From Megaustenia siamemsis (lineage: Eukaryota; Mollusca; Gastropoda; Stylommatophora; Ariophantidae): DNA of 64,000 bases. The first letter of the stretch is position 1. Every line of letters starts with the position of its first letter. Shown here piece after piece: positions 1-64,000 of the stretch. Position numbers and translations under genes: made by a program. The notes under the pieces were generated by a model. It saw only the letters and a program-made list of their open reading frames with translations, made no database searches and was not told where the DNA came from. The stretch is taken from NCBI GenBank assembly GCA_032433765.1, contig JAVIAB010000092.1, positions 34,510,034 through 34,574,033 on the forward strand, read 5' to 3'.

Positions 1-400
1 TGTACCCACTTTCCTTCCTTTCTTTCCATCTCATAACAATAGAAGTGTGATAGTGTGAAGTGGGTTTGTCAAGGAGGGAGAGTGAATCATAAAAAAACTG
101 TGTGATTTTATTCATTGTAACTAGAGTGATGAAATAGTCTCTCTCTCTCTCTCTCTTTCTCTTTCTCACTCGCTTACAAACACACCAATATATACACATC
201 TATGTTTGTATATATACAATCATCCCATCTGACATTCTAAACTTGGTTTCAGATTTTTAATTTCATTTGGACTTATTCTGTTACGAAATGTAGCTTGTTG
301 GATTAAGCCTTCCTGAATGTGAGGTTTTATATCTTTGCGTGATATTCAAACTAATTAAAACAATTTCTTGAGAATCTAATTCAATTAGAGAGACATATGA
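1..400. other. Intron segment, simple repeats only
   Basis: This is intron between X5 of a presumed preceding unit and X1. A (CT)n run lies at 138-165. I see no exon, RNA gene or recognisable element in the rest. The same sequence occurs at 32741-33124 and from 61487. Confidence 0.5.
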
Positions 401-1685
401 GCCGCGGCGGGCCCTAAGGGCATACACCCAGATACTCTTATCTTTTTCTAAATTTTCTTTTCTTCTTTAGCACGAAATTAATATTATCATTATGTTGACG
501 TAGATGATCATTTCCTTATACAATCTTCTATCCACCACATCGTATCAATTCTGTTGTTGATTGTTTTCCATGCCATGACACCAGGCTATCTAGTATGTTG
601 TACAAATATCAACAGGGCTGAAACTAAGAATGGCACAATGTTACATCTTCTCAATATTCCTGTATGGTGCAGAAACATGGACATTAGACAAGTAAACAGA
701 ACAGAAAATTGAAGCCTTTAAAATGTGGATTTATAGATGAATAGGTAGAATTGGATGGAAACAAAAGATAACAAACGATAAAGTTTTATAACAACTGAAA
801 TTAAAAAGAGAACTACTAAATACAATTAATGACAAGACAAATGAAATTTTTGGGGCATGTTAAAAGACACAACAGCCTACTAAAAGTAATATTGGAAGGA
901 AAAATACAAGGTAAAAGTGGCAGAGGCAGACCAAGACTAACATGGACGAGTAACATCGAAAGATGGCCAAGTCAATCTATGACAGCCTGCACCAACAAAG
1001 CTCGAAACAGAGCAGAATGGCGTTCCATGGTAGCCAACCTTCGTTGCGGAGAAGGCACACGATGATGATGATTAACCACGTATTAAAACTTTCCTCTTCT
1101 CATGATGTGACAGAAAAATGTTAATTGTTGCTTTCTGATGATTCTTAGGAGCTCCCTTTTTTGTGTTGGCCTCTTTGAGAGTTTCCTCGTTAGTATTTTT
1201 AGCTATCCGGGGAACTTTAACAATTCTTCTGAGAAATCCCATCTCTGTTGACTCTAATCGTCATTTCATTGTTTGTATACCGTCCATGATTCGCTTTCAT
1301 AGGTCACAATTGGCTCTATATAGCACCGATGAATTTTTCCTTCTCACTTCTATTGACATAGATTTGTTGCATAAGACGTATTTAATTTTCTGAAATGCTA
1401 AATTGGGCCTCAGTAATTCTGCTTTTTATTTCTGTGGTGCATCTTCCAACTGATGTTATTATTGCGCATAAGTATTTGACGCGTTGCACTTCTTTCAGAT
1501 TTGTCTTGTTTAGTTTTATGCTGCATGATGGGGATGATTGTTTCTTCAATATGACCATTACTTCAGTTTTCTTTCTATTCAGACTGAGACTTTTCTTGTT
1601 GCTTTCTTGTAATATTATGTCTATCATTTCTTGTAGTTTATTATATGTCTTTGCTATTAAGACTGATTAAATTAATATGTTATTA
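401..1685 (-). mobile_element. Nested LINE relics upstream of X1, unit 1
   Basis: A minus-strand non-LTR retrotransposon relic occupies about 401-601 and 1073-1685. Reverse-strand translation of 1382-1627 gives the end of a reverse transcriptase palm, with LNRKKTEVMVI and an IITSxGRCTTEIKSRI stretch. Its 3' end is the GC-rich stretch near 400-425. A second LINE fragment on the + strand (602-1072) sits inside it. That fragment encodes a typical LINE C-terminus (RQMKFLGHVKRHNSLLK, then GRGRPRLTW) and ends in an ATG repeat. Both are broken by stops and are not host genes. The + fragment has lost its left part and left target-site duplication (see 33525-34835 for the fuller copy). Confidence 0.7.
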
Positions 1686-1773
1686 ATTAATATGTCAGAA
1701 TAACATTGTATTTATCTAATTTCTCCATGCTTTCATACATATGTTAAAAGTTTTATTGATTCTTACATTGCAG

Positions 1774-1818
1774 ATAAAGAGGAATATACAGGTTTAAACA
1801 GCTCTCTATCCAAACTTA
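1774..1818 (+). CDS. Exon X1 of mucin-module gene, unit 1 (phase 1-1)
   Basis: This is a 45-bp exon candidate between acceptor ttgcag and a consensus donor gtaagt. Read with one base carried in from the previous exon it gives D then KEEYTGLNSSLSKL, with one base left over. The other two frames hit stops. It contains an NSS sequon. The exon is tiny, so the call rests on strong splice sites and on phase: X5 ends with one spare G and X2 starts with GA, so both joins are in frame (Asp and Arg codons). It encodes the middle of the non-mucin domain. Near-identity in units 2 and 3 is weak support, because the introns are equally conserved. Confidence 0.55.
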
Positions 1819-2440
1819 GTAAGTGGTTTTTTTTTAAATTTCAATTTGTAATATTACTGTAATCTTAACACTCAAAATTGCGTTTATTTTACACACAGAG
1901 ACTATGCCGTATAAATTTTAAACTATTACTAGTCGTTGTCATCTTTTATTTCTCAATAGTATTACGTGATTAAACTTGCGTTGTTTAAAAGCTTAAAAAA
2001 ATATGTATTTAATATTTAGTCTTTTTTTAATGATTGCATTCACCTTATGTTCAATATATTAACACTTAAATTACCAAAAACACATAATTAAATATTGCAT
2101 TATAATGTCAGTGTGCTACACGTAGAAAAATATAAACAAGTATTTTGTTTTCATGTGTACGTGTTCCAGTTCTCTAATAAATAAATAAGAGCGTCACCTA
2201 AATCAATATATCTCCTGGAGCAGTAAATGTGAAATAAATAAAGGTGATTTTTGTAATACCTGTAATGTCATGCAGCCAGGTTTTAGATGTTGACAATTAA
2301 GTGTGATATTTGAAATGTGTAAACTTTAAAGAAAAAAAGGAACATTAAAGAAAACAAAGCAACTAATGGATTAAACTTTACAAATACCAGTATTCTCCAC
2401 AATTATAATTTATTACTATGCATTCAATTTATTGACACAG
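1819..2440 (+). other. Intron X1-X2, unit 1
   Basis: AT-rich intron sequence with no open reading frame of note and no recognisable mobile element. The copies at 35580-36200 and 63305-63927 differ only by small indels in A/T runs. Confidence 0.5.
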
Positions 2441-2571
2441 GAAATACAACCATATATATAACCAAGAAATTTCAGAACGGTTCAAGGGAAGTATTAGTAA
2501 CCTTCACACCAAATGGGACTAAAACTGATAATAACATATTTCCAAAGGATAGCACATACTATCGCGCGGAA
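2441..2571 (+). CDS. Exon X2 of mucin-module gene, unit 1 (phase 1-0)
   Basis: The exon lies between acceptor gacacag and donor gtaagt. After completing an Arg codon with the last A of X1 it encodes 43 residues, beginning NTTIYITKKFQNGSREVLV and ending KDSTYYRAE. The alternating hydrophobic pattern (TIYIT, EVLVTF) looks like beta strands. There are three N-glycosylation sequons (NTT, NGS, NGT) and no cysteine. It ends exactly at a codon boundary, matching the phase-0 start of X3. No family was recognised. It forms the second half of the domain that separates mucin blocks, so it is expected to be extracellular. Confidence 0.68.
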
Positions 2572-3870
2572 GTAAGTATTCATTTTTTTCAAAATGTTAA
2601 ATGTATAATCGTTGCTTATCATAAGAATTTACTGTAATGCTCATGGAGCCATTTAGTACGATCGTGAAATTCACTATTATGTTTGCAGTACCTTATATAC
2701 AAAGCATACAAGCAATTGCTTTATTTGATTACATCCACCTTGCATGCATTTCACTAGGGATTTGAACAATGACATGGTAACAAATCTGAGCTATGGAATT
2801 GGCATATTCGTATTTAAGAAAATGTTAAAGATCAAATTAGCTGCTGCTGTAGTCCTGCCACGTGCTTTCTCTTAGAATTATTCTATAGTTTCTTCGCTAT
2901 AACAATCTTATGGAATATGAACAAGTAAACCATATATTAATTGAGCAGTCACCACAAGAAGCACATCTTGAAGTAGATCGATAGTAACAAATTAAAAGAC
3001 AAAAATATCAAAGGACAATTTAATCTAGAATTCAGCAAATGAAGTGAATATAGGCGAACTATGAAATATTCACAACACACTGCAATGTTGATATCAGCTG
3101 AATTAAGTGATCGATTTAAGGAAACTGAAAAAAAAGCATGGATCTCAGACATCATTTGGAGACATCTAAAATAGACGTGAAGCCACGCTAGCCTTGTTAA
3201 ATGAGTTAGGTAAAATCCTAGGCAAAGCAGCATATAAAGACCTTGATAATAAGTTAAAAACTCAGCAAGATGTGATAAAAGCACACATATAGATAACCTG
3301 GCATTTGAAGCAGAAATAGCATCCAGAACTGGAAACAGGTATTATATTATATATACATAAATAACTAACAGGCTCCTTCACACCAAACGACGGACATGTT
3401 CTGCGTAAAGATGACACCTTATTATAGTTCGGTCCGAAATTTGTGCCAATAGAGTTTATTAACTATCTCGGAAACTGTTTTATGAATTTCAGTAATTATT
3501 TTTCATTAAATCTTATTTTTTCATCGACCTTAAGTCCGATTTTTTCCCCTACTGTCATGCATTTAGAAAATATTTTTATTTCTTTGAGGTATATAAAAAT
3601 ATGATTTTCTTGGTTGTCATAATGTTTAGAAGTATACAATACATACATTTGTTGTAATCAGATCATCGTTTAAAAGAAGCAACTTGTTTCACGTGTTCTC
3701 CGCACAATCTTAGCACCATCTCGCACGTACTGAACCGTAAATTGTAAGTCGCGCCATTGAGAAATTTATTTTGTCATTTCCGATTTCTTGTTAAATAGGT
3801 TCAGAGGCGTATTTTGACAAGCTATTTATTATTAATGTATATTCTCTTATATGTGATAATGTGTATGCTA
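2572..3870 (+). other. Intron X2-X3 first part, unit 1
   Basis: No exon is seen here. Positions 2940-3330 contain short decayed reading frames on the + strand (AMLISAELSDRF, KAWISDIIW) that resemble the linker region of LINE polyproteins. I could not confirm this. The rest is unassigned AT-rich sequence. Confidence 0.4.
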
Positions 3871-5224
3871 TAGTGAAGTGACTACTTGCTTTTTAAAATC
3901 ATGAAGTGTTTAAAGTGTAAATTCATCACTATGCAAAAGATAAATGTTTTATTGTACAGACACTTTTGCAAGGGATCTAAAAGAGGTCGGTTATATTACG
4001 ATATTAAAATAAAACAGAAAAAAAACAACAAGAACAGCTCTAAATATAGATAGAAAGTCTTTAAATGGATGGTTAGGACAGAACTTTGAATCTGCAGAGG
4101 CGACGGTCAAGCAAGGGAGAAAAATGAAAGTTGATGTTTTTGACAAAGATGTTATTAGACGTGAGATTTTGAACATTTTTGAATCGAATCAGCTTGTTAC
4201 ACTGCGCAAACTTAAAGTTCGACTGCAATTAGAATATTATACTGAACTATCAAAAACGACTCTGTGGAAGATCGTAAGAGGCGTTGGTTTAACTTTTCCG
4301 AAATCTACTAGTGGTAGAACTATTGTTTTTTTTTAAAACCACACTTGATTACTGTCCGAAGCAAATAATTGAGGCAGATCAGTGAGCGACGAATGGAAGG
4401 CTAAGATATAGTGAATTTGGATGAAACATGGATCAATGCTCTTCATACATATGAAAAAGAATGGCAATCAGTTGACAGAGAAAATAAAAGAAGCATTCCA
4501 AGCAGCAAAGGACAACGCAATATATTAGTACATGCTGGTAGTATAAAGAATGGACTTCTTAATGACGCACAACTTATTTTTTCAATCAAAGTCTACAGAT
4601 GGTATGAACTACCATACTGAAAAGAATGGACGAATTTTCATAGACTGGATAGAGAACACTCTACTCCCCATTCTGGATTGACCTTCATGCCTTGTAATGA
4701 ACAATGCATCCTATCATAATGCGGTAGCACTGGAGAACAAAGATCTTAATTCGTCAAGCACAAAAGATCAAATCAGCACATGGCTTAGAAAAGATTTTTT
4801 TCCTTTCACACCATCCAGTAAAAACTAGAGTTATTGCAACTTGTTAGACAGACTAAGAAGACAACGTTATATCAAATTGATAAAAAAATTGCAAATTAGG
4901 GCCACACATCTCTTTGCCTCCCACCTTATCATTCGGACCCCAACCAAATAGAACTTGTGTGGGCTAAAGTCAAAGGCCAAGTTGCTGCGCAGAACACGAC
5001 GTTTAAAATGGGTTCTGTTAAAGAATTGACGCGAATGCCTTCTCAACGATAGACATTGAGTACTTGAGAAAATGTGACGACCATGTGCTCAGAGAAGAGG
5101 AACAATACTGACGACGAGATGGATTGCAGTTTGCCCAACCGATAACAATTGTTAACCTCTTAGAGACTTTTCTGATTCTGAATGAGGTATGTCGGACATG
5201 AACACAATTTTTTGTTGATGGCAC
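3871..5224 (+). mobile_element. Dead mariner/IS630-like transposase, unit 1
   Basis: Three remnants of a DDE transposase lie in order. A helix-turn-helix-like N-terminus runs about 3901-4336 (SKTTLWKIVRGVGL). The first catalytic block NLDETW is at 4411-4431. A second block at 4694-4726 reads VMNNASYHNAV, where Asn replaces the usual Asp. A third block from 4918 reads LPPYHSDPNQIELVW and keeps the Glu. Frameshifts and stops separate these blocks, for example an extra A near 4019 and the stop after 4333, so the element is inactive. I could not define the terminal inverted repeats. The family assignment rests on the LPPYHxDxNxIExxW signature. Confidence 0.72.
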
Positions 5225-6187
5225 ACTTACTATTTGATGACTATGTGAGTTTGCAGTTCTGGTCGTTCCATATATTTTGTTGATGACACGACTTATAATT
5301 GGCGACTATGTGTGTTTGATACCTTGGTCAAAGTTTACATATCTCTATGACAAGGATAAAAATCAAATGAAAAATTGTGCCCTCTTCAAAGTGGTAAGGA
5401 TACGCCTTTGACATGCATTTTTAGAAAACCAAAGTAATTTAAAGTCACATCACAAGTCAGATGTTTCTTTATTTGTTTTCAATATAATTGTTCTTATGCA
5501 ATCTGTAATTTCTCCTTTAGTACGTTCTAATAGCACATATAAATGTTTATTAGTATCTTAGATTATTTTAAATGAAGAAAACAATCAGCCAGCTAACATC
5601 TTCAATTGTATTATTTACAAAAGTATACTCTTGCTGACCAAGGAATAAAAATTAAAATGCCACTGACATGACTCACGTCGGACAGGCCTTGTTAAGACCA
5701 TTATACAGGGCACAGTAATATGGTAAAGAAAACAAGACAGAGCGAGAAAGCGGCTGGATGACAAAATCAAATAAAAAGATAAGATTAGCATCGACAAGCG
5801 TTCCCCATTGACTACCATTGTTACTGGAATAATACTGATGAAGATACTTTTGTCGTTGAATCTATAAAAGTACTGATTTTACATTTATGTTTAAATAATC
5901 AATTCGTGCTGTTAATTTAGAATAGGGATGTTTGAATTATCTACAAAAGATGGATATGAAAAGTGAAAATTGTAGTTAAATTTGTTCTTATGAAAGTTGA
6001 TGGACTGATTTTCTTAAACATCTATTTTTGTAATAGGTGTTATTGTCGTGTAACTTTTAAATTGTAATTGCAATATTATTAAAATGTTGCAATTTTGTTG
6101 TAGATACTTAAATCGCTGCTTCACTATTTTGTATCCCCTTTGTGATATTTTATTTTCTACTTCCATACCATAAATTTTCTTTTACAG
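5225..6187 (+). other. Intron X2-X3 last part, unit 1
   Basis: This is unassigned AT-rich intron. No exon or mobile element is recognised. Part of it, up to 6070, is absent from unit 2 because of the deletion described separately. Confidence 0.4.
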
Positions 6188-6284
6188 AAATTCCCAACAG
6201 GAAGTGATATTAGAACAGATACGGTATCTACTATGCGCTTACTAGTAAATAACAACGCAACAGCTTCTTATAAGTCATGCTCAG
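6188..6284 (+). CDS. Exon X3 of mucin-module gene, unit 1 (phase 0-1)
   Basis: The acceptor is ttttacag and the donor is g|gtagaa, which is weaker than consensus. The exon encodes 32 residues from KFPTGSDIRTDTVSTMRLLV to a closing YKSCS, with one spare G. The single cysteine near the end pairs in number with the single cysteine at the start of X4. In the assembled order X4-X5-X1-X2-X3 these two cysteines bracket 155 residues, so a closing disulphide is plausible. One sequon (NAT) is present. The spare G joins AA at the start of the first mucin exon to make a Glu codon. Confidence 0.65.
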
Positions 6285-6915
6285 GTAGAAATATGCCGTA
6301 TTGTTCAATTTTTGTGGTTAATAAATAACGGTGGCTTGTTAAATGTGCCTGGTTATTCTATATTGTGGTCTTAAATATAAAAAAATAACTACATACACAG
6401 GTTCCACACTAAAAATAATAGCATTTACGTAACGATAGAAGTCCATATTATGCGAAAGTATCTAACATGGTGTCTATTACTAGGGATTATAATGTAAGAT
6501 AATGTATGTGATGTAGAGTAGAAATGTTAAACATATAAAGAAGATATCTTAGTCATGTTCACACAATTATTTATAAAGCTGAAAAAAATGTATGTAGTAA
6601 GAACCTTAACATATCGCTCTTGAAATGGTAAATGAATCAAGCAGAAAGTTTGAGTCTTCCCACTAAAAGACCTCAGATGTGAAGTTTTGACATTAATTAC
6701 CTTAGCTATTAACGCATTGTAAAAGATATAAATGAAAATAACAGAAATGATTGCTTTTATGTCTATTATAAAGTGACATTTGATGTACGTCTACAAGAAA
6801 ATGTTTGTTTTATTTGACATTAGTAAATAAAACTAAAATTCTCATTTGTCTAGTAAAAAATATTCTATTAACAGAGCCAACAAGAAGGTGGCAGACAAAA
6901 AATTACGGAATTAAT
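6285..6915 (+). other. Intron X3-mucin, with a possible relic acceptor near 6872
   Basis: Mostly unassigned AT-rich sequence. The end (6846-6895) resembles the acceptor and first bases of mucin exon E1: a tctaataaaaa-like lead, a pyrimidine-poor cag, then agCCAACA. It may be the start of a decayed mucin exon whose repeats were lost. There is no usable coding repeat after it. Confidence 0.35.
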
Positions 6916-6923
6916 TTACATTT

Positions 6924-7188
6924 CGAAAAAAAAGAAAGAAAGAAGAAAGAAAGAAAAAAAGAAGAAAGAAAGAAAGAAAGAAAGAAAAAAAGAAAGGAAG
7001 AAAAAAGAAAGAAAGAAAGAAAGAAAGAATGAAGAAAGAAAGAAAGAAAGAAAGAAAAAAAAAAAAAAAAAAATGAAAGAAAAAAGAAAAGAAAGAAAGA
7101 AAAAAAGAAAGAAAGAAAGAATGAGAGAAAGAAAGAAAGAAAGAAAGAAAAAAAGAAAAAAAAGAAAAAAGAAAGAAAGAAAAAAAAA

Positions 7189-7224
<36 letters not shown>

Positions 7225-7258
7225 AGAGAAGAAAGAAAGAAAGAAAAAGAAAAAAAAA
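6924..7258 (+). repeat. (GAAA)n polypurine tract, unit 1
   Basis: About 335 bp of almost pure purine on the + strand, mainly GAAA with interspersed GAA and A runs and very few pyrimidines. Lys/Arg/Glu-only or Phe/Ser/Leu-only reading frames here are composition artefacts. The copy in unit 2 differs in length and in internal order. Confidence 0.9.
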
Positions 7259-7344
7259 ACATGACAGAAATCTTACGGACTGCAAGATAATAAGCTATGC
7301 TATATTTTTTAAATTAGAAAAAACAGATATTGATGGAGCATAAA

Positions 7345-8430
7345 TATTTATTCATTGAGTGCCATCACCGCATCGAAGGTTGGCTACTATGGACGCCACT
7401 CCGATCTGTCTCTTGCTTAGATGGTGCAGGTTGTCATATGCTGTCTTAACCATCTTTTGATGTTACTCGTCCTCGCTAGTTTTGGTCTGCCTCCGCCTCC
7501 ATTATCCTGTATTTTCCCTTCTAATATTACATTTACTAGGCTTTTGTGTCTTTTAACGTGCCCCAAAAAGTGTAATTTTCTTGTTCTAATTGTGTTTAGC
7601 AGTTCTTTTCTAATTTTTGGTTGTTTAAAAACGTCATCATTTATTCTCTTTTCTTTCTATCCAATTTTGCCAATTCTTAAATAAATCCTGGGAGTCGCGG
7701 TGGTTAGTGAACTGAACTACAAGAGCTAGGGTTCTATCCAAACAGACGGCTTCCGGGTTCACCCAGCCTTAAATGGATACAGGATTTTTTTTCTGGGAAA
7801 GTAAAGCGGCGCGGGCGTAGTACCGACCACATTACCCCAAAAATTATGTGCTGAAGGTCTGTAAAATATATGGTCACTAACACCATATTCCCTATACGCC
7901 ACTTGGCGCGACGGGGGTGCTTTACTATTTTACTTTCATAAATCCACATTTCAAAAGCTTTAATTTTCTGTTCTGTTTTCTTGTCTAATGTCCATATATC
8001 TGCACCACACAGGATTATTGAGACATTTTTAACATTCTTAGTTTTAGCCCTTTAGTTATTTGTTTTGATGTTAGTATACTTTTCATGGCATTAAAATTTC
8101 TTTTTGCCATTCCTATTCTTTTGTTTATTTTAGTTTTACATTTTCGATCACTGGTTATAGTATGTCCAAGATAGTTATAGCTCTGAACTGTATCCAGGTC
8201 TATTCCTTCAACTTTATATTCACTTGTAGGTTTTGAGTATTATCCTTGCTAATGATCATAGTTTTAGTCTTTTTGGTACTCATATCTAATCCATATTTTT
8301 TGCTTATCATGTTTATTTCATTAAATAATTGTTGTAGAATGTTAGGATTTTCTGCTAGTATTACAGTATCACCAGCACAGCTTATGTAGGTTATTGATTA
8401 TTTTCTAGCATAAGTATATCTCTATATTAT
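7345..8430 (-). mobile_element. LINE relic split by a SINE, unit 1
   Basis: Reverse-strand translation gives a decayed non-LTR reverse transcriptase: YAGDTVILAENP near the right end (the usual YADD with Asp to Gly), then KKYGLDM, YNYLGHTITSD, KIKAFEMWIY and a GRPKL-like C-terminus near 7480. It is truncated at its 5' side near 8400. A SINE at 7689-7937 interrupts it inside the codons for the MWIY stretch. It lies in the intron just before the first mucin exon. Confidence 0.78.
7689..7937 (+). mobile_element. tRNA-derived SINE inserted in the LINE, unit 1
   Basis: A 249-bp insert is flanked by an 8-bp target-site duplication ATAAATCC (7681-7688 and 7938-7945). The uninterrupted LINE reading frame across the site is restored if the insert and one duplicate are ignored. 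The head GGGAGTCGCGGTGGTTAGTG, with GGTTCTATCC about 30 bp later, resembles the A and B boxes of a tRNA promoter. Confidence 0.75.
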
Positions 8431-8563
8431 TTCTTTTCTAAAAACCTAATTCTAATGATTGTATACCTTCTAGAACATGTTTTTTTCATTTTTTTTTTTT
8501 TGCCTTTCGTAAAAATAGTTAGGTAAAACTCCTTTCTGTCTAATAAAAACATTTTGTTCACAG

Positions 8564-9843
8564 AACCAACAGCAACCCCAAGCACAATAACGCCAGGTTC
8601 AACAACCTCAAGCACATCAACAACCCCAAGCCCATCAACTACCCCAAGTTCAACAACATCAAGCACATCAACAACCTCAGGTTCAACAACCCCAAGCCCA
8701 TCAACTACCCCAAGTTCAACAACCTCAAGCACATCAACAACACCAGGTTCAACAACCTCAAGCTCATCAACAACAACAAGTTCAACAACCTCAAGCTCCT
8801 CAACAACAGCAGGTGCAACAACATCAAGCACGTCAACAACACCAGGTTCAACAACACTAATCACGTCAACAACACCAGAATCAACAACATCAAGCACATC
8901 AACAACACCAGGATCAACAACTCCAGGATCAACAACTTCAGGCACATCAACAACCCCAGGTTCAACAACATCAAGCGTATCAACAACACCAGGTTCGACA
9001 ACCCGAAGCACATCAACAAGTTCAACAACCTCAAGTTCCTCAACAACAACGCTATCAACAACCCCAAGCACATCAACAACACCAGGATCAACAACCTCAA
9101 GCACATCAACAATCTCAGGTTCAACAACCTCTAGCACATCAACAACACCAGGATCAACAACAACAAGCACATCAACAACACAAGGTTCAACAACCTCAAG
9201 CTCATCAACAACACCAGGATCAATAACCTCAAGCACAGCAACAACACCAGGTTCAACAACCTCAAGCACATCAACAACACCAGCTTTAACAACCTCAAGC
9301 ACAGCAACAACACGCGGTTTAATAACCTCAATCACATCAACAACAGCAGGATCAATAACCTCAAGATCATCAACAACCTCAGGTTCAACAACCCCAAGCA
9401 CATCAACAATCTCAGGTTCAACAACCTTTAGCACATCAACAACACCAGGTTTAACAACCTCAATCACATCAACAACACCAGGTTTAACAACCTCAAGCAC
9501 AGCAACAACACCAAGATCAACAACATCACGGAGCTCAACTGAGACACCAAGCACATATGAAACCCCAAGCACACCAGAAACCCAAGCTTTCCAGAGGCTC
9601 CAAGCTCAACTGAAGTCCCAAGCACACCAGAAACACCAAGTACACCTGAATCTCCAAGCACACCTATAACTCCAAGCTCACCTCAAGTGCCCAGTACGCC
9701 AAAAACACCCAGCACTCCACGTACTCCTAGCACAAAAACAACCCCCAGCACAACAACCCTAAGCGTAACAACCGCCCCTGGCACAACATCAACAACCCTA
9801 GGAACATCATCAACCGTCAGCACATCAACAACCCCAGGCTCAG
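8564..9843 (+). CDS. Mucin exon E1, unit 1, with a one-base frameshift
   Basis: Acceptor ttcacag, donor g|gtaata. The exon opens [15 protein letters not shown] and runs in 11-residue PTS repeats of the type [11 protein letters not shown], which are expected to be densely O-glycosylated and extended. Several repeats are shortened ([12 protein letters not shown]). Near 9581 one C is missing from a CCCC run that all other copies keep. The frame then leaves the Pro/Glu-rich tail and stops near 9669. Restoring the length would make the exon 1281 bp, a multiple of three. It also carries an extra ACA codon near 9785. Because the exon is phase 1-1, skipping it would keep the gene in frame. The missing C could also be an assembly error. 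Confidence 0.62.
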
Positions 9844-12127
9844 GTAATATTGGTAGCACGCTTATAGTTGTTTACTCATTCAGCCCTTTGTGACTGTCAC
9901 TAATGTAGTATCACATAGATAAAGAATAGGTACACAAATGTGAAGTGAGGTTGTGGATAAATTTAGGGATCATTTTTCCAAGTACTTTGTACCTACTTCA
10001 GTGTTGTTTTTTTTTAAATTTCTTTTCTCATGCTATGTATCGAAAAAGAGAATGAGATTTTAACTTGGGGGGCTGATTGGTCTCGAGGCAAGTCGCTGGT
10101 CTCGGGACAAAGAGGTTAAAAGTTGAAATCCCGATTTCACCAGTTTGGATTGTTGTTTGTGATTTCTCTCTGCGGCAACTACCCCTGGTCTCAGCAGCGA
10201 GGTCAGACTTTAAACGTTAATTACTCAACGACGGAAAAAGTATGATTACCTCAGAAGACTGCGTTAATTTGCCTAAACGGCGAGGGAAGCCTGTACACAC
10301 GACTGGCAGGGAAAATATGGTTTAACACGCAAAATTCAGTTCCTTGTATCTTGGGACCTCACAAAAGGTTAAAACTGACGAATGCAAAAAAGACGACAAA
10401 TTAATGCCTACCTCATTTGCTTTTTCGCAATCGAGGTGAGATAATAATTTGTGGTCTTTTCCTCTTCTGTGGACCTCTGCTAAGTCTAGTTGTTCATAGA
10501 GTATATCACTTGGTATGCAGCCACTATTTTAAGTGACCAAACCACTAATCTACGTTGATGAGCAGTGTGTAGATATTCGGGAGTCCTGTGAGAGTCATGG
10601 CAATCACTTTTGTCACGTTGTCCATCCAACTGATAGCTAGAATACAGCGCAGACATTACGCATGGAATGCATTTTGCCTTCTCTCCTGCTTTGCATAAGC
10701 TATCCATGATTCGCTGCCACACAGAAGGATACTAATGATGCAGGCATTGTAAACTGCGGCCTTTGTCAGTTTGCTGTTTTGCCAAAAATAGCCTAGAAAG
10801 TCGGTCGAAGGTGGTTGCAGCTTTAGCAATGCTAGTGTCAATTTTTGTGTTTAAAGATAGTTTGTCGTTGATGATGGACCCGCGGTCGTTTATGTCGTGT
10901 AAATTGTCAAATAGGCCAGCTTGCATGTTGCGCACATACCTGCAACCCAATCGTAGGTTACAATTTGTTATTGTTGATTTCTCTTGCATGGCGGGCGTGG
11001 AATGCAACAGTCTGCTATTCGAATTTTTCCTTATCCTCATACACCAAATCGGGAAAGCAGACCTTGGCGAGACTGTAGTTGCTAGGGACTGCCCATCTTT
11101 AGAGGGCGGTAGCAATCCAGGAAGTCGATATACTTTTCCCAACGTCGAAAGCAGCCCCTGGCGTCATGCCCTGCACTCAATTTGCATATTGACATATAGC
11201 GGTTGGCTACTGCTTCCCGTGTTGTGTTAACATCAAATGATGAAGCTGGAGTGTCCTCTCCAGGGCGTGACCTTGAGCAGCTAAAGAAAGAATTAAATTG
11301 TTACCCTTGCAACATGTTTCTTGTCTCCACGCAGCCGACAGATCTAACAGTGGAAGAACAGTCTGGTGCCAAATGCGTCCCATGAATTGTCTGTACAACG
11401 TTTAAATCAATACTGAACCGCCATAGGGACTCTATCTCCGTATTCTCCATCAGGGTTTACTACCGAAGTCTATTGCATGAACGGGTAATCCTGCTGGACA
11501 GTAGGAATTAATAATCGGAGTCGACTTTCTCAAAGTTCCGATTTTTATACTAAAGGCTAGCATCTATTCGAGGACGAGGTTATGGCGCCACCGACTCGAC
11601 GGTGACAACGGCATAGGTCATTTAATTGATTTGATAGAATTGGCTCCCCCCACGCAACTAATTCACCTCACCCTCTGTAATCAGCAATTAACGTAGTTCT
11701 GAAGTACGCTGTTTTTATGCTCTGTTCACAGCACACCTCTGTATCTAGACGCTGGCGATATTCTGAAAATATATCTTCTCTTCCGGGTTTGTCATACAAT
11801 TACTCTTTGTATTGTAAATCTTAAAAAAAGGGATGGTCGGGACAGATTTATTGTGTAACTAATTCAAGACGAATTATGTTATCTGCACTTTTCAGCGCGA
11901 TATCTATTTTCAGGTGGTAGAAAATGGAATTTAAAATGTGTAAAATATGACTATAGAGAATAAAGTACGGAGTTTTAAAATGTAGTTAACATTTTTTAAA
12001 AAAATTTAATATCAATATATAAATATTTGAAAATATTTTGTGCTTAGTGTTGTTGTTCAATCAATCTGCTAAAGACAGCTTGTTAGAACACACATTTAAC
12101 TTCCTAATAAGAATATTTTCTTGACAG
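9844..12127 (+). repeat. Inter-mucin intron, copy 1 (SINE plus LINE relic)
   Basis: This 2284-bp intron is homologous to four others in the window. A SINE-like element starts near 10066 (GGGGGGCTGATTGGTCTCGAG) and runs to about 10320. From about 10440 to 11400 a minus-strand LINE relic encodes degenerate reverse transcriptase end sequence: IDTSIAKAATTFDRL, AVYNACIISILLCGSESW and YAKQERRQ. The last 600 bp hold a TA-rich segment before the next acceptor. Short + strand ORFs, such as one at 10763-11230, are antisense shadows of the LINE. Confidence 0.75.
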
Positions 12128-14149
12128 AAACAACTACCACATCAAGCACAACAACAACAACAAAATCAAGCACATCAACAACACAAGGTTCAACAACCGC
12201 AAGCTCATCAACAACACCAGTTTCAACAACCTCAAGCACAAGAACAACACCAGTTTCAACAACCTCAAGCTCATCAACAACCCCTGTTTCAACAACCACA
12301 AGTACAGCAACAACAGCAGGTTCAACAACCTCAAGCACAGCAACAACACCAGGTTCATCAACTTCAAGCACATCAACAACAGCAGGTTCAACAACTTCAA
12401 GCACAGCAACAACACCCGGTTCAACAACCTCAAGCACAGCAATAACTCCGGGTTCAACAACCTCAAGCTCATCAACAACCCCAGGTTCAACAACCTTAAG
12501 AACAGCAACAACGTCAGGTTCAACAACCTCAAGCACAGCAATAACTCCGGGTTCAACAACCTCAAGCTCATCAACAACACCAGGTTCAACAACCCTAAGA
12601 ACAGCAACAACACCAGGATTAACAACCTCAAGCACAGCAACAACACCAGGTTCAACAACCTCAAGCACATCAATAACACAAGGATCAACAACCTCAAGCA
12701 CATCAACAACACCAGGTTCAACAACCTCAAGCACAGCAACAACACCAAGTTCAACAACCTCAAGCACATCAACAACCCCAGGTTCAACAACCACAATCAC
12801 ATCAACAACCCCAGGTTCAATAACCACAAGCACATCAACAACACCAGGATCAACAACCTCAAGCACATCAACAACACAAGGATCAACAACCTCTAGCTCA
12901 ACAACAACACTAGGTTCAACAACCTCAAGCACAGCAACAACACCAAGTTCAACAACCTCAAGCACATCAACAACCCCAGGTTCAACAACCACAATCACAT
13001 CAACAACACCAGGATCAACAACCTCAAGCAAAGCAACAACACCATTTTTAACAACCTCAAGCACATCAACAACATCGGGTTCATCAACCTCAAGCACTTC
13101 AACAACACCAGGATCAACAACCTCAAGCTCATCAACAACCTCAGGTTCAACAACCCCAAGCACATCAACAATCTCAGGTTCAACAACCACTAGCGCATCA
13201 ACAACACCAGGATCAACAACCTCAATCACATCAATAACACCAGGATCAACAACATCAAGCACATCAATAACACAAGGTTCAACAACCTCAAGCTCATCAA
13301 CAACACCAGGATCAATAACCTCAAGCACAGCAACAACACCAGGTTCAACAACCTCAAGCACATCAACAACACCAGGTTTAACAACCTCAAGCACAGCAAC
13401 AACACCCGGTTTAACAACCTCAAGCACAGCAACAACCTCAAGCACGTCAACAACATCAGGATCAACAACATCAAGCACATCAACAACAATAGGATCAACA
13501 ACCTCAAGCTCATCAACAACACCAGGATCAATAACCTCAAGCACAGCGACAACACCAGGTTCAACAACCTCAAGCACATCAACAACACCAGCTTTAACAA
13601 CCTCAAACACAGCAACAACACCCGGTTTAACAACCTCAAGCACAGCAACAACACTAGGTTCAACAACCTCAATCACATCAACAACACCAGGATCAACAAC
13701 CTCAAGATCATCAACAACCTCAGGTTCAACAACCTCTAGCACATCAACAACACCAGGTTTAACAACCTCAATCACATCAACAACACCAGGTTTAACAACC
13801 TCAAGCACAGCAACAACACCAAGATCAACAACATCACGGAGCTCAACTGAGACACCAAGCACATATGAAACCCCAAGCACACCAGAAACCCCAAGCTTTC
13901 CAGAGGCTCCAAGCTCAACTGAAGTCCCAAGCACACCAGAAACACCAAGTACACCTGAATCTCCAAGCACACCTATAACTCCAAGCTCACCTCAAGTGCC
14001 CAGTACGCCAAAAACACCCAGCACTCCACGTACTCCTAGCACAAAAACAACCCCCAGCACAACAACCCTAAGCGTAACAACCGCCCCTGGCACATCAACA
14101 ACCCTAGGAACATCATCAACCGTCAGCACATCAACAACCCCAGGCTCAG
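12128..14149 (+). CDS. Mucin exon E2, unit 1, intact
   Basis: This 2022-bp exon (674 codons, phase 1-1) lies between cttgacag and g|gtaata. It starts ETTTTSSTTTTTKSS, then has about fifty 11-residue repeats (33 bp each) with consensus [11 protein letters not shown] and variants [20 protein letters not shown] and TTPVSTTSS. From about 13846 the composition changes to a Pro/Glu-rich tail with PSTPET-type steps, then [11 protein letters not shown]. There is no cysteine or hydrophobic segment, so it is a pure spacer of mucin type, probably extracellular and heavily O-glycosylated. The reading frame is open throughout. The complementary strand is also open because of the repeat and is not a gene. 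Confidence 0.78.
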
Positions 14150-16435
14150 GTAATATTGGTAGCTTGCTTATAGTTGTTTACTCATTCAGCCCTTTGTGAC
14201 TGTCACTAATGTAGTATCACATAGATAAAGAATAGGTACACAAATGTGAAGTGAGGTTGTGGATAAATTTAGGGATCATTTTTCCAAGTACTTTGTACCT
14301 ACTTCAGTGTTGTTTTTTTTAAATTTCTTTTCTCATGCTATGTATCGAAAAAGAGAATGAGATGTTAACTTGGGGGGCTGATTGGTCTCGAGGCAAGTCG
14401 CTGGTCTCGGGACAAAGAGTTTAAAAGTTGAAATCCCGATTTCACCAGTTTGGATTGTTGTTTGTGATTTCTCTCTGCGGCAACTACCCCTGGTCTCAGC
14501 AGCGAGGTCAGACTTTAAACGTTAATTACTCAACGACGGAAAAAGTATGAATACCTCAGAAGACTGCGTTAATTTGCCTAAACGGCGAGGGAAGCCTGTA
14601 CACACGACTGGCAGGGAAAATATGGTTTAACACGCAAAATTCAGTTCCTTGTATCTTGGGACCTCACAAGAGGTTAAAACTGACGAATGCAAAAAAGACG
14701 ACAAATTAATGCCTACCTCATTTGCTTTTTCGCAATCAAGGTGAGATAATAATTTGTGGTCTTTTCCTCTTCTGTGGACCTCTGCTAAGTCTAGTTGTTC
14801 ATAGAGTATATCACTTGGTATGCAGCCACTATTTTAAGTGACCAAACCACTAATCTACGTTGATGAGCAGTGTGTAGATATTCGGGAGTCCTGTGAGAGT
14901 CATGGCAATCACTTTTGTCACGTTGTCCATCCAACTGATAGCTAGAATACAGCGCAGACATTACGCATGGAATGCTTTTGCCTTCTCTCCTGCTTTGCAT
15001 AAGCTATCCATGATTCGCTGCCACACAGAAGGATACTAATGATGCAGGCATTGTAAACTACGGCCTTTGTCAGTTTGCTGTTTTGCCAAAAATAGCCTAG
15101 AAAGTCGGTCGAAGGTGGTTGCAGCTTTAGCAATGCTAGTGTCAATTTTTGTGTTTAAAGATAGTTTGTCGTTGATGATGGACCCGCGGTCGTTTATGTC
15201 GTGTAAATTGTCAAATAGGCCAGCTTGCATGTTGCGCACATACCTGCAACACAATCGTAGGTTACAATTTGTTATTGTTGATTTCTCTTGCATGGCGGGC
15301 GTGGAATGCAACAGTCTGCTATTCGAATTTTCCCTTATCCTCATACACCAAATCGGGAAAGCAGACCTTGGCGAGACTGTAGTTGCTAGGGACTGCCCAT
15401 CTTTAGAGGGCGGTAGCAATCCAGGAAGTCGATATACTTTTCCCAACGTTGAAAGCAGCCCCGGGCGTCGTGCCCTGCACTCAATTTGCATATTGACTTA
15501 TAGCGGTTGGCTACTGCTTCCCGTGTTGTGTTAACATCAAATGATGAAGCTGGAGTGTCCTCTCCAGGGCGTGACCTTGAGCAGCTAAAGAAAGAATTAA
15601 ATTGTTACCCTTGCAACATGTTTCTTGTCTCCACGCAGCCGACAGATCTAACAGTGGAAGAACAGTCTGGTGCCAAATGCGTCCCATGAATTGTCTGTAC
15701 AACGTTTAAATCAATACTGAACCGCCTTAGGGACTCTATCTCCGATTTTCCATCAGGGTTTACTACCGAAGTCTATTGCATGAACGGGTAAGCCTGCTGG
15801 ACAGTAGGAATTAATAATCGGAGTCGACTTCTCCTAGATGAGTTCCGATTTTTATACTAAAGGCTAGCATCTATTCGAGGACGAGGTTATGGCGCCACCG
15901 ACTCGACGGTGACAACGGCATAGGTCATTTAATTGATTTGATAGAATTGGCTCCCCCACGCAACTAATTCACCTCACCCTCTGTAATCAGCAATTAACGT
16001 AGTTCTGAAGTACGCTGCTTTTTATGCTCTGTTCACAGCACACCTCTGTATCTAGACGCTGGCGATATTCTGAAAATATATCTTCTCTTCCGGGTTTGTC
16101 ATACAATTACTCTTTGTATTGTAAATCTTAAAAAAAGGGATGGTCGGGACAGATTTATTGTGTAACTAATTCAAGACGAATTATGTTATCTGCACTTTTC
16201 AGCGCGATATCTATTTTCAGGTGGTAGAAAATGGAATTTAAAATGTGTAAAATATGACTATAGAGAATAAAGTACGGAGTTTTAAAATGTAGTTAACATT
16301 TTTAAAAAAAAATTTAATATCAATATATAAATATTTGAAAATATTTTGTGCTTAGTGTTGTTGTTCAATCAATCTGCTAAAGACAGCTTGTTAGAACACA
16401 CATTTAACTTCCTAATAAGAATATTTTCTTGACAG
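14150..16435 (+). repeat. Inter-mucin intron, copy 2
   Basis: Homologous to 9844-12127 with scattered substitutions and small indels (for example GGGCGTCGTGCC near 15470 where copy 1 has TGGCGTCATGCC). It contains the same SINE from about 14372 and the same minus-strand LINE relic at about 14745-15700, which shows that both elements inserted before this intron was duplicated. Confidence 0.78.
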
Positions 16436-18457
16436 AAACAACTACCACATCAAGCACAACAACAACAACAAAATCAAGCACATCAACAACACAAGGTTCA
16501 ACAACCGCAAGCTCATCAACAACACCAGTTTCAACAACCTCAAGCACAAGAACAACACCAGTTTCAACAACCTCAAGCTCATCAACAACCCCTGTTTCAA
16601 CAACCACAAGTACAGCAACAACAGCAGGTTCAACAACCTCAAGCACAGCAACAACACCAGGTTCATCAACTTCAAGCACATCAACAACAGCAGGTTCAAC
16701 AACTTCAAGAACAGCAACAACACCCGGTTCAACAACCTCAAGCACAGCAATAACTCCGGGTTCAACAACCTCAAGCTCATCAACAACCCCAGGTTCAACA
16801 ACCTTAAGAACAGCAACAACGTCAGGTTCAACAACCTCAAGCACAGCAATAACTCCGGGTTCAACAACCTCAAGCTCATCAACAACACCAGGTTCAACAA
16901 CCCTAAGAACAGCAACAACACCAGGATTAACAACCTCAAGCACAGCAACAACACCAGGTTCAACAACCTCAAGCACATCAATAACACAAGGATCAACAAC
17001 CTCAAGCACATCAACAACACCAGGTTCAACAACCTCAAGCACAGCAACAACACCAAGTTCAACAACCTCAAGCACATCAACAACCCCAGGTTCAACAACC
17101 ACAATCACATCAACAACCCCAGGTTCAATAACCACAAGCACATCAACAACACCAGGATCAACAACCTCAAGCACATCAACAACACAAGGATCAACAACCT
17201 CTAGCTCAACAACAACACTAGGTTCAACAACCTCAAGCACAGCAACAACACCAAGTTCAACAACCTCAAGCACATCAACAACCCCAGGTTCAACAACCAC
17301 AATCACATCAACAACACCAGGATCAACAACCTCAAGCAAAGCAACAACACCATTTTTAACAACCTCAAGCACATCAACAACATCGGGTTCATCAACCTCA
17401 AGCACTTCAACAACACCAGGATCAACAACCTCAAGCTCATCAACAACCTCAGGTTCAACAACCCCAAGCACATCAACAATCTCAGGTTCAACAACCACTA
17501 GCGCATCAACAACACCAGGATCAACAACCTCAATCACATCAATAACACCAGGATCAACAACATCAAGCACATCAATAACACAAGGTTCAACAACCTCAAG
17601 CTCATCAACAACACCAGGATCAATAACCTCAAGCACAGCAACAACACCAGGTTCAACAACCTCAAGCACATCAACAACACCAGGTTTAACAACCTCAAGC
17701 ACAGCAACAACACCCGGTTTAACAACCTCAAGCACAGCAACAACCTCAAGCACGTCAACAACATCAGGATCAACAACATCAAGCACATCAACAACAATAG
17801 GATCAACAACCTCAAGCTCATCAACAACACCAGGATCAATAACCTCAAGCACAGCGACAACACCAGGTTCAACAACCTCAAGCACATCAACAACACCAGC
17901 TTTAACAACCTCAAGCACAGCAACAACACCCGGTTTAACAACCTCAAGCACAGCAACAACACTAGGTTCAACAACCTCAATCACATCAACAACACCAGGA
18001 TCAACAACCTCAAGATCATCAACAACCTCAGGTTCAACAACCTCTAGCACATCAACAACACCAGGTTTAACAACCTCAATCACATCAACAACACCAGGTT
18101 TAACAACCTCAAGCACAGCAACAACACCAAGATCAACAACATCACGGAGCTCAACTGAGACACCAAGCACATATGAAACCCCAAGCACACCAGAAACCCC
18201 AAGCTTTCCAGAGGCTCCAAGCTCAACTGAAGTCCCAAGCACACCAGAAACACCAAGTACACCTGAATCTCCAAGCACACCTATAACTCCAAGCTCACCT
18301 CAAGTGCCCAGTACGCCAAAAACACCCAGCACTCCACGTACTCCTAGCACAAAAACAACCCCCAGCACAACAACCCTAAGCGTAACAACCGCCCCTGGCA
18401 CATCAACAACCCTAGGAACATCATCAACCGTCAGCACATCAACAACCCCAGGCTCAG
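16436..18457 (+). CDS. Mucin exon E3, unit 1, intact
   Basis: Also 2022 bp, and almost identical to E2. In the translation I find only two replacements, a Ser to Arg in an early AGSTTSxTATT repeat and an Asn to Ser in a later TTSxTATTPGL repeat. The start ETTTTSS, the repeat register and the PSTPET tail are all the same, and splice sites and phase match. E2 plus its intron and E3 plus its intron are therefore a very recent 4.3-kb tandem duplication. This exon adds a second equal-length mucin block to the protein if both are spliced in. Confidence 0.78.
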
Positions 18458-20748
18458 GTAATATTGGTAGCTTGCTTATAGTTGTTTACTCATTCAGCCC
18501 TTTGTGACTGTCACTAATGTAGTATCACATAGATAAAGAATAGGTACACAAATGTGAAGTGAGGTTGTGGATAAATTTAGGGATCATTTTTCCAAGTACT
18601 TTGTACCTACTTCAGTGTTGTTGTTTTTTTTAAATTTCTTTTCTCATGCTATGTATCGAAAAAGAGAATGAGATGTTAACTTGGGGGGCTGATTGGTCTC
18701 GAGGCAAGTCGCTGGTCTCGGGACAAAGAGTTTAAAAGTTGAAATCCCGATTTCACCAGTTTGGATTGTTGTTTGTGATTTCTCTCTGCGGCAACTACCC
18801 CTGGTCTCAGCAGCGAGGTCAGACTTTAAACGTTAATTACTCAACGACGGAAAAAGTATGAATACCTCAGAAGACTGCGTTAATTTGCCTAAACGGCGAG
18901 GGAAGCCTGTACACACGACTGGCAGGGAAAATATGGTTTAACACGCAAAATTCAGTTCCTTGTATCTTGGGACCTCACAAGAGGTTAAAACTGACGAATG
19001 CAAAAAAGACGACAAATTAATGCCTACCTCATTTGCTTTTTCGCAATCAAGGTGAGATAATAATTTGTGGTCTTTTCCTCTTCTGTGGACCTCTGCTAAG
19101 TCTAGTTGTTCATAGAGTATATCACTTGGTATGCAGCCACTATTTTAAGTGACCAAACCACTAATCTACGTTGATGAGCAGTGTGTAGATATTCGGGAGT
19201 CCTGTGAGAGTCATGGCAATCACTTTTGTCACGTTGTCCATCCAACTGATAGCTAGAATACAGCGCAGACATTACGCATGGAATGCCTTTTGCCTTCTCT
19301 CCTGCTTTGCATAAGCTATCCATGATTCGCTGCCACACAGAAGGATACTAATGATGCAGGCATTGTAAACTACGGCCTTTGTCAGTTTGCTGTTTTGCCA
19401 AAAATAGCCTAGAAAGTCGGTCGAAGGTGGTTGCAGCTTTAGCAATGCTAGTGTCAATTTTTGTGTTTAAAGATAGTTTGTCGTTGATGATGGACCCGCG
19501 GTCGTTTATGTCGTGTAAATTGTCAAATAGGCCAGCTTGCATGTTGCGCGCATACCTGCAACACAATCGTAGGTTACAATTTGTTATTGTTGATTTCTCT
19601 TGCATGGCGGGCGTGGAATGCAACAGTCTGCTATTCGAATTTTCCCTTATCCTCATACACCAAATCGGGAAAGCAGACCTTGGCGAGACTGTAGTTGCTA
19701 GGGACTGCCCATCTTTAGAGGGCGGTAGCAATCCAGGAAGTCGATATACTTTTCCCAACGTTGAAAGCAGCCCCGGGCGTCGTGCCCTGCACTCAATTTG
19801 CAGATTGACTTATAGCGGTTGGCTACTGCTTCCCGTGTTGTGTTAACATCAAATGATGAAGCTGGAGTGTCCTCTCCAGGGCGTGACCTTGAGCAGCTAA
19901 AGAAAGAGTTAAATTGTTACCCTTGCAACATATTTCTTGTCTCCACGCAGCCGACAGATCTAACAGTGGAAGAACAGTCTGGTGCCAAATGCGTCCCATG
20001 AATTGTCTGTACAACGTTTAAATCAATACTGAACCGCCTTAGGGACTCCATCTCCGGATTTTCCATCAGGGTTTACTACCGAAGTCTATTGCATGAACGG
20101 GTAAGCCTGCTGGACAGTAGGAATTAATAATCGGAGTCGACCTTCTCCTAGATGAGTTCCGATTTTTATACTAAAGGCTAGCATCTATTCGAGGACGAGG
20201 TTATGGCGCCACCGACTCGACGGTGACAACGGCATAGGTCATTTAATTGATTTGATAGAATTGGCTCCCCCACGCAACTAATTCACCTCACCCTCTGTAA
20301 TCAGCAATTAACGTAGTTCTGAAGTACGCTGCTTTTTATGCTCTGTTCACAGCACACCTCTGTATCTAGACGCTGGTGATATTCTGAAAATATATCTTCT
20401 CTTCCGGGTTTGTCATACAATTACTCTTTGTATTGTAAATTTTAAAAAAAGGGATGGTCGGGACAGATTTATTGTGTAACTAATTCAAGACGAATTATGT
20501 TATCTGCACTTTTCAGCGCGATATCTATTTTCAGGTGGTAGAAAATGGAATTTAAAATGTGTAAAATATGACTACAGAGAATAAAGTACGGAGTTTTAAA
20601 ATGTAGTTAACATTTTAAAAAAAAATTTAATATCAATATATAAATATTTGAAAATATTTTGTGCTTAGTGTTGTTGTTCAATCAATCTGCTAAAGACAGC
20701 TTGTTAGAACACACATTTAACTTCCTAATAAGAATATTTTCTTGACAG
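18458..20748 (+). repeat. Inter-mucin intron, copy 3
   Basis: Homologous to copies 1 and 2 (2291 bp). The SINE starts near 18680 and the LINE relic spans about 19055-20015. Copy 3 has private changes, for example GCGCGCATACC near 19546 in place of GCGCACATACC, and CAGATTGACTT near 19801. Confidence 0.78.
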
Positions 20749-22964
20749 AAACAACTACCACATCAAGCACAACAACAACAACAAAATCAAGCACATCAAC
20801 AACACAAGGTTCAACAACCGCAAACTCATCAACAACACCAGTTTCAACAACCTCAAGCACAAGAACAACACCAGTTTCAACAACCTCAAGCTCATCAACA
20901 ACCCCTGTTTCAACAACCACAAGTGCAGCAACAACAGCAGGTTCAACAACCTCAAGCACAGCAACAACAGAAGGTTCATCAACTTCAAGCACATCAACAA
21001 CACCAGGTTCAACAACCTCAAGCACAGCAACATCACCCGGTTCAACAACTTCAAGCACAGCAATAACTCCGGGTTCAACAACCGCAAGCTCATCAACAAC
21101 ATCAGTTTCAACAACCTCAAGCACAAGAACAACACCAGTTTCAACAACCTCAAGCACAAGAACAACACCAGTTTCAACAACCTCAAGCTCATCAACAACC
21201 CCGTTTCAACAACCACAAGTACAGCAACAACAGCAGGTTCAACAACCTCAAGCACAGCAACAACACCAGGTTCATCAACTTCAAGCACATCAACAACACC
21301 AGGTTCAACAACTTCAAGCACAGCAACAACACCCGGTTCAACAACCTCAAGCACAGCAATAACTCCGGGTTCAACAACCTCAAGCTCATCAACAACCCAA
21401 GGTTCAACAACCTTAAGAACAGTAACGTCGTCAGGTTCAACAACCACAAGCACAGCAACAACACCAGGTTCAACAACCTCAAGCACATCAATAACACAAG
21501 GATCAACAACCTCAAGCACAGCAACAACACCAAGTTCAACAACCTCAAGCACATCAACAACCCCAGGTTCAACAACCACAATCACATCAACAACCCCAGG
21601 TTCAACAACCACAAGCACATCAACAACACCAGGATCAACAACCTCAAGCACATCAACAACACAAGGATCAACAACCTCAAGCTCAACAACAACACTAGGT
21701 TCAACAACCTCAAGCACAGAAACAACACCAAGTTCAACAACCTCAAGCACATCAACAACCGCAGGTTCAACAACCACAATCACATCAACAACACAAGGAT
21801 CAACAACCTCAAGCAAAGGAACAACACCATTTTTAACAACCTCAAGCACATCAACAACATCGGGTTCATCAACCTCAAGCACTTCAACAACACCAGAATC
21901 AACAACATCAAGCACATCAACAACACCAGGATCAACAACATCAAGCTCATCTGCAACACCAGGATCAACAACCTCAAGCTCATCAACAACCTCAGGTTCA
22001 ACAACCCCAAGCACATCAACAACCTCAGGTTCAACAACCACAAGCACATCAACAACACCAGGATCAACAACCTCAATCACATCAAAAACACCAGGATCAA
22101 CAACGTCAAGCTCATCAACAACCTCAGGTTCAACAACCCCAAGCACATCAACAATCTCAGGTTCAACAACCTCTAGCACATCAACAACACCAGGATCAAC
22201 AACATCAAGCACATCAACAACACAAGGTTCAACAACCTCAAGCTCATCAACAACACCAGGATCAATAACCTCAAGCACAGCAACAACACCAGGTTCAATA
22301 ACCTCAAGCACATCAACAACACCAGGTTCAACAACCTCAAGCACATCAACAACACCAGGTTTAACAACCTCAAGCACATCAACAACACCCGGTTTAACAA
22401 CCTCAAGCACAGCAACAACACTAGGTTCAACAACCTCAAGCACATCAACAACATCAGGATTAACAACATCAAGCACATCAACAACACTAGGATCAACAAC
22501 CTCAAGCTCATCAAGAACACCAGTTTCAACAACCTCAATCACAGCAACAACACTAGGATCAACAACCTCAAGCACAGCAACAACACTAGGTTCAACAACC
22601 TCAAGCACATCAACAACATCAGGATCAACAACACCAGTTTTAACAACCTCAAGCACAGCAACAACACTAGGTTCAACAACCTCAAGCGCATCAACAACAC
22701 CAGGTTTAACAACCTTTAGCACAGCAACAACACTAGGTTCAACAACACCAAGCATATCACCAACCCTAAGTTCAGCATCCCCAAGAACATCTACAACACC
22801 AGGTTCAACAACCCTAAGCACATCAACAACCCCAGGTTCTACAATCTCAAGCGCAACAGCAACCCCGAGCACATCTGCAACTCCAACCACATCAGCAACA
22901 CCAAGTACATCAACAATCCCAAGCCAATCAACAACCCCTAGCATATCAACAACCTCAAGTGCAG
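20749..22964 (+). CDS. Terminal mucin exon E4, unit 1, with a one-base frameshift
   Basis: Acceptor cttgacag, donor g|gtgatt. The exon opens like E2 but has a different body, with a repeated TTPVSTTSSTR block, and a different end without the PSTPET tail (TPSISPTLSSA, then TPSTSATPTTSATPS and STTSSAG). Its length is 2216 bp, one short of a multiple of three. At about 21201 one T is missing (AACCCCGTTTC against AACCCCTGTTTC elsewhere), after which the frame becomes Gln-rich and stops near 21360. The homologous exon in unit 2 is fully open. Skipping this phase 1-1 exon would keep frame. A sequencing or assembly error remains possible. Confidence 0.62.
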
Positions 22965-24000
22965 GTGATTTTCGAATCTTAATATATGTAATAATAATAA
23001 TAGTATAATAATACTTGTATTATTATGCATCTCTTTGTGACAGACAGTAATATAACATCACATGAATGATGATAGATATGGTTATAGTATGCCCCCGTAT
23101 CTGTGTAAACGATGGTCATACGAGGCCTACTCCAGTATAATCACCCGAATTAATATCTCATCTCCCAAACAAAGAAAAGTAGCAGCAGTCCACATAATAT
23201 AAATTATGTGAATACCTTCATCTGTTCCCCGTGATACGATATCTTCATTCATTGTAAGCAATCGGAATATCGAAACACGATCAAAACGGATGAAAAGCAC
23301 AGCTCACGGTGGGCACAGAGCATTTAACTCAGTAGCTCCGGTATGAAGCCGGAATTGGCATTTGAGGAATCTGCAACAAGGAACAATTTTAAGACACAGC
23401 CTCTAGCGTTCCCTGTCGCCTATCCACCATATTGAACGGGAGTCCAGCACATGAATGAACAATTGGAATAAAAATGAGGAGAGCGATTGTGGTTAAATTT
23501 AGGGATGACACCATGTATTTTGAGCCTGCTATGTGATGCTTAACTTTTAATTTCTCCTAATGTTATGCAACAATGAAGAGAATGAGGCGTTAACTTTAAT
23601 TTATTTACACAAAATCTAATTTATAATTATATATATATATTTATATATATTCTACGTACATTATGCATATGTTTAAATATAAAATGAAAGGAACCATTTT
23701 ATACATATATTAGCAGCAGGAGAAAATGCGATCATTAGAAATGAATTCCATCGACCAAGTTTATCAGCCTTTTGGTTTCTTGGCATTAAGTGGAAAATGT
23801 AAGTGGTTAGATCATGATTCATATGTTTCTATCTCCTGCTTCATTTCAACTGGAAAGTTAACAATATGTTGAGTTTGCAATGGAAGTCACTGGTCTATAG
23901 AAAACTCTGTCTTCTCCCGCGCTCTGATGACAAATATGCTTCTTATAAGGGCTTAATGAACGTTTGCTCTTGAAAACTAACTAATTAATACAAATCATCA
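22965..24000 (+). other. Intron after E4, first part
   Basis: The start (22985-23620) is distantly homologous to the start of the inter-mucin introns: CTTTGTGACAGACAGTAATATAA aligns with CTTTGTGACTGTCACTAATGTAG, and a GTTAACTT stretch appears near 23594 just where the SINE sits in the other introns. The SINE and LINE are absent here. A short TA repeat lies at 23625-23650. No exon is seen. Confidence 0.5.
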
Positions 24001-24620
24001 TCATCATGGGCCATACTTTTTGGCGTTCGCTATATCTCTCATTAAATATCACTTGGTCGTTTATGCATGTCATATTTTGAATATTTTTAGTTGGTAATCT
24101 TTTATTGTCCCATTTCAAAAAGCTGTTAAATATTTTTTTTTTTAATTTCGTTTTCCCCTATTCTCTTTCTCTTCATTCTCTCTGTTGTTATAGTATTCTC
24201 GATGCCTCCTTTTCCCATGACATGTCCAATAATTGTAGATTGTCCCTTCCTTATAATTGTGATGAAGTTTATGTTTTCTCCAACTTGTTTTAAACCTTCT
24301 TCATTTGTAATTGTAATTTGGGGGACTGGTTGGTCTCGAGGCAAGATGCCGGCGTCGAGACAGAGAGGTTGTGGGTTCCCGGTTGGTTGGGATTTTTATT
24401 TATGATTTCTCTCTGCGGCACCAATTACTCATCGACGGAAAAAAATGTGAGTACCTCAGAAGTCGGAGTTACCTGCCTGTGCCGCGAGGAACCCCGTGTA
24501 AAAAAAAAATTGTAATTGTTGCTATCCACGTGATTCGTAGCATTCTTCTGATAAACCACATCTCATTTTCTCAAATATTCTTCTCGTTGCCTTGCTTGTC
24601 TTCCAACTCACTTCCATAGA
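24001..24620 (-). mobile_element. LINE 3' relic split by a SINE, unit 1
   Basis: The reverse strand encodes a LINE C-terminus, with NEEGLKQVGENINFITI, STIIGHVMGKGGIENTI and RPSDI, followed by SERQKVWPMMMM at its ATG-repeat 3' end (24000-24010). A SINE of the same family as in the inter-mucin introns (GGGGGACTGGTTGGTCTCGAG) is inserted at about 24315-24509. It is flanked by TTGTAATTGT at 24305-24314 and 24510-24519 and ends in an A run. Confidence 0.72.
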
Positions 24621-25339
24621 ATAGAACTGGTTCGGAGTAGCACTTTAGGACACGTTTTCTAACATTAATTGACTAAAATTTATTCACTAGTGACTAATTG
24701 ATTGAATGAATGATTTGTTACATATTATGTTTTTTTTCATTCTAGGGAATAATTCACTCTTAAGCTTTTTCTATTCTGCATCTAATTTCTGCACGGTATC
24801 TGCCGCCTGATGTTATAACTGATTTCAAATATTAGAATTTCCTAAATTGTTTCGGAATGTTTTCATTTAGTATAACTCTACACTCCTGTGTGTTTGACTC
24901 TTTATTTGTAATGTTATCATAGTTTATGTCTTTTTATTTTGAAGGAAAGGCTTTTTGTTCACTTTCTGTCACAATTTCATCTAATAGATTGCGTACACAA
25001 AAAATAGATCTCCTGACAATACACACATCTGTCACACTCTTTGTCTTATTTGTTAATAATCTCCACGTTTATTTTCAAATCCAATAGCTGGCTGCGACTT
25101 GTTTCCAAAAAACATGTTTAATTTTTTAATGTTTAGTATATGTATAATATTTCCGCATACATAATCCTATATGGAGATGACTAATCATTTAAAGTTATCG
25201 TAGACTATGTTTGCGGTGCTTGAACATTTAAGTGCTGAATAAAAACTATGAATAAATCGGATATATTTTATTTATAATCGCTCATGTGGCATGAGAGGAA
25301 TCTTCTTCTACTTCTCCACTTTTCTCTTTCACTGATACC
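24621..25339 (+). other. Intron segment, nothing recognised
   Basis: AT-rich intron sequence between two LINE relics. No exon, RNA gene or repeat structure seen. Confidence 0.4.
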
Positions 25340-25670
25340 TAAAAGGTGTCGTGATTTATATCATTTGTCGTTCTTGTGCTGCTCGAATTGTCTGAATTAG
25401 TGATTTTCCTTTGTTGTTACATGTCTCTGTCACTGCATCTATCCATCTTCTTCTGGGTCTTCCTCTTGGTCTTTTCCCATGCATTCTCGAGAAGAACGCC
25501 CTTGATGGTGATTGGTGAGGATTCATTCTGACCAGGTGGCCGAACCATTTAAGTTGTTGTTGTTCTATATATTCTAGGCAGGGTTTTGTTCCTACCATTT
25601 TTCTTATGGTTTCATTTGGTATTCTATCTCTTCTTGTGTTGTTTGTTACTTTGAGAGGAATACTTACTGA
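25340..25670 (-). mobile_element. LINE C-terminal relic next to exon X4, unit 1
   Basis: The reverse strand is open for about 100 codons: TRRDRIPNETIRKMV, LEYIEQQQLKWFGHLVRM, then KRPRGRPRRRWIDAV and RAAQERQMI. This is the usual C-terminal tail of RTE/CR1-type LINE polyproteins. It ends about 40 bp before the X4 acceptor, so it is inserted very close to a splice site. Confidence 0.78.
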
Positions 25671-25708
25671 GAGGAATATGAACATTAATTTGCAATCTTT
25701 TATTACAG

Positions 25709-25872
25709 CTCCTCCCACACCCTGTGCGGAATATGAAAAGAATCACATCGTCGAGCATACAAAACCCGTGTCACCATCAACACTTAATTTAGTTGAAATA
25801 GAAACAACAAATGATACTTCAGTCAAAGTTGATAATGGTACTGCATGGGAACTTGTACCTTTTAATAAGACA
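25709..25872 (+). CDS. Exon X4 of mucin-module gene, unit 1 (phase 1-0)
   Basis: Acceptor tattacag, consensus donor gtaagt. With the G from the last mucin exon it reads A then PPTPCAEYEKNHIVEH, and ends TAWELVPFNKT on a codon boundary, 55 residues in all. The Pro-rich start continues the mucin hinge, and the cysteine probably opens the folded domain. Three sequons (NDT, NGT, NKT) are present. A LVEIETT...VKVDNGT alternation suggests beta strands. No known family was recognised. It is followed in phase by X5 (phase 0 start) 6.3 kb downstream. Confidence 0.7.
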
Positions 25873-26263
25873 GTAAGTTTTTTTTTGTACATGCATGAAC
25901 TTAAAGTATATATGTGTGTGTATGTGAATTATACACTTTGTTAGTGTTGTCAAATTCGCGCACTCACTCACGTATCTAATCACTCACTCACTCACTAATT
26001 CACTATTTGATACTAATAAATATATGTGATCAGAATATGAGAATAGTTCTTAGTATTTAATAGAACTATATCAAGTGAAACGAAACCTAACAATATTATG
26101 ATATAACCATTACTTTTGTTTTATTACCATTCAAACTAAGACTTTTCTTGTTGATTTCTTTTACTATAAAGTCTATCATTTTAATATTTATTAGTCTTAT
26201 TATTACTTTTATTATCTATCCCTTATTGACATCTCACTATTTTCTCAGTCTCAGGGATGCCTG

Positions 26264-26298
<35 letters not shown>

Positions 26299-26990
26299 TC
26301 TCTTAGTAAAACTTCTTGAATTAAATTTAATATAATTTTATACTAAATATTCATCCTTTCGAAAGTTCACAAATGTAATTGACAATAGTTTTTATTCCCA
26401 GTGTCCCTTTGTGACAGTCACTAGCTAATTTACTTCTTGATGTATATCTTCCTATTACTTTATATTCACCTGTCCATAATATCTGTACTTTGAGTTATAT
26501 GTCAAACTGTCTGCCTGGTCTAGCAATGATCTGGCTATTCTTAGATAGGCCCAACGTGAAACGATGAGATGCGTGAACAAATTCACATACTAATTTTTGT
26601 TTATTCTAAATTATCATAGAGAGGTTTAGGTAATTACACATTGGCTTTTCGATAACTCCAGAAAATCTTCTGATCAAGCCCTTCTCAAGGTTTCATCCAA
26701 AATCTGTTTGCTAAAAATGTCAATTCTTCTAAAATTAAAAGCGCATGGCTAAATTTTGCTAGGTAACAGCCTTCTTTGACATTTCGAACTTTGGGTTATG
26801 ATTCCATTGTACTTGCCCTAAATTTAACATAATTCTACCTTTTTTTGTGCGACAATGAGTGCTCACTTGCCAACATTGAAAAAATGTATTCACTGGATCT
26901 ATCTTTCATGATGCAATCGATATTCCTCAATCTAGAGTCTTATACTGTTATATATGTGTATATATATACATATATGTAAAATCAGCATAA
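25873..26990 (+). other. Intron X4-X5 first part
   Basis: No exon seen. A (CT)n run lies at 26266-26303, and a CACTCACTCA run at about 25961-26002. Near 26401-26425 the sequence CCCTTTGTGACAGTCACTAG again recalls the 5' end of the inter-mucin introns, a possible relic of an older duplication. Confidence 0.4.
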
Positions 26991-28135
26991 ACATTGAGTG
27001 CCTTTCCGCAACGGAAACCATGGAGCGCCATTATACTCTGTCTCTTGCTTTGATGGCGCAGGTTGTCATAGGCTGATTTGTCTATCATTTGATGTTACTC
27101 GTCCATGTTAGTCTTGGTCTGCTGTGCCTCTTTTACCTTTTATTTTGCCCACCAGGATTACTTTTAGTAGGCTGTTGTGTCTTTTAACATGGCCCAAAAA
27201 TCGCATTTGCCTTGTTTGAATTGTGCTTAGTAGTTCTCTTTTCATTTTTAGTTGTTTTAAGACTTCATCGTTTGTTTTCTTTTCCTTCCATCCAATTCTA
27301 CCTATTCTTATATATATCCTCATTTCATAGGCTTCAATTCTCTGGTCTGTTTTCTTCTCTAATGTCCATGTTTCTGCACCATAAAGGAATATTGAGAAGA
27401 TGTAACATGTTGCTATTCTTAGTTTTAGCCCTGGTGTTATTTGTTTTGATGTTAGTATGTTCTTCATGACATTAAAATTACTTTTTCCCATTCCTAATCT
27501 TTTGTTTATATCAGTTTTGCATTTCCCATCACTGGTTATAGTATGTCCAAGGTAGTTGTAGTTCTGAACTGTCTCCAGGTCTATTCCTTCAATTTTGATA
27601 TCCACTTGTAGATTTTGAGTATTTTCTTGGTTTATGTCCATAGTTTTAGTCTTTTTGATATTCATATCTAGTCCATAGTTTTTGCTTGTCATGTTTATTT
27701 CATTAAGTAATTGTTGTAGATCGCCAATCAACCACTAATATCTTCAGTAATAAAGAAAAGACGATGGTCATACGTTGGACATGTGATGAGAAAGATAATA
27801 TCGAATAGCAAAGCAAGCCCTCATATGGGAAACAACAGGTAAAAGAAAAAGAGGAAGACCCAGGGAGACACTGAGAAGAACATTGATGAGAGAGGCAAGA
27901 GCAGCAGGAATCGGCTCCCTCAATGAGATAGAACTGCTTGCACAGAACAGAGACAGATGGCGAGATTTGATAAAATATCTTTAAAAGAAAACTGCTAGAA
28001 CAAAAATTCATATAGGTGAAGGTGTATCTTGGTCTACGCCCTATGGGCCGGTTACGGCTCGAAAGGTCAATAGATAGATAGAATTGTTGTAGATCTTTAG
28101 GATTTTCGTCTAGTAGTACAGTATCGTCAGCATAT
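26991..28135 (-). mobile_element. LINE reverse transcriptase relic, unit 1
   Basis: The reverse strand carries a long open stretch with the catalytic box [18 protein letters not shown] (near 28095-28135), then KNYGLDMNIKKTKTM, YNYLGHTITSDGKCKTDIN, FLYGAETWTLEKK and FLGHVKRHNSLLK. The 5' part, including motifs A and B, is missing: the element abuts a TA microsatellite. In unit 1 the frame is interrupted by another LINE fragment at 27722-28081. Unit 2 shows the uninterrupted version. Confidence 0.85.
27722..28081 (+). mobile_element. 360-bp LINE 3' fragment, insertion private to unit 1
   Basis: Flanked by the 13-bp target-site duplication AATTGTTGTAGAT at 27709-27721 and 28082-28094. Unit 2 has the single uninterrupted site near 56514-56526. 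The + strand encodes a LINE C-terminus: RWSYVGHVMRKI, KRKRGRPRETLRR and NRDRWRDLIKYL-stop. It ends with the stretch ACGCCCTATGGGCCGG and a GATA tail. It is 5'-truncated, as usual for target-primed insertion. Confidence 0.9.
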
Positions 28136-28179
28136 CTTAGGTATATGTAAAATACATATACATATATAATATCCATCTA

Positions 28180-28180
28180 C

Positions 28181-28222
<42 letters not shown>

Positions 28223-28276
28223 TATATATATATATATGTATACATGTATATATGTATAAATGTATATATGTATAAA

Positions 28277-28317
<41 letters not shown>
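28180..28317. repeat. (TA)n microsatellite, unit 1
   Basis: Long TA runs with interspersed TGTA and CATGTA steps. The corresponding block in unit 2 is longer. Confidence 0.9.
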
Positions 28318-28319
<2 letters not shown>

Positions 28320-29080
28320 AATATCTCAAGCTCGGGAGTAAGGTTATATGATGAAACTACCAAAGGTAGGATCTACTATGTACAACACTACACTGAAATT
28401 ATGCTGTAATCAGTGCCAGAAAAATGCTAAGCAAATTCATTATGGATAGACTAAAAGGGGCGGCAGTGAAACATTTGAGAGATGAATAATCAGATTTTAG
28501 GAAAAACAGATCTTGCACCGATCAAACACTTCCCTTACGTATAATAGTTGAACGTTTCCCCACTTTATATCGGATTAATAGATTATGAAAAGACATTTGA
28601 TAGTTTTGGAATAGGAATACTTTGGACGTTGGTAAGTTATTATACCTGCAAAGTCTATTAACCTGATAAAAACAATGTATGATAGAATGCAATTCAGTGA
28701 TTTACATGAAGTATAGCTTACATAAGCATTTGAAATAAGAACAGTAAGGACGGAATGTCTTCTATCTCTATTTATCTTTATTTCTGATGAGCATCGATTG
28801 GTTTATGACAATAATAGAGAGCAACAGTAATGGAATCCACGGATCAATGATCAGGCAATTTGATGACCTAGGCTTGCTGATGACAAAGCTCTCCAAGGCT
28901 GCTGTAAAGGTGATGATGAATGTGAAAAGAAGGCGGCAAGTTATGCTTACAGTTTTATGTAAGTAAAGTAGAAGACAATCGAACAACGTTTTGACTCAAT
29001 AGACTTTCAGATGGAACTGTGGACAACACATACTCACACGGATATAACAGCAGATGAAAGAAACTCTCTATTGTAAAATA
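28318..29080 (+). mobile_element. Heavily decayed LINE reverse transcriptase, unit 1
   Basis: In shifting + strand frames one can follow the order of a non-LTR reverse transcriptase: RKMLSKFIMDRLKGA, an IDYEKTFDS motif A (about 28575), INLIKTMYDRMQ, ECLLSLFIFISDEH in place of motif B, and LADDKAL in place of motif C (about 28875). Many stops and frameshifts make it a pseudogene. Unit 2 carries the same relic with a SINE inside. Confidence 0.65.
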
Positions 29081-29495
29081 TATATTTAAAAAAAGACAAT
29101 ACTATTAAAAATTAGTATTAAAAAAAAGAGACTTCTCTTCAGCGCTTGCTTGTGACTGGGTAATAACGAAATGAGCCTGGAAGTCAAGTGGTCACGAGGG
29201 AAATGAGCCTGACTAGGAATGGATGAGCGAACACGCTGCTGGAATGCTGGTCCGCATGTACAGAAAAGAAAGGATGTCATAGCAGTGTCTACAATAATTT
29301 CCCGGTTGTGGGATATGTTGCAATGGATCTAAGATGATTAGCAAAGATGTGCAGAGGAAATGTGATTGCTATGTAGCTTCTAATTAAGATAACACGGTAG
29401 TCAAGTAGACAGTATGCAGTGTTTTTGTTCTTTTTTTTATAAGTGATATAGCAGCCCTGTATTACATTAAAGTCAGACGACACTATTTTAATTGT
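29081..29495 (+). other. Intron segment, nothing recognised
   Basis: No exon or element was identified. It includes the 64 bp (29338-29401) missing from unit 2. Confidence 0.4.
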
Positions 29496-29715
29496 ACCTT
29501 GTCACATATTCGTGCTCTGGAAGTCCTCTCAATATCGGCAAGAGAGCAAATGCCAGCTGTTTTTGCCTCTCGCCTATGTGCTCATTTGATAGTTTTTTCT
29601 AGGTCTGCCTCTTTTACCTGCAGGTTTCCATATGATGGTTTGCTTTCATATTCTCTTGTTGTCTCTTCTCATCACATGACCAACAAACGCCCACCTTCTT
29701 TTTTTGAAAGATAAA
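29496..29715 (-). mobile_element. Short LINE C-terminal relic, unit 1
   Basis: Reverse-strand translation gives RRWAFVGHVMRRDN, then KPAGKRGRPRKN, the conserved end of LINE polyproteins. It is disrupted by stops and short. Confidence 0.6.
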
Positions 29716-30453
29716 TGATATTTTTGTATGCTTTGTCGTTTCTCTCACTTTTTAACACTTGAATTCATTCCATGGCATGCGAAGTGTTTTCCTGACGCAT
29801 TTATCTTCAATTTATATTTTATTTCTTTCATTGGTTTCTAGCTCTCACTTGCAAAAGTAAGGGTGGATAACATCCATTACTCTTCAGTATACTGTGCTGC
29901 AATCGCGGAACAATACACACAAAGAAAGTAATACAAATCGCAATATTGTCTTTACTTAAATTGTTCATCTGTTGAAACTTCACGGAAGAGACATTGCAAA
30001 AGATTAAATCAAATCTTTCGAAGAATTGGCATCTTCCAAGATATGTAACAATTTTGTTTTATTTCTGTGATGCCTTTCCATTGCAATGCATTCATTCTTT
30101 CATTACTGAACGAGGCCTACTATTTAAAATGTAAAAACTTGTAATTGCTTTTTGTAATAAGCTGCAAAAAATAAATTTTAGTAAAGTAGCCAGAATAGAA
30201 CAGAAAAATGCAAACAAATATTTTCAAGCACTAGATGAGCCCAAGTGAGTGTGATAAAGAAACATAGTGAAGAGCAAAACATGTCTGTAAATATACAGTA
30301 CAATTAAAATAGTGTCCACCGACAATAAATATATGGTTGTAATTCATGGACAATCTCACTAACAATGAAGAAAAATGGTTCATCCGATACAACATTCTAT
30401 AGAAAAATCATTACGATCCCTTGGATAATGTAATTCTTGGTCGTTTTGTGCAG
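29716..30453 (+). other. Intron segment before the EGF-like relic
   Basis: AT-rich, no exon or element recognised. Confidence 0.4.
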
Positions 30454-30977
30454 TGTGTAGTGGGTGTACAAAGGCGGCAACGTCATCAACGGTACCTGTC
30501 ACGGCAAATGTTCACATGGGATCTATGGACACGACTGCTCCAGGTCTTGTCTCAGTGTATGTCCTTTATGTGAGTAAAAGTCCGGGAAATGCCTACAATG
30601 TAAACATCCTGGCTATACCTGTAATGACACTTGTCCCGATGGTAATTTTGGGCTACAGTGCGAACAGACGTGTTCTGATGGTTGTGACATCATATGTGAC
30701 CCGGAAAGTGGTAACTGTATGTGCAAGGAAACGTACTACGGATCAGACTGCACTCTCAAATATCCGGACAACTGGTTCAATGACACCTGTGAACAGTCAA
30801 CCGAGAACTGTACATGCAAGAGAACGTTCTGTGGGTCATACTGCACTCTCAAATCTCCGGACAACTGTTTAACGAACCTGTGAACAGATAATCGGGGCCT
30901 GCGACTCGTATGTCGATGATTCTCACGTTAAGAAGAGTCTACCGACTACAACAAACCCAAGCATATGGATACCTTAA
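30454..30977 (+). pseudogene. Decayed EGF-like (MEGF-type) exon, unit 1
   Basis: After an acceptor (tttgtgcag) the sequence encodes cysteine-rich EGF-like repeats: GTCHGKCSHGIYGHDCSRSC, CPLCE, an in-frame TAA, then KSGKCLQCKHPGYTCNDTC, GLQCEQTCSDGCDIICD and MCKETYYGSDCTL. The style (GxYGxDC, CxxGxxGxxC) is that of multiple-EGF receptors. The TAA is at about 30571. A further one-base loss near 30868 breaks the frame before CEQIIGACDS. In unit 1 only, a G is missing near 30469 (TGTACAAAGG). No convincing donor follows. It is probably a captured, dead exon of another gene within this intron. Confidence 0.7.
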
Positions 30978-30984
30978 TGTGTTT

Positions 30985-31458
30985 CTGTGCTAGACATGAT
31001 TCATTTCTTGGTGTTTTTTCCGCGAAACCATGGCTCATATCTTAATGTGTTTCTGTGCTAGCCATGGATCATATCTTGGTGTGTTTCTGTGCTATCCATG
31101 GCTCATATCCTAGCTTGTGTGTGTGTGCTGACCATGGCTCATATCTTGGTGTGTCCGTGTTAATCATGTCTCATATCTTTATGTGTGTATGTGTTTAGTC
31201 ATATCTCATATCTTAGTGTGTATCTGTGTTAGTCATGTGTCATGTATTTGTGTGTGCATGTCTGGGTTAGTGATATCTCATACCTTTGTGTGCATGTCTA
31301 TGTTAGTCATATCTGATATCTTTCTGTGCATGCATATGTTAGGCATGTGTCATATCTTAGTGCGTGCCTGTCTATGTCAGTCATATCTCGTATCGTTGTG
31401 TGCATGTCTGTGTTAGTCACATCACATATCTTTGAGTGGGCATGTCTGTGTTAGTCAC
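30985..31458 (+). repeat. 34-38-bp minisatellite, unit 1
   Basis: About 13 imperfect tandem copies of a unit like CATGGCTCATATCTTGGTGT followed by GTxTxTGTGTTAGT. Copies drift gradually from a TGTTTCTGTGCTAGC ending on the left to TGCATGTCTGTGTTAGT on the right. The GT-rich short ORFs here are artefacts. Confidence 0.82.
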
Positions 31459-31791
31459 CTCTAGTGACTCGGGTATATGGTGCTCGTAAATCTGGGAGGG
31501 CCGACCATCTAAGGGCAGAATCCCCCTACAGAAAAGACAATATGCTGCCTTGCAGGAAGATTGGGGACAATCAAAGGCTAAGGAAAGCAAACCTGAATAA
31601 AATGCTGGCTGAAATCGGATGCACTGGGCCACTGGCGCAGAACACAGTGCAACGTTTTAACGGGTGTTCAATCAGAGTGGATGTGGTAGACTCTAATTGT
31701 GATGTTATGCATGTGGGGGCGATCAATACACTTAACCTGACTGCTGACGTAATGTGAGAGTCTGGAATCCTACTCAGATTGAGCCCTGATC

Positions 31792-31830
<39 letters not shown>
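31459..31830 (+). repeat. Unclassified repeat-like segment ending in (GA)n
   Basis: This is the most GC-balanced stretch of the intron. It holds a + strand ORF (31464-31757, 97 codons) without recognisable motifs (ADHLRAESPYRKDN, NKMLAEIGCTGPL) and ends in a GA run at 31794-31827. A 3' microsatellite tail suggests a retroposon fragment, family unknown. The ORF is also open in unit 2, but that copy is too recent to show selection. Confidence 0.4.
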
Positions 31831-32151
31831 TAATGTAAAAGAGAAATAAAGACGAGACAGAGGCAGACCAAGAAGAAGTTGTTTTTTCAAGACATCAATG
31901 AAATCTTCATATGTCAACGATAGAAGTGAAAGAACTGGCTAGAGGTAGTGAAGATTGATATATTGTGCCTACTCTCACCTGGATTATCCCATTACTCAAA
32001 GCAGTTACCAAATATGTGGTCATAAGAAAATGTGGTACTATGTTTGAATGCATTAAATATTGATATATTACAATGATTTTACTAACATGCTAGAAATTAT
32101 TCTTGCTTTGAAAAATAAAATGCATAATGTATATGATCATTGCTATTTCAG
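31831..32151 (+). other. Intron end before X5
   Basis: The first part (31845-31935: GACAGAGGCAGACCAAGAAGAAG...) may be the tail of a LINE C-terminus. The rest is unassigned. Confidence 0.35.
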
Positions 32152-32197
32152 GCGTTGACTAGCACTGAACGAATTGTGGCTGTTAGATTTATAGCTG
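32152..32197 (+). CDS. Exon X5 of mucin-module gene, unit 1 (phase 0-1)
   Basis: Acceptor ctatttcag, donor g|gtatgt. The 46-bp exon encodes ALTSTERIVAVRFIA and leaves one G. That G plus AT from X1 of the next unit (35535) makes Asp, so the domain started in X4 of unit 1 is completed by X1-X3 of unit 2. The hydrophobic alternation VAVRFIA looks like a beta strand. A micro-exon of this size is hard to prove, and the call rests on splice signals and phase closure. Confidence 0.55.
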
Positions 32198-32740
32198 GTA
32201 TGTACACACGATTTTACTCTCTTTTTTACAAATCACCAAATAGACAAATTGAAAATAAAAACATTTTTCAGTATAACAGTTCTTTTAATGAAAGTAAATA
32301 ATGTGTTTGGTAGTTTTACTGGATGAGATGTTTGTGGAAAGCGCTTGAAGTAGCTTCAGATAAGAAAGAGATTGAACATTGAATCACTCTTGCAAACTAC
32401 ACCAAAATATAAAATGGTACACTCACCTGAAAAGAATGCTAAGAGATTCTATAGCATAGAAAACATGTACTGCAAGATGAGATGGAAGAAGTGCACTTGG
32501 GAGACTCAGAGTAAGATGAAATCTCAACATCCGAGAAACACTACCACGACATCAATCGACAATAGTTGAGGCTGCCAGGAGAGCAGAAACTAAAACTGTG
32601 TAAATACATTTAACACCCGAAAGTGTATAAGAATAGATGCTGTGCAAATTGATTCCGTAATTTGAAAATAATTTTTAATGCAATAAATAATTCTTCAACT
32701 ATGGTATATTTACAGATAATAGATTGTTGGTTCTTACTGA
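32198..32740 (+). other. Intron after X5, unit 1
   Basis: Unassigned sequence. A short + ORF at 32372-32569 (KKCTWETQSKMK) has no recognisable family. Confidence 0.4.
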
Positions 32741-33124
32741 TGTACCCACTTTCCTTCCTTTCTTTCCATCTCATAACAATAGAAGTGTGATAGTGTGAAG
32801 TGGGTTTGTCAAGGAGGGAGAGTGAATCATAAAAAAACTGTGTGATTTTATTCATTGTAACTAGAGTGATGAAATAGTCTCTCTCTCTCTCTCTTTCTCT
32901 TTCTCACTCGCTTACAAACACACCAATATATACACATCTATGTTTGTATATATACAATCATCCCATCTGACATTCTAAACTTGGTTTCAGATTTTTAATT
33001 TCATTTGGACTTATTCTGTTACGAAATGTAGCTTGTTGGATTAAGCCTTCCTGAATGTGAGGTTTTATATCTTTGCGTGATATTCAAACTAATTAAAACA
33101 ATTTCTTGAGAATCTAATTCAATC
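32741..33124. other. Intron segment at the start of unit 2
   Basis: Counterpart of 1-379 with a slightly shorter CT run. Nothing coding seen. Confidence 0.5.
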
Positions 33125-33524
<400 letters not shown>

Positions 33525-34835
33525 TGGGGCAGTTGAATGCAGTGACTTCAGAACAATAAGCCTAATGAGCCAGGTAACACAAATTTTACTAAAAGTTATA
33601 CAAGGAAGGATTCAGAATAAAATCAATACTGAAATAGATGAGCAACAATTTGGATTCAGGAAAAACACTGGGACAAAAGAAGTCATATTCAGCATGAGAA
33701 CATTGATTGAAAAGTACAGATAAGTAAACAAACCAATATATGCCTGCTTTATAGACTACACCAAAGCTTTCGATAGAATACACCTTAAACAACTTATAGA
33801 CTGCCTAAAAGATATAAATCTAGACGACGCAGACATACGACTAATATGTAATTTGTACTGGGAGCAAACAGCAATACTAAGATATAACAAGGATAACTCT
33901 ACACCCATGGACAAAAAAAGAGGAGTAAGACAAGGATGCATCCTATCACCAAGCTTATTCAATCTAAACACTGAGAAAATCTTTAAAAACATCTCAGAGA
34001 TACCAGGCCTAAACATTAATGGAAAAATAATCCATAACCTGAGATATGCTGATGATACAGATCTGCTAGCAGAAAATCCTAAAGACCTACAACAATTGCT
34101 CAATGTGATAAACATAACAAGCACAAAATATGGACTAGAAATGAATATCAAAAAGACTAAAACTATGATCATTAACAAAGAAAATTCTCAAGAACTACAA
34201 TTAAATATCACAGATGAGGGAATACATCTTGAGACAGTCCAGAGTTACAACTATCTGGGACATACTATAACTAATGATGGAAAATGCAAAACTGAAATTA
34301 AAAAAAAAAGAATAGGTAGGGCAAAAAGTAATTTAAATGCCATGAAAAATATACTAACAATGAAACAAATATCAACAGGGCTGAAACTAAGAATGGCACA
34401 ATGTTAAATCTTCTCAATATTCCTGTATGGTGCAGAAACATGGACATTAGACAAGAAAACAGAACAGAAAATTGAAGCCTTTAAAATGTGGATTTATAGA
34501 TGAATAGGTAGAATTGGATGGAAACAAAAGATAACAAACGATAAAGTTTTATAACAACTGAAATTAAAAAGAGAACTACTAAATACAATTAATGACAAGA
34601 CAAATGAAATTTTTGGGGCATGTTAAAAGGCACAACAGCCTACTAAAAGTAATATTGGAAGGAAAAATACAAGGTAAAAGTGGCAGAGGCAGACCAAGAC
34701 TAACATGGACGAGTAACATCGAAAGATGGCCAATTCAATCTATGACAGCCTGCACCAACAAAGCAAGAAACAGTGCAGAATGGCGTTCCATGGTAGCCAA
34801 CCTTCGTTGCGGAGAAGGCACACGATGATGATGAT
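33525..34835 (+). mobile_element. 5'-truncated LINE with full reverse transcriptase core, unit 2
   Basis: Flanked by TAACCACGTATTAA (33511-33524 and 34836-34849), so this is one insertion of about 1.3 kb. Motifs in order on the + strand: DFRTISLMSQ, FGFRKNTGT, FIDYTKAFDRI (motif A), KKRGVRQGCILSPSLFNL (motif B), LRYADDTDLLAENP (motif C, catalytic Asp pair intact), YNYLGHTITNDGK, FLYGAETWTLDKK, and the C-terminal FLGHVKRHNSLLK and GRGRPRLTW. Stops at about 33721 and 34406 and others kill it. It ends in an ATG repeat. It belongs with RTE/CR1-like non-LTR elements, exact clade unknown. Confidence 0.88.
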
Positions 34836-35448
34836 TAACCACGTATTAAAACTTTCCTCTTCTCATGATGTGACAGAAAAATGTTAATTGTTGCTTTCTG
34901 ATGATTCTTAGGAGCTCCCTTTTTTGTGTTGGCCTCTTTGAGAGTTTCCTCGTTAGTATTTTTAGCTATCCGGGGAACTTTAACAATTCTTCTGAGAAAT
35001 CCCATCTCTGTTGACTCTAATCGTCATTTCATTGTTTGTATACCGTCCATGATTCGCTTTCATAGGTCACAATTGGCTCTATATAGCACCGATGAATTTT
35101 TCCTTCTCACTTCTATTGACATAGATTTGTTGCATAAGACGTATTTAATTTTCTGAAATGCTAAATTGGGCCTCAGTAATTCTGCTTTTTATTTCTGTGG
35201 TGCATCTTCCATCTGATGTTATTATTGCGCATAAGTATTTGACGCGTTGCACTTCTTTCAGATTTGTCTTGTTTAGTTTTATGCTGCATGATGGGGATGA
35301 TTGTTTCTTCAATATGACCATTACTTCAGTTTTCTTTCTATTCAGACTGAGACTTTTCTTGTTGCTTTTTTGTAATATTATGTCTATCATTTCTTGTAGT
35401 TTATTATATGTCTTTGCTATTAAGACTGATTAAATTAATATGTTATTA
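34836..35448 (-). mobile_element. Minus-strand LINE, 5' part, unit 2
   Basis: Continuation of the element at 33258-33524. Reverse translation of 35145-35390 gives LNRKKTEVMVILKKQ and AIITSDGRCTTEIKSRI. Unit 2 and unit 3 keep Asp in ITSDGR where unit 1 has Val. Confidence 0.72.
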
Positions 35449-35534
35449 ATTAATGTCAGAATAACATTGTATTTATCTAATTTCTCCATGCTTTCATACA
35501 TATGTTAAAAGTTTTATTGATTCTTACATTGCAG

Positions 35535-35579
35535 ATAAAGAGGAATATACAGGTTTAAACAGCTCTCTATCCAAACTTA
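35535..35579 (+). CDS. Exon X1, unit 2 (phase 1-1)
   Basis: Identical in sequence and splice signals to 1774-1818. In the proposed transcript it follows X5 of unit 1 (32152-32197) and precedes X2 at 36201, completing the folded domain between the mucin blocks of units 1 and 2. Confidence 0.55.
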
Positions 35580-36200
35580 GTAAGTGGTTTTTTTTTAAAT
35601 TTCAATTTGTAATATTACTGTAATCTTAACACTCAAAATTGCGTTTATTTTACACACAGAGACTATGCCGTATAAATTTTAAACTATTACTAGTCGTTGT
35701 CATCTTTTATTTCTCAATAGTATTACGTGATTAAACTTGCGTTGTTTAAAAGCTTAAAAAATATGTATTTAATATTTAGTCTTTTTTTAATGATTGCATT
35801 CACCTTATGTTCAATATATTAACACTTAAATTACCAAAAACACATAATTAAATATTGCATTATAATGTCAGTGTGCTACACGTAGAAAAATATAAACAAG
35901 TATTTTGTTTTCATGTGTACGTGTTCCAGTTCTCTAATAAATAAATAAGAGCGTCACCTAAATCAATATATCTCCTGGAGCAGTAAATGTGAAATAAATA
36001 AAGGTGATTTTTGTAATACCTGTAATGTCATGCAGCCAGGTTTTAGATGTTGACAATTAAGTGTGATATTTGAAATGTGTAAACTTTAAAGAAAAAAAGG
36101 AACATTAAAGAAAACAAAGCAACTAATGGATTAAACTTTACAAATACCAGTATTCTCCACAATTATAATTTATTACTATGCATTCAATTTATTGACACAG
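35580..36200 (+). other. Intron X1-X2, unit 2
   Basis: Counterpart of 1819-2440. Nothing recognised. Confidence 0.5.
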
Positions 36201-36331
36201 GAAATACAACCATATATATAACCAAGAAATTTCAGAACGGTTCAAGGGAAGTATTAGTAACCTTCACACCAAATGGGACTAAAACTGATAATAACATATT
36301 TCCAAAGGATAGCACATACTATCGCGCGGAA
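36201..36331 (+). CDS. Exon X2, unit 2 (phase 1-0)
   Basis: Same 131 bp as at 2441-2571, with acceptor gacacag and donor gtaagt. The 43 encoded residues and three sequons are unchanged from unit 1, so this domain half has not diverged between modules. Confidence 0.68.
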
Positions 36332-37640
36332 GTAAGTATTCATTTTTTTCAAAATGTTAAATGTATAATCGTTGCTTATCATAAGAATTTACTGTAATGC
36401 TCATGGAGCCATTTAGTACGATCTTGAAATTCACTATTATGTTTGCAGTACCTTATATACAAAGCATACAAGCAATTGCTTTATTTGATTACATCCACCT
36501 TGCATGCATTTCACTAGGGATTTGCACAATGACATGGTAACAAATCTGAGCTATGGAATTGGCATATTCGTATTTAAGAAAATGTTAAAGATCAAATTAG
36601 CTGCTGCTGTAGTCCTGCCACGTGCTTTCTCTTAGAATTATTCTATAGTTTCTTCGCTATAACAATCTTATGGAATATGAACAAGTAAACCATATATTAA
36701 TTGAGCAGTCACCACAAGAAGCACATCTTGAAGTAGATCAATAGTAACAAATTAAAAGACAAAAATATCAAAGGACAATTTAATCTAGAATTCAGCAAAT
36801 GAAGTGAATATAGGCGAACTATGAAATATTCACAACACACTGCAATGTTGATATCAGCTGAATTAAGTGATCGATTTAAGGAAACTGAAAAAAAAGCATG
36901 GATCTCAGACATCATTTGGAGACATCTAAAATAGACGTGAAGCCACGCTAGCCTTGTTAAATGAGTTAGGTAAAATCCTAGGCAAAGCAGCATATAAAGA
37001 CCTTGATAATAAGTTAAAAACTCAGCAAGATGTGATAAAAGCACACATATCGATAACCTGGCATTTGAAGCAGAAATAGCATCCAGAACTGGAAACAGGT
37101 ATTATATTATATATACATAAATAACTAACAGGCTCCTTCACACCAAACGACGGACATGTTCTGCGTAAAGATGACACCTTATTATAGTTCGGTCCGAAAT
37201 TTGTGCCAATAGAGTTTATTAACTATCTCGGAAACTGTTTTATGAATTTCAGTAATTATTTTTCATTAAATCTTATTTTTTCATCGACCTTAAGTCCGAT
37301 TTTTTCCCCTACTGTCATGCGTTTAGAAAATATTTTTATTTCTTTGAGGTATATAAAAATATGATTTTCTTGGTTGTCATAATGTTTAGAAGTATACAAT
37401 ACATACATTTGTTGTAATCAGATCATCGTTTAAAAGAAGCAACTTGTTTCACGTGTTCTCCGCACAATCTTAGCACCATCTCGCACGTACTGAACCGTAA
37501 ATTGTAAGTCGCGCCATTGAGAAATTTATTTTGTCATTTCCGATTTCTTGTTAAATAGGTTCAGAGGCGTATTTTGACAAGCTATTTATTATTAATGTAT
37601 ATTCTCTTATATGTGATAATGTGTATGCTATAGTGAAGTG
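36332..37640 (+). other. Intron X2-X3 first part, unit 2
   Basis: Counterpart of 2572-3870 with isolated substitutions (for example GATCTTGAAATT near 36421 against GATCGTGAAATT). No exon seen. Confidence 0.4.
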
Positions 37641-38330
37641 ACTACTTGCTTTTTAAAATCATGAAGTGTTTAAAGTGTAAATTCATCACTATGCAAAAGA
37701 TAAATGTTTTATTGTACAGACACTTTTGCAAGGGATCTAAAAGAGGTCGGTTATATTACGATATTAAAATAAAACAGAAAAAAACAACAAGAACAGCTCT
37801 AAATATAGATAGAAAGTCTTTAAATGGATGGTTAGGACAGAACTTTGAATCTGCAGAGGCGACGGTCAAGCAAGGGAGAAAAATGAAAGTTGATGTTTTT
37901 GACAAAGATGTTATTAGACGTGAGATTTTGAACATTTTTGAATCGAATCAGCTTGTTACACTGCGCAAACTTAAAGTTCGACTGCAATTAGAATATTATA
38001 CTGAACTATCAAAAACGACTCTGTGGAAGATCGTAAGAGGCGTTGGTTTAACTTTTCCGAAATCTACTAGTGGTAGAACTATTGTTTTTTTTTAAAACCA
38101 CACTTGATTACTGTCCGAAGCAAATAATTGAGGCAGATCAGTGAGCGACGAATGGAAGGCTAAGATATAGTGAATTTGGATGAAACATGGATCAATGCTC
38201 TTCATACATATGAAAAAGAATGGCAATCAGTTGACAGAGAAAATAAAAGAAGCATTCCAAGCAGCAAAGGACAACGCAATATATTAGTACATGCTGGTAG
38301 TATAAAGAATGGACTTCTTAATATATTTAC
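37641..38330 (+). mobile_element. Mariner/IS630-like relic, N-terminal half only, unit 2
   Basis: The first 149 codons (37646-38095) are open here because one A is absent near 37783 compared with unit 1. They include CKGSKRGRLYYDIK and SKTTLWKIVRGVGL. The NLDETW block is at 38170-38190. Everything after 38322 is gone: the sequence jumps to what is 6071 in unit 1, removing the second and third catalytic blocks. A few bases (atattta) at the junction match neither side. Confidence 0.75.
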
Positions 38331-38446
38331 AATATTATTAAAATGTTGCAATTTTGTTGTAGATACTTAAATCGCTGCTTCACTATTTTGTATCCCCTTT
38401 GTGATATTTTATTTTCTACTTCCATACCATAAATTTTCTTTTACAG

Positions 38447-38543
38447 AAATTCCCAACAGGAAGTGATATTAGAACAGATACGGTATCTACTATGCGCTTA
38501 CTAGTAAATAACAACGCAACAGCTTCTTATAAGTCATGCTCAG
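38447..38543 (+). CDS. Exon X3, unit 2 (phase 0-1)
   Basis: Identical to 6188-6284, including the terminal YKSCS and the non-consensus gtagaa donor. The 1.5-kb deletion upstream ends about 115 bp before its acceptor, leaving the pyrimidine-rich tract intact. Confidence 0.65.
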
Positions 38544-39180
38544 GTAGAAATATGCCGTATTGTTCAATTTTTGTGGTTAATAAATAACGGTGGCTTGTTA
38601 AATGTGGCTGGTTATTCTATATTGTGGTCTTAAATATAAAAAAATAACTACATACACAGGTTCCACACTAAAAATAATAGCATTTACGTAACGATAGAAG
38701 TCCATATTATGCGAAAGTATCTAACATGGTGTCTATTACTAGGGATTATAATGTAAGATAATGTATGTGATGTAGAGTAGAAATGTTAAACATATAAAGA
38801 AGATATCTTAGTCATGTTCACACAATTATTTATAAAGCTGAAAAAAATGTATGTAGTAAGAACCTTAACATATCGCTCTTGAAATGGTAAATGAATCAAG
38901 CAGAAAGTTTGAGTCTTCCCACTAAAAGACCTCAGATGTGAAGTTTTGACATTAATTACCTTAGCTATTAACGCATTGTAAAAGATATAAATGAAAATAA
39001 CAGAAATGATTGCTTTTATGTCTATTATAAAGTGACATTTGATGTACGTCTACAAGAAAATGTTTGTTTTATTTGACATTAGTAAATAAAACTAAAATTC
39101 TCATTTGTCTAGTAAAAAATATTCTATTAACAGAGCCAACAAGAAGGTGGCAGACAAAAAATTACGGAATTAATTTACAT
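38544..39180 (+). other. Intron X3-mucin first part, unit 2
   Basis: Counterpart of 6285-6923, including the possible relic mucin acceptor near 39131. Confidence 0.4.
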
Positions 39181-39182
39181 TT

Positions 39183-39292
39183 CGAAAAAAAAAGAAAGAA
39201 AGAAGAAAGAAAGAAAAAAAAGAAGAAAGAAAGAAGGAAAGAAAGAAAAAAAGAAAGGAAGAAAAAAAGAAAGAAAGAAAGAAAGAAAGAAT

Positions 39293-39323
<31 letters not shown>

Positions 39324-39503
39324 AAATGAAAGAAAAAAGGAAAGAAAGAAAGAAAAAAGAAAGAAAGAAAGAATGAGAGAAAGAAAGAAAGAAAGAAAGA
39401 AAAAAAGAAAAAAAGAAAAAAGAAAAATGAAAGAAAGAAAAAAAGGAAAGAAAGAAAGAAAGAAAAAAAAGAAAGAAAGAAAGAAAGAAAAAAGAAAAAA
39501 AAA
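39183..39503 (+). repeat. (GAAA)n polypurine tract, unit 2
   Basis: Same tract as 6924-7258, but shorter and rearranged internally, as expected for a fast-mutating repeat. Confidence 0.9.
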
Positions 39504-39589
39504 CATGACAGAAATCTTACGGACTGCAAGATAATAAGCTATGCTATATTTTTTAAATTAGAAAAAACAGATATTGAAGGAGCATAAAT

Positions 39590-40675
39590 ATTTATTCATT
39601 GAGTGCCATCACCGCATCGAAGGTTGGCTACTATGGACGCCAGTCCGATCTGTCTCTTGCTTAGATGGTGCAGGTTGTCATATGCTGTCTTAACCATCTT
39701 TTGATGTTACTCGTCCTCGCTAGTTTTGGTCTGCCTCTGCCTCCATTATCCTGTATTTTCCCTTCTAATATTACATTTACTAGGCTTTTGTGTCTTTTAA
39801 CGTGCCCCAAAAAGTGTAATTTTCTTGTTCTAATTGTGTTTAGCAGTTCTTTTCTAATTTTTGGTTGTTTAAAAACGTCATCATTTATTCTCTTTTCTTT
39901 CTATCCAATTTTGCCAATTCTTAAATAAATCCTGGGAGTCGCGGTGGTTAGTAAACTGAACTACAAGAGCTAGGGTTCTATCCAAACAGACGGCTTCCGG
40001 GTTCACCCAGCCTTAAATGGATACAGGATTTTTTTTTCTGGGAAAGTAAAGCGGCGCGGGCGTAGTACCGACCACATTACCCCAAAAATTATGTGCTGAA
40101 GGTCTGTAAAATATATGGTCACTAACACCATATTCCCTATACGCCACTTGGCGCGACGGGGGTGCTTTACTATTTTACTTTCATAAATCCACATTTCAAA
40201 AGCTTTAATTTTCTGTTCTGTTTTCTTGTCTAATGTCCATATATCTGCACCACACAGGATTATTGAGACATTTTTAACATTCTTAGTTTTAGCCCTTTAG
40301 TTATTTGTTTTGATGTTAGTATACTTTTCATGGCATTAAAATTTCTTTTTGCCATTCCTATTCTTTTGTTTATTTTAGTTTTACATTTTCGATCACTGGT
40401 TATAGTATGTCCAAGATAGTTATAGCTCTGAACTGTATCCAGGTCTATTCCTTCAACTTTATATTCACTTGTAGGTTTTGAGTATTATCCTTGCTAATGA
40501 TCATAGTTTTAGTCTTTTTGGTACTCATATCTAATCCATATTTTTTGCTTATCATGTTTATTTCATTAAATAATTGTTGTAGAATGTTAGGATTTTCTGC
40601 TAGTATTACAGTATCACCAGCACAGCTTATGTAGGTTATTGATTATTCTCTAGCATAAGTATATCTCTATATTAT
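39590..40675 (-). mobile_element. LINE relic split by a SINE, unit 2
   Basis: Counterpart of 7345-8430, with the same YAGD-type mutation of the catalytic box and the same SINE interruption. Confidence 0.78.
39933..40182 (+). mobile_element. tRNA-derived SINE in the LINE, unit 2
   Basis: Flanked by ATAAATCC at 39925-39932 and 40183-40190, the same site as in unit 1, so the insertion predates the module duplication. Confidence 0.75.
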
Positions 40676-40807
40676 TTCTTTTCTAAAAACCTAATTCTAA
40701 TGATTGTATACCTTCTAGAACATGTTTTTTTTTTTTTTTTTTTTTGCCTTTCGTAAAAATAGTTAGGTAAAACTCCTTTCTGTTTAATAAAAACATTTTG
40801 TTCACAG

Positions 40808-43354
40808 AACCAACAGCAACCCCAAGCACAATAACGCCAGGTTCAACAACCTCAAGCACATCAACAACCCCAAGCCCATCAACTACCCCAAGTTCAACAA
40901 CATCAAGCACATCAACAACCTCAGGTTCAACAACCCCAAGCCCATCAACTACCCCAAGTTCAACAACCTCAAGCACATCAACAACACCAGGTTCAACAAC
41001 CTCAAGCTCATCAACAACAACAAGTTCAACAACCTCAAGCTCCTCAACAACAGCAGGTGCAACAACATCAAGCACGTCAACAACACCAGGTTCAACAACA
41101 CTAATCACGTCAACAACACCAGAATCAACAACATCAAGCACATCAACAACACCAGGATCAACAACTCCAGGATCAACAACTTCAGGCACATCAACAACCC
41201 CAGGTTCAACAACATCAAGCGTATCAACAACACCAGGTTCGACAACCCGAAGCACATCAACAAGTTCAACAACCTCAAGCTCCTCAACAACAACGCTATC
41301 AACAACCCCAAGCACATCAACAACACCAGGATCAACAACCTCAAGCACATCAACAATCTCAGGTTCAACAACCTCTAGCACATCAACAACACCAGGATCA
41401 ACAACAAGCACATCAACAACACAAGGTTCAACAACCTCAAGCTCATCAACAACACCAGGATCAATAACCTCAAGCACAGCAACAACACCAGGTTCATCAA
41501 CTTCAAGCACATCAACAACAGCAGGTTCAACAACTTCAAGCACAGCAACAACACCCGGTTCAACAACCTCAAGCACAGCAATAACTCCGGGTTCAACAAC
41601 CTCAAGCTCATCAACAACCCCAGGTTCAACAACCTTAAGAACAGCAACAACGTCAGGTTCAACAACCTCAAGCACAGCAATAACTCCGGGTTCAACAACC
41701 TCAAGCTCATCAACAACACCAGGTTCAACAACCCTAAGAACAGCAACAACACCAGGATTAACAACCTCAAGCACAGCAACAACACCAGGTTCAACAACCT
41801 CAAGCACATCAATAACACAAGGATCAACAACCTCAAGCACATCAACAACACCAGGTTCAACAACCTCAAGCACAGCAACAACACCAAGTTCAACAACCTC
41901 AAGCACATCAACAACCCCAGGTTCAACAACCACAATCACATCAACAACCCCAGGTTCAATAACCACAAGCACATCAACAACACCAGGATCAACAACCTCA
42001 AGCACATCAACAACACAAGGATCAACAACCTCTAGCTCAACAACAACACTAGGTTCAACAACCTCAAGCACAGCAACAACCCCAGGTTCAACAACCACAA
42101 TCACATCAACAACACCAGGATCAACAACCTCAAGCAAAGCAAATACACCATTTTTAACAACCTCAAGCACATCAACAACATCGGGTTCATCAACCTCAAG
42201 CACTTCAACAACACCAGGATCAACAACCTCAAGCACATCAACAATCTCAGGTTCAACAACCACTAGCGCATCAACAACACCAGGATCAACAACCTCAATC
42301 ACATCAACAACACCAGGATCAACAACGTCAAGCTCATCAACAACCTCAGGTTCAACAACCCCAAGCACATCAACAATCTCAGGTTCAACAACCTCTAGCA
42401 CATCAATAACACCAGGATCAACAACATCAAGCACATCAATAACACAAGGTTCAACAACCTCAAGCTCATCAACAACACCAGGATCAATAACCTCAAGCAC
42501 AGCAAAAACACCAGGTTCAACAACCTCAAGCACATCAACAACACCAGGTTTAACAACCTCAAGCACAGCAACAACACCCGGTTTAACAACCTCAAGCACA
42601 GCAACAACCTCAAGCACGTCAACAACATCAGGATCAACAACATCAAGCACATCAACAACAATAGGATCAACAACCTCAAGCTCATCAACAACACCAGGAT
42701 CAATAACCTCAAGCACAGCGACAACACCAGGTTCAACAACCTCAAGCACATCAACAACACCAGCTTTAACAACCTCAAGCACAGCAACAACACCCGGTTT
42801 AACAACCTCAAGCACAGCAACAACACTAGGTTCAACAACCTCAATCACATCAACAACACCAGGATCAACAACCTCAAGATCATCAACAACCTCAGGTTCA
42901 ACAACCCCAAGCACATCAACAATCTCAGGTTCAACAACCTCTAGCACATCAACAACACCAGGTTTAACAACCTCAATCACATCAACAACACCAGGTTTAA
43001 CAACCTCAAGCACAGCAACAACACCAAGATCAACAACATCACGGAGCTCAACTGAGACACCAAGCACATATGAAACCCCAAGCACACCAGAAACCCCAAG
43101 CTTTCCAGAGGCTCCAAGCTCAACTGAAGTCCCAAGCACACCAGAAACACCAAGTACACCTGAATCTCCAAGCACACCTATAACTCCAAGCTCACCTCAA
43201 GTGCCCAGTACGCCAAAAACACCCAGCACTCCACGTACTCCTAGCACAAAAACAACCCCCAGCACAACAACCCTAAGCGTAACAACCGCCCCTGGCACAT
43301 CAACAACCCTAGGAACATCATCAACCGTCAGCACATCAACAACCCCAGGCTCAG
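40808..43354 (+). CDS. Mucin exon EA, unit 2: fusion of E1-like and E2-like exons
   Basis: 2547 bp (849 codons), open throughout, phase 1-1, acceptor ttcacag and donor g|gtaata. The first part (to about 41490) matches E1 of unit 1, starting [15 protein letters not shown]. From the repeat reading [16 protein letters not shown] onward it matches E2, including the intact PSTPET tail. The switch lies in a stretch identical in both parents, around 41472-41495. The result is one long exon in place of two exons and an intron. A 33-66-bp contraction near 42080 and an added repeat near 42330 are further differences. Confidence 0.78.
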
Positions 43355-45643
43355 GTAATATTGGTAGCTTGCTTATAGTTGTTTACTCATTCAGCCCTTT
43401 GTGACTGTCACTAATGTAGTATCACATAGATAAAGAATAGGTACACAAATGTGAAGTGAGGTTGTGGATAAATTTAGGGATCATTTTTCCAAGTACTTTG
43501 TACCTACTTCAGTGTTGTTGTTTTTTTTAAATTTCTTTTCTCATGCTATGTATCGAAAAAGAGAATGAGATGTTAACTTGGGGGGCTGATTGGTCTCAAG
43601 GCAAGTCGCTGGTCCTGGGACAAAGAGTTTAAAAGTTGAAATCCCGATTTCACCAGTTTGGATTGTTGTTTGTGATTTCTCTCTGCGGCAACTACCCCTG
43701 GTCTCAGCAGCGAGGTCAGACTTTAAACGTTAATTACTCAACGACGGAAAAAGTATGAATACCTCAGAAGACTGCGTTAATTTGCCTAAACGGCGAGGGA
43801 AGCCTGTACACACACGACTGGCAGGGAAAATATGGTTTAACACGCAAAATTCAGTTCCTTGTATCTTGGGACCTCACAAGAGGTTAAAACTGACGAATGC
43901 AAAAAAGACGACAAATTAATGCCTACCTCATTTGCTTTTTCGCAATCAAGGTGAGATAATAATTTGTGGTCTTTTCCTCTTCTGTGGACCTCTGCTAAGT
44001 CTAGTTGTTCATAGAGTATATCACTTGGTATGCAGCCACTATTTTAAGTGACCAAACCACTAATCTACGTTGATGAGCAGTGTGTAGATATTCGGGAGTC
44101 CTGTGAGAGTCATGGCAATCACTTTTGTCACGTTGTCCATCCAACTGATAGCTAGAATACAGCGCAGACATTACGCATGGAATGCCTTTTGCCTTCTCTC
44201 CTGCTTTGCATAAGCTATCCATGATTCGCTGCCACACAGAAGGATACTAATGATGCAGGCATTGTAAACTACGGCCTTTGTCAGTTTGCTGTTTTGCCAA
44301 AAATAGCCTAGAAAGTCGGTCGAAGGTGGTTGCAGCTTTAGCAATGCTAGTGTCAATTTTTGTGTTTAAAGATAGTTTGTCGTTGATGATGGACCCGCGG
44401 TCGTTTATGTCGTGTAAATTGTCAAATAGGCCAGCTTGCATGTTGCGCACATACCTGCAACCCAATCGTAGGTTACAATTTGTTATTGTTGATTTCTCTT
44501 GCATGGCGGGCGTGGAATGCAACAGTCTGCTATTCGAATTTTCCCTTATCCTCATACACCAAATCGGGAAAGCAGACCTTGGCGAGACTGTAGTTGCTAG
44601 GGACTGCCCATCTTTAGAGGGCGGTAGCAATCCAGGAAGTCGATATACTTTTCCCAACGTCGAAAGCAGCCCCTGGCGTCATGCCCTGCACTCAATTTGC
44701 ATATTGACATATAGCGGTTGGCTACTGCTTCCCGTGTTGTGTTAACATCAAATGATGAAGCTGGAGTGTCCTCTCCAGGGCGTGACCTTGAGCAGCTAAA
44801 GAAAGAATTAAATTGTTACCCTTGCAACATGTTTCTTGTCTCCACGCAGCCGACAGATCTAACAGTGGAAGAACAGTCTGGTGCCAAATGCGTCCCATGA
44901 ATTGTCTGTACAACGTTTAAATCAATACTGAACCGCCATAGGGACTCTATCTCCGTATTCTCCATCAGGGTTTACTACCGAAGTCTATTGCATGAATGGG
45001 TAATCCTGCTGGACAGTAGGAATTAATAATCGGAGTCGACTTTCTCAAAGTTCCGATTTTTATACTAAAGGCTAGCATCTATTCGAGGACGAGGTTATGG
45101 CGCCACCGACTCGACGGTGACAACGGCATAGGTCATTTAATTGATTTGATAGAATTGGCTCCCCCCACGCAACTAATTCACCTCACCCTCTGTAATCAGC
45201 AATTAACGTAGTTCTGAAGTACGCTGCTTTTTATGCTCTGTTCACAGCACACCTCTGTATCTAGACGCTGGCGATATTCTGAAAATATATCTTCTCTTCC
45301 GGGTTTGTCATACAATTACTCTTTGTATTGTAAATCTTAAAAAAAGGGATGGTCGGGACAGATTTATTGTGTAACTAATTCAAGACGAATTATGTTATCT
45401 GCACTTTTCAGCGCGATATCTATTTTCAGGTGGTAGAAAATGGAATTTAAAATGTGTAAAATATGACTATAGAGAATAAAGTACGGAGTTTTAAAATGTA
45501 GTTAACATTTTTTTTTTAAATTTAATATCAATATATAAATATTTGAAAATATTTTGTGCTTAGTGTTGTTGTTCAATCAATCTGCTAAAGACAGCTTGTT
45601 AGAACACACATTTAACTTCCTAATAAGAATACTTTCTTGACAG
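43355..45643 (+). repeat. Inter-mucin intron, copy 4 (unit 2)
   Basis: Same content as 9844-12127, with the SINE from about 43577 and the minus-strand LINE relic at about 43960-44915. Its middle matches copy 1 at diagnostic sites (TGGCGTCATGCC near 44675), while its 5' part matches copies 2 and 3 (CACAAGAGGTT), so it is itself mosaic. Confidence 0.78.
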
Positions 45644-46269
45644 AAACAACTACCACATCAAGCACAACAACAACACCAGCTTTAACAACCTCAAGCACAG
45701 CAACAACACCCGGTTTAACAACCTCAAGCACAGCAACAACACTAGGTTCAACAACCTCAATCACATCAACAACACCAGGATCAACAACCTCAAGATCATC
45801 AACAACCTCAGGTTCAACAACCCCAAGCACATCAACAATCTCAGGTTCAACAACCTCTAGCACATCAACAACACCAGGTTTAACAACCTCAATCACATCA
45901 ACAACACCAGGTTTAACAACCTCAAGCACAGCAACAACACCAAGATCAACAACATCACGGAGCTCAACTGAGACACCAAGCACATATGAAACCCCAAGCA
46001 CACCAGAAACCCCAAGCTTTCCAGAGGCTCCAAGCTCAACTGAAGTCCCAAGCACACCAGAAACACCAAGTACACCTGAATCTCCAAGCACACCTATAAC
46101 TCCAAGCTCACCTCAAGTGCCCAGTACGCCAAAAACACCCAGCACTCCACGTACTCCTAGCACAAAAACAACCCCCAGCACAACAACCCTAAGCGTAACA
46201 ACCGCCCCTGGCACATCAACAACCCTAGGAACATCATCAACCGTCAGCACATCAACAACCCAGGCTCAG
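45644..46269 (+). CDS. Shortened mucin exon EB, unit 2, frameshifted at its end
   Basis: Starts like E2 (ETTTTSSTTTT), then jumps at about 45672 to the 3' part of an E2-type exon ([15 protein letters not shown]), an internal loss of about 1.4 kb of repeats. The Pro/Glu-rich tail is complete. In the last codons one C is missing near 46260 (AACCCAGGCTCAG against AACCCCAGGCTCAG), so the exon is 626 bp and its donor is reached out of frame. As a phase 1-1 exon it could be skipped without harm. A homopolymer assembly error is a live alternative. Confidence 0.6.
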
Positions 46270-48559
46270 GTAATATTGGTAGCTTGCTTATAGTTGTTTA
46301 CTCATTCAGCCCTTTGTGACTGTCACTAATGTAGTATCACATAGATAAAGAATAGGTACACAAATGTGAAGTGAGGTTGTGGATAAATTTAGGGATCATT
46401 TTTCCAAGTACTTTGTACCTACTTCAGTGTTGTTTTTTTTTTTTTTTAAATTTCTTTTCTCATGCTATGTATCGAAAAAGAGAATGAGATGCTAACTTGG
46501 GGGCTGATTGGTCTCGAGGCAAGTCGCTGGTCTCGGGACAAAGAGTTTAAAAGTTGAAATCCCGATTTCACCAGTTTGGATTGTTGTTTGTGATTTCTCT
46601 CTGCGGCAACTACCCCTGGTCTCAGCAGCGAGGTCAGACTTTAAACGTTAATTACTCAACGACGGAAAAAGTATGATTACCTCAGAAGACTGCGTTAATT
46701 TGCCTAAACGGCGAGGGAAGCCTGTACACACGACTGGCAGGGAAAATATGGTTTAACACGCAAAATTCAGTTCCTTGTATCTTGGGACCTCACAAGAGGT
46801 TAAAACTGACAAATGCAAAAAAGACGACAAATTAATGCCTACCTCATTTGCTTTTTCGCAATCAAGGTGAGATAATAATTTGTGGTCTTTTCCTCTTCTG
46901 TGGACCTCTGCTAAGTCTAGTTGTTCATAGAGTATATCACTTGGTATGCAGCCACTATTTTAAGTGACCAAACCACTAATCTACGTTGATGAGCAGTGTG
47001 TAGATATTCGGGAGTCCTGTGAGAGTCATGGCAATCACTTTTGTCACGTTGTCCATCCAACTGATAGCTAGAATACAGCGCAGACATTACGCATGGAATG
47101 CCTTTTGCCTTCTCTCCTGCTTTGCATAAGCTATCCATGATTCGCTGCCACACAGAAGGATACTAATGATGCAGGCATTGTAAACTACGGCCTTTGTCAG
47201 TTTGCTGTTTTGCCAAAAATAGCCTAGAAAGTCGGTCGAAGGTGGTTGCAGCTTTAGCAATGCTAGTGTCAATTTTTGTGTTTAAAGATAGTTTGTCGTT
47301 GATGATGGACCCGCGGTCGTTTATGTCGTGTAAATTGTCAAATAGGCCAGCTTGCATGTTGCGCACATACCTGCAACACAATCGTAGGTTACAATTTGTT
47401 ATTGTTGATTTCTCTTGCATGGCGGGCGTGGAATGCAACAGTCTGCTATTCGAATTTTCCCTTATCCTCATACACCAAATCGGGAAAGCAGACCTTGGCG
47501 AGACTGTAGTTGCTAGGGACTGCCCATCTTTAGAGGGCGGTAGCAATCCAGGAAGTCGATATACTTTTCCCAACGTTGAAAGCAGCCCCGGGCGTCGTGC
47601 CCTGCACTCAATTTGCATATTGACATATAGCGGTTGGCTACTGCTTCCCGTGTTGTGTTAACATCAAATGATGAAGCTGGAGTGTCCTCTCAAGGGCGTG
47701 ACCTTGAGCAGCTAAAGAAAGAATTAAATTGTTACCCTTGCAACATGTTTCTTGTCTCCACGCAGCCGACAGATCTAACAGTGGAAGAACAGTCTGGTGC
47801 CAAATGCGTCCCATGAATTGTCTGTACAACGTTTAAATCAATACTGAACCGCCATAGGGACTCTATCTCCGTATTCTCCATCAGGGTTTACTACCGAAGT
47901 CTATTGCATGAACGGGTAATCCTGCTGGACAGTAGGAATTAATAATCGGAGTCGACTTTCTCAAAGTTCCGATTTTTATACTAAAGGCTAGCATCTATTC
48001 GAGGACGAGGTTATGGCGCCACCGACTCGACGGTGACAACGGCATAGGTCATTTAATTGATTTGATAGAATTGGCTCCCCCCACGCAACTAATTCACCTC
48101 ACCCTCTGTAATCAACAATTAACGTAGTTCTGAAGTACGCTGCTTTTTATGCTCTGTTCACAGCACACCTCTGTATCTAGACGCTGTCGATATTCTGAAA
48201 ATATATCTTCTCTTCCGGGTTTGTCATACAATTACTCTTTGTATTGTAAATCTTAAAAAAAGGGATGGTCGGGACAGATTTATTGTGTAACTAATTCAAG
48301 ACGAATTATGTTATCTGCACTTTTCAGCGCGATATCTATTTTCAGGTGGTAGAAAATGGAATTTAAAATGTGTAAAATATGACTATAGAGAATAAAGTAC
48401 GGAGTTTTAAAATGTAGTTAACATTTTTTTTTTAAATTTAATATCAATATATAAATATTTGAAAATATTTTGTGCTTAGTGTTGTTGTTCAATCAATCTG
48501 CTAAAGACAGCTTGTTAGAACACACATTTAACTTCCTAATAAGAATATTTTCTTGACAG
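46270..48559 (+). repeat. Inter-mucin intron, copy 5 (unit 2)
   Basis: Fifth copy of the SINE-plus-LINE intron (SINE from about 46495, LINE relic about 46870-47830). It has an expanded T run near 46433-46447. Confidence 0.78.
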
Positions 48560-51500
48560 AAACAACTACCACTTCAAGCACAACAACAACAACAAAATCA
48601 AGCACATCAACAACACAAGGTTCAACAACCGCAAGCTCATCAACAACACCAGTTTCAACAACCTCAAGCACAAGAACAACACCAGTTTCAACAACCTCAA
48701 GCTCATCAACAACCTCTGTTTCAACAACCACAAGTACAGCAACAACAGCAGGTTCAACAACCTCAAGCACAGCAACAACACCAGGTTCATCAACTTCAAG
48801 CACATCAACAACAGCAGGTTCAACAACTTCAAGCACAGCAACAACACCCGGTTCAACAACCTCAAGCACAGCAATAACTCCGGGTTCAACAACTTCAAGC
48901 TCATCAACAACCCCAGGTTCAACAACCTTAAGAACAGCAACAACGTCAGGTTCAACAACCTCAAGCACAGCAATAACTCCGGGTTCAACAACCTCAAGCT
49001 CATCAACAACACCAGGTTCAACAACCCTAAGAACAGCAACAACACCAGGATTAACAACCTCAAGCACAGCAACAACACCAGGTTCAACAACCTCAAGCAC
49101 ATCAATAACACAAGGATCAACAACCTCAAGCACATCAACAACACCAGGTTCAACAACCTCAAGCACAGCAACAACCCCAGGTTCAACAACCACAATCACA
49201 TCAACAACCCCAGGTTCAATAACCACAAGCACATCAACAACACCAGGATCAACAACCTCAAGCACATCAACAACACAAGGATCAACAACCTCTAGCTCAA
49301 CAACAACACTAGGTTCAACAACCTCAAGCACAGCAGCAACACCAAGTTCAACAACCTCAAGCACATCAACAATCCCAGGTTCAACAACCACAATCACATC
49401 AACAACACCAGGATCAACAACCTCAAGCAAAGCAACAACACCATTTTTAACAACCTCAAGCACATCAACAACATCGGGTTCATCAACCTCAAGCACTTCA
49501 ACAACACCAGGATCAACAACCTCAAGCTCATCAACAACCTCAGGTTCAACAACCCCAAGCACATCAACAATCTCAGGTTCAACATCCACTAGCGCATCAA
49601 CAACACCAGGATCAACAACCTCAATCACATCAACAACACCAGGATCAACAACGTCAAGCTCATCAACAACCTCAGGTTCAACAACCCCAAGCACATCAAC
49701 AATCTCAGGTTCAACAACCTCTAGCACATCAATAACACCAGGATCAACAACATCAAGCACATCAATAACACAAGGTTCAACAACCGCAAGCTCATCAACA
49801 ACACCAGTTTCAACAACCTCAAGCACAAGAACAACACCAGTTTCAACAACCTCAAGCTCATCAACAACCCCTGTTTCAACAACCACAAGTACAGCAACAA
49901 CAGCAGGTTCAACAACCTCAAGCACAGCAACAACAGCAGGTTCATCAACTTCAAGCACATCAACACCACCAGGTTCAACAACCTCAAGCACAGCAACATC
50001 ACCCGGTTCAACAACTTCAAGCACAGCAATAACTCCGGGTTCAACAACCGCAAGCTCATCAACAACATCAGTTTCAACAACCTCAAGCACAAGAACAACA
50101 CCAGTTTCAACAACCTCAAGCACAAGAACAACACCAGTTTCAACAACCTCAAGCTCATCAACAACCCCTGTTTCAACAACCACAAGTACAGCAACAACAG
50201 CAGGTTCAACAACCTCAAGCACAGCAACAACACCAGGTTCATCAACTTCAAGCACATCAACAACACCAGGTTCAACAACTTCAAGCACAGCAACAACACC
50301 CGGTTCAACAACCTCAAGCACAGCAATAACTCCGGGTTCAACAACGTCAAGCTCATCAACAACCCCAGGTTCAACAACCTTAAGAACAGCAACGTCGTCA
50401 GGTTCAACAACCACAAGCACAGCAACAACACCAGGTTCAACAACCTCAAGCACATCAATAACACAAGGATCAACAACCTCAAGCACAGCAACAACACCAA
50501 GTTCAACAACCTCAAGCACATCAACAACACCAGGTTCAACAACCACAAGCACATCAACAACCCCAGGTTCAACAACCACAAGCACATCAACAACACCAGG
50601 ATCAACAACCTCAAGCACATCAACAACACAAGGATCAACAACCTCAAGCTCAATAACAACACTAGGTTCAACGACCTCAAGCACAGCAACAACACCAAGT
50701 TCAACAACCTCAAGCACATCAACAACCGCAGGTTCAACAACCACAATCACATCAACAACACCAGGATCAACAACCTCAAGCAAAGCAACAACACCATTTT
50801 TAACAACCTCAAGCACATTAACAACATCGAGTTCATCAACCTCAAGCACATCAACAACCCCAGGTTCAACAACCACAATCACATCAACAACACCAGGTTC
50901 AACAACCACAAGCACATCAACAACACCAGAATCAACAACATCAAGCACATCAACAACACCAGGATCAACAACATCAAGCACATCAACAACACAAGGTTCA
51001 ACAACCTCAAGCTCATCAACAACACCAGGATCAATAACCTCAAGCACAGCAACAACACCAGTTTCAATAATCTCAAGCACATCAACAACACCAGGTTCAA
51101 CAACCTCAAGCACATCAACAACACCAGGTTTAACAACCTCAAGCACATCAACAACACCCGGTTTAACAACCTCAAGCACAGCAACAATACTAGGTTCAAC
51201 AACCTCAAGCACATCAACAACATCAGGATCAACAACATCAAGCACATCAACAACACTAGGATCAACAACCTCAAGCTCATCAAGAACACCAGTTTCAACA
51301 ACCTCAATCACAGCAACAACACTAGGATCAGCAACCTCAAGCACAGCAATAACATTAGGTTCAACAACCTCAAGCACATCAACAACATCAGGATCAACAA
51401 CACCAGTTTTAACAACCTCAAGCACAGCAACAACACTAGGTTCAACAACCTCAAGCACATCAACAACACCAGGTTTAACAACCTTTAGCACAGCAACAAC

Positions 51501-51733
51501 ACTAGGTTCAACAACACCAAGCATATCGCCAACCCTAAGTTCAGCATCCCCAAGAACATCTACAATACAAGGTGCAACAACCCTAAGCACATCAACAACC
51601 CCAGGTTCTACAATCTCAAGCGCAACAGCAACCCCGAGCACATCTGCAACTCCAACCACATCAGCAACACCAAGAACATCAACAATCCCAAGCCAATCAA
51701 CAACCCCTAGCATATCAACAACCTCAAGTGCAG
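48560..51733 (+). CDS. Longest mucin exon EC, unit 2: E2-like plus E4-like fusion
   Basis: 3174 bp (1058 codons), fully open, phase 1-1, acceptor cttgacag and donor g|gtgatt. The first 1.2 kb follows an E2-type exon. At about 49770-49787 it switches, within a shared ACACAAGGTTCAACAACC, to the beginning of an E4-type exon (ASSSTTPVSTTSSTR) and continues to the E4-specific end (TPSISPTLSSA, ATPTTSATPR, STTSSAG). It shows that the E4 frame can be intact, in contrast to unit 1. It adds roughly ninety or more 11-residue PTS repeats. No cysteine is present. Confidence 0.78.
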
Positions 51734-52402
51734 GTGATTTTCGAATCTTAATATATGTAATAATAATAATAGTATAATAATAGTTGTATTATTATGCATC
51801 TCTTTGTGACAGACAGTAATATAACATCACATGAATGATGATAGATATGGTTATAGTATGCCCCCGTATCTGTGTAAACGATGGTCATACGAGGCCTACT
51901 CCAGTATAATCACCCGAATTAATATCTCATCTCCCAAACAAAGAAAAGTAGCAGCAGTCCACATAATATAAATTATGTGAATACCTTCATCTGTTCCCCG
52001 TGATACGATATCTTCATTCATTGTAAGCAATCGGAATATCGAAACACGATCAAAACGGATGAAAAGCACAGCTCACGGTGGGCACAGAGCATTTAACTCA
52101 GTAGCTCCGGTATGAAGCCGAAATTGGCATTTGAGGAATCTGCAACAAGGAACAATTTTAAGACACAGCCTCTAGCGTTCCCTGTCGCCTATCCACCATA
52201 TTGAACGGGAGTCCAGCACATGAATGAACAATTGGAATAAAAATGAGGAGAGCGATTGTGGTTAAATTTAGGGATGACACCATGTATTTTGAGCCTGCTA
52301 TGTGATGCTTAACTTTTAATTTCTCCTAATGTTATGCAACAATGAAGAGAATGAGGCGTTAACTTTAATTTATTTACACAAAATCTAATTTATAATTATA
52401 TA

Positions 52403-52450
<48 letters not shown>

Positions 52451-52794
52451 TATATTCTACGTACATTATGCATATGTTTAAATATAAAATGAAAGGAACC
52501 ATTGTATACATATATTAGCAGCAGGAGAAAATGCGATCATTAGAAATGAATTCCATCGACCAAGTTTATCAGCCTTTTGGTTTCTTGGCATTAAGTGGAA
52601 AATGTAAGTGGTTAGATCATGATTCATATGTTTCTATCTCCTGCTTCATTTCAACTGGAAAGTTAACAATATGTTGAGTTTGCAATGGAAGTCACTGGTC
52701 TATAGAAAACTCTGTCTTCTCCCACGCTCTGATGACAAATATGCTTCTTATAAGGGCTTAATGAACGTTTGCTCTTGAAAACTAACTAATTAAT
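51734..52794 (+). other. Intron after EC, first part
   Basis: Counterpart of 22965-24000. The TA repeat at 52393-52446 is much longer than in unit 1. No exon seen. Confidence 0.5.
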
Positions 52795-53425
52795 ACAAAT
52801 CATCATCATCATGGGCCATACTTTTTGGCGTTCGCTATATCTCTCATTAAATATCACTTGGTCGTTTATGCATGTCATATTTTGAATATTTTTAGTTGGT
52901 AATCTTTTATTGTCCCATTTCAAAAAGCTGTTAAATATTTTTTTTTTAAATTTCGTTTTCCCCTATTCTCTTTCTCTTCATTCTCTCTGTTGTTATAGTA
53001 TTCTCGATGCCTCCTTTTCCCATGACATGTCCAATAATTGTAGATTGTCCCTTCCTTATAATTGTGATGAAGTTTATGTTTTCTCCAACTTGTTTTAAAC
53101 CTTCTTCATTTGTAATTGTAATTTGGGGGACTGGTTGGTCTCGAGGCAAGATGCCGGCGTCGAGACAGAGAGGTTGTGGGTTCCCGGTTGGTTGGGATTT
53201 TTATTTATGATTTCTCTCTGCGGCACCAATTACTCATCGACGGAAAAAATGTGAGTACCTCAGAAGTCGGAGTTACCTGCCTGTGCCGCGAGGAACCCCG
53301 TGTAAAAAAAAAAAATTGTAATTGTTGCTATCCACGTGATTCGTAGCATTCTTCTGATAAACCACATCTCATTTTCTCAAATATTCTTCTCGTTGCCTTG
53401 CTTGTCTTCCAACTCACTTCCATAG
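52795..53425 (-). mobile_element. LINE 3' relic split by a SINE, unit 2
   Basis: Counterpart of 24001-24620, with the same SINE at the same site (about 53120-53316). Confidence 0.72.
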
Positions 53426-54146
53426 AATAGAACTGGTTCGGAGTAGCACTTTAGGACACGTTTTCTAACATTAATTGACTAAAATTTATTCACTAGTGAC
53501 TAATTGATTGAATGAATGATTTGTTACATATTATGTTTTTTTTTCATTCTAGGGAATAATTCACTCTTAAGCTTTTTCTCTTCTGCATCTAATTTCTGCA
53601 CGGTATCTGCCGCCTGATGTTATAACTGATTTCAAATATTAGAATTTCCTAAATTGTTTCGGAATGTTTTCATTTAGTATAACTCTACACTCCTGTTTGT
53701 TTGACTCTTTATTTGTAATGTTATCATAGTTTATGTCTTTTTATTTTGAAGGAAAGGCTTTTTGTTCACTTTCTGTCACAATTTCATCTAATAGATTGCG
53801 TACACAAAAAATAGATCTCCTGACAATACACACATCTGTCACACTCTTTGTCTTATTTGTTAATAATCTCCACGTTTATTTTCAAATCCAATAGCTGGCT
53901 GCGACTTGTTTCCAAAAAACATGTTTAATTTTTTAATGTTTAGTATATGTATAATATTTCCGCATACATAATCCTATATGGAGATGACTAATCATTTAAA
54001 GTTATCGTAGACTATGTTTGCGGTGCTTGAACATTTAAGTGCTGAATAAAAACTATGAATAAATCGGATATATTTTATTTATAATCGCTCATGTGGCATG
54101 AGAGGAATCTTCTTCTACTTCTCCACTTTTCTCTTTCACTGATACC
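53426..54146 (+). other. Intron segment, unit 2, nothing recognised
   Basis: Counterpart of 24621-25339. Confidence 0.4.
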
Positions 54147-54477
54147 TAAAAGGTGTCGTGATTTATATCATTTGTCGTTCTTGTGCTGCTCGAATTGTCT
54201 GAATTAGTGATTTTCCTTTGTTGTTACATGTCTCTGTCACTGCATCTATCCATCTTCTTCTGGGTCTTCCTCTTGGTCTTTTCCCATGCATTCTCGAGAA
54301 GAACGCCCTTGATGGTGATTGGTGAGGATTCATTCTGACCAGGTGGCCGAACCATTTAAGTTGTTGTTGTTCTATATATTCTAGGCAGGGTTTTGTTGCT
54401 ACCATTTTTCTTATGGTTTCATTTGGTATTCTATCTCTTCTTGTGTTGTTTGTTACTTTGAGAGGAATACTTACTGA
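54147..54477 (-). mobile_element. LINE C-terminal relic next to X4, unit 2
   Basis: Counterpart of 25340-25670. One replacement in the encoded tail (RKMVA for RKMVG). Confidence 0.78.
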
Positions 54478-54515
54478 GAGGAATATGAACATTAATTTGC
54501 AATCTTTTATTACAG

Positions 54516-54679
54516 CTCCTCCCACACCCTGTGCGGAATATGAAAAGAATCACATCGTCGAGCATACAAAACCCGTGTCACCATCAACACTTAATTTAGT
54601 TGAAATAGAAACAACAAATGATACTTCAGTCAAAGTTGATAATGGTACTGCATGGGAACTTGTACCTTTTAATAAGACA
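54516..54679 (+). CDS. Exon X4, unit 2 (phase 1-0)
   Basis: Same 164 bp, splice sites and 55 residues as 25709-25872. It follows mucin exon EC, whose spare G completes the first Ala codon, and is followed by X5 at 60898. Together with X1-X3 of unit 3 it would form the next folded domain. Confidence 0.7.
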
Positions 54680-55069
54680 GTAAGTTTTTTTTGTACATGC
54701 ATGAACTTAAAGTATATATGTGTGTGTATGTGAATTATACACTTTGTTAGTGTTGTCAAATTCGCGCACTCACTCACGTATCTAATCACTCACTCACTCA
54801 CTAATTCACTATTTGATACTAATAAATATATGTGATCAGAATATGAGAATAGTTCTTAGTATTTAATAGAACTATATCAAGTGAAACGAAACCTAACAAT
54901 ATTATAATATAACCATTACTTTTGTTTTATTACCATTCAAACTAAGACTTTTCTTGTTGATTTCTTTTACTATAAAGTCTATCATTTTAATATTTATTAG
55001 TCTTATTATTACTTTTATTATCTATCCCTTATTGACATCTCACTATTTTCTCAGTCTCAGGGGTGCCTG

Positions 55070-55102
<33 letters not shown>

Positions 55103-55790
55103 TCTCATTAGTAAAACTTCTTGAATTAAATTTAATATAATTTTATACTAAATATTCATCCTTTCGAAAGTTCACAAATGTAATTGACAATAGTTTTTAT
55201 TCCCAGTGTCCCTTTGTGACAGTCACTAGCTAATTTACTTCTTGATGTATATCTTCCTATTACTTTATATTCACCTGTCCATAATATCTGTACTTTGAGT
55301 TATATGTCAAACTGTCTGCCTGGTCTAGCAATGATCTGGCTATTCTTAGATAGGCCCAACGTGAAACGATGAGATGCGTGAACAAATTCACATACTAATT
55401 TTTGTTTATTCTAAATTATCATAGAGAGGTTTAGGTAATTACACATTGGCTTTTCGATAACTCCAGAAAATCTTCTGATCAAGCCCTTCTCAAGGTTTCA
55501 TCCAAAATCTGTTTGCTAAAAATGTCAATTCTTCTAAAATTAAAAGCGCATGGCTAAATTTTGCTAGGTAACAGCCTTCTTTGACATTTCGAACTATGGG
55601 TTATGATTCCATTGTACTTGCCCTAAATTTAACATAATTCTACCTTTTTTTGTGCGACAATGAGTGCTCACATGCCAACATTGAAAAAATGTATTCACTG
55701 GATCTATCTTTCATGATGCAATCGATATTCCTCAATCTAGAGTCTTATACTGTTATATATGTGTATATATATACATATATGTAAAATCAG
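54680..55790 (+). other. Intron X4-X5 first part, unit 2
   Basis: Counterpart of 25873-26990. Simple repeats include CT at about 55071-55106. Confidence 0.4.
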
Positions 55791-56575
55791 CATAATCATT
55801 GAGTGCCTTTCCGCAACGGAAACCATGGAGCGCCATTATACTCTGTCTCTTGCTTTGATGGCGCAGGTTGTCATAGGCTGATTTGTCTATCATTTGATAT
55901 TACTCGTCCATGTTAGTCTTGGTCTGCTGTGCCTCTTTTACCTTTTATTTTGCCCACCAGGATTACTTTTAGTAGGCTGTTGTGTCTTTTAACATGGCCC
56001 AAAAATCGCATTTGCCTTGTTTGAATTGTGCTTAGTAGTTCTCTTTTCATTTTTAGTTGTTTTAAGACTTCATCGTTTGTTTTCTTTTCCTTCCATCCAA
56101 TTCTACCTATTCTTATATATATCCACATTTCATAGGCTTCAATTCTCTGGTCTGTTTTCTTCTCTAATGTCCATGTTTCTGCACCATAAAGGAATATTGA
56201 GAAGATGTAACATGTTGCTATTCTTAGTTTTAGCCCTGGTGTTATTTGTTTTGATGTTAGTATGTTCTTCATGACATTAAAATTACTTTTTCCCATTCCT
56301 AATCTTTTGTTTATATCAGTTTTGCATTTCCCATCACTGGTTATAGTATGTCCAAGGTAGTTGTAGTTCTGAACTGTCTCCAGGTCTATTCCTTCAATTT
56401 TGATATCCACTTGTAGATTTTGAGTATTTTCTTGGTTTATGTCCATAGTTTTAGTCTTTTTGATATTCATATCTAGTCCATAGTTTTTGCTTGTCATGTT
56501 TATTTCATTAAGTAATTGTTGTAGATCTTTAGGATTTTCGTCTAGTAGTACAGTATCGTCAGCATATCTTAGGTA
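55791..56575 (-). mobile_element. LINE reverse transcriptase relic, uninterrupted, unit 2
   Basis: The reverse strand from about 56575 to 55913 is one open frame from [18 protein letters not shown] through NYNYLGHTITSDGKCK and FLYGAETWTLEKK to FLGHVKRHNSLLK, then breaks at KGKRGTADQD. It is the pre-insertion form of the element at 26991-28135. Its 5' end merges with a TA repeat. Confidence 0.86.
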
Positions 56576-56612
56576 TATGTAAAATACATATACATATATA
56601 ATATCCATCTAC

Positions 56613-56614
<2 letters not shown>

Positions 56615-56672
<58 letters not shown>

Positions 56673-56707
56673 ACATGTATATATGTATAAATGTATATAT
56701 GTATAAA

Positions 56708-56772
<65 letters not shown>
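56615..56772. repeat. (TA)n microsatellite, unit 2
   Basis: Longer version of 28180-28317. Confidence 0.9.
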
Positions 56773-56774
<2 letters not shown>

Positions 56775-57895
56775 AATATCTCAAGCTCGAGAGTAAGGTT
56801 ATATGATGAAACTACCAAAGGTAGGATCTACTATGTACAACACTACACTGAAATTATGCTGTAATCAGTGCCAGAAAAATGCTAAGCAAATTCATTATGG
56901 ATAGACTAAATGGGGCGGCAGTGAAACATTTGAGAGATGAATAATCAGATTTTAGGAAAAACAGATCTTGCACCGATCAAACACTTCCCTTACGTAAAGG
57001 TAAGGTAAAGTACGAGACATGAACCGGCGTCTTAGCACGCGAGTTTACACCCATATATGCTCGGCCGCCTATCCAGAAATGTTCGGATATTTCTGTATAG
57101 TGTAGCCTCAAGCATCGAAACTCAGATGCGAAGCGACATTCCTCACCTTCCCAGGATAATACCCTGGTACCCATTTCTGCCAACGGCTGGGTCGACCGTG
57201 GGGTAATTTTTTTTTTTAATTTCCAACCACGAGTACAATTCACACTGCTCCCAGCGGGAATCGAACACGGGTTGTCCGAACCTCGGTAGTCTAGTCGGGT
57301 GGTTTTCCCAACTAGGCTACCGAGGCCCCTTCCCTTACGTATAATAGTTGAACGTTTCCCCACTTTATATCGGATTAATAGATTATGAAAAGACATTTGA
57401 TAGTTTTGGAATAGGAATACTTTGGACGTTGCTAAGTTATTATACCTGCAAAGTCTATTAACCTGATAAAAACAATGTATGATAGAATGCAATTCAGTGA
57501 TTTACATGAAGTATAGCTTACATAAGCATTTGAAATAAGAACAGTAAGGACGGAATGTCTTCTATCTCTATTTATCTTTATTTCTGATGAGCATCGATTG
57601 GTTTATGACAATAATAGAGAGCAACAGAAATGGAATCCACGGATCAATGATCAGGCAATTTGATGACCTAGGCTTGCTAATGACAAAGCTCTCCAAGGCT
57701 GCTGTAAAGGTGATGATGAATGTGAAAAGAAGGCGGCAAGTTATGCTTACAGTTTTATGTAAGTAAAGTAGAAGACAATCGAACAACGTTTTGACTCAAT
57801 AGACTTTCAGATGGAACTGTGGACAACACATACTCACACGGATATAACAGCAGATGAAAGAAACTCTCTATTGTAAAATATATATTAAAAAAAAG
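56773..57895 (+). mobile_element. Decayed LINE reverse transcriptase, interrupted by a SINE, unit 2
   Basis: Counterpart of 28318-29080. The relic resumes directly after the SINE insertion at 57329. Confidence 0.65.
56997..57328 (-). mobile_element. 332-bp tRNA-derived SINE, insertion private to unit 2
   Basis: Flanked by a perfect 13-bp duplication CTTCCCTTACGTA (56984-56996 and 57329-57341). Unit 1 has the single site at 28529-28541. Read on the minus strand from 57328 the head contains TAGCCTAGTTGGG (A-box-like) and GTGTTCGATTCCCGC (B-box-like), so it carries an internal RNA polymerase III promoter. It ends in repeated TTTACC/TTACC steps at 56997-57010. Confidence 0.92.
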
Positions 57896-58228
57896 ACAAT
57901 ACTATTAAAAATTAGTATTAAAAAAAAGAGACTTCTCTTCAGCGCTTGCTTGTGACTGGGTAATAACGAAATGAGCCTGTAAGTCAAGTGGTCACGAGGG
58001 AAATGAGCCTGACTAGGAATGGATGAGCGAACACGCTGCTGGAATGCTGGTCCGCATGTACAGAAAAGAAAGGATGTCATAGCAGTGTCTACAATAATTT
58101 CCCGGTTGTGGGATATGTTGCAATGGATCTAAGATGACAAGTAGACAGTATGCAGTGTTTTTGTTCTTTTTTATTATAAGTGATATAGCAGCCCTGTATT
58201 ACATTAAAGTCAGACGACACTATTTTAA
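57896..58228 (+). other. Intron segment, unit 2
   Basis: Counterpart of 29081-29495 with a 64-bp deletion at about 58137. Nothing recognised. Confidence 0.4.
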
Positions 58229-58450
58229 TTGTATCTTGTCACATATTCGTGCTCTGGAAGTCCTCTCAATATCGGCAAGAGAGCAAATGCCAGCTGTTTT
58301 TGCCTCTCGCCTATGTGCTCATTTGAGAGTTTTTCTAGGTCTGCCTCTTTTACCTGCAGGTTTCCATATGATGGTTTGCTTTCATATTCTCTTGTTGTCT
58401 CTTCTCATCACATGACCAACAAACGCCCACCTTCTTTTTTTGAAAGATAA
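58229..58450 (-). mobile_element. Short LINE C-terminal relic, unit 2
   Basis: Counterpart of 29496-29715. Confidence 0.6.
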
Positions 58451-59189
58451 ATGATATTTTTGTATGCTTTGTCGTTTCTCTCACTTTTTAACACTTGAAT
58501 TCATTCCATGGCATGCGAAGTGTTTTCCTGACGCATTTATCTTCAATTTATGTTTTATTTCTTTCATTGGTTTCTAGCTCTCACTTGCAAAAGTAAGGGT
58601 GGATAACATCCATTACTCTTCAGTATACTGTGCTGCAATCGCGGAACAATACTCACAAAGAAAGTAATACAAATCGCAATATTGTCTTTACTTAAATTGT
58701 TCATCTGTTGAAACTTCACGGAAGAGACATTGCAAAAGATTAAATCAAATCTTTCGAAGAATTGGCATCTTCCAAGATATGTAACAATTTTGTTTTATTT
58801 CTGTGATGCCTTTCCATTGCAATGCATTCATTCTTTCATTACTGAACGAGGCCTACTATTTAAAATGTAAAAACTTGTAATTGCTTTTTGTAATAAGCTG
58901 CAAAAAATAAATTTTAGTAAAGTAGCCAGAATAGAACAGAAAAATGCAAACAAATATTTTCAAGCACTAGATGAGCCCAAGTGAGTGTGATAAAGAAACA
59001 TAGTGAAGAGCAAAACATGTCTGTAAATATACAGTACAATTAAAATAGTGTCCACCGACAATAAATATATGGTTGTAATTCATGGACAATCTCACTAACA
59101 ATGAAGAAAAATGGTTCATCCGATACAACATTCTATAGAAAAATCATTACGATCCCTTGGATAATGTAATTCTTGGTCGTTTTGTGCAG
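58451..59189 (+). other. Intron segment before the EGF-like relic, unit 2
   Basis: Counterpart of 29716-30453. Nothing recognised. Confidence 0.4.
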
Positions 59190-59714
59190 TGTGTAGTGGG
59201 TGTAGCAAAGGCGGCAACGTCATCAACGGTACCTGTCACGGCAAATGTTCACATGGGATCTATGGACACGACTGCTCCAGGTCTTGTCTCAGTGTATGTC
59301 CTTTATGTGAGTAAAAGTCCGGGAAATGCCTACAATGTAAACATCCTGGCTATACCTGTAATGACACTTGTCCCGATGGTAATTTTGGGCTACAGTGCGA
59401 ACAGACGTGTTCTGATGGTTGTGACATCATATGTGACCCGGAAAGTGGTAACTGTATGTGCAAGGAAACGTACTACGGATCAGACTGCACTCTCAAATAT
59501 CCGGACAACTGGTTCAATGACACCTGTGAACAGTCAACCGAGAACTGTACATGCAAGAGAACGTTCTGTGGGTCATACTGCACTCTCAAATCTCCGGACA
59601 ACTGTTTAACGAACCTGTGAACAGATAATCGGGGCCTGCGACTCGTATGTCGATGATTCTCACGTTAAGAAGAGTCTACCGACTACAACAAACCCAAGCA
59701 TATGGATACCTTAA
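59190..59714 (+). pseudogene. Decayed EGF-like exon, unit 2
   Basis: Same relic as 30454-30977, but the start is in frame (CSGCSKGGNVINGTC), so only the shared in-frame TAA (about 59308) and the later one-base loss near 59605 disable it. The shared lesions predate the module duplication, and the unit 1 start frameshift came after. Confidence 0.72.
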
Positions 59715-59719
59715 TGTGT

Positions 59720-60195
59720 TTCTGTGCTAGACATGATTCATTTCTTGGTGTTTTTCCGCGAAACCATGGCTCATATCTTAATGTGTTTCTGTGCTAGCCA
59801 TGGATCATATCTTGGTGTGTTTCTGTGCTATCAATGGCTCATATCCTAGCTTGTGTGTGTGTGCTGGCCATGGCTCATATCTTGGTGTGTTCGTGTTAAT
59901 CATGTCTCATATCTTTATGTGTGTATGTGTTTAGTCATATCTCATATCTTAGTGTGTATCTGTGTTAGTCATGTGTCATGTATTTGTGTGTGCATGTCTG
60001 GGTTAGTGATATCTCATACCTTTGTGTGCATGTCTATGTTAGTCATATCTGATATCTTTCTGTGCATGCATATGTTAGGCATGTGTCATATCTTAGTGCG
60101 TGCCTGTCTATGTCAGTCATATCTCGTATCGTTGTGTGCATGTCTGTGTTAGTCACATCACATATCTTTGAGTGGGCATGTCTGTGTTAGTCACC
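59720..60195 (+). repeat. 34-38-bp minisatellite, unit 2
   Basis: Same copy order and drift as 30985-31458. Confidence 0.82.
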
Positions 60196-60527
60196 TCTAG
60201 TGACTCGGGTATATGGTGCTCGTAAATCTGGGAGGGCCGACCATCTAAGGGCAGAATCCCCCTACAGAAAAGACAATCTGCTGCCTTGCAGGAAGATTGG
60301 GGACAATCAAAGGCTAAGGAAAGCAAACCTGAATAAAATGCTGGCTGAAATCGGATGCACTGGGCCACTGGCGCAGAACACAGTGCAACGTTTTAACGGG
60401 TGTTCAATCAGAGTGGATGTGGTAGACTCTAATTGTGATGTTATGCTTGTGGGGGCGATCAATACACTTAACCTGACTGCTGACGTAATGTGAGAGTCTG
60501 GAATCCTACTCAGATTGAGCCCTGATC

Positions 60528-60575
<48 letters not shown>
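60196..60575 (+). repeat. Unclassified repeat-like segment ending in (GA)n, unit 2
   Basis: Counterpart of 31459-31830. The GA run at 60531-60573 is longer. Confidence 0.4.
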
Positions 60576-60576
<1 letters not shown>

Positions 60577-60897
60577 TAATGTAAAAGAGAAATAAAGACG
60601 AGACAGAGGCAGACCAAGAAGAAGTTGTTTTTTCAAGACATCAATGAAATCTTCATATGTCAACAATAGAAGTGAAAGAACTGGCTAGAGGTAGTGAAGA
60701 TTGATATATTGTGCCTACTCTCACCTGGATTATCCCATTACTCAAAGCAGTTACCAAATATGTGGTCATAAGAAAATGTGGCACTATGTTTGAATGCATT
60801 AAATATTGATATATTACAATGATTTTACTAACATGCTAGAAATTATTCTTGCTTTGAAAAATAAAATGCATAATGTATATGATCATTGCTATTTCAG
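60576..60897 (+). other. Intron end before X5, unit 2
   Basis: Counterpart of 31831-32151. Nothing firm recognised. Confidence 0.35.
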
Positions 60898-60943
60898 GCG
60901 TTGACTAGCACTGAACGAATTGTGGCTGTTAGATTTATAGCTG
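60898..60943 (+). CDS. Exon X5, unit 2 (phase 0-1)
   Basis: Same 46 bp as 32152-32197. Its spare G joins X1 of unit 3 at 63260, repeating the cross-unit join seen between units 1 and 2 and giving two independent instances of the same in-frame connection. Confidence 0.55.
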
Positions 60944-61486
60944 GTATGTACACACGATTTTACTCTCTTTTTTACAAATCACCAAATAGACAAATTGAAA
61001 ATAAAAACATTTTTCAGTATAACAGTTCTTTTAATGAAAGTAAATAATGTGTTTGGTAGTTTTACTGGATGAGATGTTTGTGGAAAGCGCTTGAAGTAGC
61101 TTCAGATAAGAAAGAGATTGAACATTGAATCACTCTTGCAAACTACACCAAAATATAAAATGGTACACTCACCTGAAAAGAATGCTAAGAGATTCTATAG
61201 CATAGAAAACATGTACTGCAAGATGAGATGGAAGAAGTGCACTTGGGAGACTCAGAGTAAGATGAAATCTCAACATCCGAGAAACACTACCACGACATCA
61301 ATCGACAATAGTTGAGGCTGCCAGGAGAGCAGAAACTAAAACTGTGTAAATACATTTAACACCCGAAAGTGTATAAGAATAGATGCTGTGCAAATTGATT
61401 CCGTAATTTGAAAATAATTTTTAATGTAATAAATAATTCTTCAACTATGGTATATTTACAGATAATAGATTGTTGGTTCTTACTGA
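60944..61486 (+). other. Intron after X5, unit 2
   Basis: Counterpart of 32198-32740. Nothing recognised. Confidence 0.4.
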
Positions 61487-61866
61487 TGTACCCACTTTCC
61501 TTCCTTTCTTTCCATCTCATAACAATAGAAGTGTGATAGTGTGAAGTGGGTTTGTCAAGGAGGGAGAGTGAATCATAAAAAAACTGTGTGATTTTATTCA
61601 TTGTAACTAGAGTGATGAAATAGTCTCTCTCTCTCTCTCTCTTTCTCTTTCTCACTCGCTTACAAACACACCAATATATACACATCTATGTTTGTATATA
61701 TACAATCATCCCATCTGACATTCTAAACTTGGTTTCAGATTTTTAATTTCATTTGGACTTATTCTGTTACGAAATGTAGCTTGTTGGATTAAGCCTTCCT
61801 GAATGTGAGGTTTTATATCTTTGCGTGATATTCAAACTAATTAAAACAATTTCTTGAGAATCTAAT

Positions 61867-63165
61867 TCAATTAGAGAGACATATGAGCCGCGGCGGGCCC
61901 TAAGGGCATACACCCAGATACTCTTATCTTTTTCTAAATTTTCTTTTCTTCTTTAGCACGAAATTAATATTATCATTATGTTGACGTAGATGATCATTTC
62001 CTTATACAATCTTCTATCCACCACATCGTATCAATTCTGTTGTTGATTGTTTTCCATGCCATGACACCAGGCTATCTAGTATGTTGTACAAATATCAACA
62101 GGGCTGAAACTAAGAATGGCACAATGTTACATCTTCTCAATATTCCTGTATGGTGCAGAAACATGGACATTAGACAAGAAAACAGAACAGAAAATTGAAG
62201 CCTTTAAAATGTGGATTTATAGATGAATAGGTAGAATTGGATGGAAACAAAAGATAACAAACGATAAAGTTTTATAACAACTGAAATTAAAAAGAGAACT
62301 ACTAAATACAATTAATGACAAGACAAATGAAATTTTTGGGGCATGTTAAAAGACACAACAGCCTACTAAAAGTAATATTGGAAGGAAAAATACAAGGTAA
62401 AAGTGGCAGAGGCAGACCAAGACTAACATGGACGAGTAACATCGAAAGATGGCCAAGTCAATCTATGACAGCCTGCACCAACAAAGCTCGAAACAGAGCA
62501 GAATGGCGTTCCATGGTAGCCAACCTTCGTTGCGGAGAAGGCACACGATGATGATGATTAACCACGTATTAAAACTTTCCTCTTCTCATGATGTGACAGA
62601 AAAATGTTAATTGTTGCTTTCTGATGATTCTTAGGAGCTCCCTTTTTTGTGTTGGCCTCTTTGAGAGTTTCCTCGTTAGTATTTTTAGCTATCCGGGGAA
62701 CTTTAACAATTCTTCTGAGAAATCCCATCTCTGTTGACTCTAATCGTCATTTCATTGTTTGTATACCGTCCATGATTCGCTTTCATAGGTCACAATTGGC
62801 TCTATATAGCACCGATGAATTTTTCCTTCTCACTTCTATTGACATAGATTTGTTGCATAAGACGTATTTAATTTTCTGAAATGCTAAATTGGGCCTCAGT
62901 AATTCTGCTTTTTATTTCTGTGGTGCATCTTCCATCTGATGTTATTATTGCGCATAAGTATTTGACGCGTTGCACTTCTTTCAGATTTGTCTTGTTTAGT
63001 TTTATGCTGCATGATGGGGATGATTGTTTCTTCAATATGACCATTACTTCAGTTTTCTTTCTATTCAGACTGAGACTTTTCTTGTTGCTTTCTTGTAATA
63101 TTATGTCTATCATTTCTTGTAGTTTATTATATGTCTTTGCTATTAAGACTGATTAAATTAATATG
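61867..63165 (-). mobile_element. Nested LINE relics, unit 3
   Basis: Counterpart of 401-1685: minus-strand LINE at about 61887-62087 and 62559-63165, and the truncated + strand LINE at 62088-62558. The deletion junction is the same as in unit 1. Confidence 0.7.
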
Positions 63166-63259
63166 TTATTAATTAATATGTCAGAATAACATTGTATTTA
63201 TCTAATTTCTCCATGCTTTCATACATATGTTAAAAGTTTTATTGATTCTTACATTGCAG

Positions 63260-63304
63260 ATAAAGAGGAATATACAGGTTTAAACAGCTCTCTATCCAAA
63301 CTTA
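63260..63304 (+). CDS. Exon X1, unit 3 (phase 1-1)
   Basis: Same 45 bp and splice signals as in units 1 and 2 (ttgcag, gtaagt). It would continue the domain begun in X4 and X5 of unit 2. Confidence 0.55.
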
Positions 63305-63927
63305 GTAAGTGGTTTTTTTTTTAAATTTCAATTTGTAATATTACTGTAATCTTAACACTCAAAATTGCGTTTATTTTATACACAGAGACTATGCCGTATA
63401 AATTTTAAACTATTACTAGTCGTTGTCATCTTTTATTTCTCAATAGTATTACGTGATTAAACTTGCGTTGTTTAAAAGCTTAAAAAAATATGTATTTAAT
63501 ATTTAGTCTTTTTTTAATGATTGCATTCACCTTATGTTCAATATATTAACACTTAAATTACCAAAAACACATAATTAAATATTGCATTATAATGTCAGTG
63601 TGCTACACGTAGAAAAATATAAACAAGTATTTTGTTTTCATGTGTACGTGTTCCAGTTCTCTAATAAATAAATAAGAGCGTCACCTAAATCAATATATCT
63701 CCTGGAGCAGTAAATGTGAAATAAATAAAGGTGATTTTTGTAATACCTGTAATGTCATGCAGCCAGGTTTTAGATGTTGACAATTAAGTGTGATATTTGA
63801 AATGTGTAAACTTTAAAGAAAAAAAGGAACATTAAAGAAAACAAAGCAACTAATGGATTAAACTTTACAAATACCAGTATTCTCCACAATTATAATTTAT
63901 TACTATGCATTCAATTTATTGACACAG

Positions 63928-64000
63928 GAAATACAACCATATATATAACCAAGAAATTTCAGAACGGTTCAAGGGAAGTATTAGTAACCTTCACACCAAA
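63928..64000 (+). CDS. Exon X2, unit 3, cut by the window end
   Basis: The first 73 bp of X2 after acceptor gacacag, reading NTTIYITKKFQNGSREVLV and onward to the window edge. This shows that the module series continues beyond the window. Confidence 0.62.

Follow-up and report, generated by a model that had tools for sequence, protein, structure and literature searches.

Modules, mucin exons and mobile-element sequence at the locus

The window analysed here, a stretch of 64,000 nucleotides, is occupied by head-to-tail modules of a mucin-type sequence. Comparison of the window with itself, together with TRF, revealed three firm scales of tandem repetition: a 33-bp unit, a block of one mucin exon plus one intron, and a module made up of such blocks and four predicted short exons. 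The largest of these has a first period of 33,763 bp and a second of 27,723 bp, after which a third copy begins; it is divided as follows.

1 to 601, + strand: tail of module 0, contiguous with position 602, lacking both the microsatellite and the 899 bp that module 1 carries
602 to 34364, + strand: module 1, 33,763 bp (where the period is cut is a matter of choice)
4564 to 6064, + strand: 1501 bp found in module 1 only, missing at 38322/38324 of module 2
33124 to 33250, + strand: CA/AT/AG microsatellite of module 1, with no counterpart at this site in modules 0 and 2
33466 to 34364, + strand: 899 bp of a reverse-transcriptase open reading frame, in module 1 only; modules 0 and 2 are interrupted at identical end points
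34365 to 62087, + strand: module 2, 27,723 bp
62088 to 64000, + strand: start of module 3, ending at the window end

Seven mucin exons lie in the two complete modules.

8564 to 9843, + strand: U1E1, 1280 bp, 5' end of the first type, one base short near 9.59 kb
12128 to 14149, + strand: U1E2, 2022 bp, open
16436 to 18457, + strand: U1E3, 2022 bp, open, two differences from U1E2
20749 to 22964, + strand: U1E4, 2216 bp, 3' end of the last type, one base short near 21.2 kb
40808 to 43354, + strand: U2E1, 2547 bp, open, with a 5' part of U1E1 type and a body of later-exon type
45644 to 46269, + strand: U2E2, 626 bp, one base short near the 3' end, with a later-type start and a U2E1-like 3' part
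48560 to 51733, + strand: U2E3, 3174 bp, open, 3' end of the last type

Outside the mucin blocks, the collinear stretches of modules 1 and 2 are 99.25-100% identical, with the exception of one stretch at 97.5% (6065-9528), which includes part of U1E1 together with a simple repeat of AAAG type. About 0.8 kb lacks collinearity (27723-28528 versus 56528-57328). The exon-intron block measures 4.3 kb in module 1, where positions 8617-18144 match themselves at an offset of 4332 with 95.9% identity over 9566 columns, and one pair of blocks in module 2, where a mucin exon is of reduced length, is spaced 2916 bp (about 2.9 kb). The original prediction of repeats at 33 bp, about 4.3 kb and about 29-33 kb was thus borne out at each of these scales.

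TRF placed 33-bp arrays in all seven mucin exons, and 372 in-frame units, 137 of them distinct, were excised. The unit consists of 11 codons and is Thr/Ser-rich, with a consensus that holds only roughly; in five of the seven exons a Pro-rich 18-bp repeat lies near the 3' end. At its 5' end an exon is of either the first type or the later type, according to its place in the module, and 3' ends likewise come in two types, one for the last exon and one for those preceding it. Their order is first, two middle and last in module 1, and first, one middle and last in module 2.

Pfam scans covered the three forward frames of 23000-34364 and two of the three forward frames of 1-8500, on translations in which stops were written as X. 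The sole match to pass the cut-off was a reverse transcriptase; one other, weak match fell far short of that level. A search for relatives of the reverse transcriptase gave 2260 matches; among the 120 listed, 12 of the 14 with an organism name came from molluscs, at 45-49% identity, and the best of those listed reached 68%. Ten selected pieces gave nothing above the curated Pfam cut-off. The VWD, C8 and cystine-knot domains that mark gel-forming mucins did not appear in these scans, whose scope was three forward frames of 23000-34364, two of the three of 1-8500 and the selected pieces. The proposal that introns and fragments of mobile elements were copied along with the nested tandem duplications is supported.

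Reading frame and predicted spacer

In the three of the four open mucin exons that were measured, Thr makes up 41-42% of residues, Ser 30-32% and Pro 6-9%, so that the locus holds a long repeated Pro/Thr/Ser-rich (PTS) domain, as in a mucin in the broad sense. The PTS frame contained no stop in 4531 codons, a count that takes in U1E1 and U2E2 only up to their frameshifts, and the other two forward frames contained 152 and 44. Long open reading frames alone were rejected as evidence for coding, since the arrays also have an antisense frame with no more than 4 stops. Changes among the 137 distinct repeat variants were compared with expectation. Stop-ward changes made up 5 of 534 in the PTS frame versus about 3.3% expected, and numbered 60 (about 9.9% expected) and 8 (about 0.9% expected) in the other frames, which show no depletion. 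Replacement changes in the array were barely reduced (67.8% versus 68.7% expected).

Acceptor and donor contexts fit phase 1 in all seven mucin exons, the donor phase of the frameshifted ones being taken from the frame after the shift. Nevertheless, the claim that duplication changes protein length without breaking the frame fails for the locus as assembled, because three of the seven exons (U1E1, U1E4 and U2E2) have lengths of 2 modulo 3, each being one base short relative to its sibling copies. Each loss adjoins a short C run. One-base gaps are similarly frequent in exons and introns, with 3 in 13.9 kb of exons versus 4 single-copy gaps in 11.4 kb of the five mucin introns. Both consensus error and recent decay fit these shortfalls.

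The mucin exons of successive modules would be joined by four short exons, predicted from splice sites and phase.

2441 to 2571, + strand: ID, module 1, predicted short exon, phase 1 to 0, from splice sites and phase only
6188 to 6284, + strand: KFP, module 1, predicted short exon, phase 0 to 1
25709 to 25872, + strand: APP, module 1, predicted short exon, phase 1 to 0
32152 to 32197, + strand: ALT, module 1, predicted short exon, phase 0 to 1
36201 to 36331, + strand: ID, module 2, predicted short exon, identical to the module 1 copy
38447 to 38543, + strand: KFP, module 2, predicted short exon, identical to the module 1 copy
54516 to 54679, + strand: APP, module 2, predicted short exon, identical to the module 1 copy
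60898 to 60943, + strand: ALT, module 2, predicted short exon, identical to the module 1 copy

In the order APP, ALT, ID and KFP, the exons are 164, 46, 131 and 97 bp long, their phases are 1-0, 0-1, 1-0 and 0-1, and they bridge in frame from the last mucin exon of one module to the first of the next. Since the ID exon sits after the chosen cut of the period, this spacer crosses the module join. Its 438 bp are a multiple of three and would encode 146 residues, which, along with the seven mucin exons, agrees with the predicted phase 1-1 design. The summed splice score of the chain, 19.8, was reached in none of 60 order-3 Markov simulations (best 18.8). A rival first-exon candidate at 28582-28631 outscored APP in the real sequence under the same scoring, and a strict splice threshold left just one short exon. 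The lack of any difference between copies in 438 bp is no more than mildly surprising at a divergence of about 0.5%.

Searches with the 146-residue spacer gave no Pfam family at E values up to 10 (few matches weaker than about 0.1 are retained by the scanner), and neither did a SEA domain of the kind found in MUC16 appear at that limit. Protein searches scored on the spacer returned nothing among 319 and 1918 candidates, and a PDB sequence search gave no match. As the spacer matched nothing, the short exons remain predictions. The spacer has something of the look of an IgGFc-binding (FCGBP-like) domain, but no Pfam or protein match bore this out, which leaves room for a very diverged relative. 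An EGF-like stretch at 30461-30880 was rejected as a module exon in view of an in-frame TAA, a one-base difference between copies and a profile score below the cut-off.

Recombinant-looking exons and a possible 61.5-kb period

Two mucin exons have the look of recombinants whose junctions lie within the array or at its margin. U2E1 tracks U1E1 through offset 688 (its first 689 bases) with one mismatch and one 3-bp gap, and from offset 658 to 1272 it matches U1E2 without mismatch, 14 x 33 bp out of register. The junction stretch, which matches both parental types, is the following.

41466 to 41496, + strand: 31 bp in U2E1

The U2E1 junction is in frame. In U2E2, a start of later type is joined within offsets 24-31 (8 bp) to a U2E1-like 3' part, and all 562 bases compared with the 3' part of U2E1 are identical. 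U2E1 may be the trace of an exchange between first- and later-exon arrays in which one exon-intron block was lost and the frame was kept. The direction is inferred by parsimony: the body stands behind a start of later type in U1E2, as does its first part in U2E3, and behind one of first type nowhere but in U2E1. Thus, of the original proposal of unequal crossing-over, the recombinant-looking junctions in the 33-bp arrays speak in its favour, and the direction of the event is a parsimony argument. Since the junctions fall in or at the edge of the arrays, larger rearrangements probably use the 33-bp repeat as their substrate.

Further signs of exchange are spread over exons and introns. Among 20 windows of 99 bp in U1E2, last-type exons are the better fit in 3, including two at the 5' end, first-type exons in 7 that lie at the 3' end, and neither in the other 10. 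Between U1E2 and U1E3 just 2 of 2022 bases are different, while the introns after them differ at 0.57%, so the exon tract was homogenised or copied very recently. All ten pairs of the five mucin introns differ, by 0.57-1.45%. The 17 intron sites that split them two versus three fall in blocks, the last four being adjacent bases beside a homopolymer, a pattern that fits exchange or conversion between and within modules.

A fourth scale of about 61.5 kb, in which modules form pairs, had also been suggested. Positions 1-2513 and 61487-64000, which constitute all the overlap that the window can show at this period, are 99.84% identical. The 899-bp difference reads as a deletion in modules 0 and 2, because the open reading frame continues past 34364. 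In the 1.9 kb after the deletion point, the copies starting modules 1 and 3 differ by 3 substitutions, and the copy in module 2 lies 9 and 8 substitutions from them, respectively. The deletion and the absence of the microsatellite, both common to modules 0 and 2, support an alternation of modules over the little sequence covered, and alleles or a looped assembly would give the same picture. The pair-of-modules scale therefore stands on these common features within an overlap of just 2.5 kb.

Proposed growth of a mucin-type gene by exchange between arrays

We consider it probable that the window lies inside a very large tandem-module gene of mucin type that grows by exchange between its arrays; the gene is probably molluscan, a cephalopod origin being a guess. 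A module would encode its long Thr/Ser-rich PTS blocks, three or four in number, in one exon apiece, and after them the 146-residue spacer, distributed among four short exons. The 33-bp array within exons would provide the homology for non-allelic exchange, and exchange between the arrays of neighbouring mucin exons would add or remove an exon with its intron and yield chimeric exons; these would stay in frame, given an array unit of 11 codons and adjoining introns in phase 1. Larger exchanges would duplicate the whole module. The repeats, the splice-site phases, the in-frame junctions of the mosaic exons and the differences common to modules 0 and 2 are seen in the sequence; that the locus is transcribed, that the short-exon gene model holds, that the product would be an O-glycosylated secreted or surface mucin and that exchange at this locus made the modules is what we infer. 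More tentatively, and with rather less than even confidence, the in-frame 33-bp minisatellite may drive growth at every larger scale, in-register exchange adding or dropping first blocks and then modules, with the modules starting to pair into a 61.5-kb higher-order repeat, as in satellites, inside a coding gene.

The genome might instead contain fewer modules, two haplotypes or one repeat traversed twice having been laid in tandem by the assembly. We regard such an artefact as unlikely, although some points speak for it: the 99.25-100% identity of most collinear stretches outside the mucin blocks and the 99.84% between the window ends are within reach of allelic differences, and the one-base gaps hint at an imperfect consensus. 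Yet the modules differ in exon number (four versus three), in the 1501-bp and 899-bp indels and in array lengths. Moreover, no unique flank separates the modules, the predicted exon phases loop closed across their joins, and the divergence of 0.57-1.45% extends to every pair of mucin introns; alleles placed in tandem could still show all of these features.

It is rather improbable that the modules are a decaying pseudogene array, multiplied copies that stopped making protein. The three frameshifted exons and one-base gaps about as frequent as in introns would be expected of such an array, but the 4531 PTS codons examined hold no stop, the splice sites and short exons are unchanged between copies, and skipping an exon of phase 1-1 could leave the frame intact. 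A row of independent genes with one in each module is more improbable still: tandem mucin families are known (spiggin from MUC19, PMC4989455), but the predicted phase chain continues from the ALT exon of a module into the ID exon of its successor, and neither a start or stop exon nor a UTR came to notice in the course of the other analyses of the window.

Several known systems come close to this locus. MUC16 (CA125), likewise of mucin type, has at least 60 repeats of 156 residues, each from five exons (PMC3431878); its unit, however, is listed at 1.9 kb with a SEA domain, whereas the module here is 28-34 kb with 3-4 minisatellite exons and a predicted spacer without a Pfam family. According to a preprint (PMC13345508), canonical mucins such as MUC1, MUC4 and MUC12 hold their repeats in one large exon, and MUC19 of CHM13 carries a frame-breaking indel. 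They resemble the present locus in having a coding VNTR of changing length, but in this window the VNTR exon and its intron occur as tandem copies, and the block is repeated again within the module. The triplicate region of nebulin repeats eight exons, 10 kb, three times in one giant gene, with high similarity and variable copy number (PMC9109913); its unit consists of ordinary muscle-protein exons, in contrast to the VNTR exons of a mucin. CR1, with seven SCRs per LHR and allotypes of four or five LHRs, likewise shows repeats within repeats (PMC7487969), but the repeat at its lowest level is a protein domain instead of a minisatellite, and it is not a mucin. The original statement that the full hierarchy was not known needs narrowing, since multi-exon intragenic repeats have precedents in MUC16, nebulin and CR1. 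The signs of multi-exon intragenic duplication, repeats in head-to-tail order and matching predicted phases, are found here, with three of the seven mucin exons frameshifted. What sets the locus apart from these systems is the nesting of VNTR exons in exon-intron blocks and of these in modules, along with what look like sites of recombination in its 33-bp repeat. We found no description of this gene in the open-licence PMC literature.

Genes of this kind should differ strongly in length among individuals and are easily mis-assembled. The locus offers legible junctions for a coding minisatellite that may enlarge its gene by whole exons and modules with the frame retained. A change in length would usually spare the reading frame, though several copies are frameshifted in this assembly. 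Pairing and homogenisation like those of satellite arrays thereby become testable inside a coding gene.

Antisense open frames

Antisense to the 33-bp repeat array of the last mucin exon of module 2, 1086 codons are open (48531-51788, -), and this frame is a by-product of repeat composition. An antisense ORF-like stretch, the same in each case, was also seen in all five introns between the long Thr/Ser-rich mucin exons (for example 10735-11163, -); the one copy scanned had no Pfam match.

EGF-like stretch between APP and ALT

The intron between the predicted short exons APP and ALT carries in both modules:

30461-30880, EGF-like cysteine-rich stretch, probable relic (module 1)
~59.2-59.6 kb, second copy (module 2)

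The two copies differ by one base and both are interrupted by an in-frame stop; the stretch is probably a decayed domain.

Module differences and mobile-element fragments

Modules 1 and 2 are not collinear over a 0.8-kb intron stretch (27723-28528 versus 56528-57328), within which AT-type microsatellites lie. Moreover, 1501 bp are absent from module 2, the missing segment starting inside the first of the following features:

4013-4617, ORF fragments, weak transposase match under the Pfam cut-off
27111-27734 (-), intronic reverse-transcriptase fragment, weak Pfam match
33724-34404, intronic reverse-transcriptase fragment, strong Pfam match
55916-56608 (-), intronic reverse-transcriptase fragment, visible as an ORF only

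The intronic reverse-transcriptase fragments are passengers of the module duplication.
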